Shown here in pieces: positions 1-64,000 of a stretch of DNA of 64,000 nt. Made by a program: the position numbers and the translations under genes. Each line of letters begins with the position of its first letter. Position 1 is the first letter of the stretch. The DNA lies in assembly GCF_029784135.1 (NCBI RefSeq), contig NC_073745.1, positions 54,989,755 to 55,053,754 of the forward strand, read 5' to 3'. The DNA is from Toxorhynchites rutilus septentrionalis (lineage: Eukaryota; Arthropoda; Insecta; Diptera; Culicidae). The notes under the pieces were generated by a model. The model was not told the origin of the DNA and searched no databases. It worked only from the letters and a program-made list of their open reading frames with translations.

Positions 1-376
1 AAACATTCACTGAAATTTTTTTGAAGAAAATACATTATGTTATTAATAAAAAATACTGAAATCGATGAAAAAAAAAATTTTTTTATATGTGATTGAAAAA
101 ATTCTTATTTTTTATTTAACACCCGTTAAATCCTACACATAAATCAGCATGTTCAATTGAATTGACTAGTTATGTTGTGGATACAAATTCTGTATCTCGT
201 AAACTTCATACAACAGTGGAAAATGCTATTCATATCTTTTAAATGCAAACATAAAATTCATGCCAAAGGGTTCTAACTGAGAAGTAAATACAAAATCGGG
301 ATCAAATCTGGATTCTAGAATTCTACAAGCCGTGAGCGAAATGCGAAATTCACAGCGATTCATAACACCGCACAAG
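1..376. other. AT-rich unassigned DNA
   Basis: No coding signal, tRNA or recognised repeat seen. AT-rich flank of the inverted repeat that follows. Confidence 0.4.
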
Positions 377-1085
377 TCCAGGAGATGTATTTAAGTGGAA
401 ATTAGCATTAAGAGCTCGACAGTTATTCTCTAGACAAAACCTGTCTTCGATGAAGTTGTTACATATGATAGAGCGCTCATTTTCATGTTGCAAAAAATAG
501 GGTGACCAAAATTTTCGATGAAATAAAAAATATAACTTTCTTATCTCTATAGATAGAGGCAAACATAGTTCGACAATGTTGTATTCCCAGTTATTTGAGA
601 CATCTTCGTAGAACAAAGTTTTTTTGTATCTCTTGAAATAGCCGAAATAGCGCCTTTTTTCAAAATTGCGTTAGGGTCACCATAAAAAAAACTGTTTTTT
701 TTTTGCTCTAACTTTTATATTTCAAATTCTACATACAAACTGTCTTCGAAAGACTTTTAGAACATACTAATACAAATATTTTGCGATGTAGAACATGTCA
801 ATATCTCAACTTCACTCAAAGTTATTGATATTTCTTCCCATAAAATACGCTCTCTTCTATTGCTTGCCATTCTTTCTGGGGCAAACATAAAAAATGTTTG
901 TTGACGGAAGTTTGTATGTAGAATTTGAAATATAAAAGTTAGATAAAAAAACCGGTGACCCTAACGCAACTTAGGAAAAAGGCGCTATTTCGGCTATTTC
1001 AAGAGATGCAAAAAAAACTTTGTTCTACAAAGATGTTTCAAATAAATGGGACTACAACATTGTCGAACTATGTTTACCTGTTTAA
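377..1085. repeat. Dispersed repeat with long inverted arms (copy 1)
   Basis: Roughly 550-750 and 905-1080 are inverted copies of one another. Both contain the GAAATAGCCGAAATAGCGCC segment, a GTTAGGGTCACC segment and a TTTATATTTCAAATTCTACA segment. The left part (377-850) recurs in direct orientation at about 37358-37830. This suggests a palindromic MITE or foldback element. No terminal duplication was identified, so the superfamily is unknown. Confidence 0.65.
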
Positions 1086-1640
1086 AATGCGTTACAAATT
1101 AAAATCAAAATATAAATAAATAAAATTCCGAAAATATTAGAAAATCCGCAAAATTTCGAGATCATCTTTCGTGAGCCAATCAATTCTACAGCAAGAATCG
1201 GGCTTTTCTATAGAAAATCCAAAAAAATCACGAGGAAGTAGTGTGATACGTTAGCTCGTTTACTTGCGAGGTCAATCTGTTTCACATTAACATACAGGCA
1301 AACCTGTTTTTGTGCAGGGGATAGGGAACGTAAAAAAAATCGCATAAAAAAGTAGAAGAGTCTGAGCCTAGGGGCACGGACGGAAGTTTGACGTAGGACT
1401 GTGATCGTTCAGAACACTTGGTTATTTTAAATGTGATTCTTTCCATTGTTCAGAAATCTGTTAGTTTAACTCTTTCGAAACTCTAAATAGTAGCCGTTTA
1501 TTGTATGTACTCATAACCTTCAAAACGGTTTGTAACGAACAAAGAAAGACAATAAGCTTCTGGCAGGAAGTTCAACTGTCTAACTGAAAATAATTAATGA
1601 AAATCAGTGGGACACATAACAGGGTGGAATGGTGGATGAA
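1086..1640. other. Unassigned AT-rich DNA with possible element end
   Basis: No gene seen. Around 1295-1350 is a CAGGCAAACCTG start followed by A-rich subterminal sequence with AAATCGC, reminiscent of pogo/Tigger-like termini. No partner end was found. A lone GACGTAGGACTG occurs near 1392. Confidence 0.3.
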
Positions 1641-4497
1641 GTATTTTTTTTATCCAAAATATATATTTTTTATTAAGGCTCATATGGCGTCAGCCTGCGG
1701 GAGTTCAATATTTCGACAATGTTTGCCTTATAACTATGTTAGTAATATGTAACCGATTACTCGCGGTTGGCTCGAGGTTAGTATTACAAGTGTTTTCGTA
1801 ATTGTGATGTTGCTGTCTCCAATGCTCTGTACGTGTGCCCAACACGGGATACTTCCTATTGGGGTGCAGCTGACCATTGATGTTTCAAATAAATGGGACT
1901 ACAACATCAGCAACGCCCCCCTAGTCTGTACCCCATATCTAGCGTGGTGCGTCTTCTCGACTCGAGGAATCCAGGATAGAATGGTCACTAGCCGGCACAA
2001 ACATCAGCTCGTGTAGAGTTGTCATGAGCGGTACAACCTTTGGCTCTTGTTGAATGATCAGTGGACTGCACAACCTTTGGCCCGTGTGTCTGTAAAGAGT
2101 GTGTAAAAGTTTATAGATCGGATAGGAGGGATATGAAACAGGGACACAACGAAGGAAACATCATTAAACGTTGACATCGGCGTTTCTGAGGAACAGGTAT
2201 AGATGAAGCAGAAGATCAGGATCACGGCTATCTATGATATCCCGGACGGGGATATCCGATTGTCTGCCTTTTGCTCTCAGTGCTCAGTGCTCTCAGCATG
2301 GAACCGGATACACGACCAGACAATATGCTCGATGTCGTGGTAGCTAACGCCACAATCACAAAGATTGTTTGCTGCGAGCCCAATGCGATAGAGATGCGCG
2401 TTTAGGTTGTATTGATTGGACATAAGCCGAGATATCACGCGAATGAAATCACGACCTACATTCAATCCCTCAAACCAAGCTCTCGTCGAGACCTTAGAGA
2501 TAATCGTGTGAAAACAACGACCGAACTCATCTTCACTCCACATGCGCTGCCAACTTACGAGTGTGTGCTGACGAGGAATGTGAAAAAAATTGTTATAAGC
2601 AATTTGCCTTTCAAAAAGTGTGCCTTCTGAAGCGCCCACCTTAGCTAGCGAGTCCGCTTTCTCATTCCCCGGAATCGAGCAATGAAAGGAAACGTTAAAG
2701 GTTATTTTGAATAATTTTTCGACCAAAACACTCAATAGTTTTCTTATTCTTGTTAGGAAATAAGAGGAGCGTTTATCAACTTTCATTGAGCGGATTGCCT
2801 CTATTGAGCTGAAACTGTCTGAAAAAATAAAATAATGGTCGATGGGCAGTGTTTCAATGATCCCTAGAGCATAGTATATCGCACCCATTTCAGCGACATA
2901 CACGGAACAAGGATCTTTGAGTTCGAAAGAGGCACTGGAATTTTCATTGAAGATGCCGAAGCCAGTGGACCCGTTTATGAATGAACCGTCAGTAAAGAAC
3001 ATTTTATCAGATCTAACTATGCCCCCATATTCTGCCGAAAATATCGGCGGAATAGAATATGAGCGTAGATGATCTGGGATTCCATGGGTTTTTTGTCGCA
3101 TGGACAGATCAAAAATGACAGAGGAATTGCAAAAGTATGGGAAGCAAACTTGGTTGGAGATGCCTGGTGAAGGGTGAACGTCGTGGGTAAGGTACTCATG
3201 GTATAAAGACATAAAACTTGACTGAGGAATCAGTTGGAGTAGATTTTCGAAGTTATCAATCACCAATGGATTCATGATCTTGCAGCGGATGAGAAATCTG
3301 TAGGATAATTCAGTGAAGTAAGAGTAAGCGGGGGTACTCCTGCCAAAACTTCGAGACTCATCGTATGTGTCGAATGCAAACACCCCATGGCTATACGCAA
3401 GCAACGATATTGTATCCTCTCCAGCTTGAGAATATGAATCCTGGCAGCTGATCGGAAGCAAAAACTGCCATATTCTAACACTGATAATATCGTTGTTTTG
3501 TATAACTGAATGAGGTCTCCTGGATGGGCACCCCACCATGTTCCGGTTATTGTTTGGAGAAAATTGATTCTTTGCTGGCATTTCTGTTTCAAATACGCAA
3601 TGTGTATTCCCCAGGTACATTTAGAGTCAAAATATACTCCAAGGTATTTGAAAAACATCGAGTGCCTGATCGCTTTACCGGATAGGTGAAGCTGGAATTG
3701 GGCGGGTTCGTGCTTCCTAGAAAAAATGACCATTTCGGTTTTCTCCGTGGAGAATTCGATACCCAGCTTGAGGGCCCACGTGAACAGATTGTTCAGGGTA
3801 TCTTGCAAGGATTTTTGCAGAACGGCGGGATTAGTACCCGTGATGGAAATAACTCCATCGTCTGCAAGTTGTCTCAGCGTGCAGTCTCTAGTTAGACAAT
3901 CATCTATATCATTGACGTAAAAACTATACAAGAGGGGGCTTATACAGGATCCTTGTGGTAGGCCCATAAAACTGTATCGAGAAGATTTCAAGCTGCCATA
4001 ATTGAAAAACATGTGCTTTTCGACAGTAAATTGTACAGGAAATTATTCAGAATTGGCGAAATTGACGATTATGAAGTTTCTCTGAGAGAATTTCCATGGA
4101 AACTGAATCAAATGCCCCTTTGATATCGAGAAAAACGGAAGCCATTTGTTCTTTGCAAGCAAATGCGATTTGGATTTCAAAAGATAGCAGCGCGAGACAA
4201 TCGTTCGTCCCTTTACCTCGGCGGAAGCCAAACTGCGTATTTGACAGCAAATTGTTCGTTTCAACCCACTGTCCAAACGAAGTAGAATCATTTTCTCTAA
4301 CAATTTACGAATAAAGGATAACATTGCAATCGGCCTATACGAGTTGTGATCGCAAGTCGGCGTGTTGGGTTTTCGTATGGCTATCACTCTCACTTGTCTC
4401 CAGTCATGTGGGATTATATTCAGCTCCAAAAACTTGTTGAACAAGTTCAGCAAACGTTGTTTCGCCAAGTTGGGAAGATTCGACGATGGATGAAGTA
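1640..4497 (-). pseudogene. Decayed RNase H-bearing non-LTR retrotransposon (RT + RNase H)
   Basis: This is the 3' half of an ORF2-type polyprotein on the minus strand, running from about 4497 down to a stop near 2164, with a 3' UTR that probably ends in the A-rich stretch near 1640-1680. Reverse transcriptase motifs are readable: SYRPIAML, QFGFRRGKG, FLDIKGAFDSV, GLPQGSCISP and LADDGV in place of YADD. A ribonuclease H domain follows (FFTDGSFINGSTGFGIF, FSDSFSSIEAIRS, NEKADSLAK), then a C-terminal C/C/H/C motif (CDCGVSYHDIEHIVWSC). The frame breaks near 4250-4280, 4012-4047 and about 3300. A short duplication of TGCTCAGTGCTCTCAG near 2271-2296 shifts the last ~40 codons. The domain order fits the I/R1/Loa group; the clade is uncertain. 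The 5' end stops exactly at the mariner insertion at 4498. Confidence 0.85.
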
Positions 4498-5800
4498 CAG
4501 GGTTTTCCATTTCGGGCTTCCGAAAGTATACAGCCCTGCGCTGACAACCGTTTGACATAGCTGTCAACCAAAGCGTCATATCGTTAGTGGAATGTCTGCC
4601 ATTTTACAATTTGGATCATTTTAGCATCGCACAACGTGTTAATTTTGTTAAATTATACTATAAAAATGATGAAAAACCGGCAAATGTTTTTCGAGCATTA
4701 CGGACGGATTTTGGTCGTCATGGACGGCCTACAGAGCACACAATCGCTAATGTAGTGCGTAAATTCGAACAAACTGGATCCGTAGCGGATATTGTGAAAT
4801 CTGTGCATCATCGTAATGTGCGTTCGGCCGAAAATATTGCTGCTGTTGCTGCCAGTGTGGAGGATGACCCGAATGTTTCGATTCCACGGCGTGCTCAGCA
4901 ATTGGGCTTGTCAAACACATCATTGTGGCGAATTTTGCATTTGGACTTGCACCTACATCCATATAAAGTCCAACTGGTACAAAAATTAGAGCGTGGTGAC
5001 CATGGAATGCGTCGGGCATACGTCGATTGGGTGAACGAACAACAGCAGCAAAATGCTGAATTTTCGCATCAAATTTTCTTCAGCGATGAGGCACATTTCG
5101 AGCTCGGTGGCTATGTGAACACCCTAAATTTCCGTATATGGGGCTCAGAAAATCCACACGTGGTTGTTGAGAGGCCATTGTATCCGCCAAAAGTCACTGT
5201 TTGGTGCGCATTATGGTCTGGTGGAGTCATCGGGCCGTATTTCTTTGAAAAAGAGGACGTCGAGACGGTAACTGTGAATGGTGAGCGCTATGGCCGCATG
5301 TTAACCGATTTTTTTTGCCACAAATTGAAGATATGGATACGGATGACATGTGGTTTCAGCAGGACGGCGCCACGTGCCACACAACACGACCGAACATGGC
5401 CATATTTCGAACGAAATTTGAGGGACGCATAATTTCGCGTTTTGGTGATGCCAATTGGCCGTCCAGATCATGCGATTTGAGCCCGCTAGACTTTTTTTTG
5501 TGGGGTTATGCGAAAGACCGTGTCTATGCCAACTCTCCGCAAACTCTTGAACATTTGAAAGACAACATTCGTGAAGTTATGACCGAGATACCGCCCCATA
5601 TGTGCCGAAAAGTCATCGAAAATTACCTTTTCCGGAACAAGGTGTGCGAGGAAGCCCTAGGTGGACATTTGAATGATGTTGTATTTCACACATAATGGCA
5701 ACAACCAAACTTTAATTTGAAATAAAAGTTTCATCGAAATTCGAATTCTAAGTGTGTTTTATTTCAATTTACTTTCGGAATTTAAAGTTGGAAAACCCTG
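4498..5800 (+). mobile_element. Tc1/mariner-superfamily element, DD41D type
   Basis: Imperfect terminal inverted repeats: CAGGGTTTTCCA...TTCCGAAAGTA at 4498 and its complement ending at 5800. TA lies on both sides (4496-4497 and 5801-5802). The 1303-bp element carries one transposase gene and an AATAAA near 5720. It lies where the retrotransposon on the minus strand stops being recognisable. Confidence 0.92.
4587..5695 (+). pseudogene. Transposase, DD41D Tc1/mariner-like, one frameshift
   Basis: DNA-transposon transposase: an N-terminal helix-turn-helix region (FSIAQRVNFVKLYYKN, RSAENIAAVAASVEDDP, LGLSNTSLWRIL) followed by an RNase H-fold catalytic domain. The acidic residues sit in FFSDEAHFELGGY, WFQQDGATCHTTR and SPLDFFLWGY. 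I count 41 residues between the second and third, so DD41D, a spacing described for the rosa/Visitor-type lineage (family knowledge; assignment inferred). A one-base loss in the T-run at 5309-5316 splits the ORF in two: nine Ts would restore the expected frame and eight are present. The first open codon is GTG; the likely authentic start, just before DHFSIAQ near 4611, reads TTG. The copy is therefore probably dead but only lightly damaged. Confidence 0.9.
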
Positions 5801-5802
5801 TA

Positions 5803-7198
5803 TATGTGAATGGATAAACAAAAAAATTATATCGTCATTGATTACACTGAATATGAAATTTATGGGGAAGAAACGAAAAAAACAAGTTGAAAATACTCAC
5901 GATTTCGTGATATTTTGAGGTAAAATGCACATTAAATCATGAAGTTGCTTTATTTTTAATGAATAGCTATGGTATTGTGATTTCTTTCCATTGTCTTATT
6001 CTTATTATTAGGCATCGAGAGCAGTAGCTTTTTCGGTGAAATAATGTTCGTTCGCAGACTATCAGAATCAAGTCGTATTGGTTCTACTGCTCAATCTATC
6101 ATAGAAGGAATTGAGTCATTGAGAATTATGAATATGAGTCATGAAGATTATCAATATTTCATTTCGTTTCATTTTTGTGATGCGATGTAATGGCGATCTC
6201 AATAAGTCATCGCATGATAATCGCTGCCTCCTCCTAATTAATGAACGGTCGCTGTATTGGTGACACTTTTCTCGTTGCTTTGATGAAATCTTCCATGAAG
6301 TTCAAACTGATGCAGTAAATCTTGCATCTGATTACTTTAACTGATTTGTTAGAACGAATTATTGCACGCAATTTTGTATTACATACAACTTTCATGGGAA
6401 CTCTCTTTTATTTGTTAATTGCTCACTTGGTTTATTATTTCCACTATTGATTCTTAATAAACGTTACATTTTGCGTAGAGTGACCCCCCTATATAGAAAA
6501 CACATGCCTTTCTTAATTTCTCTTTCATATTTTGATAAAAAATATAAGGGCAATATTAGCATTTGCATAAATTGTAATTATAAACGTGTTTATATAAACC
6601 TTGCGACAAGACAGCTAGAAATCGATACACTCTCAAATCAAGTGTGCCTGAAAAAAAATATATTCTCCACGTAAACAAGCGATGAAAATGTGGACACTTT
6701 TTAGTTAGTGAATTGTATGGAATTCCACTGCTGTGGTACAGATTTATAAAAAGACGGGACAATAAAAAATGGTTGAAAAACGGTACTGTTCCGTTCGACA
6801 CGGTACGTTTGGTCAGCCTGCGAAATTAACACATGTGTTTACAAACACAAATCGTTGTCAATATTGCAGAATTAATATGCAATAGAAAAGCAGCAAGAAA
6901 AAAAAATCGTTGACAAAACAGCTGCAGATATGCACCGTAAGTAACCTAAATGCAAAGCAAAAAGCTGCTATTGGAGGATGTGAAAACAATGTTGCAATTC
7001 AACATCGAAAATTCGCCCATACAAGTCTACTCGTCGTATTCATGTACTTCATCATTGTAAACGGCTGCTTTCTAAGAGAATTGTGTACATTACTGTGCAT
7101 GTGGATTGCACTTTATCATCGAAATAAGATAAACGTATTTTAGATATTGAATCCAATGAAAAAAAATAATTGAATTATTTTAAATTTCCCAAGCAATC
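5803..7198. other. Unassigned AT-rich intergenic DNA
   Basis: About 1.4 kb without a recognisable gene or repeat. Several short open frames show no family resemblance. The sequence ends at the target site of the full-length retrotransposon. Confidence 0.4.
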
Positions 7199-7587
7199 AA
7201 AATGCTTTTTTTGGAGAAGCAGGCCATGATTTTAGCTATATAAAGGTTGTTTTTGGTGAGCTCTACAAAAAGCGTAATTTTAGTGGTGAAAACCCCTTCG
7301 GAAAAAGGGAAAATATATTCGCGAACTTAAAATAGCGTTCAATACATCCTTGAGAATATTTTTTTTCTCGTTTGAAGGCCGTCAATTGTAATAATCATAA
7401 TCGGAATTTTTCATCGGAAGTGCTAACAAAAACCTTTTTTATTATTAAAAAAGTCATAGCCAACTTGGTCACAAGAAAATTAGTGGCGCTTAAAGCGCAT
7501 AGTGAACGTTTCAACATAGACTGAACAGTTTATACAAGTGGAGTGATCTGACTACTTCGAACTGGATAGAATACTTTCATAGGCTAA

Positions 7588-8931
7588 ATGGCATTGGATC
7601 CTTTGCATCCGCCTCCCGGCGATCCATTGGAAAACATGAGTTCTAGAACATTACCCAAATGGATGGACAGAATGGGAATGTACGGACAAAGAATTGTGCT
7701 ATCATTGAGACCGATTGGAAACAATATTCTTCCGAAAAATCCATTCGTCATAGGGAAATCAATTGATGAAGTTTGTGGTAAAATTGAGGCAGCTCACACA
7801 GAAGACAATGGTACCAAATATGTACTTAAAACCAGGAGTACGGAACAAGCACGAAAACTAATGAAATTGACCGAGTTACTTGATGGCACAAAAGTTGAAG
7901 TCGTCCCTCATGAAAGACTAAACATAAGCCGCTGCGTAGTAAGCTGCCGTGAGGTTATAGGACTAACTGAAGATGAGTTAAAACAGGAACTGAAGGCTCA
8001 GAATATCATTGCTGTTCGTAGGATTACTCGTAATGAAGGCAACAAAAAAAATAACACACCAACGCTCATACTCACAATAAACGGAACTGTACCTCCGAAA
8101 TATGTGATGTTTGGTCCTCTACGTATTCCAACCAGACTCTTTTATCCAACGCCAATGATATGCTATAAATGTTTCAACTATGGCCATGTAACTGCAAAAT
8201 GCGAAAATGATGCGATTTGTAGTAAGTGCTCTCAGAGTCACCCAAGAGAAATAGAGGAATGCACTAGAGTAGCAGTTTGTAAACACTGCAGTGGAAACCA
8301 CTCCCCGGTCAATAAAAAATGCCCAATATACGCAAAAGAAGAGAAAATCATAAAGATAAAAGTGGAAAGTGGCATTTCATTCGCTGAAGCAAGGAAAGAA
8401 TACGCCAAATTATACAGTGCAAATACTTATTCAGCAGTATGTAGTGCACAGAGTAGACTGGAGAACATCAGAAAAGACAGCGAGAAGGACAACGAAATAC
8501 ACATGTTGAAGGAGGAACTGAAACGCCTCAGACAACAAAGTAGTGAATCGGAAAAGGACAAAGAAATCGAAAGATTACGAATGGAATTGATACAAACGAA
8601 AAAAATATTGGAAGGATTGAAACAACTTCAGGAAGAAATCGAAGAATTAAAATGCAAAGACAATCAAGCTACCGGACAGTCCACGTCAAACATATCTAAC
8701 TTCTCAAGCCCAGGAACGAAATCACCGAAAACTAAGAAAGTTAAATCTACCATTGACATCAGCAGTGATGACAAACACGATGCATCACAAAATTTGTATT
8801 CTGTTACGTCGATAGAGCTTGAAAAGCCAAAACAAGTAAAGAGGAAATCTGGCCGTTCCCGTAAAGCGCAAGCTACGAGAAAGAAAGCAACAGATGAAAA
8901 CTGTGACTCCAGTGAAATGGAAGTTTTTTAA
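7588..8931 (+). CDS. Retrotransposon ORF1, Gag-like nucleic-acid-binding protein
   Basis: Intact 447-codon ORF. The N-terminal half resembles the RNA-binding part of insect non-LTR Gag proteins. Three zinc knuckles follow: CYKCFNYGHVTAKC at residues 192-205, CSKCSQSHPREIEEC at 211-225 and CKHCSGNHSPVNKKC at 231-245. A charged heptad-rich stretch at about 300-355 (repeated E/K/L, e.g. KEIERLRMELIQTKKILEGL) looks like a coiled coil. The tail is Lys/Ser-rich with a basic cluster (KRKSGRSRKAQATRKK), plausibly nuclear targeting or RNA binding. Such proteins coat the element RNA in the ribonucleoprotein. ORF2 begins 12 bp after the stop. No frameshift or stop is seen. It is translated from retrotransposon RNA, not a host gene. 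Confidence 0.92.
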   Translation: MALDPLHPPPGDPLENMSSRTLPKWMDRMGMYGQRIVLSLRPIGNNILPKNPFVIGKSIDEVCGKIEAAHTEDNGTKYVLKTRSTEQARKLMKLTELLDGTKVEVVPHERLNISRCVVSCREVIGLTEDELKQELKAQNIIAVRRITRNEGNKKNNTPTLILTINGTVPPKYVMFGPLRIPTRLFYPTPMICYKCFNYGHVTAKCENDAICSKCSQSHPREIEECTRVAVCKHCSGNHSPVNKKCPIYAKEEKIIKIKVESGISFAEARKEYAKLYSANTYSAVCSAQSRLENIRKDSEKDNEIHMLKEELKRLRQQSSESEKDKEIERLRMELIQTKKILEGLKQLQEEIEELKCKDNQATGQSTSNISNFSSPGTKSPKTKKVKSTIDISSDDKHDASQNLYSVTSIELEKPKQVKRKSGRSRKAQATRKKATDENCDSSEMEVF

Positions 8932-8943
8932 TAGAATCATTCA

Positions 8944-11900
8944 ATGCCACGTCTTTTTTCTCAAACGCACATGTCTAACACGAAATCCAGAAAACAAACA
9001 TCATCACATCAATTTTCGGTAAATTCATTGAACACACGAGAACTTAGCATTGGAGAAGCAGATCTACAACGTAATGAAAATGAACATCACAACCAACCTA
9101 CTAGCAGCAGAATAATCGGCTCAAATAGAGCCAGGCCCTTCCTCGTGTCAACCCCGCCCGATGACGTTCCAGGCTTTCCTGAAGATCCGTCGGCGGCTGT
9201 TGACACGAGAGGCCTGTTTCCGCAGGCAAGTTATATGTACAATAGCTCAGTAACACTACCTAATTATATATCCCCCCCGGATACAGCTACAGCTCAACAG
9301 GTAACAACCCATTACCCCATGATAATTTCATGGAACATCCAAGGATTCAGAACTGGAAAGGCAGAATTAGACTTGTTGATCAACGAAAAGGATCCATTGG
9401 TGCTTTGTTTGCAAGAGACCATGTGTTCATCACGTCATCCTCCTCAAATTAACGGTTACACAGTTCATAACAGAGATAGAACTGACTGCCATCGGGCTGC
9501 AGGAGGAGTGCTTGTTGCAGTGAGGAACGGTATTGATAGTCAAAGAATTGATACTGACTCCACCTTAGAAGTCATCATCGTGAAGATCGGACAACCTATA
9601 AATACTGTCATCATAAATGCATATTTGTCGCCCAGCAGAAACGTAAACAAAACAGAAATCGAATCACTGATTCGTAGTGTGGCTGAACCAATTATATTTG
9701 TCGGTGATATAAATGCACACCATCCTTCATGGGGATCCTCCGACTTTAACTCCAGAGGAAAAGATATGGATGAAGTATTTACAGAATGTAATATGGTCGT
9801 ATTGAACAGTGGCGAAACAACCTTCGTTAATCACGCTACAGGTAACGAGTCATGTATTGACATTGCCTGTTGTTCAACACAGTTAGCTGGTTGCTTAGAC
9901 TGGAGTATTGCTGAGGAAACGCATGGAAGTGATCATCGTCCTATGTTCATCTCCTTCCCAGGAATACTACAGAATACATGTTTCAGACCGAGATGGAAGA
10001 TAGAACAAGCTGATTGGGCGCAGTATCAAAACATACTTCAGTTCACCACCAATCGGAATCCAGAAGAACAAATGCTGAACATGACGGAAGCAATGCTACA
10101 AGCCGCCAACGAAGCAATACCCAAAACCACATATCAACCTGGTAGAAAAGTGGTTCCGTGGTGGAACAAAGACATAGGTGCAGCAATAAAAAAACGAAAA
10201 AAAGTGCTTAGGAAAATGAAATCCGTTGCAGATGATCACCCTTGCAAACAACGTCTTGTAGAAGAATTCAAACAAGCGAGGAAAACTGTACGTGAATTAA
10301 TTAACTCAGCAAAGCAGTCATCGTGGCAAAAATTTGCAACCAGTTTCAATTCACAAACACCCATGAAGGAAATGTGGAGTAAGTTTCGTAGAATTCAAGG
10401 AGGTGGTAAAACAAACTACATAGGAGCAGTAACGTATGATGGCCGAACTGCAACAATGAACCATGAAATAGCCGAGTTACTTGCCGAAGCCTTTAGTTTT
10501 GTTTCAAGCAATGCATCTTACACCGCACAATTTCGTCAGAGAAAAATAATACTTGAAGCTCAATCGTTGTTTGTTCCTGATCAAGCCAATGAAAGGTACA
10601 ATGAAATTTTTTCCATGTACGAACTGGAAAAAGCTCTAGAAGAAATAAATAGTTCCTCTCCTGGGGAAGACGAAACGCACTATTCAATGATCACTCACTT
10701 ATCTCAAGAATGTAAAGAACAACTGTTAAAAGCATACAATGACCTGTGGATAGAGTCGATATACCCATCGCAATGGACTACATCAATAATTGTCCCAATT
10801 TATAAAAGGAAAGGCGAACGAGTTAATCCAAAGAATTATAGACCAATTTTCCTAAATAGTTGCGTGGCAAAAGTTTTCGAACGCATGGTGAATAACCGTC
10901 TCGTTTTTGTTCTGGAGTCGAAAAAATTACTTCACCAACATCAATATGGATTTAGAAAAGGAAGGTCCACAACAGATCACCTAGTTACATTCGAAAAAAC
11001 TATACGAGAATTATTGAAGAAAAGGTATTACGCACAAGCAGTGTTTTTGGATATAACAAAAGCGTACGATACGACATGGAGGCGCATGGTGTTAGAAAAA
11101 CTTAGTTCATGGAGCATTGGAGGTCGCTTATGGAAATTCATAGAACAATCATTGAAGAAAAGAACTTTTCGAGTTGCTGTTAATGGAAGTTTGTCTAACG
11201 AAAAAATAATGGAAAATGGTCTGTGTCAGGGATCTGTTCTTAGTGTTACCCTATTTTTAGTGGCTATTAATACTTTAACTGAAGATCTGATCAACGATGT
11301 GATCTGTCTCAGTTACGCAGACGATGTGGTATTGATATCAGGTGAAAGAACTCAAGAGGATACTGAAACTAGGCTACAAAGAGCGTTGAATGTGATCAGC
11401 AGCTGGAAAGAACGAACGGGTTTCCAAATTTCTGCTGAAAAATGTGCAACGATGATCTTCAAACATCCGAGAGCTAGGAGAATTGTTTCGACACGTACAT
11501 TGAAAATGGATGATACTCCAATCCCCATACGAAAGGTGTATAAATGTTTAGGGATCACTCTTGATCAGCAGCTTCAATTTAAAAAACATATCGAGCAAAT
11601 TCGAGCATCGTGTCACCAAAGGCTACACTTAATTCGCTGTGTAGCTAATAAATCGTGGGGCGGCGATAGAGCAACATTGTTAAAAATATATAAGGCTACA
11701 GTTCTATAAAAAATGCTTTATGCAGCTCCGGTAATCTCAGCAGTGCGCGATGAAAATTTGAAAAGGTTGGAAACGATACACAATGCCGGATTGAGGGCAA
11801 TTAATGGAGCATTTTACACCAGTCCTATCATCAGCATTCAAGCGGAAGTGGGTATTCCCAGTCTTAGAACACTACTTCATCAGCGAACTGCTATATATAC

Positions 11901-13065
11901 AGCAAAAATTAAGGCAAGGAAAGAAGCAGAACGTACAGCAATTGACTCAGAAGATTTCGTGGAAAGTTCTGATCGGTACTATTTATCAGACATGGATTCC
12001 AGTTCCGGAGAACTTTGGGGATCACCACAATTCACAGGATCCGGTACTACTGAAGAGCGAGGAACGAATATTTTGGGAAAATTGCAAATCTTGCTTCCTA
12101 GTATATATCATTTCTCCCATCCAAGTAGCTCTCCCTGGGAGAGACGATTGATCAAGGTTGATACATCTTTATTGAATGTTAGTCGCATGAATGATTTACC
12201 AGCATCATTACTACAACGATTTCTTCTAAGAAAATCGACGAGATATCGAAATCATGAAACTTTATACACGCACGGGTCTAAACGTGAAGAAAGAAGCGGA
12301 TTTAGCATTATCGATAGAAATACGGTGGTACGCAGAAGAATGGTGGATATTGCGAGCATTTATGCAGCGGAAAGCGAAGCAGCTAAAGAGGCTTTACTAC
12401 GAGTAAAGAATAAAGAGGGGACTGGAGCGTACCTTATTTGCACAGATTCGCTCAGTGTAATAACTTCGCTCGGAAGCTACAGAATAAGGACGAAATGGAG
12501 AGACTGCATGGAAACACTTTACAATACATGTTTCGATAATGGGAAAGATGTCACGTTTTGCTGGATACCGAGTCATATTGGTATACCAGGCAACGAGCTT
12601 GCTGACCAAGAGGCGAAAGCGTCACTGAACCATACAGTCGACAGATCCATTGCGGTTGATATTCGGGAAGTTAAAACCCATATAAAGAGAAGAATCACTT
12701 GGAGATGGCAGGCAGAATGGGATGCTGTGAGGGAGAACAAGCTGAGAGAAGTTAAAAATACGGGTTTACCCTTTACAGTGACAGCAGAGACAAGAAAAGA
12801 AAATGTGATGCTTACTCGATTGCGTATAGGTCACACGCTACTTACACATCAGTACTTGCTCGACAGGACAGATGCTCCGGATTGTCGGTGGTGTAGTGGA
12901 CGATTGACCGTAAAGCACATTATAGTTGAGTGTCCTGGTTTAGAATACGAACGTAGGAGTACGGGATTACGAGCAAATATGCGAGAAGCTCTAGCAGATG
13001 GAGAGGATCGAATCAAAAGCATCATGGAGTTTCTGAGGAAAATTGGAATTTATTTGGAAATATGA
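8944..13065 (+). pseudogene. Retrotransposon ORF2 (endonuclease-RT-RNase H) with one nonsense codon
   Basis: 1373-codon ORF2 in a single frame, interrupted by one TAA at 11707-11709 (TCA to TAA would explain it). Domains in order: apurinic-type endonuclease (IISWNIQGF, LQETM, FVGDINAHH, GSDHRPMF), reverse transcriptase (YRPIFLNSCVAKVFERM, QYGFRKGRSTTDH, FLDITKAYD, LSYADDVVLIS), RNase H (LYTHGSK, AAESEAAKEAL, ICTDSLSVI, NELADQEAK) and a C-terminal zinc motif (CRWCSGRLTVKHIIVEC). Two further substitutions stand out: the RT PQG motif reads CQG, and the first RNase H aspartate (usually TDGS) is His, THGS. The copy is thus probably recent but inactive. It encodes the machinery for nicking DNA and reverse transcribing the element RNA. 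Confidence 0.93.
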
Positions 13066-13187
13066 TACGAAAATATGAATTGTAAATTAACTGAATTGTA
13101 ATATTTAGACTTAAAAGACCCAAATAACATATAGTGGAACGGGTCTCTAATATCAATAAAAAAAAAAAAAAAAAAAAATGCTTTTTT

Positions 13188-13459
13188 GGGAATATAGGTT
13201 TACACATGTCAGTAAATCAGTCAGAGAGAGAAGTAAATACAATCGCTAATAAATGTATTTACTACGCTTGCTCAATACGTTCTGTTCTGGCTAAGAAACG
13301 AAAATAAGAATACTGGAAAAAAACAAAAAGAGCTAATTAAGGTTCTTTGAGTTTTATGAATTTAAATTTCTCTTCTTGATTATTCCCAAGGTGTCAAAAA
13401 TGATTTTAAAAACCTACCAGCTCTGAACGCGCCATATATGAATGGATTCCAATCAATAC
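13188..13459. other. Short unassigned spacer
   Basis: Sequence between the retrotransposon target duplication and the hAT-like MITE. No gene seen. Confidence 0.4.
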
Positions 13460-13467
13460 ACCACCAT

Positions 13468-14434
13468 TAGGGTGCCAATGAAAATGGTCATCTCGTGTTT
13501 CAAAAAGTTACCCCAGAAAAAATGTTCACCACCTCGAAAAAAAACACCCTATGCCAAATTTCAGCTCAATCGGACTTAAGGGAGAGTGGCGCAAAGCGGC
13601 CAAAGTTTGAGTTTTTTGAAAATCGAAAAATCACCCAAGGGGGGAGTAAAGGAAATCGGGGTTTTCGAAAACAAATTTTTATGCCAAATGTCTTAAAATT
13701 GCATGAAACGTCGAGATCTAGTGTCATCTGGAAAAAAAATTTTTGTCGAGAATCGGCACTCTGGGACTTATTTTTTTTTTCGGCATGCGAAACGAAAAGT
13801 ATGGTTTAGGGAGATAATAAAAATAGTTATCTCGATTTTTCATTCGGAACATGCAATGAAATGTTGATTTGCACAATAATATACCCTATGCAAAATATTA
13901 GCTCATTTGGACTTCATTTACTGGTGTCACAAAAGTTAAAATTTGAGTTTTTTTGAATAACGAAAAATCACCGAAAATCGAGGTTTAAAAAAAATTTTGA
14001 TGCCAACTCGTCGAGATTTACAGTTATCTCGAAAAATTTTTGATGTCAAAAAAAATGTTTTTTTTGGCACTTGGTCGTTTTTCCGTCTGAAAATTTGATT
14101 TTTGAAGAAAAAATTTTTTTTAAGAACTTTGGCAATTTTTTTTTAAACACTGATTTTCGCTGATTTTTCGATTTTCAAAAAAATCAAATTTTAACGTCTG
14201 CGGCACCAGTAAATGAAGTCCGAATTTTAAGCTAATATTTTGCATAGGGTGTATTATTGTGCAAATCAATCAACAAATCAACTCAAGCTTTGACCGCTTT
14301 GCACCACTCTCCCTTAAGTCCGATTAAGCTGAAATTTTGCATAGGGTGTTTTTTCGAGGTGGTGAACATTTTGTATAGGGTAACTTTTTAAAATTTTAGG
14401 GTCGATTTTTTTCCATACATTCATTGGCATCCTA
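13468..14434. mobile_element. hAT-like palindromic MITE with 8-bp target duplication
   Basis: The 967-bp element starts TAGGGTGCCAATGAA and ends with the complement, TTCATTGGCATCCTA. It is flanked by a perfect 8-bp duplication ACCACCAT (13460-13467 and 14435-14442). Eight-base duplications and TAGGG/CAGGG ends are typical of hAT elements. Much of the interior is also inverted: blocks such as CACCCTATGC, GGACTTAAGGGAGAGTGG and GGACTTCATTTACTGGTG have complements in the right half, so the single strand could fold into a long hairpin. No transposase is encoded. Confidence 0.88.
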
Positions 14435-14859
14435 ACCACCATATACGACTGAGTTACAGACACCATCTAAAATGAATTATAGTAATGCATCGAAATCCGG
14501 ACGCTTAAGCGCTTACGAATATAACTTCAATTACTAAAAAATATTGGCATATCATAGCATTAAAAATTAGCGTTTCTATGTAATTAGAAGGCTTTCATCT
14601 ATGTTATGAATCACAGAACTCCATTGAACTTTCTTTCATCGTGTCGTGATTTTAAATCCGGACACTTTTTTAATCATGCTTTGAATCCGGACACTTTTGC
14701 TTTTAAATCCGGACACGTGTTTTCTTTGCAATTCTTTGAGAGAAATTATTTATTAATTATTGTAGAACTTATTAACGGGTGCGTCATAAATAGTGGGACT
14801 AAATGGAAACGGATTTGGTACAAAAGATTTTTATTAGATCAATTATTTATTGTATTTTC

Positions 14860-16060
14860 TCAAGATGACCACTACAAGATGGTGCCATTTATATATATTT
14901 TCAAAATCCTATCAATATGGGTATCAAATGAAAGGGCTTGATTAGTAGAATACAGTTATTTATGAAAAAAGTAAATCCAAAATGGCGGATTACATATTCT
15001 CTCAGAACCCCATCAAAATGGGTATCATACGAAAGGGCTTGACTAGCAGAACACAGTTATCAATAAACAATGTAAGTCCAAGATGGCGACCCCTACAAAA
15101 TGGCGGATTACATATTTTCTCTAAACTCCATCAATAAGGGTATTAACTAGTAGACAGTTATTCATGAAAAATGGAAATCAAAAATGGCCCCCATTACAAA
15201 ATGGTGCCATATTTGTATCCGAAACCTCATCAATATGGGTATCAAATGGAAAAGCTTGACTAGTAGAACACGGTTATTCATGAAAAATACAAATCCAAAA
15301 TTTTGAAGAAATTGATGAATGGTTTTATTGTAGAGAAATGTACTAATGATATAGATAATGTACTGAAAACTTAAAAATAAAATAATTAAAAAATATTTTT
15401 AAGTTCAACGGTTTCATCATGATTAAACATAATAGCAATACAGATGATGTACTAAAAGTTAGAAAATAATTAGGCAAGTAGCAGTTAGTAATTATTAGTA
15501 ATTATGAGACTAAAATAAAATCGTGGGGCATGTAATGAAATAACTAACTGTAGGTAATGGAAATTTGACGTGGCCTATTTCGGATTTTCCATAAATAACT
15601 GTGTGTCTAATAGTCAAGCCCTTTCATTTGATACACATTTTGATGCAGTTTAAAAAAAAATGTATGGCACCATTTTGTGGTGGCGGCCATTTTGGATTTG
15701 TATTTTTCATAAATAACCGTGTTTTATTAGTCAATCCCTTTCATTTGATACTCATATTGATGGGGTTCGGGGAAAATATTTTATCCAGCATTTTGTAGCG
15801 GCTGCCATCTTGGATTTACATTTTTCATCAATAATTGTATTCTACTAATCAAGCCCTTTCATTTGATACCAACATTGATAAGGGTTGGAAAAAATATATA
15901 CGGCGCCATTTTGTGCTGGCGGCCATTTTGGATTTGAATAACTGAGTTCTACTAGTCAAGCCCTTTCGTTTGATACCCATATTGATGGGGTTTGGAGAAA
16001 ATATTAAATCCGCCATTTTATAGCGGCGGCCATTTTGGATTTTCAAGATAATTAAATACG
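14860..16060. repeat. Inverted tandem arrays of a ~100-bp unit
   Basis: The unit (GAAAGGGCTTGACTAGTAGA, then a CAGTTATT...ATGAAAAA block, then AAATCCAAAATGGCGG) occurs about four times on the plus strand (near 14930, 15030, 15135, 15250). It occurs about four times in complement (near 15616, 15724, 15850, 15957), around a unique centre at 15305-15590. The same unit, centre and flanking TGTTCCAAATTTCAGATCAA module recur at 19020-19110 and 22015-23150. Confidence 0.8.
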
Positions 16061-16285
16061 CAGTTTTCTAATGACTGCAGAGATAAAGATGTGTTCCAAA
16101 TTTCAGATCAATCGGTCAACGGGAAGGGGATTAAATTTCTATTAATGTGGGACAGCGCTACAGGCAAAGTTACAAAGTTACCCACATACATACATACGGG
16201 TCATATAATTGACCCTGTCCGTTATACCGAAGAGTTTTGCGGTTTCCCGGATCGAAAATCTTTGCTCCACACTCCATACTCCATA

Positions 16286-16738
16286 CAGGTAAACTTCGAT
16301 ATAACGTACATTTCACTTTCAAAATTGTGCGTTGTATCGAATTGTACGTTATATCGAAGCATAATAAAGTACTCACAAACGTAGTCTGTAATACATTATT
16401 GTGTTGCTGTTTTAGTCAAGTTCATGAATAATTTCAATTAGAAGACGAAGCCAGCCTTTCTCATGATGTTTCCCTTCGTACTGTTGATTAAAGCTTGATC
16501 CATTTAGAATCCGGAATCACAAAACCAGCTGTATTTCGGAATTGATTGAAGGCATAAAACTTGTTTTAGCATCACAATATGGATAATTCACTGTTCTATC
16601 AGAAAAAAAGTATTGAAAAAAATTTCCTTCACACTTTGGAAATATGTACGTTATATCGAGGTAAAATGTACGTTGTATCGAGTGACGTTATATCGAGGGT
16701 ACGTTATAACGAGGATACGTTATATCGAAGTTTCCCTG
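16286..16738. mobile_element. TA-flanked MITE with ATATAACGTAC repeats
   Basis: A 453-bp element beginning CAGGTAAACTTCGATATAAC and ending with its complement. TA lies on both sides (16284-16285, 16739-16740). Several subterminal copies of ACGTTATATCGA occur at both ends. The CAGGTAAAC...TCGATATAACG style is Tigger/pogo-like. It has no coding capacity. It is nested in the 14480-17032 element. Confidence 0.82.
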
Positions 16739-17034
16739 TACTAAAGCTTCTAACATACCCTTATGCAACTCCTTCAATGAGAAATTCAATCGTCAACTTT
16801 TGACCGTGATTTTTATTCCGGACATGGGTTTGTAAAATTCACATTGATTTTTGATTTTTAACATTTTTTGTCAACAGCTAGGTACCATGTTTGACACTAA
16901 ACTGAATTGACAGAATTGTAACTATCAGTCACATTAATTCAACTTGCAAAAAATGACATGGTTTTGGCATAATATTGAATGTAATTGAAAAGTGTCCGGA
17001 TAAAAAAGCGTCCGGATTCAGAAGCATCACTGTA

Positions 17035-18878
17035 TGCACGAACGAATCTCTTGCGCATGACAATCGTGAAAGCACATGATATGATCCAGATTTTGTTATG
17101 CTTGGGATTATAATTGAATTGAATATATTATCACTTAAATCTTCCACCGATAAAGCGCGTAGTATAGCAAATGTTTAATCACCTTGCATATTTCTGGATT
17201 ATACTAGAAACTAACACACTGAAATACGTTGTGTACAAACTCCCTAATCGTATATTTACAAAAACACCTCCACTAAATTACCTTCGCACCAATCTAATTT
17301 ACGTTTCACCGCAACTCACTTCAGCCACCGTTTATTCCAAGCCAAAGCGTAACAATTTGTGTTCACTCCCGAAATTGTTTCAACTGCACTTGATTGCGTT
17401 ATGTACAACACCACCTACAAAAAACAATCCGGATCCATACTGTGCGGTCTGGTTCCCGCGCCAAGCCAGACGAGTTTTAATTGGATTTCCCACCAAACGG
17501 ACGTAACGTTCCCTCTAGACGGCGCGTGTCAGGAACTTGGCTCAGCGCAGCACACAAATCCTTATGGCAACTGCTTACCGCCTCTGCACCTTTTCACCAC
17601 ACAAAACATCCAATAAAATCGCCGACCACACGAAGCGCGCTGTCAGGTGCTAGACAACTTTACTACAATTATCACTATAACAGGCAAATAGCGCAAAAAC
17701 CACAGGCGCACACATGAACTAAGAACTCGTCCAGCGATAATGCTGCGAGAAACATGTGTTCAACACCGGCCAACACTCAAAAACATCCGTTGGAAAGTGG
17801 TGACAAAATTCCACTTCAATAGCCAACCGAAAAGCAAATATCCCGAAAGCAAATTGACACTGAACGGAGAAACACACAAACACCCACTGCAAGTTTTGAT
17901 ACACCGAATGTTCCCTCGGGAGGCAGATTATAGCCTTCCACACAGAGAGTCATATGTATAGGCACGGAATCCGAAATCTCGAGTCTCGGGTATGCGGGAG
18001 GAAACAGGATTATGAAAACAACCGACCACCGCGAGTCTCTGGCTGCAAAAAAAAACCTGTTCCCGAATGTTTTGTGCTCTGCACACCGTTGCGCTTCCTG
18101 CTTCTCCACCGTTCAACGTGGTGTTCGAGACAACACTGAGTTCAGGCGACAGCCTGTCACCCTCCAGCTGGCTGGCTGGCTGGCGGCTAGATAGGACCGA
18201 TATGCCACCCACTTGGTTGGGAAAATGATTGCCTTCTAACCGTGAGAGTGGGTGTCGGAATGCTCTCTGTTTTGATGCTGTGCTGCTCGTCGCAAAGAGA
18301 CCGCCATCCCGTTCACTCTCATTCGTGTCAAACTGTGGTTCTCACCGTTAAGAGTGCCTTGTTGCTGCAATCGTTTCTCTGGCCAGATTGATTTTTTCCA
18401 CGGAGCGGGAGGCCCTGCAGTCGCGAGTGTGAGAATTTAAACCGATATTCCGACTCACAACTTGTTTGATTAAACTCTGGAAGTAGGTCGTCGATTGAAG
18501 CAGACCGACCGTTGGAGTAACGAAGGAAATTACCGACAGCCGAGAGAAACGTGCGCGAGGGACGTTTCCTGGCCTAAACTGCAAGAGCAACATTGAAAAG
18601 TTGAAGTTGTACTTCCCGGTTCATTTCGGTTTGCCTGTCTTGCGTTGCCTGATTCTGATACTTTGCAGTCTTTTATCTGTATTTTTTTTTCGAACGTCGA
18701 GGGTTTAATCTACTTATTGAATCACTATCATTTCCTTCGAACTATCATCTTTACCGCGAGTCGGTGGTTGCCGGGGAGTGAGTCTTATTTATAAGGATTT
18801 CCTCTTTCAATTTGTTGTGTTGAAGCTACTGATCTCGTACACTGAAATTGTATCAACGGAAATTCTTCGACTTGTTAT
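17035..18878. other. Apparently single-copy region, possible host promoter or 5' exon
   Basis: This 1.8-kb stretch is less AT-rich than its neighbours and shows none of the repeats found elsewhere in the window. It contains a (GGCT)4 run near 18170-18186 and a GTGAGT that could act as a splice donor near 18777. No convincing ORF was found, so any exon would be untranslated. This is the best candidate for host gene sequence in the window, but the evidence is weak. Confidence 0.3.
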
Positions 18879-19300
18879 TACAGGTTGGACTCGATTATCC
18901 GGAGACTCGATTATCCGGGATTCGGTTATCCGGCATTTTAGACTCGATTATCCGGAGCTTTTTATCTTTGATTTGCGGAAATTTTGAATAATTTGTATAA
19001 TAATTCCATATAGAATAGCCAATATCGAATGAAAGGGCTTGACTTGTACAATACAGGTATTTATAAAAAAAAATGCAAATCCAAGATGGCGGCCACTACA
19101 AAATGGCGAACTACATATTAGGCTATCAAAAAAGTCCTGCGGTATTTCCGCGAGGTGTCGTTGTAAGCGCGTACTTCTAATTGTATTCATTGTATCGAGT
19201 CATACTATAGCTTGTTGGAAAGGTATTTTTGCGCGCTATAATATAGTCCTTGACAGTGTTTTGTTTGGTTAAGTCGTTCGTGAGTTATAGTGTCGTAAAT

Positions 19301-21939
19301 ATGGAGCAAAATAAAGAGAAAATCCGACATATTTTACAGTACTACTATGACAAAGGCAAAAATGCATCTCAAGCTGCCAATAAAATTTGTGCAGTTTATG
19401 GACCCGATACAGTTTCCATTTCCACCGCACAACGATGCTTTCAACGTTTTCGTTCTGGTGTAGAGGTCGTCGAAGATGCGCCACGCTCCGGAAGGCCTGT
19501 CGTCGAAAATTGCGACAAAATCGCTGAATTAGCCGAGAAAGACCGGCATAGTAGCAGCTATAGCATCGGCCAAGAGCTGGGGATAAGTCATCAAACCGTT
19601 ATTAACCATTTGAAGAAGCTTGGATTCACAAAGAAGCTCGAATTATGGGGGCCACACACGTTGACGCAAAAAAACAGGAAGTGGGTTATATCTATGGTAT
19701 AACCGCAAGGGTGACGTAGGACTATCGTTGATTTAGAGATCATTTGTTTGAAGTTGAATCTAAATCCATTCTGAATGAATGAATAAATGAATATTTGGGG
19801 GACTTCGAAAACGAGAGCGTTACGTTGGAGGCACAAGGTTTTATGCATCCAATATAGGATACGAAAAACCTTATTCTGAAGAATAATCTTCAGAAGCTTT
19901 TCGGCTAACTGTACTTGATTGACAAATCACAAACCCAAATGTATTATATGGATATTTTATGGATAGAAAACATTAAAATAAACTCTTTCGCTTGAATGTA
20001 ATTTTCAATTCCAAGGGGAACTGGCAGATTATTTTCCAGCAACGATTAGATATTTCCACATTTTCCTCGATACTGGAAGCCCACCAGTAGTTAATACTAA
20101 CTCGATAACCAGCTGTTAATAGCACTTGATTGAAAAATATTTGGTCTCAGTGTTACATGGATAGAAAACATTAAAATAAACTCTTTCACATGAATGTATT
20201 TTTAAATTCCCAGAGGAACTTGCAGATTATTTTCCAGCAATGATTAGATCTTTCCGGAACTTTCTCGATGCTGAATGACATCCAAACGGAAAGAATTCCG
20301 CGCGTGTATGTGTCGATCCTTCGCCGTCCACCTCGTCCAGCACGTTAGGCAACGATGTTGTCTTGTCGATGTCCTCACGAAAAATGAATGCGTCTCACCA
20401 CCAGAATATCGCTTAAGTATGTTTTGTGTGTGTGATTGAGTCGAGAGGTGTGGTTTACGATGGCAATTTGGAAGGCAATCTAGAGGGGAATGAACTCTCT
20501 GAGCTCGGAACTTTCGGCGACTGAGCAATAATCGATTGCGTGCGCATACAATATTGGATACGGAAATATCCTACTGATGGGGAAGAACAATCTTCAGAAG
20601 CTTTCCTGCTAATTAGACTTGGTTGAAAAATTACAAAATCAAATGTATTTGGTCGCTGTGTTATTTGGTTAGAAACATTAAAATAAACTCTTTCACATGA
20701 ATGTATTTTTAAATTCCCAGAGGAACTGGCAGATTATATTCCAGAAATGATTAGATCTTTCCGGAACTTTCTCGATGCTGAATGGCATCCAAACGGAAAG
20801 AATTCCGCGCGTGTATGTGTGTGTGTAGCGATGTCTTCCCGGGGAACCGTTTGTGGCATCACTCTCCTCCTGATGGATTCCCTTCTGACCTAAGGTGCAC
20901 AAACAGGCTCTTGGTGACACCGTTCATCCGCGCTTTCATGATAAACGAAGAGCTTCACCACAACAGCGACAACATGCTCCAATCGCTGTTCAATTAGAAC
21001 TGAGTGGATTTCCGAGCGCCGCTCGCTTATATACTGATTGGTGATTTCAATAGCCTGTTTTGAGAACAATTTTAAGGCTATTGAAACAAGTTTTTGGATC
21101 AAAAAGTAACAAGTATATAACGCGTAGACATTTTATCTTTCGAATGAAGTGATTATCATACCATTTCGTTCAGTTGTTTAGGAGCTATTAACGCTCAAAA
21201 TCTCGGTCTCCGGCGTAACGCTTTCGGTTTCGAAACTTTGATTTTACACCCCGGTATAGAAATGAAAGACGTAGTCCTACGTCAAAACATCTTTGACCGT
21301 ATCGACGCATGTGAATCGCTGCTGAATCGCAACAAAATCGACCCGTTTCTGAAGCGGATGGTGACTGGCGATAAAAAGTGGGTCACTTACGACAACGTGA
21401 AGCGCAAAAGGTCGTGGTCGAAGCCCGCTGAAGCGGCTCAGACGGTGGCCAAGCCCTCATTAACGGACAGGAAGGTTCTGCTGTGTGTTTGGTGGGGTTG
21501 TCAAGGAATAATCTATTATGAGCTGCTTCCCTATGGCCAAACGCTCAATTCGAACCTGTACTGCCAACAACTGGACCGCTTGAAGGTAGCACTCATGAAG
21601 AAGAGGCCATCTTTGATAAACAGAGGCCGCATTGTCTTCCATCAGGACAACGCCAGGCCACACACTTCTTTGGTGACGCGCCAGAAGCTCCGGGAGCTCG
21701 GATGGGAGGTTCTTTTGCATCCGCCGTATAGTCCGGACCTTGCACCAAGTGACTACCACCTGTTTTTGTCCATGGCGAACGAGCTAGGCAGTCAGAAGTT
21801 AGCCACAAAAGAGGTCTGTGTAAATTGGCTATCCGAGTTTTTTGCCAATAAGGAAGCGAGTTTCGATAACAGGGGTATTATGAAGTTGGCATCTCGTTGG
21901 GAACAAGTCATCGAACAAAACGGCGCATATTTGACTTAA
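19301..21939 (+). pseudogene. mariner transposase split by a 1.6-kb insertion
   Basis: The first exon-like part is 19301-19674 and the second 21288-21939. Read together they form one frame of 341 codons plus stop, with no other break, so the gene was apparently intact when D0 landed. The N-terminal helix-turn-helix part includes QRCFQRFRSG and GISHQTVINHLKK. The catalytic triad lies in VTGDKKWVTYD, FHQDNARPHTS and YSPDLAPSDYHLF, with 34 residues between the second and third (DD34D). The residue after the first catalytic Asp is Lys where mariners usually have Glu (TGDE). The enzyme would bind the terminal repeats and move the element by cut-and-paste into TA. Confidence 0.93.
19675..21283 (+). 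mobile_element. Element D0: short member of the histone-family repeats, without H3
   Basis: Starts CAGGAAGTGGGTTATATC, which folds with GGTATAACC, then GTGACGTAGGACTA. Ends GACGTAGTCCTACGTC. The mariner gene sequence GCAAAAAAACATC is split so that seven As precede and four As follow the element, giving a 4-bp AAAA duplication. The interior matches the outer parts of D1 and D2 (e.g. GGCGACTGAGCAATAAT near 20516, GGTGACACCGTTCATC near 20917) but the H3 segments are missing. It is non-coding. Confidence 0.88.
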
Positions 21940-23199
21940 AACAGATGATTGTAACTAATTTTATGAACAAATGAAAATTCAAAAAAAATACCGCAGGACT
22001 TTTTTGACAGCCTAATATTTTCTCAGAACCGCATCAATATGAATATCAAATGAAAGAGATTGACTAGTAGAACACAGTTATCTATAAAAATCAAAGTCCA
22101 AAATGGCCGCAGTTCCCAAATATACAATTACTTTTTAATGGTTTCGTTCAGCTTGCCCTGTTTGTATGTATGTTTGAGTGTTTGTAGGATTGTCCCACAT
22201 TAATTGAAACTTGATCCCGTTTCTGATCACTGATTGATCTGAAATTTGGAACATACCTTTAATTCTACTGCCATTATAAAACTGCATATTCCATGATCTT
22301 GAAAAAATCAATTTGGCCACCGCTAAAAAATGGCTGAATGGCTTGACCTGGAGAATACACTACATTATGAACAACATAAATTCGAGAAGGTCGCCGCCAC
22401 AAAATGGTCGACTATGTTTTTTTTTTGCAATCCCCTCAATATTGGTATCAAATGAAATGATTTGACTAATAGAATTCAGTACATCATCAAAATATTCCGA
22501 AGAAAGTTAAGAAAGAAATAAAAATTAAAAAAAGAGTTGAACGGTTTTATTGTGGAGAAGTATACTAATGATACAGATAATTTACTAAGAACTAGAAAAT
22601 AAAATAAGTAAAAAAAAGTTTAAGTTATGCGATTTAATGTATTAAAAGCTAGAAAATAATCAGACAAAAAGCAGTTAGTAGTTATCACATTTATTCCTTC
22701 ATAAATTTAGGGCAAGGATGAGACTAAAATAAAATCGTGGGGTATGTGATGAAACAACTAACTGTGGATAATGGAAATCTAATGCTTATTTATTACCTAA
22801 TTTTCATTGCAATATGTTCATGATGTACTGTATTCTATTAGTCAAATCATTTCATTTGATACCAATATTGAGGGGATTGCGAAAAATACATAGTCGGCCA
22901 TTTTGTGGCGGTGACCTTTTCGAATTTATGTTGTTCATAATGTAGTGTATTCTCCAGATCAAGCAACTCAGTCATTTTTTAGCGGTGGCCAAATTGAATT
23001 TTTCAAGATCTAGAATACGCAGTTTTATAATGGTACAGGTAAAGATGTGTTCCAAATTTCAGATCAAACGGTCAACAGGAAGGGGGTTAAATTTCTATTA
23101 ACGTGGTACAGCGCTACAGACAAAGTTACAAAGTTACAAAGCGGAGTGAATCCGGAGTGAAAAAAAAGCAATACTCCGGATAATCGAGTCCGACCTGTA

Positions 23200-23580
23200 C
23201 TCACAAGTATTATTTCGACAATTCGTCTGGCTATCCAGGATAGATAATATCAACCAAAACTCGATTCGGCCAATATCTAGACGCAGGAAATTAGCTCTAT
23301 TATGGAAAAGATTAATAAAATCATGATCCTAATCAAGATCCTTTGTTGTGCTTTAAAAAAATCAAAGCAAAATATTCCAATTTTGTTTTTAAAACAAACT
23401 CAAAAATCATTGTTTTTTTTCCTTCAGGAGAACAGCGGGTAATACGGACAGGGGGGTAGTATGGACAGGTGGTTGATTTGTATAGTTACATTTTGAATTT
23501 CAGATTTCTGTTAATGAGAACACCTTCTACATGTTATTCTATAATATTTAAGCCACCCTATGGCAATGAATACTGATCAA
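23200..23580. other. Unassigned spacer
   Basis: AT-rich, no gene or repeat recognised. Confidence 0.4.
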
Positions 23581-23582
23581 AA

Positions 23583-24490
23583 GTGGAAAAGGGAAACAAA
23601 ATCCGAAAATCATACTTGATGCCGCGTGGTGAAGTGTTCGGCCAGTCGAAATATCATGACGTCGGGAAGTGTCCGATTCCAGTCCGCAAGTCCGCCAGTC
23701 GTCGATTTTCTCCCGTAACAAAAGTGTTGTCTACACAAAAAGTTTTCAGCAAAAAACAAATTGGTGGAAAGAAAATCAACATGCAAATCCGAAAGATTGT
23801 TACTCAGGATCATTCGCAGCAGATTTCACAGCGAAAGATTGCAGAGAAGTTCAGAATAAGCCGGGGAGCAGTCCGTAATATTGTGCACAAGCTGACAGAT
23901 CCGGAAGAGTCCGTCGTCGGAAGAGCAATAGGCGTACGGATCAACGAATCATCCGGGAAATGAAGAAATCTTTGGACTGACGAATCGAAATTTGAGACAA
24001 CAAGAAGCGGCGCGAAAGAGTGTGGCGGAAGGATGATGAAGGTTTGCAGGAACGGCATTTGCAAGATACAATCAAGCACGGAGGAGGCAGTGTAATGTTG
24101 TTGAGATACTTTTCCTTGGCTGGTGTTGGAAATATGGTGCGAATTAACGGAATCATGACAGTAGATGTATACATTGACATCCTTAAGGACAACCTGAAAG
24201 AATCGCTTCGAAAAATTGACCTACGAAACAGCTTCATTTTCCAACAGGACAATGACCCGAAGCATATTGCTAATAAAATTAAAGCTTCTTTCCGTTCACG
24301 CCAAATAAAACCTCTTGAATGGTCATCACAAAGTCCTGATCTCATCCCGATTGAAAACTGCGAGCCATTCTCGACAACAATGTGGTTAAAGATGGTGTCA
24401 CTAATAAGGACATTTATTTCAGAAGGCGTGGAACGAGATCGACCCTCAGCACTTCCAGAACTTGGTCGGACGACGTCTTCAACAGGTCAT
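23583..24490 (+). pseudogene. Tc1-like transposase remnant (DD34E type)
   Basis: Broken Tc1-family transposase. The N-terminal helix-turn-helix is readable (SQRKIAEKFRISRGAVRNI). Then comes a deletion that joins it directly to the first catalytic region (LWTDESKFE near 23972), followed in another frame by HGGGSVMLLRYFS, IFQQDNDPKHIA and SPDLIPIEN, the second Asp and final Glu. The region between the DNA-binding part and the first Asp is missing and the frame changes at least twice. No terminal repeats could be assigned, so the element boundaries are open. Confidence 0.85.
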
Positions 24491-24621
24491 TGAAGCTTCA
24501 GGAGGCCACACTAAATATTGATGTCTTTAAAATGCTATTGTTACTTAACAAAATTGTTTTTTATTCAAACAAAATTGAGAAAATCGTTATCTAATGCTGT
24601 AATTGTATTAACGTACTTGTA

Positions 24622-25893
24622 AAGGGCGAACACGAAATTATTGCGACTCATTCAACAGGGCATAACTTTTTTACCATTGAGTAAAAATCAACCAAATTTT
24701 GCACACTTTCTCATTGATGTGTATTGTCTACATGCTGTCAAACTCGAAGTGGTGTTTTTCGATTCAACGAAAATGGAGGTGAACCAACGCGAGTCGAGAG
24801 AACAAATTCTTTCCAAACACCTGGAATTTCCTGACCTGACGCACCGGCAGTTGGGAAAAATGTACAACATTCACCATTCAACCGTCTCCAGAGTGTTGAA
24901 GCGGTTCCAGGAGCGGTTGACGTTGGACCACGGCAAAGGAGCTGGAAGAAAACCGGGACCGGAGAACAAAAAAACAGAGGGAAAGGTGAAGCGGATGATT
25001 GAAGCAAATCCCAACGTCTCAAGCCGTGATTTAGCTAAAAAGATCGGCATGTCGCAGAGCTACGTCCAGAATGCAAGGAAGAGAGCAGGACTACATACAT
25101 ACAAGGTCCAGAACTTCCCAAAACGCGATGAGCGGCAACAATCGACGACCAAAACTCGGACACGGAAGCTCTACGAGAAGATGCTGACAAAATATGGCTG
25201 CTGTGTGATGGTCGACGAAACGTATATAAATGCCGATTTTAAGCAAATTACGGGGTTGAAGTTTTTCACCGGCAAGAGCAAGTTCGATGTGGACGATAGT
25301 TCGCCTCCAAATATCTCGTTTGGCAGGCCATCTGCTCTTGCGGACTGAGGAGTGAGCCTTTCGTGACAAAGGGCACAGTAAATGGCGAGATCTACAAATC
25401 TGAGTGCCCCGAGAAGCGCCTTTTGCCGTTCTTGCTGCAGCACGACGAAGCTCCGCTATTTTGGCCAGATTTGGCATCATGCCACTATTCTAAAAGTGTC
25501 CTGTAGTGGTATGAGGCCAATTCTGTCCATTTTGTTCCAAAGGACGTGAGCCCGCCAAACTGTCCGGAGCTGCGCCCGGTGGAGCAGTACTAGACAATAA
25601 TGAAGCGGGAACTTCGGAAGAGCAAGAAGACAGTCAAAGACGAGAAGAACATGTTAAGAAAATGGAAAAATACTGAGAAACTGGTACCGGATGACACTGT
25701 AAAGACTTTGATGGAGGGCAATCAAGCGAAAATACGTTCAATTTTACACTCAAGGCTCCATCGATTAACTTTTCTTTTGATTTGTGAAGTAAATATATAT
25801 ATAAAACTACCCTAAAATTTTGGTTTGATTCTAAACATTATAAGAAAATTGGCATGACATTTTCGGTGTCGCATTAATTTCGTGTTCGCCCTT
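24622..25893 (+). mobile_element. ITmD37E-type element, copy 1
   Basis: A 1272-bp element with inverted ends AAGGGCGAACACGAAATTA and TA flanks (24620-24621, 25894-25895). It carries one DD37E transposase gene. Confidence 0.93.
24773..25770 (+). pseudogene. DD37E transposase, broken
   Basis: Starts at the ATG of MEVNQRESREQILSKH. A paired-like helix-turn-helix region follows (LTHRQLGKMYNIHHSTVSRV, SRDLAKKIGMSQSYVQNARK). The catalytic domain carries the first Asp in MVDETYINADF, the second in FWPDLASCHYSK and Glu in NCPELRPVEQY. The spacing is 37 if a TAG codon at 25504-25506 is counted as a residue. Further damage: a frameshift before WQAICSCG near 25320 and a second TAG (25591-25593) in place of the Trp of EQYW. 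Family: the ITmD37E group first described in mosquitoes. Confidence 0.9.
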
Positions 25894-25895
25894 TA

Positions 25896-27590
25896 CACTT
25901 TGTTTATATTGCTTCAATTTCGATTGCTTACAATACCGTACAGCCCTGTATCTGTCATAACATGAAGAAATGAGGGGTACTCAAAGATTGTGAGTGATTT
26001 TAATATTATTTTTGGGAGTGGGCTTTTATTTTGGTCGACGCATATTTGCACACATTGAAGAAGTCACGTAATGGAGTAAACAAAATCTAACTTGACTAAA
26101 TTACTTGAGAGAGTAATAGTTAACAAACCCAAAACACTAAGAACGTTTGCATTAAAAAATGGACTTTCTTTCGGATGGCGATAAAAAAACTAAAACAAAT
26201 AATTGAATTTGATAAATTTCCCATGGAAAGTAATTATTTTAGCTTACTTGCAAAAAAAATCTACGCCCTTGCGAGTGGCCTTCCGGCAGTTAACCGGAAC
26301 ATTCGCTATGGCGGACGAAAACATGCGTGTATGCATTTGTCACATTCAATGCATAGATTTGGGCTACTATGACGACCATTGCAACATTACCACCAAATGA
26401 CGTGCAACAAAATATAAACCGACAAAACAAATTCCTCACTCTTTAATGCTAGATAGTTTTTCAGAGTGTTTTGACCATCAAAGCATGTTGCAAGTCAGCG
26501 CACTATGATCGTCAAGACAAGAAATACCATGTCACCTGATGTAATGGAAGTTTACACGTTTACCAGGATTCATTCGTCACGTTGCTACCTGAATACCATT
26601 CTTTTATAAAATTCTAAAACTTCGAGGAGAACAAATGATATGAATGAGTCTAAACGGACTTTGAAATGCGTGAATTTCGATATCGGGCAGAAATTTCTTC
26701 ATTATTTCAGCATGTGGGGATTGTTCAAGCTTTAGTCAATTATATATTCCGTTGTCTAAATGGTTTGCAATCGCTCACACGTTATCGTGTGCTCGACATA
26801 GTATTTACTGCAGTAAATACAAGAAACAACAACCGGAATGAAAACCGAAGTTTTGCTCGATGAAAATAAAATGCAATCTGCGACAATCATAAATTCATCA
26901 TGGACAATTTTAGTAACAGTAACAGGTAAATTGTTGCATCGTACTCTGTCAGTCACCATTTGACCGAGAATTTTGTCAGTAGGAATTGACTCACGTGCCT
27001 CTTCAGTTGTCAGGGACATTGATGAAAAAATGCAGCTCTGTTCTTGAGTTCTTTCTTAGTTTTATTTATCAATTCCTTCTCAGTTTTCGTGACAAAATTG
27101 TTGGAGTAGATCCAATGGCGTAGCGTGACGTGTCTTGGATGTCACCCCTCCAATTAAATCTTGTTATCTTTGTTTTCTTTCCCTAATGAAAAATCAAATT
27201 TACTGATCCAAGAAACCTAAATTTGATGTTAATTATATATAAAAAAAACCATTGTCAGCAACATTGTTCTCATCTTCATCTTTAAAGCCGCACCAAACAA
27301 TACATTTTTCGGGATCCATTGGCAGCTCTCGTATTATTTGTGTCTGCTCATGTGACAAAATACGACAATTTTGTTTATCAACTTTTCCGTTCAACCAAAA
27401 ATGTTAATCATCGCCGAAGTATTATTAACAGAGTATTGATTTTGATAACAAAATTCAATTATTTGTAAGTCTAATAATGAAATGTCAATGCAACTTTAGT
27501 TTTGACACATGGCACGAATTACTTGTGATCTGTCAAAACAGTGCGTCGAAAAACTAAACAGAAAAAAGTCATGAACAACAAATGGTAAAA
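25896..27590. other. Unassigned intergenic DNA
   Basis: About 1.7 kb with no convincing coding region. GGATGTCACCCCT at 27140 recurs near 33540, hinting at a dispersed repeat. Confidence 0.35.
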
Positions 27591-27788
27591 TCAAGACAGT
27601 TGCAGCGAGTGGCGAGTGGCAAACGCAATCGCAAAACGGCAGCAGGTAACAGAAGAAAAAAGTTTGTTCTTTATACAAACTGCTTTGGTGGCAAATCCAG
27701 AACAAGGCGGCATCGAGGGCGTTCGAAATGGTTTTTTTCAAAACCACGAGTACTATGTTTTCTAAACTGGAACCATTCCATAAAACAA

Positions 27789-27804
27789 GGCGCTTTTCAG
27801 GGCC
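27789..27804 (+). terminator. Histone 3' stem-loop (first H2A unit of C1)
   Basis: GGCGCTTTTCAGGGCC matches the metazoan replication-dependent histone stem-loop that SLBP binds for 3' end formation. One base pair of the stem is mismatched. Confidence 0.8.
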
Positions 27805-28520
27805 ATTAAACTTTCCAAAAAAGAGTTTAGGAAATACAGTTCAATGCTTTCAAACATTATCCAAAATAATAATTAAACACAAATTGATTTTTTCATAATT
27901 TGTTTGCCAGGATATGATGAGTATGTGAATTTGGCAGTTGTTCTGAGCTTATTGATTTTCACCAATTCTTAAATTGCTTCTAGATTGAAAGTACAGTAAT
28001 TTACACTTATCTCGACATTTAGCTAATTGGACGGACCTGTAATGCGACATATTTAGTTGGACATTTTTGTAAACATAGAGTTCGGGGTCCAAATTATGAC
28101 CCCACAATGTTCAATTACAGGTTAAAATTACCTCCAATCCGACACTGAATGGTGGTAATGCGACGTGCCATTGAATGTAATTTACTGTACAATATGCCAC
28201 AAGCTGGATGGGAAGAAATTTTCCAACTGTGAAAGCTGTGGCGAGTGGCAAACGTAATCGCTAAACAGGAAGGTTTAGCCGAAAAATATGGGAATATCGA
28301 GTGATAACAAAACAATAAACTCTTTAGATTGAAGATAATTTTGTGATCCTGAAAAGGACCCTTTTTAGCCTGCATGTGAATCCAACGAGCGAACAAATCG
28401 TAATGAATGTATTTGTTTGCCATCGCTCCCTTTTAACGCTCATTCGTTCGTCTCGTTGGACTTGCCCCTCTGGCTGAGTCTGCCGATTTGTCTCTATCCT
28501 GTGAGTGTGTACCGCTAGAG

Positions 28521-28527
28521 TATAAAA
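28521..28527 (+). promoter_or_regulatory. TATA box of the second H2A unit in C1
   Basis: TATAAAA about 75 bp upstream of the H2A-like reading frame. The same box is conserved at 40692 (C3) and 52637 (C5). Confidence 0.6.
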
Positions 28528-28596
28528 CACGCGCACCCCAAAAAAATATCTTATTTTCTTTCAAACCGTAAACCCGTGAGGTTGTACGGCATCGGC

Positions 28597-28831
28597 ATCG
28601 TGGACGTAACAAAGGAGGACAAGTTAAGGGAAAGGCAAAATCTCACTCGAACCGTGCAGGTCTCCAGTTCCCTGTTGGTCGCATTCACTGATTGCTCCGC
28701 AAGGGTAACTAGGCCGAAAGGATTGGTGCCGGAGCACCAGTATACCTAACAGCGATTATAGAGTTTCGGCCGTCGGAGTGCTCGAGTTGACTTGCAAAGC
28801 TGCTCACGACAATCAGAAAACCCGCATCAAG
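28597..28831 (+). pseudogene. Histone H2A pseudogene (unit b, C1)
   Basis: Core histone H2A packs DNA in nucleosomes with H2B. Here the reading frame shows the N-tail (GRGKGGKVKGKAKSR-like; [16 protein letters not shown] bases remain), [29 protein letters not shown] and, after a frameshift, [16 protein letters not shown]. The start codon region reads ATCGTGG instead of ATGTCTGG. In-frame stops replace an Arg after GRIH and the Tyr of GNYAER. The C-terminal third is missing or scrambled. A TATA box lies upstream and the stem-loop at 29068 downstream, so the unit came from a genomic histone gene, not from a processed mRNA. Confidence 0.88.
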
Positions 28832-29067
28832 AACAGAGCAGCTTCGGTTCGGCGCTCATCAAGGCAACAATTAGTTTCAGTGAGTGGCAAAGTGTTTTTC
28901 CGGCACGTCGCATTAAATGTAATTTACTGAACAACATGTCACAAGCTGGATGGGAAGAAATTTTCCAACTGTGAAAGCTGTGGCGAGTGGCAAACGCAAT
29001 AGCTAAACAGGAAGGTTTAACCGAACAAGATGGGAATATCGAGTGATAACAAAAACACAACACCAAA

Positions 29068-29083
29068 GGTTCTTTTCAGAACC
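29068..29083 (+). terminator. Histone 3' stem-loop (second unit of C1)
   Basis: GGTTCTTTTCAGAACC: perfect 6-bp stem and TTTC-type loop of a histone mRNA 3' end. The stem bases differ from unit a but pair perfectly. Confidence 0.85.
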
Positions 29084-29267
29084 ATCAACATATTCATAAA
29101 GAGTAAACAGTGAACTAATCCATTTTTCAGGTAGATAGGTAGGTATCACGTAGGAGAAGAAAATAAAACAATATATTTAAAATATATATTTAACAAAAGC
29201 TGTCCCCTTTGTATAGTCCTACGTCACTCCGGTTATGTCCCCGACATTACGTACCCGTCTTTTTTTT

Positions 29268-29580
29268 AAGCCCCTTCACTTCACTAGCTTGTAATTATTT
29301 TAATTTTGGATATTTTTACCGTGTATTTATTGTTGTATTGTTAAATCATAAAGAAACTAATCATGAAATAATGGATGGCGAAAATATTCCTTGTTTCATT
29401 TGTTTAAAGCTCGAGAAAACGCTAAGTACACTAAGTACACTAGAATACCCCTTTAATGAGGGGTGTCGTTACTCAAATCAGTAACCTATCTCCATCCAAA
29501 ACAAAAAAACCAAGAAAGATTCTGTTACGTCCCAGACTGGCCAAGAAAAAAATCCACAAAACAGAAACAGACCTTGATTC
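29268..29580. other. Unassigned spacer
   Basis: AT-rich; no gene or repeat recognised. Confidence 0.4.
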
Positions 29581-29582
29581 TA

Positions 29583-30881
29583 AAAGGTGTGTCACATCAA
29601 ATTGCATCACAGAAAAAACGCTGTAGAAATTCGCCCAGTAGACCGATCCTTTTGAAAATTTTAGACAGTAAAATAAAAACTATTAAACAACTTTTGGCAT
29701 TTTCTTTTTATTCATACTTCGAGCCCAAGCCCGTATGCTCGCACCTTTCTCTTTACCCCGTCCATAAGGTTCTGTACAACGTCAGGTTGTAGTTTTTTTT
29801 GAACAGAAATCCATTTTCTCTTGAAGTCCGCCTCCGATTTGACAACTTTTGGGTTCTTCCGGAGGGCCTGCTTCATAATCGCCCAATATTTCTCTATTGG
29901 GCGAAGCTCCGGCGCGTTGGGCGGGTTCATTTCCTTTGGCACGAAGGTGACCCCGTTGGCTTCGTACCACTACAACACGTCCTTTGAATAGTGACACGAA
30001 GCGAGATCCGGCCAGAAGATGGTCGGGCCCTCGTGCTGCTTCAATAGTGGTAGTAAGCGCTTCTGTAGGCACTCCTTAAGGTAAACCTGCCCGTTTACCG
30101 TGCCGGTCATCACGAAGGGGGCGCTCCGCTTTCCGCAAGAGCAGATCGCTTGCCACACCATGTACTTTTTGGCAAACTTGGATAGTTTCTGCTTGCGAAT
30201 CTCCTCCGGAACGCTGAATTTGTCCTCTACGGAGAAGAACAACAGGCCCGGCAGCTGACGAAAGTCCGCTTTGACGTAGGTTTCGTCGTCCATTACCAGG
30301 CAATGCGGCTTCGTCAGCATTTCGGTGTACAGCTTCCGGGCTCGCGTCTTCCCCACCATGTTTTGCCTTTCGTCGCGGTTAGGAGCCTTCTGAACCTTGT
30401 ATGTACGCAGGCCCTCCCGCTGCTTGGTCCGCTGGACGAATGAACTTGATAAATTCAGCTTATTGGCGACATCCCGGACCGAACTTCTCGGATCACGTCT
30501 AAACTGCTTAACTACGCGCTTGTGATCTTTTTCACTGACGGAGCATCCATTTTTGCCGTTCTTCACCTTCCGGCCGATGGTTAGGTTCTCGAAGTATCGT
30601 TTTAGTACTCTGCTGACCGTGGTTTGGACGATTCCCAGCATCTTACCGATGTCCCGATGTGACAACTCCGGATTCTCGAAATGAGTGTACAAGATTAATT
30701 CACGACGCTCTTTTTCGTTCGACGACATTTTTCCAAATTTACGAAAAATTGACAGTGAAGCATGGCCAACGTGATCTATACACTCTTATCTGATTATAAA
30801 ACCAAAGCTGAAGATATAATTCTTAAAAATTAAATTTCTACAGCGTTTTTTCCGTGATGCAATTCGATGTGACACACCCTT
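29583..30881 (-). mobile_element. ITmD37E-type element, copy 2
   Basis: A 1299-bp element with inverted ends (AAGGGTGTGTCACATCGAAT at the 30881 side; AAAGGTGTGTCACATCAAAT at 29583). TA flanks are at 29581-29582 and 30882-30883. It is a different subfamily from copy 1. Confidence 0.94.
29712..30728 (-). pseudogene. DD37E transposase, intact except one TAG codon
   Basis: 338 codons in one frame from ATG (MSSNEKERRELILYTHF), with a single internal TAG at codon 253 (29970-29972 on the plus strand). Helix-turn-helix motifs: SHRDIGKMLGIVQTTVSRVL and SVRDVANKLNLSSSFVQR. Catalytic residues: Asp in VMDDETYVKADF (about 148), Asp241 in FWPDLASCHY, Glu279 in APELRPIEKYW. The 37-residue spacing holds only if the TAG position is a real codon, so it is a substitution and not an insertion. 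The same position is TAG in the diverged copy at 25504 and GAG in the third relative at 33.7 kb. The copy is otherwise undamaged and probably young. Confidence 0.92.
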
Positions 30882-31011
30882 TATTACAAAAAACTTTATT
30901 CAAAACCATTCAACACTCTACACATTACTATAAACACTAAACATATTAAATTTCGCAAGCCGGACCTGAATCCACGCCTGAAAAAGAAGAATAATTAGTA
31001 AATTACATATA

Positions 31012-31735
31012 CACCCAAGTTTTTTACGCGATTTTACAATTCCTAATTTGCACCTTACGGAATTACGTGACGTACCTCGTAAAAAAATCGCGTTAATTGG
31101 AAAATCCGCGTAAAAACCGCGTTAATTGGAAAATCCGCGTAAAAAAACACGTTAATTGGAGAATACGCGTAAAAAAAACCATGTCACCTAATGGTAGATA
31201 TCAAATGGGACTATCCTTATGTATAACGGAAGTAAAATGATAAGTGTGGCTCGCTTCCGAAAACCCGTAGTTTTTTCCTACAATTTCGTTGGTTACTGAT
31301 AGCTATAGTTCGGTTTTTCTCACGAATGAGATCATCTACTGTTGCTAGAAGATTCCCTAGTAATTTGTACACTCGTCTACCGATGCACGTGCAGTTCCAC
31401 TGGTGGACCGTCCAGAGCTAAGTAGACAGGGAAAGACATTCACGAATCGCTGCCCGTAAAAACCCCGTCTCGTTGTACCGCCCGGCGAGCTCCCCGTTAC
31501 CCAACACCTAAAATCCACGTAAGAATCGTGATAAGGTGCGGCACTAAGCGCTAAGCTCCGTTATAAGCACTAATTACCGTAATATGCTCTTAACGAACAC
31601 GAGAGAAAAATGTGAGCTGAGGGGGAGATGTGATATTGCACTGGTCTTTTTTTAGGGGTACCGCGTAAAAAAATTCGCGTAAAAAAACTTCGTAAAAAAA
31701 ACACGCAAAAAAAACCGCGTAAAAAAACCTGGGTG
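31012..31735. mobile_element. TA-flanked MITE with GCGTAAAAAAA repeats
   Basis: Inverted ends CACCCAAGTTTTTTACGCG at 31012 and its complement ending at 31735, each beside TA. Subterminal copies of CGCGTTAATTGGAAAATC and GCGTAAAAAAAC lie inside both ends. Non-coding, pogo/Tigger-like in style. Confidence 0.8.
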
Positions 31736-31737
31736 TA

Positions 31738-33540
31738 TAAGAATATTTATTTACTTATCTTTTGCTCCAGGAATAATCACCTGTAAAAAGGATCGAACAT
31801 TATTCTAAGCACAATACACACAATACTTACCACAGCACAAAACAAGAATCATAACAAAACAACATGTAAACAATCACAACACACGAACAATAACCAGATA
31901 ATTGTCATGCGATAGGAACAGGTGGAAAACGGACCCGCTATACAATGGGCCTGATCACGAACATCACTGCCACGTACGCTTTCACGTCACTTACACTTCA
32001 CTTAATCTTTTTGTGTCTATCATCATTGTCACGGAGAGTTGCGTGTAAAAATGAACTCCGTGAAGTGAAAGTGTTCATTCCCGTTTATAAGAGACATGTT
32101 GGTTGCATAATGTCGGGTGTTTGAACGTTGTGTCGGTTGCATAATTTCGGACGTTTGAACGTTATGTACGTAAAATTAATACAGCGTATGAGAAAATATT
32201 TCATTTAATTAATCGTATGTTTTAGAATGACGAGTTTGCGATTATACCTCGATGATTAGTTTGCTGAATCAAATGCTGGCTCAAAGATGAGGAGAAATAC
32301 TTGGTTGCTCGGGAATAATGTAGTTGTTGAACATATAGGAATGTAATTTTACGCTAGAGATAAAACATGACTATTATGTTTAACAATCGGAATCTTGCAT
32401 ACTCTTGTACTTAGCTCTGTCTTACTCATTTGAATAGTGAGAAAAATTTAGAATCATTTTTTATGAACCGTTTCTACAATTTTGATGAATAATAATATCT
32501 TCTATATCTCAGAACAAACCCGAATTTATCCACCTCACGATCAATATAATCTGAGTTACTACCATATGGGATTCTGAAGTTTAATCCTCTTATCCTTCCA
32601 ATTCTCGTGTAATTTTTTACACGGGACATGAGGTTTGATTGATTTTATTTAAACAGAAACTGGTCAGCACTTTTTTAATATTCTTTCATTCAAAGTATGT
32701 CTTCAAAACAATATTGTTGAAAATATCTATAACGAAAAAAGTTATAACTATCGTCCTGATTCTGGTCTGATCCGTCAATTGTGAATGTTTGAATTACAAA
32801 AACTAGCTCTGCAATGTTGGAAAAACTTTACAGTTATTATTTTATATTCAAAATATCAACAAATCAATATTATACATAATCAATCATAATGATCGTATTT
32901 GGGCCAGTGGCCTCCATTGCCATTTTATGGTATTGCAACTCTCTTTTAGTCTAATCCTAAAAATAGAAACAAAAAAATTCTGTTCATTCAGGACAATCGG
33001 AACTAGACCTTCGCCATGTTTCAATGAGCCTACGGAAGCTATATTTTTAATCCTTAAATGTAATGGCCATAGCGCATTTACCAAATCCAAATAAACAAAT
33101 TTACGTCCTCTGGATACGTCAGAATTTCGTTCTAAAAAGGCCACCAGGCGGGTAAATTGCTGTTTGTTTATCTTTTGTTTCTTAAACAGGACAAGACAAG
33201 ATTCAAAATGTTAACAAAAAAGCTAAATAAATAAGAAATTAAACTTACTCCATTCCACGTGACTAGCTTTCACCATCTAAAACACAAGTGACAAATATAC
33301 CTGTTTTTCTCCGTGACATGACAGTATCGTGGTATTCATAATAACACCGAGTTCATCAAAGTTGTCAACGACGGAAGCAGAGACAGATTCTGTACATGAA
33401 CATTTCCATGGTGAAATTGTTCACTAAATAGTGACAACAATCACAGAATAGACTCGAATCAATTTCAAAGAAGACGGGTGACGTTCTTTCTAAAGTTTCA
33501 AAGATTTTTTTTTCGAAACAAGTAAATTATCAAGGTTGTG
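31738..33540. other. Mostly unassigned DNA
   Basis: No clear gene. A 45-50-bp unit is tandemly duplicated at about 32098-32170 (GGTTGCATAAT.TCGG..., GTTTGAACGTT). On the minus strand at 33190-32884 an open frame without an ATG starts KKQKINKQQFTRLVAFLERN; this faintly resembles the zeste/Myb-SANT-like DNA-binding domains that accompany some Harbinger transposons. That resemblance is not strong enough for a call. Confidence 0.3.
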
Positions 33541-33559
33541 GATGTCACCCCTACACTAC

Positions 33560-34440
33560 ACCACTGAGTAGATCTTACGCTTCAGGTTTGCACAGTAACT
33601 CTCGATGGACGCAGCTGTGAGACGTTGGGCAGGTTCACCGATTTGGGTACCACATCGATATTCAGCTGGTCCATCTTCTCTAACGATCGCCTCGAGTAGT
33701 GGGCCGGCGCCAGATCCGGTCAGAACACCGCGTCTTCGCCATTATGGTATTTCTTGATGAACGACGCAACTTCCGGCAGGCACTTCGTACTATACATTTC
33801 CCCGTTCACGACCGGTCCGGAGCTAAAGAAGAGCGGCTTTGATATCTCCTTCTCGCTGATTGTCAGCCACAGCAGCACCTTCTTGGGGAACTTGGTGAGT
33901 GAAATAAACTTCACTTCGGAGCTCACTTCCTTCGTGGGGGAAGTAAAATACGAAGTGCCCTGCCAGAGTGAGATAGGTCTCCTCGTTCATCACCACCGCC
34001 ACGTCGCAATTTGCCGGGAAAATTGACATGACCATCTTATTCAGCCGCTGCCGCTGCGTAATTGCCTGTAGCTCCGAGACCTATAGACGGCACTTCCGCT
34101 TCCTGACATGTATGTCCATGTTCGCCAGGTACTTTTTCACTGTTTGGCCGGTTGCACCGACCTCCCGGCCAAACGCACGCAGCGATGTAGCCACTTTTCC
34201 TCGATCTTTCTCTTCAGCATCCTTTGGAGCTTCTTGTCGCTCAGGGTCGTCGGCTGTCCGGAACCGGGCTTTCTTTCGATGCTCTGATTGTTGTTCAATA
34301 GGGCCATGATGCTGTAGATGCTGAAACGGGTGTATCCGGCGTCTACAGAGTGACGCACGATATCCGTTTTCGACGCGGCGGGATACCGTTCTTCGGGCGC
34401 GCACACTTCTGAACGGAGTAGCTTTCTGTTTTCGAAATCA
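33560..34440 (-). pseudogene. Third DD37E-like transposase remnant
   Basis: Minus-strand fragments in several frames. The N-terminal part reads SIYSIMALLNNNQSIERKPG and LSDKKLQRMLKRKIEEK. A degenerate first catalytic region follows (VVMNEETYLTLAG, with Asn-Glu where Asp is expected), then LLWLTISEKEISKPLFF, FWPDLAPAHYSR and NVSQLRPS/IES. The second Asp and final Glu are 37 residues apart after allowing for one frameshift. Several stops and frameshifts mean it cannot make an enzyme. No terminal repeats assigned. Confidence 0.75.
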
Positions 34441-35620
34441 CGGTTAGAGTTCGACGGATAGTGCTGTCAATTTTTTTGCTGACTCAGGGGTTACTATGGT
34501 TGATGCTGCATGGGTAGTTTCGTCAGTGCGTATGAAGGTAAACCCATGAAAAATCGGCAATTTTGTCCATTTTTTTAATGCAAACGTTATAATAAATGTT
34601 CTGATTGCAACACCATTTGTTTAACAATAACATTACATACTATGTTATATCCTTATAGCAAAACTACCGAATAATTTTCGAGAAAAATAGCTTATGTTGA
34701 CCAATCGGCCTAGGAGCATCATATGATTCAATTCAGCAATGAACAGAAGGTGCATATAAAGCAAGTTCATGGCATAAATTGTTCCGCTTGAGCACAGAGC
34801 GGAAAAAATCGATTGGTAAACAGACACGCACGCAGATGAAATCATAAATGTTCCGAAACACAATAAAAAAAACCCTCTCGAATCGATTTCCACAGCTGTG
34901 CGAAAAAGATGAGACAACATAAGCTCGCATCACGTCGAACACGAACAGCAATCATATGCATCACTGCGCTATCGATTTTGAAGATAAGAAAAAACCAAAT
35001 ATCCCGAAAATTCCAGCACACAATGAACGATCGTTGTGCAAGAGTCCTTCAGCCATTTTTCGTTGTCCGATGTGAATGCACTTTCCACACTTTTATTTGC
35101 CCATTGATAGTAGCTAGACCCAGAGATTTACAAATGGTTTACTATTTCATCTATACCTCGGCACTGCCGCACACAACCGCACGGCGACGGTTACGGCGTC
35201 CGCATTGGGAAGTCTACAACCAATGCGGAGTGGATACGTCGTTGAATCGACTACGGTATGTGTATACTCCCACATGCCGCCGCAAATTCGTCTGGTCTGT
35301 GCAATACGCAGAGCCCCGGCTGACGTCACTAATTTGCCTGAATCTGAATAATTCATCATCACTTTTGCATGTGGACATAGGAGACCGCGGTACCGAACGC
35401 TTTGAAAACGCCTCACTATTTTTTTAGCATTATGTCTTTTATTTCTATCATTCTCAGATAAATGCATGAAAACAGGCCACATTCAATTGCAGGAGAATGA
35501 AATATAACGAGTAGCAAATAAAAATTTGGAAATTATTTCTCAGGCTGCCAAAAAATGACAAACATATTTGGAGAAAATCTGATTTATTGAAATTAAAGAT
35601 ACATTGTCCATTGTTAAAAA
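34441..35620. other. Unassigned DNA with a somewhat GC-richer core
   Basis: About 1.2 kb without a recognised element. The core near 35150-35340 is less AT-rich. A 172-codon frame in it has no recognisable domain, so I do not call it a gene. Confidence 0.35.
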
Positions 35621-35624
35621 AAAA

Positions 35625-35900
35625 GGGTTGTGTCCGAGACACGACCGCATAGTTGACGTAGGATTCCGTTAGGCTATCTGTTGATTTTGGATATGTTTGA
35701 AGAATTACATCGTTAAACTCTTTGATAATGATTTGGTGGCCCTTTTGTGTGGTTGTTGGGTATTGTTTGTTCACTCCACCAGTGTTTACCGAGTGATGAT
35801 GACAGGATTATGGTAAACAGTCGTTGGGTGGTGCGTATCAGATAGAAGATACCGAAGTGGAATGAGGTATGATGAAAACCACCCACTGTGACTCTAAACG
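35625..35900 (+). mobile_element. Lone hairpin-type end of the histone-element family
   Basis: After nine As comes GGGTTGTGTCCGAGACACGACC, a hairpin, then GTTGACGTAGGATTCC. The pattern matches the left ends of C and D elements (A-run, hairpin GGTNRTGTC/GACAYNACC, TGACGTAGGA). The stem bases differ from the other copies but still pair. The partner end is not found; the RTE fragment begins shortly after. Confidence 0.6.
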
Positions 35901-35911
35901 AGATGCATCCT

Positions 35912-37370
35912 GTGTTATTTATTTATTTACTATGACTCTACATCCCATTGAGATTAGATCTGATTCACTACTCTTCTCCAATAAACCCGGTCCATGGCTG
36001 CAGTTCTCCAACTCCCGGTTGCACCATTTCTTGCTCCACCTGGTCCAACCACCTCGTTCGTTGGGCTCCTCTCCTTCTTTTTTTTTTTTTTTTTATCTGT
36101 ATTACAGTGACTTTCAACTCATTTGGCTGGTTCGTCACTTTTACTTCCATTTTTGGAAGAATGTCGGGAGTGAGAATTGAACTCGTGACCTTTAGCGTGA
36201 GAGGCATGGATGTTACCACTACGCCAGATCGCCTCCACTCCTCTCCTTCTTGTTCCTACCGGATTAGATGCGAATACCATCTTTGCAGGGCTGCTGTCCG
36301 ACAATCTTGCAACATGCCCTGCCCATCGCACTCGTCCAGCCTTGGCGACTTTTCCTCAAGGATTTGCGGAGCCCATAGTAGGCCCGACTTCCATTGACAA
36401 TACGTCTTCGAATTTCACGGCTGTTGTTGTTGTCAGTTGTTATCAACGAGCCAAGGTAGACAAATTCCTCCACCACCTCGAGCTCGTCGCCGTCGATCAC
36501 AACACTTAGAAGAAGAACTCTGTTACGATCAGTCCCTCCAGCTAGCATGTATTTAGTCTTAGACGCATTGATCCCAAGCCCAATCAGCCCTGCTTCGTGT
36601 TTCAGTCGGGTATACAAGTTGGCTACCGTCTCATGTGTTCTTCCGATTATGTCCACGTCGTCGGCGGAGCAGATAAACTGACTAGACTTGTTGAAAATCG
36701 TGCCCCGCATGTTGAAGCCCGCTCTCCGCATAACACCATGATTCCCCATAGCTGTCGTCGGTCGATTGTATCATATGCGGCCTTGAAGTCGACGAAGATG
36801 TGGTGTGTAGGGACCTGATACTCGCGGCACTTTTGGAGGATCTGCCGCAGTGTAAAAATCTGGTCCGTCGTCGAGCAACCGGGCATGAATCCGGCCTGAT
36901 AACTTCCCACAAATCTACTTACTATTGGCGATAGGCGGCGGAAGAGGATCTGAGACAAAATTTTGTAGGCACCATTCAGGATTGTGATGGCACGATAGTT
37001 CTCACAATCCAACTTGTCGCCTTTTCTATAGATGGGGCAGATTACCCCGTCCTTCCACTCCTCCGGTAGCTGTTCTGTGTCCCAGATCCTGACTATCAAC
37101 CGGTGCATACACTCTACAAGTTTTCTCAGACCTCCCTTGAAGAGCTCCGCTACGAGGCCATCCTTACCAGCTGCTTTGTGGTTCTTGAGCTGATTAATGG
37201 CCTCCTTAACTTCACCCATCGTCGGGGATGGGTCGTCGTCGATATTCATTGCACCGGTGTAGTCCTCCTCAACGCCGTCTTGGTCTCCTGTCTGCGCGCT
37301 GTTATCCTGTGTTATGTATGGATGAAATAAAGAAAAAAAAATCACCAATGCACAATGGTCCAGGAGATGC
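35912..37370 (-). pseudogene. RTE-clade retrotransposon fragment (reverse transcriptase)
   Basis: Minus-strand RT of an RTE/JAM-like non-LTR element. Readable motifs: GEVKEAINQLKNHKAAGKDG, AELFKGG, LPEEWKDGVICPIYRKGD, NYRAITILN, SYQAGFMPGCSTTDQIFTLR, HHIFVDFKAAYDTI, then, after a frameshift near 36750, CSADDVDIIGRT (YADD degenerate), EFVYLGSLITTDNN and the C-terminal RWAGHVARL...PAGTRRRG-type block. The element is truncated at the 5' side (endonuclease absent). It ends near 35912 in a short TAAATAAATAAATAA repeat, as RTE 3' ends do. A SINE interrupts the C-terminal region. Confidence 0.88.
36080..36237 (-). mobile_element. tRNA-derived SINE with 14-bp target duplication
   Basis: On the minus strand: a box-A-like TGGCGTAGTGGTAA (36213-36226), box B GGTCACGAGTTCAATTCTC (about 36172-36190), a short tRNA-unrelated body and a poly(A) (T-run 36078-36094). 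CTCCTCTCCTTCTT is duplicated on both sides (36066-36079, 36238-36251). Transcribed by RNA polymerase III and mobilised by a LINE. Feilai-like by description. Confidence 0.9.
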
Positions 37371-37830
37371 ATTTAAGTGTAAATTAGCATTCAGAGCTCG
37401 ACAGATATTCTCTAGACAAAAACTGTCTTCGACAAAGTTGGTAGATATGATAGAGCGCTCATTTTCATGTTGCCAAAAATAGGGTGACCGACTTTTTCGA
37501 TGTAATAAAAAATCTAACTTTCTTATTTCTATGGATAGATCGATAGATGTAAACATATGTTGAAGTTCCAGTTATTTAAAACATCTTTGTAAAAAAACGG
37601 TTTTTTTTCTATCTCTTGCAATAACCGATATAGCGCCTTTTTCCTGATTTGCGTTGGGATTACCATAAAAACCTTTTTTTTTTTGCTCTAAATTTTATAT
37701 TTCAAACTCTACATACAAACTGTCTTCGAAAGACTTTTAGAACATACTGATACAAATATTTTGCAATGCAGAACTTGTCGATATCTCAACTTAAAACAAA
37801 GTTTTTAATAATTCCTCCCATAAAATACGC
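37358..37830. repeat. Dispersed repeat (copy 2 of the 377-850 family)
   Basis: Direct-orientation copy of 377-850: GTCCAGGAGATG.ATTTAAGTG, GAGCTCGACAG, TGATAGAGCGCTCATTTTCA, ACTGTCTTCGAAAGACTTTT. The inverted right arm of copy 1 is absent here. Confidence 0.85.
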
Positions 37831-38653
37831 TGGTCACCCCTCATCCTCGCCGCATGAGTTTTCCTTGGGTGAAAATGAACACAAAAAAGACGGGTGGGTA
37901 ATGTCGGGGACATAACCGGAGTGACGTAGGACTATACAAAGGGGACAGCTTTTGTTAAATATATATTTTAAATATATTGTTTTATTTTCTTCTCCTACGT
38001 AAATACCTACCTATCTACCTGAAAAATGGATTAGTTTACTGTTTACTCTTTATGAATATGTTGAGGGTCGAAAAGAACCTTTGGTGTTGTGTTTTTGTTA
38101 TCACTCGATATTCCCATCTTGTTCGGTTAAACCTTCCTGTTTAGCGATTTGTTGTCACTCGCCACAGCTTTCACAGTTGGAAAATTTCTTCCCATCCAGC
38201 TTGTGACATATTTTACAGTAAATTACATTCAATGCAACGTACCGAAGCGCCACTCAGTGTCGCATTGGAGGCGATTTTAACCTGTAATTGAACATTTGCG
38301 ATGACAGTGGTACAGTGTCGACTTTCAATGTGGGGTCATAATTTGGATCTCTATGTTTACAAAAATGTCCAACTAAATAAGTCGCATTACATGTCCGTCC
38401 AATTAGCTAAATGTCGAACTAATTGTAAATTACTGTACTTTCAATCTGGAAACAATTTAAGAGTTGGTGAAAATTGAATAATCTTGAAAGTCCCCAACTA
38501 TCAATAAGCTCAGAACTACTGCCAAATTCACATACTCATCAGATCCTGGCAAACAAATTATGAAAACATCAATTTGTGTTTTATTATTATTTTGGATAAT
38601 GTTTTAGAACGCATTGAACTTTATTTCCTAAACTCTTTTTTGGAAGGTTTAAT

Positions 38654-38669
38654 GGCCCTGAAAAGCGCC
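38654..38669 (-). terminator. Histone 3' stem-loop (H2A unit a of C2/C4)
   Basis: Complement reads GGCGCTTTTCAGGGCC, as in C1, C3 and C5. A degenerate second loop (GGTTCTTTTCGACCC) lies at about 38064-38079. Confidence 0.75.
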
Positions 38670-39504
38670 TTGTTTTATGGAATGGTTCCAATTTAGAAAA
38701 CTTAGTACTCGTGGTTTTGAAAAAAAAACCATTTCGAACGCCCTCGATGCCGCCTTGTTCTGGATTTGCCACCAAAGCAGATTGTAAAAAGAACAAACTT
38801 TTGACGTAGGACTACGTCTAACCGGAAGATATAGGGTGTGAAATGGAAATCTAGGCACTGAACAAGTAGGAAAAAATGCAAGATTTGGAACGCTTATAAC
38901 TCGAGCATTTCTCAATAGATCGCAAAGGTTTTTGCATCAATTGATAGGAAATATATCTACGCATCTATCATAACGAATATCATTTCATTTTTCATGGGAT
39001 AAATAATTGAATAATTGTGAAATATCAAGCATTGTTAAAATGCCCTATGTGCCCATTTTTGATTGGTCCATTTTGTGCTCCTCAAATCGTACCGACCAAA
39101 ACGGGCAACCAGAGCAGCAGCGAAATAGAATGAAGCACGATTGGAAAGGAAAAAGAAAAAAATGAACGAAACATTGGTCGCAGTCTCACACATGCGTAAT
39201 TCTCGAGCCAGCCAGTCAGCTTAAAAATCCCCGCTTCGCTGCCGTAACGATCATTCTTTGTGTGGACACCGACTGGACAACATCGTTGCTGGACGAGCTG
39301 GACGGCGAGGGATCGAGTGGTAGCGCTGGAGTAGAGTAATAGAGTAGAGTAGAGTTTTCAAAGGGCCTTTCTCAAGGCTAGAGACGAATGAACTGCAAAA
39401 GTTTAAAGTCTCTATAATACAATACCTTCCTTCCTTCCGTAACGATCATTCTCATTCAAACCGTACACCACATCGGTTCGCATCACAACACACCAACAAA
39501 CTAA

Positions 39505-39701
39505 AAAAGGAGGAAAAGTGAAGGGAAAGGCAAAATCCCGCTCGAACCGTGTTGATCTGGAGTTCCCCGCAAGGGTAGCTAGGCCGAGCGCGTTAGTACC
39601 AGTGCACCAGTCCACCTAGCCGGCGTTATATAGTTTCGGCCGCCGAAGTGATTGAGTTAGCTGGCAAAGCTGCTCGCGACGATAAGAAAACCCGCATTCG
39701 G
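39505..39701 (+). pseudogene. Histone H2A pseudogene (unit a, C3)
   Basis: H2A-derived frame: KGGKVKGKAKSRSNR, then LEFP joined directly to RKGS, AERVSTSAPVHLAGVI and, one frame over, AEVIELAGKAARDDKKTR. The VGRIHRLL segment is deleted, the Tyr of GNYAER is a stop, and the 3' third is not recognisable. In this copy the initiator region (MSGHG in C5) is deleted. The sequence between 38803 and 39505 contains the presumed histone 5' flank. Confidence 0.88.
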
Positions 39702-39933
39702 AACAGAACACATTCGGTTCGGTGGACATCAAGACAACAGGCAGTTGCAGCGAGTGGCGAGTGGCAAACGCAATCGCAAAACGGCATCAGGTAGCAGAAG
39801 AAAAAAGTTTGTTCTTTATACAAACTGCTTTGGAGGCAAATCCAGAACAAGGCGGCATCGAGGGCGTTCGAAATGGTTTTTTTCAAAACCACGAGTACTA
39901 AGTTTTCTAAATTGGAACCATTCCATAAAACAA

Positions 39934-39949
39934 GGCGCTTTTCAGGGCC
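39934..39949 (+). terminator. Histone 3' stem-loop (unit a, C3)
   Basis: GGCGCTTTTCAGGGCC, one mismatch in the stem; identical to the C1, C2 and C5 copies. Confidence 0.8.
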
Positions 39950-40691
39950 ATTAAACCTTCCAACAAAGAGTTTAGGAAATACAGTTCAATGCATTCTAAA
40001 ACATTATCCAAAATAATAATAAAACACAAATTGATTTTTTCATAATTTGTTTGCCAGGATCTGATGAGTATGTGAATTTGAAAGTTGTTCTGAGCTTATT
40101 GATAGTTGGGGACTTTCCTGATTATTCAATTTTCACCAATTCTTAAATTGTTTCCAGATTGAAAGTACAGTAATTTACAATTAGTTCGACATTTAGCTAA
40201 TTGGACGGACATGTAATGCGACTTATTTAGTTGGACATTTTTGTAAACATAGAGATCCAAATTATGACCCCACATTGAAAGTCGACACTGTACCACTGTC
40301 ATCGCAAATGTTCAATTACAGGTTAAAATCACCTCCAATGCGACACTGAGTGGTGCTTCGGCACGTCGCATTAAATATAATTTACTGTACAACATGTCAC
40401 AAAGCTGGATGGGAAGAAATTTTGCAACTGTGAAAGCTGTGGCGAGTGGCAACAAATCGCTAAACAGGAAGGTTTAGCCGAACAAGATGGGGATATCGAG
40501 TGATAACAAAACAATAAACTCTTTAGATTGAAGATAATTTTGTGATCCTGAAAAGGACCCTTTTTAGCCTGCATGTGAATCCAACGAGCGAACAAATCGT
40601 AAATTTAACGCTCATTCTTCGTCTCGTTGGACTCACCCCTCTGGCTGAGTCTGCCGATTTGTCTCTATCCTGTGAGTGTGTACCGCTAGAG

Positions 40692-40698
40692 TATAAAA
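40692..40698 (+). promoter_or_regulatory. TATA box of H2A unit b (C3)
   Basis: TATAAAA about 70 bp upstream of the H2A-like frame; conserved in C1 and C5. Confidence 0.6.
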
Positions 40699-40766
40699 CA
40701 TGCGGACCCCAAAAAAATATCTTATTTTCTTTCAAACCGTAAACCCGTGTGGTTGTACGGCATCGA

Positions 40767-41002
40767 CATCGTGGACGTAACAAAGGAGGACAAGTTAAGG
40801 GAAAGGCAAAGTCTCACTCGAACCTTGCAGATCTCCAGTTCCCTGTTGGTCGCATTCACTGATTGCTCCGCAAGGGTAACTATGCCGAACGGATTGGTGC
40901 CGGAGCACCAGTATACCTAACAGCGATTATAGAGTTTCGGCCGTCGGAGTGCTCGAGTTGGCTTGCAAAGCTGCTCACGACAATCAGAAAACCCGCATCA
41001 AG
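40767..41002 (+). pseudogene. Histone H2A pseudogene (unit b, C3)
   Basis: The best preserved H2A copy in its central part: [19 protein letters not shown] is uninterrupted. It is preceded by [14 protein letters not shown] sequence and LQFPVGRIH with a stop after His. It is followed, after a frameshift, by [16 protein letters not shown]. The initiator ATG is lost (ATCGTGGACG), and the C-terminal docking region and tail are absent. The flanking TATA box and stem-loop show a whole histone transcription unit was captured. Confidence 0.9.
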
Positions 41003-41238
41003 AACAGAGCAGCTTCGGTTCGGCGCTCATCAAGGCAACAATTAGTTTTAGTGAGTGGCAAAGTGTTTCTCCGGCACGTTGCATCAAATGTAATTTACTG
41101 AACAACATGTCACAAGCTGGATGGGAAGAAATTTTCCAACTGTGAAAGCTGTGGCGAGTGGCAAACGCAATAGCTAAACAGGAAGGTTTAACCGAACAAG
41201 ATGGGAATATCGAGTGATAACAAAAACACAACACCAAA

Positions 41239-41254
41239 GGTTCTTTTCAGAACC
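41239..41254 (+). terminator. Histone 3' stem-loop (unit b, C3)
   Basis: GGTTCTTTTCAGAACC, perfect stem. Confidence 0.85.
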
Positions 41255-41525
41255 ATCAACATATTCATAAAGAGTAAACAGTAAACTAATCCATTTTTCA
41301 GGTAGATATGTAGGTATTCACGTAGGAGAAGAAAATAAAACAATATATTTCAAAATATATATTTAACAAAAGCTGTCCCCTTTGTATAGTCCTACGTCAC
41401 TCCGGTTATGTCCCCGACATTACCCACCCGTCTTTTTTCTTCTGCTACCTGCTGCCGTTTTGCGATTGCGTTTGCCACTCGCCACTCGCTGCAACTGCCT
41501 GTTGTTGTCTTGATGTGTTCTGTTC

Positions 41526-41735
41526 TGAATGCGGTTTTTCTTATCGTCGCGAGCAGCTTTACCAGCCAACTCGATCACTTCGGCGGCCGAAACTATATAA
41601 CGGCGGCTAGGTGGACTGGTGCACTGGTACTAACGCGCCCGGCCTAGCTACCCTTGCAGGGAACTCCATATCAACACGGTTCGAGCGGGATTTTGCCTTT
41701 CCCTTCACTTTTCCTCCTTTACCATGTCCAGACAT
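41526..41735 (-). pseudogene. Histone H2A pseudogene (unit a, C2/C4)
   Basis: Minus-strand copy starting ATGTCTGGACATGG (MSGHGKGG), KVKGKAKSRSNR, then a shortened centre with the same loss of VGRIHRLL, and an ARDDKKT-type segment near 41535. Its 5' leader matches C5. The reading frame is broken as in the other unit-a copies. Confidence 0.87.
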
Positions 41736-42259
41736 GGCTGCTTGGGTTGGTTTGTTGATGTGTTGTGATGCGAACCGATGTGCTGTACGGTTTGAATGAG
41801 AATGATCGTTACGGCAGCGGAGCGGGGATTTTTAAGCTGACTGGCTGGCTCGAGAATTACGCATGTGTGAGACTGCGACCAATGTTTCGTTCATTTGTTT
41901 TCTTTTTCCTTTCCAATCGTGCTTCATTCTATTTCGCTGCTGCTCTGGTTGCCCGTTTTGGTCGGTACGATTTGAGGAGCACAAAATGGACCAATCAAAA
42001 ATGGGCACATAGTGAATTTTGAGAATGCTTGATATTTCACAATTATTCAATTATTTATCTCAAGAAAAATGAAATGTTATTCGTTATGATAGATGCGTAG
42101 ATATATTTCCTATCAATTGATGCAAAAACCTTTGCGATCTATTGAGAAATGCTCGAGTTATAAGCGTTCCAAATCTTGCATTTTTTCCTACTTGTTCAGT
42201 GCCTAGATTTTCATTTCACCCCCTATATCTTCCGGTTAGACGTAGTCCTACGTCAAAAA

Positions 42260-42965
42260 CGGACAGCTTAAACCGAACGACCCGTTCTCGAGCGGGAACA
42301 CGAGCGGGTTTTTATTTATGAAAATTGAAACAAATCGTTTCATATATCAAGTTATTTTTAACACAACTGCTACCATATACAATTTTACAATTACACTTGT
42401 GCTAAAGTTTTCACAATACACGATCGGTCATTGATATGAAATTTCACGAGGCAACCAACATAAAGTTCCAAATTTAAATTTTATTTGCTAGAACTAACCG
42501 TATCACTCACCCTACTTGCAATATAAAAATGCCCCCGATGCTGATTTCCCTCGGGCGCCTTGGTTTTGATGTTTCTGTTAGGGAACACATTTCGGTGGGA
42601 ACAAAAGCTCCCCCTTCTTTAATGTATTTGCAATGTCGATTTCCCCCAGGCAGCTTGGTTTTGATGTCTCTGTTAGGGAACCGCCGCATGTGTCATCAAT
42701 TTCGACCAATTAGAAGTGGATATTTCCGTTAGGAGAGGGGTTGAGATTTTTCAAATGTTCGATAGTTAGTTCCATTACATATATTTTCTATTCAATATAA
42801 AAAATTGTTATGGAGTGCCGAAATTGATTGACGCAAAAATTTCATCTATCCATCATGAAATGTCTGAGCAATAAGCGTATGAAATTGGACAATTTTCACG
42901 ATGTGCTCGATTTTCGATTTTCAATTTGTACCCCAATATGTTCCCGAAAGACGTAATCCTACGTC
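42260..42965 (+). mobile_element. Diverged relative of the C elements (GACGTAATCCTACGTC end)
   Basis: The right end at 42950-42965 is GACGTAATCCTACGTC. Just inside it, ACGCTTAT.GCTC..ACATTTC and TTTTTGCGTCAAT (both read as complement) align with the subterminal region of C elements. Further in, 42507-42690 holds a tandem pair of ~115-bp units (GCTTGGTTTTGATGT.TCTGTTAGGGAA) related to 63680-63810. The left boundary is not defined, and no histone sequence was recognised. Confidence 0.5.
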
Positions 42966-43415
42966 TTTTAATTTGTGAACATTTGAAAACGGTCCGTAGT
43001 CGGCTGTATGACGAAGCTTCCGTTTGATGTCGAAACAGGAGCGTTGTATGATCTTCATGTCAACTTCGTTCTTTATTCTACCAATCAACTGTTTGCATCA
43101 ACTGGAGAGCCACAGTTATTTTTTTTTTGGCTACAAATGGGATCGAATGGGTATCCATGAACGATTGGGGTTTTCGGCGCAATGCGATTATACTTTATCC
43201 GGCCGAAACACGTATTGTCGATCTGCATGATGTTTTTGTTGAACGGGCTCAAATTTTTCTTCAAACATTCGTTCTGGTGCACATCTTCATTAAAGGCCAA
43301 CCGTAACTGCATCATGACTTAGAAATACCTCTCTCGGAAATGGCAATGTGGCAGCATCACTTTCTGTTCAAACTTATATTTAAACTTATATTTTATGTTC
43401 GGAGATACATTTTTT
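42966..43415. other. Unassigned spacer
   Basis: No gene or family recognised; ends at another GACGTAGAACTACGTC. Confidence 0.35.
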
Positions 43416-45190
43416 GACGTAGAACTACGTCTTTCATTAAGGGTGCCAAATCAGAAAACAGGTCACGTTTTTATGAAATAAAGTTACCGTTAATAACTAT
43501 TTTTGCCGCGAACGGATTTTGGCGATTTACATACCAAACGAATCGGAAATTCCCTAAGATTTGTTTAATTTGCTATACATTAGAACCCCCTGGTTTGCAA
43601 ATGGTGAAAATTCATGAAAACTTTAAGCGTTTCCATTTGCTCATACATTTGTTCTGTCCATTTGTGTGCTTTCCCGAACATAGCTGTCAATAACGAGCAA
43701 CTTATCGACGACCAACGAAGGGGAAATCGTAAGATTTAAAGTCTTCGTGAACAAAGGAAAAGTAGAAGAATGAAGGGGAATACTTGCCTAGAGTATAAAC
43801 AGTGGATCTCGCTGAAGCAAACTTTCATTCGGCATCGGACTGTTGAGCAATCCAGTTCATTTTGCTTTCGCTGCGCTTCGATCTAAGATTGGACCCCACC
43901 AGTGGTAATCCAACTTGGATATCGTCGTGTGGTTTTAGCTACTCGTTTTTCGCGTTATTCGTATCGTGTGTTTTTCTTCTTTCCGCGTCATAAATTTGAC
44001 GCCTCGCGTAGTGTGTGATGAGCAAGAAGAAGAGGAAGGCAGGCTCGAGCCCTGCAAAAAATGAACGCATTGCCAGGGGCAATAAAATTTCGAGGCAAGC
44101 GTCATCTAATGATGCATGCGATGTTGGTGCAGTGAAAAACGCTTGGCCTGAGCCGAGCCTTCGCGAGTGTGACACCGCATCGAACAACAGCGAAGTAGGC
44201 GACTTCGGCGCGTCGATCGAAAAGTAAGCACCATTACCCAGGCAGCAGCCAAAATCAAGCTCCCCCTGCTGGTGATGAAGGCGGTCGCTCTTGACAAACT
44301 CATCAACTGTGTGGCATAATTCAGTCTTTTTCCAAGCAGTTAACACTGTTTGTTTTCCGTCATCATAAGGGCTTCGTTGGTGTCTTTGAGAATGCATCAA
44401 TGCATTAAACTGACTTTATGGCGAAGCAGGCGTAAAGATTGTGTGCCAAAAAATATTTGGGGAAAACCAAGCATTTTGAATGTCTTACTGGAATGTCTGG
44501 AATTTTGTATGTGATTAGGTTTCGCTTACCAGTAGCAAAACTTCCTCCACTAAGGGCTGCGCTTCTCTCGAGCATGAGGTGTAATGCAACTTTTTTCCAG
44601 GTCAGTAATATTAACAGAAGCATTTCTTTTGAGAATAGCGCTAAATGATGAGAAGATGTGTTTATATTCCTAGTAGTTTCAAGCCACCAATGTAATGGCT
44701 TTGTATGCATGCTATGGCGAACGCTTGTTTGGCACTTGGTTTACGTTGTACGAACGATGCTTAGAGGTGCGATTCCACTGAGGCAATACTAAATAACATG
44801 TAGCATGATATTTGATTCTTGCAAGTGTTGTTATTGTTGTTGTTTCCATGCGGTGCCAAAGATATATCGATTTAGTTATGAGATGTGGAATAATGGTGCA
44901 TGTATATAATCGACTGTAGTCGCGTCTATGTCTATTGCGAAAAATGCCACCGAAATAGCGTTCGAGGTAAATTTTCAATGCATTGACATTGCGACATATG
45001 ATCAGTGTATTGTTTTGCGAGAGCAAGAATGAATCATCAATCAATTATCGTCAACTGATTCTACAATGATAAAACCATCTCGGATATTATTCTACTAAAG
45101 CAGTTGTTTCTAAAATTTCACAGCATTATAGAATAATATCCGAAGGTATAAACAAGCGACTTATATAAAATAACAGCGTAGTTCTACGTC
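43416..45190. mobile_element. Possible element bounded by GACGTAG-type ends
   Basis: The left end GACGTAGAACTACGTCTTTC follows six Ts; the right end GCGTAGTTCTACGTC closes at 45190. Both are the palindromic type of end; the hairpin type is missing. The two may therefore belong to different elements. The interior includes a retrotransposon-like 5' fragment. Confidence 0.35.
43790..44310 (+). pseudogene. Possible 5' UTR and ORF1 start of a Jockey-type retrotransposon
   Basis: The 5' part (43790-44014) is a moderately GC-rich leader with TTCGGCATCGGACTGTTGAG. The frame at 44018-44227 begins MSKKKRKAGSSPAKNER and contains RQASSNDACDVGAVKNAWPE. It then stops after ASIEK and continues in another frame with AAAKIKLPLLVMKAVALDKL, a pattern like ORF1 N-termini of Jockey/Juan elements as I recall them. 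Nothing downstream (zinc knuckles, RT) is present. Tentative. Confidence 0.35.
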
Positions 45191-45227
45191 AACAATGCGA
45201 TCGTATCTTGGACACCATCTCCTATAA

Positions 45228-45376
45228 TTTTTTTCTATATTATAGTGACTTTCAACACATTTCGGCTGGTTCGTCACTTTTACTTCCATTTTTAGAAGAA
45301 TGTCGGGAGTGAGAATTGAACTCGTGATCTCTGCGTGAGAGGTATGGATGTTACCACTACGCCAGATCACCTCTAC
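45228..45376 (-). mobile_element. tRNA-derived SINE, second copy
   Basis: Same family as 36080-36237: box A TGGCGTAGTGGTAA complement at about 45353-45366, box B (ATCACGAGTTCAATTCTC complement, about 45311-45328), GTGACGAACCAGCC body and a T-run at 45228-45234. Confidence 0.85.
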
Positions 45377-46201
45377 AGTTCGGAGATACAATAAAACTAT
45401 CCAAGGAATAGTATCGATCGTTTCCGGAGATGTGCGTCTCCGAAAGCGGGAAGTAACTTTCGTCGTCCAAAACAAAACATTTTCCGGAACAACTTTCTAT
45501 CAATCAACGGCATGGAGATTTCAGCGCCGAAATCTGTTTCTCAGTGTAGTCCGGGGCTCTTGTTTTCTTTCGGCACTATATTCTGACTCGTTTCAATGTT
45601 TTGAAGATGAAAGTTGGGGGGATTTGGACCGCCGCTTTTATCTCAAAAAGTAAAAGTCATCTACTTCTAGTGTTGAACCGTATGTACCTAACGTAAAACA
45701 TGTTTGGTAAAATTTAACAGGTGGAGGGAAACGGTAGTACGAACACAGCAAGCACTTCGATTTTTAAAAAATGTGAGCTTTCCAATCGTGGCTTTAAAGT
45801 TTTTTTCCACTGATTAAACAAACTTTTCGTGTATTGTGCAGTAAAGTTCTGTTCGCCTACGGAAGAGGAACAATTTGATGCAGCAAAACTTTACCTTTTA
45901 GAAACAATAAACTGAAATTAATTGCATTTTAATTTTTGCATGTTTTGTGGGGTGACATGGACACGTTTCTCTAGGGTTGAATTGGTCCTACAGGTTTGAG
46001 GCTTTTCTTTGGTCTAATTGATTCCAGATGCCACTGAATTACAAGAAGAGGATGGGCAGACAACGTTGGAAGAAGGAGGAGCTTTAAAGAGCAACGCAGA
46101 CCATCAAGGACGGATTGTTTTTGACCAAGCATCGAAAGTGTTTGAAAATGCACGAACAAAAGTGAGGAGATCCATGCAGAATTCAAATTGGTCTTAATGC
46201 A
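45377..46201. other. Unassigned spacer
   Basis: No gene recognised. Confidence 0.35.
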
Positions 46202-47411
46202 TTTTTGACGTAGGACTACGTCTTTCATTTCTATACCGGGGTGTAAAATCAAAGTTTCGAAAACGAAAGCGTTACGCCGGAGACCGAGATTTTGAGCGTT
46301 AATAGCTCTTAAACAACTGAACGAAATGGTATGATAAACACTTCATTCGAAAGATAAAATGTCTACGCGTTATATACTTGTTACTTTTCCATCCAAAAAC
46401 TTGTTTCAATAGTCTTCAAATTGATTTCAAAACAGGCTATTGAAATCACCAATCGGTATATAAGCGAGCGCCGCTCGTAAACCACCTCAGTTATAATTGA
46501 ACAGCGATTGGAGCATGTTGTCGCTGTTGTGGTGAAACTCTTCGTTTATCATGAAAGCGCGGATGAACGGTGTCACCAAGAGCCTGTTTGTGCACCTTAA
46601 GCCAGAAGGGAATCCATCAGGAGGAGAGTGATGCCACGGTTCCGCTTGAAACATCGGAGCAGCCGCCACACACACACACACATACACGCGCGGAATTCTC
46701 GTTGCTATCATCGTTGCTGAAAAATAATCTGCCAGTTCCCCTGGGAATTGAAAAATACATTCATGCGAAAGAGTTTATTTTAATGTTTTCTATCCATACA
46801 ACACTGCAACCAAATACATTTCGTTTTGGATTTTTCAATCAAGTGCGATCAACGCAAGACCACGTCTTTCGGCAATTTATTAGAGGTACAATGAATCTTT
46901 AGGAATTCCCGCTCTACGCGCATTGGCAAACGATGTTTACTCAACAATTTCTCAAACGAGAAATGGGTGTTGTGAGAAAGGATTAGCGAACGCAAAAACG
47001 ACAAACGGGAGGAAGATATGTTTGGAGGTTGAAGGAAATTGGCAGAAAACATCTTCATTTTATCTTTCGAATAATGTGATTCATACCACTTCGTCTTGCC
47101 AGAAAGAGATTATCAATGCTCAAAGGAAGAATTGAGTCCTCCGAGGAAATTACCCAGCGCAAATTAGAGTCGACTATCGACTGCGGCATTCGTACACAAA
47201 TAATTTTATAATGCAGTTTCATCAAAGTGATGTCTTCGATATGGGGAAATATTCACCACATCATGTCATGTATTTCATATTCTTCACTATCAAATCCATA
47301 TCCATGGCACCTATCGGTATCGCATTATCATCGACACCACGATTTTCGCTAAATGCTCCTTTCAGTTCGGCCTACAAAAAACTTTTCTGAACTCTAATCC
47401 ATCAAATTTGG

Positions 47412-47427
47412 AGCCCTGAAAAGGGCC
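47412..47427 (-). terminator. Histone 3' stem-loop (H3 copy a)
   Basis: Complement reads GGCCCTTTTCAGGGCT, a near-perfect histone stem-loop directly after the H3-like frame. Confidence 0.88.
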
Positions 47428-47439
47428 GTTGATTATATG

Positions 47440-47812
47440 CTAAGCTAATAGCACGTTCTCTTCGGATACGATGGGCCAGCTGGATGTCCTTGGGCATGAT
47501 GTGACGCGCTTTGCGTGGATAGCAAACAAATTGGTATCTTTGAATAGGCCTCCTGCAGCGTCATAAACGCGGAACTTTGGAAGTGCAAGTCGGTTTTGAA
47601 GTCCTGGGCAATTCCACGAACCAAATGCTGCAAAGGTAGCTTGCGGATCAGCAATTCGGTCGACTTCTGTTAGCGACGAATTTCACGCAAAGTTCCCGGT
47701 CGATAGCGATGTGGCTTCTTCACACTTCCTGCGGCTGGTGCGTTTATCCGAGCTGCTTTCGTGGTGCCTTACCACCGAAAGACAACGAGCTGTCTGCTTA
47801 GTCCCGATGAAA
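47440..47812 (-). pseudogene. Histone H3 pseudogene (copy a, D1)
   Basis: Core histone H3. Readable: [15 protein letters not shown], a deletion, [55 protein letters not shown], then a deletion of the SEAYLV codons that shifts the frame, and [11 protein letters not shown] in the new frame. The C-terminal [17 protein letters not shown] equivalents are present as bases. A stop replaces the Tyr of RRYQKS. The start codon is lost. The stem-loop at 47412 follows. The TATA position of copy b is mutated here (ATAATATG). Confidence 0.92.
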
Positions 47813-47982
47813 CGAGTCCTCACGGTGCGAGAGTAGAGTAAGAAATGAACGAAAGCAAAGGAAGCGTCATATTATGAACCATAAAAGTATAGAATTACTT
47901 ACTTACGATGTTATTCGTTTCTCTCTCAGGGTAAGCAACGAATATAATAAGGGTGGGGTTTACATTCTACACTTTTATGGTT

Positions 47983-47989
47983 TATAAAA
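47983..47989 (+). promoter_or_regulatory. TATA box of H3 copy b
   Basis: TATAAAA about 65 bp upstream of the H3-like frame; also present upstream of H3 copy c (complement, 56190-56196). Confidence 0.6.
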
Positions 47990-48049
47990 TGACGCTTCCT
48001 TTGCTTCCGTTCATTTCTTACTCTACTCTCGCACCGTGAGGACTCGTTT

Positions 48050-48399
48050 GTTTGGGACCAAGCAGACAGTTCGTTAGTTTTTCGGTGGTCAGGTACCACG
48101 AAAGCAGCTCGGATAAGCGCACCAGCACCAGTCGCTAACGACCGGGAACTTTGCGTGAAATTCGTCGCTATCAGGACTCGACCGAATTGCTGATCCGCAA
48201 GCTACCTTTGCAGTATTTGGTTCGTGGAATTGCCCAGGACTTCAAAACCGACTTGCACTTCCAAAGTTCCGCGTTTATGACGCTGCAGGAGGCCTATTCG
48301 AAGATACCAATTTGTGTGCTATCCACGCAAAACGCGTCACATCATGCCCAAGGACATTCAGCTGGCCCGTCGAATCCAAGGAGAGCGTGCTATATTAGC
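48050..48399 (+). pseudogene. Histone H3 pseudogene (copy b, D1)
   Basis: Plus-strand mirror of copy a: TKQTV, GGQVPRKQL, a longer N-terminal deletion (KKPHRYR lost), then [52 protein letters not shown] and the same frameshifting deletion before the [11 protein letters not shown] segment. The 3' stem-loop lies 17 bp after the end. The copies a and b form an inverted duplication with about 80 bp between the arms. Confidence 0.92.
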
Positions 48400-48415
48400 T
48401 TAGCATATAATCAAC

Positions 48416-48431
48416 GGCCCTTTTCAGGGCT
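48416..48431 (+). terminator. Histone 3' stem-loop (H3 copy b)
   Basis: GGCCCTTTTCAGGGCT. Confidence 0.88.
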
Positions 48432-49622
48432 CCAAATTTAATGGATTAGAGTTCAGAAAAGTTTTTTGCAGGCCAAACTGAAAGGATTATTTTCGTTTGG
48501 ATGCCATTCAGCATCGAGAAAATTCCGGAAAGATCCAATCGTTGCTGAAAAATAATCTGCCAGTTCCCTGGGAATTGAAAAATACATTCATGCGAAAGAG
48601 TTTATTTTAATGTTTTCTAACCATATAACACAGCGACCAAATACATTTGATTTTGTAATTTTTCATTCAAGTGTAATTAGCAGGAAATCTTCTGAAGATT
48701 ATTATTCCCCATCAGTAGGATATTTTCGTATCCAATATTGTATGCGCGCGCAGCGGAAAATGTTTCGCATCGCGAAAATTATATAATTTTCAGTCAATTA
48801 TTGCTCAGTCGCCGAAAGTTTCAAACTCAGTGAATTCATTCCCCTCTAGTTTGCCTTCCAAATTGCCATCGTAAATCACACCTTCTCTCGATTCAATCAC
48901 GCACGAAAAGCATACTTAAGCGAAATTCTGGTGGTGAAACCCATTCATTTTTCGTGAGGACATCGACAAGACAACATCGTTACTGAACGAGCTGGACGGC
49001 GAGGGATCGAGGGATTTATTACCTGGCCTGACCCGAACTGAAATGCAATCAGGTTGTTTTAACTGTGAGGGAGCGCAGAAAAGCCAATCGATCAGAAGGA
49101 GAAGAGAAGGTGACCAAGAGAGTATCAGCATCGAAAAACGGTTCCCCGGGAAGACATCGAAGCAGCCGCCACACACAGACACTCACATACACGCGCGCAA
49201 CTCTTTTCGTTTGCTGGTTATCGAGAAGAAACCTGGAAAGAAGTGATCGTTGCTGAAAAAAAATCGCCCAGTTCCCCTTGGAATTGAAAATTACATTCAA
49301 GCGAGTTTATTTTAATGTTTTCTATCCATATAATACTGCGACCACATACATTTGGTTTTGTGATTTGTCAATCAAGTGCAGTTAACAGGAAAGCTTCTGA
49401 AGATTATTCTTCAGAACAAGGTTTTTTGTATCCAATATTGGATGCATAAAACCTTGAGCCTCCAACGTAACGCTCTCGTTTTCGAAGTCCCCCAAATATT
49501 CATTTATTCATTCATTCAGAATGTATTTAGATTCAACTTCAAACTAATGATCTCTAAATCAACGATAGTCCTACGTCACCCTTGCGGTTATACCATAGAT
49601 ATAACCCACTTACTGTTTTTTT

Positions 49623-50745
49623 GGTCTGGAATATGGCCAAGACACCTGGTATCGATCCCAGAATACTGTTACTGACTGTAATATAATCTTGAATTACATA
49701 AACATAAGTGTGTTTTTTCCGAAGAAACATACACTGGACCAAATTACCCCACAGACGGTCCACATCACCCCGCATCAAATTTTAATGTCCAAAAATCACC
49801 TCTTTTATTTCATGATATATTTGGTAGTTTGTAGCTTGATATAATGATTAAACATTATTGATTAAGAGAAAACAAGTGTAGCTCAGTGTACAATGTGATT
49901 TTTATTTAGACCGTATTTGTTATAGGCGATTTACATAGGGAGTCCATATTCCCCCCATTTCCCCTGCTGGTGAGAACAGTTAAACTGAGCAACCCGTTGG
50001 CTCAGTGAATCCTTGTTGTTGAAGGCACGAGAAAAAGGACGAAATCCATTTGCGTCCATAATTTTGGCTTGTATTCCTCTACCTTACTTGAGAGTAGTTG
50101 TTGGGGATCTTAAGATATGGTAAACAGTCGGAGCCGCAACTTTTTCGCTTTTACCATATACTTTTTGCCGAGATTTCTTCTCGTGTTTTGTGTCGAATAT
50201 ATTTATTCAGTACACTTTGATCAAATTTTATCTGTCAAAAAGTGTCAAATGTTTGGCTTCGGTCAAACAGTGTATGAGCACCCTAATTTATTTAAAACTC
50301 AGCTAGTTCGTGCCTTTTACTCCTTTAGCGGGAATTTTAGATGGTTTCGTTTCCCGATTACGAATGGTTTGGGAAAGTGGATGAAAGTGCTATTTTTGCC
50401 CCTAGTTCTCCATTAGTGAAAGAGTTTTCTGCTGCCATTTTTTCCGTTCTTCTTTCACTTGAATAGAGTGAGTGCTGTGGTAGTGATGTTTTACGTTCTC
50501 ATCTCATGAGGGCTGTGCATTTGTGTGCGTATTGTTTGCAATCACGCTCTGGTACGCGTTTCATGCAAATGACTGCATATGGTCATACTATTTGGTGTTA
50601 TGAGATAGTGTTAGTGTTTCTTCTTCGCCGATCGCGGGCAATATATTGTGATAGATTTGGTTGTCGTTCTCTTCATTTCGATTTCTTCATTTGGGATTTC
50701 TTCACCGAAGTGAAAATATCACTGTATGCTATTCTGCGCTTCGGG
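49623..50745. other. Unassigned DNA
   Basis: About 1.1 kb with no recognised gene or element. Confidence 0.4.
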
Positions 50746-51426
50746 TACACGCAGAGGTGCCAACCAAATTTTTGAAAAAGCTGGGAAAAATTGAAAACGA
50801 ATACTGGAGAAAGCTGGAAAAAATTGAAAAAACCGGAAAAAAAAACTGGAAGAATTTTTTTTTTATTTTTTCTCATTTTTGACGTAGGACTACGTCTAAC
50901 CGGAAGATATAGGGGGTGAAATGGAAATCTAGGCACTGAACAAGTAGGAAAAAATGCAAGATTTGGAACGCTTATAACTCGAGCATTTCTCAAAAGATCG
51001 CAAAGGTTTTTGCATCAATTGATAGGAAATATATCTACGCATCTATCATAACGAATAACATTTCATTTTTCTGGAGATACATAATTGAATAATTGTGAAA
51101 TATCAAGCATTGTCCAAATGCACTATGTGCCCATTTTTGATTGGTCCATTTTGTGCTCCTAAAATCATACCGACTAAAACGGTCAACCAGAGCAGCAGCG
51201 AAATAAAATGAAGCACGATTGTAAAGGAAAAAGAAAAAAAATGAACGACATTGAGAAATGAACGACAAAAAATGAAACATTGGTCGCAGTCTCACACATG
51301 CGTAATTCTCGAGCCAGCCAGTCAGCTTAAGAATTCCCGCTCCGCTGCCGTAACGATCATTCTCATTCAAACCGTACACCACATCGGTTCGCATCACAAC
51401 ACATCAACAAACCAACCCAAGCAGCC

Positions 51427-51637
51427 ATGTCTGGACATGGTAAAGGAGGAAAAGTGAAGGGAAAGGCAAAATCCCGCTCAAACCGTGTTGATCTGGAGTT
51501 CCCCGCAAGGGTAGCTAGGCCGAGCGCGTTAGTACCAGTGCACCAGTCCACCTAGCCGGCGTTATATAGCTTCGGCCGCCGAAGTGATCGAGTTAGCTGG
51601 CAAAGCTGCTCGCGACGATAAGAAAACCCGCATTCGG
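51427..51637 (+). pseudogene. Histone H2A pseudogene (unit a, C5)
   Basis: Retains the start: ATG, MSGHGKGGKVKGKAKSRSNR, then DLEFP and the same central deletion, a stop in place of the Tyr of GNYAER, APVHLAGVI and a frameshifted AEVIELAGKAARDDKKTR. The leader upstream (CATCAACAAACCAACCCAAG) is shared with C4. The intact frame from this ATG is only about 42 codons. Confidence 0.9.
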
Positions 51638-51869
51638 AACAGAACACATTCGGTTCGGTGGACATCAAGACAACAGGCAGTTGCAGCGAGTGGCGAGAGG
51701 CAAACGCAATCGCAAAACGGCATCAGGTAGCAGAAGAAAAAAGTTTGTTCTTTATACAAACTGCTTTGGTGGCAAATCCAGAACAAGGCGGCATCGAGGG
51801 CGTTCGAAATGATTTTTTTCAAAACCACGAGTACTAAGTTTTCTAAATTGGAATCATTCCATAAAACAA

Positions 51870-51885
51870 GGCGCTTTTCAGGGCC
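51870..51885 (+). terminator. Histone 3' stem-loop (unit a, C5)
   Basis: GGCGCTTTTCAGGGCC. Confidence 0.8.
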
Positions 51886-52636
51886 ATTAAACCTTCGAAA
51901 AAAGAGTTTAGGAAATACAGTTCAATGCTTTCTAAAACAATATCCAAAATAATAATAAAACACAAATTGATTTTTTCATAATTTGTTTGCCAGGATATGA
52001 TGAGTATGTGAATTTGGCAGTTGTTCTGAGCTTATTGATTTTCACCAATTCTTAAATTGCTTCTAGATTGAAAGTACAGTAATTTACACTTATCTCGACA
52101 TTTAGCTAATTGGACGGACCTGTAATGCGACATATTTAGTTGGACATTTTTGTAAACATAGAGTTCGGGGTCCAAATTATGACCCCACATTGAAAGTCGA
52201 CACTGTAACACTGTCATCGCAAATGTTCAATTACAGGTTACAATTACCTCCAATCCGATACTGAGTGGTGGTAATGCGACGTGCCATTGAATGTAATTTA
52301 CTGTAAAATATGTCACAAGCTGGATGGGAAGAAATTTTCCAACTGTGAAAGCTGTGGCGAGTGGCAAATGCAATCGCTAAACAGAAAGGTTTAGCCGAAC
52401 AAGATGGGGATATCGAGTGATAACAAAACAATAAACTCTTTAGATTGAAGATAATTTTGTGATCCTGAAAAGGACCCTTTTTAGCCTGCATGTGAATCCA
52501 ATGAGCGAACAAATCGTAATGAATGTATTTTTTTGCCATCGCTCCCTTTTAACGCTCATTCGTTCGTCTCGTTGGACTCGGCCCTCTGGCTGAGTCTGCC
52601 GATTTGTCTCTATCCTGTGAGTGTGTACCGCTAGAG

Positions 52637-52643
52637 TATAAAA
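52637..52643 (+). promoter_or_regulatory. TATA box of H2A unit b (C5)
   Basis: TATAAAA, conserved with C1 and C3. Confidence 0.6.
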
Positions 52644-52712
52644 CACGCGGACCTCAAAAAAATATCTTATTTTCTTTCAAACCGTAAACCCGTGTGGTTG
52701 TACGGCATCGGC

Positions 52713-52947
52713 ATCGTGGACGTAACAAAGGAGGACAAGTTAAGGGAAAGGCAAAGTCTCACTCGAACCGTGCAGGTCTCCAGTTCCCTGTTGGTCGCAT
52801 TCACTGATTGCTCCGCAAGGGTAACTAGGCCGAACGGATTGGTGCCGGAGCACCAGTATACCTAACAGCGATTATAGAGTTGCGGCCGTCGGAGTGCTCG
52901 AGTTGGCTTGCAAAGCTGCTCACGACAATCAGAAAACCCGCATCAAG
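52713..52947 (+). pseudogene. Histone H2A pseudogene (unit b, C5)
   Basis: Same defects as unit b of C1: lost [14 protein letters not shown] followed by a stop, LLRKGN stop [12 protein letters not shown], then frameshifted [16 protein letters not shown]. The C-terminal third is missing. Confidence 0.88.
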
Positions 52948-53183
52948 AACAGAGCAGCTTCGGTTCGGCGCTCATCAAGGCAACAATTAGTTTCAGTGAG
53001 TGGCAAAGTGTTTCTCCGGCACGTCGCATTAAATGTAATTTACTGAACAACATGTCACAAGCTGGATGGGAAGAAATTTTCCAACTGTGAAAGCTGTGGC
53101 GAGTGGCAAACGCAATATCTAAACAGGAAGGTTTAACCGAACAAGATGGGAATATCGAGTGATAACAAAAACACAACACCAAA

Positions 53184-53199
53184 GGTTCTTTTCAGAACC
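53184..53199 (+). terminator. Histone 3' stem-loop (unit b, C5)
   Basis: GGTTCTTTTCAGAACC, perfect stem. Confidence 0.85.
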
Positions 53200-53459
53200 A
53201 TCAACATATTCATAAAGAGTAAACAGTAAACTAATCCATTTTTCAGGTAGATAGGTAGGTATTTACGTAGGAGAAGAAAATAAAACAATATATTTAAAAT
53301 ATATATTTAACAAAAGTTGCCCCCTTTGTATAGTCCTACGTCACCCCGGTTATGTCCCCGACATTACCCACCCGTCTTTTTTTATATTAACTATACAAAT
53401 TAGGGTAACAGTGACAGTGTCAGTATGTAGCATCGGTGCTTACGTATTACCGCCACCGG

Positions 53460-53960
53460 AACGTTATTTTCATTATGAATTTATTTTTTCGTAATGAAAT
53501 TTATTGTGAAGCCAATGTTATGGGAGCGAAATTCTCATCCAACAGTTTGCGAAAACAGGTTTGCTTGCGAGAGGCCGTGTCGTCACGGTTCCTTATCCTC
53601 GTTAAATGGGGATTCCACCACCTTTTACTTTACAAATCTGGGCAGTCTTTCCTTAGATACGCCCTTCATGACTTTTCGGTACCGGTCATGTTATTAGCCC
53701 CGTCGGACGAATATCCTACAAGAAAATCCAGCTTGTACGGCATTCCGTCTCTATTAAAACAGGCAACCACAGTCTCGCAAAACGTTTCTTAATCAGTTTC
53801 GATAACCTCAATTAAGTCGTGGAAGCAGTCTTAACATGGAGTGTATCTTGCTTAGTAAAGATCGTGCATGCGATCAACCCTAACGACTTCTTCGATGAAA
53901 CCGCCAGTAGACTCGTCTGCTATCAGGGAAAATGAATTTCGTTTTAAGTGGTCACATAAT
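53460..53960 (-). pseudogene. hAT-type transposase remnant
   Basis: On the minus strand, FSLIADESTGGFIEEVVRV (near 53925) matches the conserved DEST region with the first catalytic Asp of hAT transposases. VGYSSDGANNMTGTEKS (near 53715) matches the SDGA(S/N)NM region with the second. Stops and frameshifts separate them. The C-terminal dimerisation domain was not found. Confidence 0.65.
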
Positions 53961-54009
53961 CCTTCATGCTGGAAACTGGAAACTGGAAAAAGTTAGAAGA
54001 ATCGTTTTC

Positions 54010-54283
54010 GTTTGGATGGCACTTACGTTCCCAGTGAAACTTTTGCCTTCTCAACGTAGATATTACTTGCGACAATTTTATTAGTAGTACTTAGTTGACA
54101 TTTCTGTACCGAGTAATACCCCTTGAATGTATTCTGGAGTGGCAAGCTCTAGAATACGCGTGAACACAGTGCAAGTCGGAAGAAATTTCTTTGACGGAAA
54201 ATCCCCCGACCAGAACGGGAATTGAACCCGAACTTGCGACATTATAACGTGGGACGCAGCACAATCTTACTAATCCTTAATTT
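54010..54283 (-). mobile_element. tRNA-derived SINE, a second family
   Basis: The minus strand carries box B (GTTCGGGTTCAATTCCCG, complement at 54217-54234), followed by GGTCGGGGGATTTTCCGTC, a GCACTGTGTTCACGCGTATT block and a GAGCTTGCCACTC block. This body resembles a SINE frequent in Aedes as I recall it. The 5' part with box A is truncated or diverged. Confidence 0.65.
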
Positions 54284-55023
54284 TTCATCATAGTTTCATC
54301 ATTTCTACATGAAATGTGAAAAGTGGAAATTTTATTTGCTTTTGGCTGTTTCGCTGGCGTGCTTGAAAAAACAGGAAGTGGGTTATATCTATGGTATAAC
54401 CGCAAGGGTGACGTAGGACTATCGTTGATTTAGAGATCATTTGTTTGAAGTTGAATCTAAATCCATCCTGAATGAATGAATAAATAAATATTTGGGTGAC
54501 TTCAAAAACGAGAATGTTACTTTGAAGACTCAAGGTTTTATGCATCCAATATTGGATACAAAAAACCTTGTTCTGAAGAATAATCTTCAGAAGCTTTCCT
54601 GTTAACTGCACTTGATTGACAAATCACAAAACCAAATGTATGTGGTCGCAGTATTATATGGATAGAAAACATTGAAATAAACTCGCTTGAATGTAATTTT
54701 CAATTCCAAGGGGAACTGGCAGATTATTTTTCAGCAACGATCATTTCCTTCCAGGTTTCCTCTCGATAACCAGCAAACGAAAAGAGTTGCGCGCGTGTAT
54801 GTGTGTGTGTGTGGCGGCTGCTTCGATGTCTTCCCGAGGAACCGCATTTCGATGCTGATACTCTCTTGGTCACCTTCTCTTCTCCTTCTGATCGATCGGC
54901 TTTTCTGCGCTCCCTCACAGTTAAAACAAACTGATTGCATTTCAGGTCAAGCCAGGTAATGAATACCTCGATCCCTCGCCGTTCAGCTCGTTCAGTAACG
55001 ATGTTGTCTTGTCGATGTCCTCA

Positions 55024-55173
55024 GGCGTCGTGCACAAATTACGTAACGCAAAAATCTGGATTTTGAACCTCCCCCCCCTTTCGTAACGCAATTTCCTATC
55101 TCTAATAAACAGAAAGTAACGCAACATCTAACCCCTCCCCCCTTATCACGTTACGTAATTTGTGCACGACGCC
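55024..55173. mobile_element. 150-bp MITE with TCA target duplication
   Basis: Perfect 24-bp inverted ends starting GGCGTCGTGCACAAATTACG, flanked by TCA (55021-55023, 55174-55176). The homologous sites in D0 (near 20372) and D1 (near 48955) read GTCCTCACGAAAAATG without the insertion, which confirms the boundaries. Three-base duplications suggest PIF/Harbinger. Confidence 0.92.
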
Positions 55174-55729
55174 TCACAAAAAATGAATGGGTTTCACCAC
55201 CAGAATATCATTTCAGTATGCTTTTTGTGTGTGATTGAATCGAGAGAAGGTGTGGTTTACGAAGGCAATTTGGAAAACAAACTAGAGGAGAATGAACTCT
55301 CTGAGTATGAAAATTTCGGCGACTGAGCAATAATCGATTGAAAATTATATAATTTTCGCGATACGAAACATTTTCCGTTTTTCATGTTATGCATCCATTA
55401 TTGGATACGAAAATATCCTACTGATGGGAAAGAATAATCTTCAGAAGCTTTCCAGCTAATTACACTTGATTGAAAAATTACGAAATCAAATGTATTTGGT
55501 CGCTGTGTTCGCCATATAATTAGAAAACATTAAAATAAACTCTTTCGCATGGATGTATTCTTCAATTTACGTCACGGTATATGAAATTTCCAGGGAACTG
55601 GCAGATTATTTTTCAGCAACGATTAGATCTTTCCGGAATTTTCTCGATGCTGTATGGCATCCAAACGAAAATTCTCGTTTCAGTTTGGCCTGCAAAAAAC
55701 TTTTCTGAACTCTAATCCATCAAATTTGG

Positions 55730-55745
55730 AGCCCTGGAAAGGGCC
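55730..55745 (-). terminator. Histone 3' stem-loop (H3 copy c), loop mutated
   Basis: Complement GGCCCTTTCCAGGGCT: stem intact, one loop base changed from the consensus. Confidence 0.75.
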
Positions 55746-55765
55746 GTTGATTATATGCTAAGCTA

Positions 55766-56130
55766 ATATAGCACCCTCTCCTTGGATTCGACGGGCCAGC
55801 TGAATGTCCTTGGGCATGATGTGACGCGTTTTGCGTGGATAGCACACAAATTTGTATCTTCGAATAAGCCTCCTGCAGCGTCATAACCGCGGAACTTTGG
55901 AAGCGCAAGTCGGTTTTGAAGTCCTGAGCAATTCCACGAACCAAATGTTGCAAAGGTAGCTTGCGGATCAGCAATTCGGTCGACTTCCGATAGCGATGAA
56001 TTTCACGCAAAGTTCCCGGTCGATAGCGATGTGGCTTCTTCACCTATCCTGCGGCTGCTGCGCTTATCCGAGCTGCTTTCGTGTGCCTTACCACTGAAAG
56101 ACTACCCTGCTATCTGCTTGGTCCCAAACA
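55766..56130 (-). pseudogene. Histone H3 pseudogene (copy c, D2)
   Basis: [36 protein letters not shown] and [17 protein letters not shown] are nearly perfect H3. Then LQEA and the shared deletion that loses SEAYLV and shifts the frame. The N-terminal region has the same deletion after RKQL. TTTTATA (complement TATAAAA) at 56190-56196 marks the promoter side. Confidence 0.93.
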
Positions 56131-56618
56131 AACGAGTCGTCACGGTGCGAAAGTAGAGTAAGAAATGAACGAAAGCAAAGGAAGCGTCATTTTATAACCT
56201 GTTTTCGAAGCTATCATTAAGCTATTGAAACAATTTTCCGACTCAATAAATAGCAATCATATAACTCTTGGACATTTTATCTTTTGTATGAAATGATTAT
56301 CACTGTTCCGTTGATCCGAAGCAGAATGAATCACGCTTAAAGAAGGAATGGATTTTTTCTTGGAATTTACTCAGCAAAAATAATGCCCTTTCCCAACACT
56401 TAAAAACGACAAACGGTAAACAGTTTCATCAAAGTGATTTCTTCGATATGGGGATATATTCACTACATCATGTCATGTATTTCATATTCTTCATTATGAA
56501 ATCCATATCCATGGCACCTATCGGTATCGAATTATCATCGACACCACGATTTTCGCTAAATGCTCCTTTCAGTTCGGCCTGTAAAAAACTTTTCTGAACT
56601 CTAATCCATCAAATTTGG

Positions 56619-56634
56619 AGCCCTGAAAAGGGCT
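56619..56634 (-). terminator. Histone 3' stem-loop (H3 copy d)
   Basis: Complement AGCCCTTTTCAGGGCT: perfect stem with a changed terminal pair. Confidence 0.85.
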
Positions 56635-56658
56635 GTTGATTATATGCTAAGCTAATAT

Positions 56659-56990
56659 AGCACGCTCTCCTCGGATACGATAGGCAAGCTGGATGTCCTT
56701 GGGCATGATGTGACGCGTTTTGCATGGATAGCACACAAATTGGTATCTTCGAATAAGCCTCCTGCAGCGTCATAACCGCGGAACTTTGGAAGCGCAAGTC
56801 GGTTTTGAAGTCCTGAGCAATTCCACGAACCAAATGCTGCAAAGGTAGCTTGCGGATCAGCAATTCGGTCGACTTCTGATAGCGACGAATTTCATGCGAA
56901 GTTCCCGGTCGATAGCGATGTGGCTTCTTCACGCTTCCTGCGGCTGGTACGCTTATCCGAGCTGCTTTCGTGGTGCCTTACCACCGAAGG
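56659..56990 (-). pseudogene. Histone H3 pseudogene (copy d, D2)
   Basis: Starts near GGKAPRKQL; the first tail residues and the promoter are lost. Then [53 protein letters not shown] and the common frameshifting deletion. In tandem, same direction, with copy c about 530 bp away. Confidence 0.92.
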
Positions 56991-58337
56991 ACTAACGATA
57001 ATAATTCGTTACCGATAGGTGCCATGGATATGGATTTCTTAATGAAGAATATGAAATACATGACATGATGTAGTGAATATATCCGAAGAAATCACTTTGG
57101 TGAAACTGCATTATAAAATTATTTGTGTACGAATGCCGCAATCGATAGTCGACTCTAATTTGCGCTGGGTAATTCCTCCTTTGAACATTAATAATCTCTT
57201 TCTGGCAAAACGATGTGGTATGAATCACATTATTTGAATGATAGAATGAAGAAGTTTTCTGCCAATTTCCTTCAACCTCCAAACGTATCTTTCTCCCGTT
57301 TGTCGTTTTTGCGTTCGCTAATCCTTTCTCACAACACCCATTTCTCGTTTGAGAAATTGTTGAGTAAACATTGTTTGCCAGTGCGCGTAGAGCGGAAATT
57401 CCTAAAGATTCATTGCACCTCTAATAAATTGCCGAAAGACGTGGTCTTACGTTGATCGCACTTGATTGAAAAAATCCAAAACGAAATGTATTTGGTCGCA
57501 GCATTATATGAGTAGAAAGCAAATAATCGCTCGAAAATTACTTGATTTTCGCGATGTGAAACATTTTCCGTTTTTCATGTTATGCATCCAATATTGGATA
57601 CGAAAACTTCCACTGATGGGGAAAATATATTCAGAAGCTTTCCTGTTAATTGCGATTGATTGAAAAATAACAAAACCAAATATATTTGGTTGCAGTGTTA
57701 TATGGATATAAAACATTAAAATAAACTCTTTCGCATGAATGTATTTTTCAATTCCCAGGGGAACTGGCAGATTATTTTTCAGCAACGATGATAGCAACGA
57801 GAATTCCGCGCGTGTATGTGTGTGTGTGTGTGGCGGCTGCTCCGATGTTTCAAGCGGAACCGTGGCATCACTCTCCTCCTGATGGATTCCCTTTTGGCCT
57901 TAGGTGCACAAACAGGCTCTTGGTGACACCGTTCATCAGCGTTTCCATGATAAACGAAATTAGCTTCACAACAACAGCGACAACATGCTCCAATCGCTGT
58001 TCAATCATAACTGAGTGGGTTTACGAGCGGCGCTCGCTTATATACCGATTGGTGATTTCTATAGCCTGTTTTGAAAGCAATTTTAAGGCTATTGAAACAA
58101 GATTTTGGATGAAAAAGTAACAAGTATATGACGCGTAGACATTTTATCTTTCAAATGAAGTGTTTATCATACCATTTCGTTCAGTTGTTTAAGAGCTATT
58201 AACGCTCAAAATCTCGGTCTCCAGCGTAACGCTTTCGAAACTTTGGTTTTACACTCCGGTATAGAAATGAAAGACGTAGTCCTACGTCAAAAACTGGCAA
58301 TATACAACAAAAACTGGAAGGTTGGCAACCCTACACG

Positions 58338-58860
58338 GAACGGAGCGTGTAAATGTGTACTTGTGTGTGTTTCGAACGTACACCCATCCAAGGCGCCTAG
58401 AAGTATATCCTAAGGTGAGGCCGTTTCGTCACTAAGTTGGTTAGTTGAGCGGTATATGAAAACAGTACGGAAGGAAGCAGAAGGGGAATTATTTGTTTGA
58501 AGCGTGAAATAGACAGACTGATTGTGCACAAGCGTATTGTGTTTTGTTTACAAACAAAACACAGTAGATTTTCAAGATGGCTGAAGAGTGGTTTTAGGAT
58601 ATACTTCCAGGCGCCTTGCACCCATCATTTGTCGTAGTGTCGCAAATAAAGGAATCGTATCGACTTGGATGGTCTGGCTGGGCGTGCAATGACGTCAGAT
58701 GAGTTTTATTTTTTTCATACAATTTATTTAAATTCTACAAATGTTTAATTTTTAATTATTGAATGCTTTAATGCTTTAAATCTTAATTCTTCGATTCTTT
58801 TTTTGATTTTTTTTTATTCTATAATTTAATTGTTTTTTAATGCTTCAATCTTTTAATTCT
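58338..58860. other. Unassigned spacer
   Basis: No gene or family recognised; becomes very AT-rich before the minisatellite. Confidence 0.4.
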
Positions 58861-58861
58861 T

Positions 58862-59370
58862 CACTGCCGTGGCGATTTTGATAAAGAGCAGGTACGATAA
58901 CGAAATATATCACCGTCCCGATTAATTTAAAAAAATATTTCTCGACTATATTGTCAGGTTTCCAAGAATAATTTTCTACCGTCGCGATTGATTTTGATAA
59001 AGCGTAGGCACGATAAATAGCAAAATATATCGCCGGTTCCATTATTTTAAAAGAATTTTCTCGGTTAACTTGTGAAGTTTCCCAAGAATAATTTTCCGCT
59101 GTCGCGATGGGAGTTCGATAAAGAGTTGGCACGATAGATAACGAAATATATTCGATTAATTTTGGAGAAATTTTCCAGAATACCTTGTCTGGTTTCCCAA
59201 GAATAATTGATCGATTTTGATAAAGAGTAAGGACGATAAATAGCAGAATAAATCACCAGATCGATTATTTCAAAAGAATTTTCTCGATTATCTTGTCCAG
59301 TTTCCCGAGAATAATTTTCCGCTGTCGCGATGGGAATTCGATAAAGAGAAGGCACGATAAATAAAGAATA
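58862..59370. repeat. Minisatellite, ~115-bp unit, about 4.5 copies
   Basis: Direct units recur near 58865, 58978, 59098, 59213 and 59323. Each has a CCGTCGCGAT- or GCTGTCGCGATGGG-type start, GATAAAGAG, GCACGATAAATA, TTTTCTCGA and TTTCCCAAGAATAATT. Confidence 0.88.
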
Positions 59371-62190
59371 TTAGCAGTTTCGTTGAGTGGTCGATAGTCC
59401 ACGTTTACAGAATCACGTCACTTGCCTCAGTGAGTCCTGATTCTTACCTCTTCCCACTAACAACTATCCTATTCATTATATTCGCTAGGAAACCACGCTA
59501 TAGAGGCGACCCGTCAGGCTTTCGGGCGACGAATATCATACTAATATTCCTTCCCTTTCCTTGGTGACTGTAAGGACGTGGCCGACGTCGTTATTGACTA
59601 TTTAAAGTTCGAATCACCGAAACTTGCACAATGAGAATGCTTTGCTACTCCCAAGCGTCATTTAGTGAGTTCATTGTACGATTTCGGTGGTTCAGGTCAA
59701 TCACGCAGAGCAACTACGAAGGGAACAGTCTACCCAAGCTCGAACTCAATATTAGACTACTAATTTGGGACGCTCAGTACCAATTTCCCCTATTCAAAGC
59801 AGTATACATTCACCAGAAGTTGAATGATACTTTTGTTCGAATGCATATGTGTATATGTGTACATCAACGATAGTTTCCGCATGTTTCCTTATCCAGTCAA
59901 TTTCAATTACAAACTTCTGACTGTTATTCTCCGTCTGGAGTTTAGGACTGGTCAGTTTTTCATCAGTTTCGAATCAAATTCGTGCGATAGACACAAATGA
60001 CCCCCCTCTCACACTACTGCTGGTTCCGGAATACAGTAATGAGGATTGAGGATAAGCTGGAACATTATTGATTTATCGAATATTTTTCAATGCAGCTTGT
60101 TTCAAGCGAAACAAAAATGCGTCCCAGGCAGCAGTTCTATATCTTCCTTGCAGGTTCCAATGCATGAATTCTCCCGTGACTTTATTTTTGTAGTGCGCAT
60201 TTACAATAAAAGTATCAAGAAATTGGGACTCGTCAAATATTTCCGACATGTGTTGACTGTAACGATATAAAAGCGATAACCAGTTTTTCCCTGAAGTCAA
60301 ACTTTTTCTACGACCTGCATCTCTTACAGCACCACTTCAATCCTGACAGGAAACGGAAGAAAGGAAGAGTAAAGTATATCCTAGCTAATCTTCCCCCATC
60401 GCTTTTCCCATCTCTGACCTATTGGGGTTTAAAGTCCAACGAATCGTTTGAAAAGTTTATAACCACATAGCTGCAAAAAGTTACCGGTTGCTTCCTTCAC
60501 CACATTCGCTACACTTTTTTTTTCGAGTTTCCATTTCACTGCCGGATGTAGAGTAGGGAACTGCTAGTCATTGCAAAAAGCACGGGGTGGGAAAATACAT
60601 ACACCAAACCATAGTGAAAACATTGATTTTCGGTAGCTTTGAGTTGATTTCTCAATCTCCGAAAAGGTTTGTATCGAATATAATCGGGATAAAACCAAAC
60701 ATAATCCCAGCGTCACGTTTGGTTTCGTTTGAGCAGAATTACCTCTTAAAAAGTCTCGGAAACTTTGAGAAAACGAACACATAAAAAGCAGAGAGCAATG
60801 TAAAAGTTTTAAGTACTGCTGCTGCTAGTGTGGAAGAATGTTTGCCAACGTGTTCTGTGGGGAAATTATGGTCAGATCCATACACACGCTGAACGGATGA
60901 GGAAAGGACAGAGCTTTGTGCTTTGTGGGGCGCACCACTCAAGACACAAGTAGGAAGTTGTCCGGTACTTCATATCGTAAAAAGCGCAGAAAATCGATAT
61001 GAGCTTCTCTCCCGCTACTCCGAGTTTTTCCTGCAACTTATGCATTTGATATTCGATGGATTAGTGATCGGTTATTTTCGTTATGAACAGAGGAATTTCC
61101 GTGGAAAAATGTGATTACCGCTTCCTATCACACCGACAGAAGTTCGCATTTGTCTTCATTCAATCAATTTCAATAAAATCGGTTTTCTTCCTTGTCATCA
61201 CTTTCATTATTATCGACAATCGCGCGAGAAAAAAAAATCGAGAATCACAACAGTCACTCCATTTTTGTGGCAAGGAGCAAACAAAAACAGATTCGCTGAA
61301 CCCCAAACGAGGAACACTCGCCGGTTTGTATCAATGACGAAAGGAAAATGTTTGCCCCACCTGTGCTTTTATTTTTATTGCCCCCCATCGATGATGGAAT
61401 CCGGCAGGCAAAAATGAAATCGAACATGAGGTGTGTGTACTGTCTCTCAGCTGTGTCTCGGGATCAGATTCAACTCGAAATCGATACATGGGTTTATATG
61501 ATTTGCTTCTGGGATTTCGGAGTTTTCATTGAATTGGTTGGATCAGGTAATGGAAATATACACCTGAAACACCCAACGTCGACACGTGTGTTAATGCTGG
61601 GAAAAATGTAATGGAAATCATCTGCGATATTTTTTTCTGTTGATGTTAGTGACCTTTGATTTGGTTTTATTCAGGAATTTGCGCCGAATAGAGAATCAAT
61701 TTATTGTCATCTGCATGCGTGGGAAAACATCCGCACAGTGTGTAGTTTGCATAATTTAGAAACCTTTTGATTTTCCCCGCTAAATAAAACGCTCTACACA
61801 AAAGTTTATTCTAATTTTCATACAAGACTATCGCCAATAGAAATATGAATGCTTTTCTACTCGTGTATCGTATTTTATTCAGTTTGATTTTCAATCATCG
61901 ACAGTTTTATTTTCAATTGAGGTCAAATGAAAAAAAAGTTAGCCCTACGTCAACCTTGGGGTTGCATATATCTATGATTGACTGAGTAATCATTTGTTTG
62001 TATTGATTAAATTATTGATTGAATGAAACAATTTCCAAATTCAATTGAGTTTAACATATTTACTTTGTAAGTAAATTCCATGTGAGATCAATTCATGCAT
62101 TGTGATCAGGGATGGTAAAAAATCACATTCAACGATCAATGAATAAGTATATCCCTCTAGTCGAGCAGGCGATGCTCTTTTATTCTTCAC
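59371..62190. other. Mostly unassigned DNA
   Basis: No convincing gene. At 59480-59590 the segment with CCTTTCCTTGGTGACTGTAA and GGACGTGGCCGACG looks like the 3' UTR of a retrotransposon as I recall from mosquitoes, unproven. Near 61939 a degenerate hairpin-type end of the histone-element family occurs (complement of TTGACGTAGGGCTAAC). Confidence 0.35.
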
Positions 62191-62580
62191 TAGCTAACCC
62201 GGCAAACTTCGTCCCGCCCATTTACTTGATTATTTCTCGAGTAATGCAGAAATTTGTGTTTTATTTGTATGGCAGCCCCCCCTTTGAGTGGGGGAAGGAC
62301 TGTCTAACCATCATAGAAACATTTATTGCACCCTAAAACTTTCACATGCCAACTTTGGTTTCGTTTGCTGGGTTAATTTCCGAGTAATGCAGAAATTTGT
62401 GTTTCATTTGTATGGCAGCCCCCCCCTTAGAGAGGGGGGAGGGGTCTCAAAATATCACGAAAACCTTCCCCGGCCCCAAAAACCCCTACATACCAATTTT
62501 CATGTCGATCGGTTCTGTAGTTTCCGAGTCTATAAGAATCAGACAGACAGACAGACATCACTCCATTTTTATATATATAG
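62190..62580 (+). repeat. Dispersed insect repeat with tandem unit and CAGA run
   Basis: GTAATGCAGAAATTTGTGTT, then ATTTGTATGGCAGCCCCCCC, occurs twice about 145 bp apart. It is followed by CATGTCGATCGGTTCTGTAG, a CAGACAGACAGACAG run at about 62552 and ATATATATAG. This is the style of a widespread insect retroelement 3' tail; the parent element is not identified. Confidence 0.6.
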
Positions 62581-63680
62581 ATATGTACACAGAGAGAATA
62601 CTTGGAACGGTGAGCTACCAAGATCTCAAAAAAGCAATATGAAAGCGGAATCCCCACTGCTTGCACTCTCGAAGCATTACTTCTACTACTCAAGTTTTAT
62701 CGTGAGTGCAAGCCACAAACGGTTAATCCCATTCCATAGAGCGGATGATGAGTTCTTGATCGGAAAGTGTAATAAGAGACGATCAACTGAAATCTTACGA
62801 CACTCGTCGAGGGATTTTTAATTCTCTATTGCATTGTCCGCAGTGAGTGGCTGACTCGTGTCAATTTTATTTTGCTGTCGTCTCCCGCCCGATGAACAGC
62901 AGATGGATGCAATTGATTAATTTTATTACCAGCAGATTTGGGCGAATCTAATCCCGCCCAAAATCGTTTTTTAGATACCATTGGAATATATACTTTGTGA
63001 GGTCCACACAATTATTATCAGAGCTGATAAACATCCGACTGGAAGTCATGAACATCAATTCAATGTGCCCAAGATAAATTTATCCTTTGAAGGTAATTAA
63101 CCTTTTTAAAGATTATCAGATGGAATATATTCCAATGTCGTCTGGAATAACCTGTCCAACACCTTATGATCGTAATATTGTTTTTGCTATTATTCTGATG
63201 TTTCATAACACGGCACTCTATTGATTATTCGCTGAAAATGAATAAAAAATATCCTTGAAGTTAGCCTACGGTTTTAGTAGCAGTGCAATATGGTGAGCCA
63301 GTCTCAGGATACGAAAACATTTAAAAATAAACCTTTATTTTTTTGAATGAATCAATAGTAAAACAAAACGTCAAAAAATTTCTCAGCTTTGTGATAGCAG
63401 AGAATCATTATCCATTTGAGTTGTATGAGTATTTCCCCCCACCCCCCACTCTGACAGTCCGTTACTCTTTTACATATGGCATGATGCCTTGGTCATTTCT
63501 TTCATTTATCGTGGACTTCCAAGATATATGTAGTCTATCATAAGAAAACATATTCCGGAGTGCAAAAATGCATACGACTACAAATGTACGCTCGGCTTGC
63601 ATGAATCAATAACTTCAACTTGAATTTTAAACGTGAAAGTTCATTCGCCGTTCATTGATTTTTGATGATGATTGATGATT
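62581..63680. other. Unassigned DNA
   Basis: About 1.1 kb without a recognised gene or element. Confidence 0.4.
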
Positions 63681-63914
63681 GGAAGTTCGTGATAGGGAAA
63701 CACATTCCGGTCTGCGTATATGCATGTAGGAACAAAAATGCTCCCCACTTCTATGTATTTACAATGCGGATTATCCCAGACTCGTTGATTTTGAAGTCTG
63801 CGTTGGGGAAATCGTATTCCGCTGTTATCTTGGTTGCTCCTTTTAGTCGGTTCAATCTCCGGAACATAAATCGTGCCGATCAAAACGTGAGACGTGTTAG
63901 ACGTATTCTACGTC
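63680..63914 (+). mobile_element. Right part of a diverged GACGTAG-ended element
   Basis: Ends GACGTATTCTACGTC at 63914 followed by five As, as in the C and D families. The preceding 130 bp is related to the tandem units at 42507-42690. The left end is not identified. Confidence 0.5.
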
Positions 63915-64000
63915 AAAAACAAAACGAGAAATTATCAGCTCTACAAGAACGTTACTATGAACTCCAGGTTCCCATATATCACCAATTTTTTCATGCCTCA

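Follow-up and report, generated by a model that had tools for sequence, protein, structure and literature searches.

Histone gene fragments on dispersed, probably Helentron-type elements in the genome of the mosquito Toxorhynchites rutilus septentrionalis

Introduction

Capture of histone genes by mobile DNA has been described in both insects and fungi. In the mosquito Culex quinquefasciatus, the eight copies of Helentron-Cq-32A carry broken fragments of the H4 and H1 genes that are 83–84% identical to their parents (Thomas et al. 2014, PMC4067079). That paper describes Helentron and HINE families as sharing at least 11 bp of identical subterminal repeat, with subterminal inverted repeats of ~12–15 bp near the 5′ terminus (palindromic in Culex and mite families), a 3′ repeat ~38–60 bp from the 3′ terminus, a palindrome 8–35 bp from that terminus, and insertion into a T-rich target with T at both borders and no other target modification (PMC4067079). 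DINE-1/INE-1 elements of Drosophila are non-autonomous Helentron relatives that likewise have subterminal repeats, a 3′ stem–loop, a TT target and high copy number, but their repeats are not palindromic, and the passages on DINE-1 make no mention of histone cargo (PMC4067079). Canonical Helitrons, such as those of maize and bat mentioned in PMC4067079, are rolling-circle elements that also acquire pieces of host genes at the DNA level. A captured H3 gene multiplied to hundreds of inactivated copies is described for a hAT transposon of Pseudocercospora fijiensis and related fungi; this, however, is a DNA transposon inactivated by RIP and not a rolling-circle element (PMC6710886).

Here we describe a 64,000-nucleotide stretch of Toxorhynchites rutilus septentrionalis DNA (contig NC_073745.1, positions 54,989,755 to 55,053,754; hereafter the window). 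By their description, the Helentron-Cq-32A and HINE-Cq families resemble its elements: the subterminal repeats are palindromic, a hairpin lies at the 3′ end, the TT target comes with 2–5 terminal T, and there are internal repeats and broken captured histone fragments (PMC4067079). The window elements differ in that the cargo is H2A/H2B and H3 rather than H4/H1, includes promoter and stem–loop and is spread over two subfamilies, and in that thousands of exact matches are found rather than eight copies (PMC4067079). The original prediction knew of no described mosquito element with histone cargo; Helentron-Cq-32A is such a precedent and, because it already carries H4 and H1 fragments, the present case is a far more amplified one of a known type (PMC4067079). 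Histone capture by Helentrons is thus already known, and the one published instance that we found is extended here to further, highly amplified captures that include promoters and 3′ processing signals.

Element copies and their histone cargo

The window contains seven related insertions, six with histone cargo and one without:

37883..42259, minus strand: outer H2A-subfamily HINE-like element (5′ end 42259, 3′ end 37883/37889), defined by termini and sibling alignment
38799..41438, plus strand: nested H2A-subfamily element P1, with H2A-a, H2A-b and stem–loops, defined by termini and by the uninterrupted target in three sibling places
50876..53385, plus strand: H2A-subfamily element E3, both ends present, with H2A-a, H2A-b and stem–loops
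27594..29266, plus strand: H2A-subfamily copy E1, 5′-truncated, with H2A-b and the 3′ end
46202..49622, plus strand: H3-subfamily element whose two H3 pseudo-units, 47450-47782 (minus) and 48057-48391 (plus), stand head to head
54366..58293, minus strand: H3-subfamily element whose two H3 pseudo-units, at 55770-56082 and 56659-56971, are both sense in the element
19670..21287, minus strand: H3-subfamily element without histone cargo, inside a mariner transposase frame (19301-21942)

Positions 37889 and 58288, the limits of the region first proposed to hold such elements, are both element ends; E1 and the cargo-free element lie outside that region. The outer element is split by its nested sibling (38799-41438) and has H2A-a without the H2A-b block. 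No significant histone match was found by tblastn in the cargo-free element.

Searches with tblastn gave best E values per copy of 6e-32 to 1e-39 for the four H3-like frames, 47450-47782(-), 48057-48391(+), 55770-56082(-) and 56659-56971(-), and of 1e-11 to 1e-26 for six H2A-like frames (28602, 39506, 40773, 41735(-), 51427 and 52718). These lie well below the best values from 20 shuffles of each of five histones (H3 0.25, H2A 0.087, H4 0.058, H2B 0.28, H1 0.005), and the H2A- and H3-like frames of the original prediction are therefore real. Cargo of three further kinds was rejected: H4 (E 0.013, via an N-terminal stretch common to H4 and H2A; shuffle best 0.058), H2B coding sequence (E 0.15 at a lysine-rich stretch; shuffle best 0.28) and H1 (E 1.2; shuffle best 0.005). 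Used as a protein-search query, the H3 piece had 3,223 matching proteins, and none of the 120 listed bears a mosquito name; a LINE of the window had six relatives in a search of the same kind.

The main parts of the cargo, as seen in E3 and in the first H3 element, are as follows:

51427..51634, plus strand: H2A-a pseudogene, ATG kept, frame stopping after 42 residues
52380..52534, plus strand: native H2B 3′ flank, then the stretch that natively lies immediately before the H2B start, the coding part missing (from similarity to the surroundings of native H2B on contig C3)
52545..52945, plus strand: H2A-b promoter with its TATA box at 52635-52645, followed by the leader and by H2A codons 1 to ~78, 80% over 423 columns against the native C3 H2A unit
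53184..53199, plus strand: histone 3′ stem–loop GGTTCTTTTCAGAACC, then AAAGAG (Rfam RF00032, 41 bits), with further copies at 29068 and 41239
47981..48431, plus strand: H3 pseudo-unit from TATA (47981) to stem–loop GGCCCTTTTCAGGGCT (48416-48431)

An antisense stem–loop, GGTCCTTTTCAGGATC, lies in the H2B 3′ flank (52461-52476, minus strand). The window holds five matches to the histone stem–loop consensus, against 0.04 expected. That every frame is followed by a canonical stem–loop, as had been proposed, holds after H2A-b, where RF00032 has its three matches above the gathering score (29063, 41234 and 53179), but the stem–loop after H2A-a is imperfect (degenerate in the outer 37883-42259 copy) and those after H3 are weaker: three of the four are listed by RF00032, all below the gathering score (E 0.003–0.08), and the fourth, at 55730-55745, is absent from the listing. 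The TATA boxes proposed for H2A-b and for two H3 copies were borne out. Exact strings are present in three H2A-b copies (28519, 40690 and 52635) and one H3 copy (47981); in another H3 copy, at 55.9 kb, the box reads TTATAAAATG.

Terminal structure and insertion sites

One end of the elements reads TTTT followed directly by the palindrome GACGTAGGACTACGTC, which sits after 4–5 T; at the opposite end TAGTCCTACGTCA is followed by a hairpin and then by a T-run. The window has 13 exact copies of GACGTAGGACTA, or 18 if one mismatch is allowed (0.10 expected), and the 13-bp TGACGTAGGACTA is common to both element ends, as a subterminal repeat of the Helentron/HINE kind. At the 3′ end the repeat lies 33–37 bp plus the T-run (at least 4 T) inside the terminus, and the hairpin, GGTTATGTCCCCGACATTACC (with one A–A mismatch) or GGTTATACCATAGATATAACC, lies 8–9 bases before the T-run; it is altered in copy E1. 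Fold energies, taken by themselves, are -5.3 to -7.3. This architecture matches the published Helentron/HINE pattern, and we therefore assign the elements to the Helentron type (PMC4067079). The subterminal repeats of the H2A and H3 types are identical over 12 bp, but over their 60-bp 3′ ends just 42 of 67 alignment columns are alike, and the two are therefore different subfamilies, one with H2A/H2B pieces and the other with H3, sharing a palindromic subterminal repeat but having different 3′ ends. Judged by open reading frame length alone, the ATG-started frames of at least 80 aa wholly within elements reach at most 119 aa, so that the elements were scored as non-autonomous, lacking coding capacity for Rep/helicase.

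Canonical Helitrons have 5′ TC and 3′ CTRR ends and insert between A and T. None of these features is seen in the window elements, where the last 3′ letters before the T-run are ...CCCGTC or ...CTTCCTG (CTTACTG in one copy) and the target is the T-run. Scans with the element ends in viral-contig and genome-contig collections, and with the subterminal repeat sequence in paper texts, gave no match.

Two insertion sites support these boundaries. P1 interrupts a run of T/A in the outer copy, and comparison with the same target in three sibling places, where it is uninterrupted, shows a gain of four T. The mariner halves that flank 19670..21287 match Mos1 residues 6-127 and 132-344 and join in frame; no empty sibling of this site was seen, and the empty state suggested by the frame and the Mos1 spacing would fit the same four-T gain. 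T is present at both borders in all nine dispersed complete copies. A target duplication of 4 bp might account for the four extra T, although HINEs were not found to have one (PMC4067079).

A rival reading is that the elements are not of the rolling-circle type but TIR transposons of the MITE or foldback-like sort, which move by cut and paste and duplicate a 4-bp TTTT target. In its favour, GACGTAGGACTA is present at both ends in inverted orientation, the P1 site has four T more than its empty siblings, and the mariner site is consistent with such a difference. Against it, the repeat is terminal at one end but at the other lies 33–37 bp and the length of the T-run away from the terminus, with a hairpin after it, an arrangement described for Helentrons (PMC4067079), and we regard a cut-and-paste origin as very unlikely.

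Dispersal of the elements

Copies of the Helentron-type elements are found throughout the host genome (902 Mb). Exact matches number 20,461 for the 5′ terminus, 2,651 for the H3-pseudogene junction and 3,406 for a stem–loop 32-mer containing GGTTCTTTTCAGAACC; each reversed control gave 0. All 40 scored H3 matches (of 2,029 first-look candidates) are full-length at ≥98%, and all 40 scored H2A-b matches (of 265 candidates) are at 95–100%. Both ends are present at nine of 12 fetched H3 loci, and the 18 flanks of dispersed H3 loci show no mutual match at E 1e-5, i.e. they are unrelated. For six copies in the window, pairwise comparison of their 12 flanks (66 pairs) gives a single match, of 25 bp (53864-53888), where two flanks overlap and are read from both sides, and this is not a repeat.

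Several H2A and H3 copies within 30 kb, and three H2A-b copies at ~12 kb spacing, are what might be expected of a decayed cluster of tandemly duplicated histone genes that transposons invaded later. Yet the copies stop at identical nucleotides in both orientations and have unrelated flanks, one family member interrupts a mariner frame and another interrupts a sibling, and there are thousands of genome-wide matches, with precise ends in the dispersed copies. Confinement to one degenerate cluster, which would have spoken against the original prediction, does not hold: scored copies lie on contigs C1, C2 and C3. The intact-H3-class matches listed also lie elsewhere, the nearest on the window's contig being ~46 Mb away, and weaker matches are nearer, for example at C2:60.3 Mb (both among 150 of 7,890 histone candidates scored). 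A decayed cluster is thus scarcely credible.

The 3,406 exact stem–loop copies make it testable whether captured histone promoters and stem–loops are used, silenced or ignored. In genomes of this kind, mobile pseudogenes can inflate the counts, probes and annotations of histone genes.

Native genes and capture at the DNA level

Of the native genes found, those nearest in sequence to the cargo lie at C3:233.5 Mb, on a different chromosome-scale contig. With gaps excluded throughout, the cargo is 83–88% identical to these genes (H3 86–88%, H2A 83–86%), native C3 and native C113 genes are 81.5–82.6% identical to each other, and the promoter and leader of the H2A cargo are 83% identical to native genes. 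The H2B surroundings match native C3 at 88% over 102 bp (3′ flank) and at 84% over 44 bp. Homology of the H3 promoter to native sequence is short (35 columns, score 33 against a maximum of 27 in 300 shuffles). The 19 native stem–loops found do not include a source of stem–loop GGTTCTTTTCAGAACC.

The alignment to native histone genes that had been suggested thus places both promoter and H2B flank and, because the cargo has the H2A promoter and the H2B 3′ flank, capture was at the DNA level. Common ends, insertion sites, unrelated flanks and thousands of dispersed matches support the rest of the original prediction, that a non-autonomous transposon captured the genes and then spread. That whole units were taken is roughly right, H3 being nearly whole, but H3 has internal deletions, H2A stops at ~codon 78 and H2B coding sequence is lost. 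Retropseudogenes made from histone mRNA and captured or mobilised by LINE machinery are hardly conceivable: LINEs are present in the window and intron evidence is neutral, histone genes being intronless, but untranscribed promoter sequence upstream of TATA and the H2B 3′ flank align to native genomic DNA, and no poly(A) tail or LINE-type duplication is apparent by eye at the element ends displayed.

Origin and amplification

Taken together, we conclude with confidence that the insertions belong to two subfamilies of HINE-like, non-autonomous rolling-circle elements of Helentron type, with parts of histone genes taken up as genomic DNA and thousands of dispersed copies. The two subfamilies probably captured their cargo separately, from a histone cluster of the C3:233.5 Mb type, and capture may have occurred during rolling-circle replication, by missed termination or composite transposition. 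The cargo would later have been rearranged and duplicated inside the element: H2A-a and H2A-b share the same 1-base deletion and end at the same native position, the four H3 copies of the window have common internal deletions, and H3 units occur both head to head and as 889-bp repeats. Multiplication would have been in trans, by the Rep/helicase of an autonomous Helentron. At four of the 132 Helitron_like_N places, mainly on upstream sides (three 3.5–3.7 kb upstream, one 1.5 kb each side), neither a palindrome matching the element ends nor an autonomous element with the same ends was found; Helitron_like_N has at least 132 matches among 150 of 1,313 candidates scored.

One further idea, which we consider improbable, is that repeated capture of histone units (H4 and H1 in Culex and, in the present two subfamilies, H2A/H2B and H3) is non-random. 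S-phase-active tandem histone loci may then be favoured rolling-circle templates, TATA-to-stem–loop units may give S-phase, non-polyadenylated transcripts, and the thousands of histone stem–loops could compete for SLBP and U7.

Coding state of the cargo

All ten histone copies of the window are pseudogenes, with frameshifts, deletions or stops, and no intact histone frame was found among the copies read. At 30 H3 places (42 records, 12 places twice), the longest frame with TELLIRKLP, of 122 codons, departs from that of H3. Among 30 H3 copies, including the window's own, codon positions 1, 2 and 3 differ on average by 0.0053, 0.0149 and 0.0054; variability at third positions does not exceed that at first positions, and there is no sign of coding constraint. 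Because frames are broken and such constraint is not apparent, we read the histone cargo as most likely a passenger rather than a functional histone gene. The stem–loop, at 0.024, is not less variable in these 30 copies than nearby spacer (0.012 and 0.016). Coding sequence and promoter, at 0.0087 and 0.0073, vary less than spacer does, which we put down to the copies having been chosen by similarity in that stretch.

Histone-bearing elements and their ends

The window (C2:54989755-55053754) holds six H2A-like and four H3-like histone pieces, far above shuffled controls and housed in repeated blocks; seven such blocks share one terminal type. We read these seven as non-autonomous Helentron-type (HINE-like) rolling-circle elements, six of them carrying histone fragments as cargo.

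Features of the window
27594-29266: H2A group, histone cargo
37883-42259 (-): H2A group, histone cargo, outer sibling of P1
38799-41438 (+): H2A group, histone cargo, nested (P1)
50876-53385 (+): H2A group, histone cargo (E3)
46202-49622: H3 group, histone cargo
54366-58293: H3 group, histone cargo
19670-21287: H3-group relative, cargo-free
19301-21942: Mos1-like mariner transposase, its frame open apart from the cargo-free HINE-like element that splits it
7588-13065 (+): LINE with more than one open frame; Pfam matches to endonuclease, reverse transcriptase and RNase H

At the 5' end of the elements TTTT abuts GACGTAGGACTACGTC, whilst the 3' end has TAGTCCTACGTCA, then after 4-7 bases a hairpin (GGTTATGTCCCCGACATTACC or GGTTATACCATAGATATAACC) and, 8-9 bases further on, a T-run. 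E3 and the 54366-58293 element, the sole cross-group pair compared, gave zero aligned stretches at E 1e-8; the 16-bp palindrome at their 5' ends is identical. Over 60 bp of 3' ends the two groups are alike in 42 of 67 alignment columns and, by the published rule (PMC4067079), are therefore two subfamilies of one family. Additional ends of broadly this type, with GACGTAGGATTACGTC, GACGTAGAACTACGTC or a variant, are seen at 42950-42965 (-), 43416-43431 (+), 1389-1401 (-) and 61940-61952 (+), and probably belong to other HINE-like subfamilies.

Insertion sites

Two insertions can be followed at their targets. The split mariner halves correspond to Mos1 residues 6-127 and 132-344, and the flanks of the cargo-free element, once joined, restore a continuous mariner frame; no mariner sibling lacking the insertion was observed. 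Three other places, at 39.8, 51.7 and 27.7 kb, carry the target of P1 without interruption. A gain of four T fits both sites. Terminal T that form part of the element would produce it, and a TTTT duplication fits equally.

Dispersal through the genome

Unrelated flanks and genome-wide dispersed copies argue strongly against a local histone cluster, the arrangement set against the original prediction of captured and spreading histone units. No similarity was found among twelve 500-bp flanks of six copies (66 pairs; P1 left out), the lone 25-bp match arising because two flanks overlap in the window. Across the 902.6 Mb host genome (514 contigs) there are 20,461 exact occurrences of the 21-base 5' terminus, 3,406 of a 32-base stem-loop stretch and 2,651 of the H3-pseudogene deletion junction, the last differing from an element count in that one element may hold several junctions; each reversed-pattern control gave 0. 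Because matches were exact, mutated copies escape these counts.

Contigs C1, C2 and C3 all hold scored matches, 40 for H3 and 40 for H2A-b, one of two H2A pseudo-units, taken from 2,029 and 265 first-look candidates, respectively, which are not confirmed copies. Of 12 H3 loci examined from the 40, nine possess both termini, correctly oriented, and span 4.5-6.0 kb; of the others, one extends to the edge of its stretch and two are partial. The 18 flanks of the nine show no match at E 1e-5. All nine carry two sense H3 pseudo-units spaced 888-889 bp apart, with an antisense unit in eight and a third sense unit in two.

Probable donor genes and capture

The closest native genes found lie in a cluster on C3. 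Among 12 native loci compared, the C3:233.55-Mb gene gives the best match to the H3 cargo at 56.8 kb, with 81% across 344 columns where the other loci reach 70-74%, and 76% to the cargo at 48.2 kb (others 70-71%). Counting aligned bases only, identity to the C3 genes is 86-88% for H3 cargo and 83-86% for H2A cargo, with C3 and C113 native genes 81.5-82.6% identical to each other. The C113 stretches read hold divergent H2A-H2B and H3-H4 pairs and H1.

The promoter and leader of H2A-b are 83% identical to native sequence. In E3, 102 bp match the native H2B 3' flank, stem-loop included, and 44 bp the sequence immediately upstream of the native H2B start; the H2B coding part between them is absent. 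Since both H2A-a and H2A-b lose the native match at about codon 78 and share a 1-base deletion, their sequences point to a single capture and later duplication inside the element. Internal deletions are common to all four H3 copies of the window. The native C3 cluster itself (about C3:233597479) holds a related element 5' end, 78% identical to E3 over 277 bp and about 0.9 kb from the coding end of a native H2B gene; the elements therefore reach this cluster. How capture proceeded we infer from Helitron models.

A hAT element in fungi is reported to have captured H3 (PMC6710886). In Culex, the element Helentron-Cq-32A contains fragments of H4 and H1 (PMC4067079). Among the paper titles and abstract openings listed, mainly from openly accessible literature and with Repbase and TEfam outside the scope, no further report of histone cargo in mosquito Helentrons or HINEs was seen.

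State of the cargo

None of the copies in the window retains an intact histone frame. Across 30 H3 places (42 records, 12 of the places being represented twice), frames containing TELLIRKLP reach at most 122 codons, and the longest departs from the H3 frame. At native codon positions 1, 2 and 3 the 30 copies differ on average by 0.0053, 0.0149 and 0.0054 per site. Coding sequence overall (0.0087) and promoter (0.0073) vary less than spacer (0.016, 0.012) in 30 copies selected by similarity in that very stretch; the stem-loop (0.024), scored over an interval shifted by one base from its true position, shows no lower variability than spacer. From these sequences we read the cargo as a passenger, a reading still compatible with promoter or stem-loop use.

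Other mobile elements

No autonomous partner with matching ends was found at four of the 132 Helitron_like_N profile matches scored, examined mainly upstream. Matches at C2:6603193, C2:26079453, C2:320571306 and C3:178037638 lie in long open frames (1564-1674 codons) and form pairs with identical scores, making them candidates for recently active rolling-circle elements. The LINE has six relatives in the protein database, all without a name.

By eye, a short stretch of P1 near ACAACATCGTTGCTGGACGAGCTGGACGGCGAGGGATCGAG (39270-39320) resembles part of the H3 elements (48960-49015), and is possibly another captured piece. An H3 element is interrupted at 55035-55172 by what looks by eye like a short MITE-like insertion with inverted ends (GGCGTCGTGCACAAATTACGTAACGC...).
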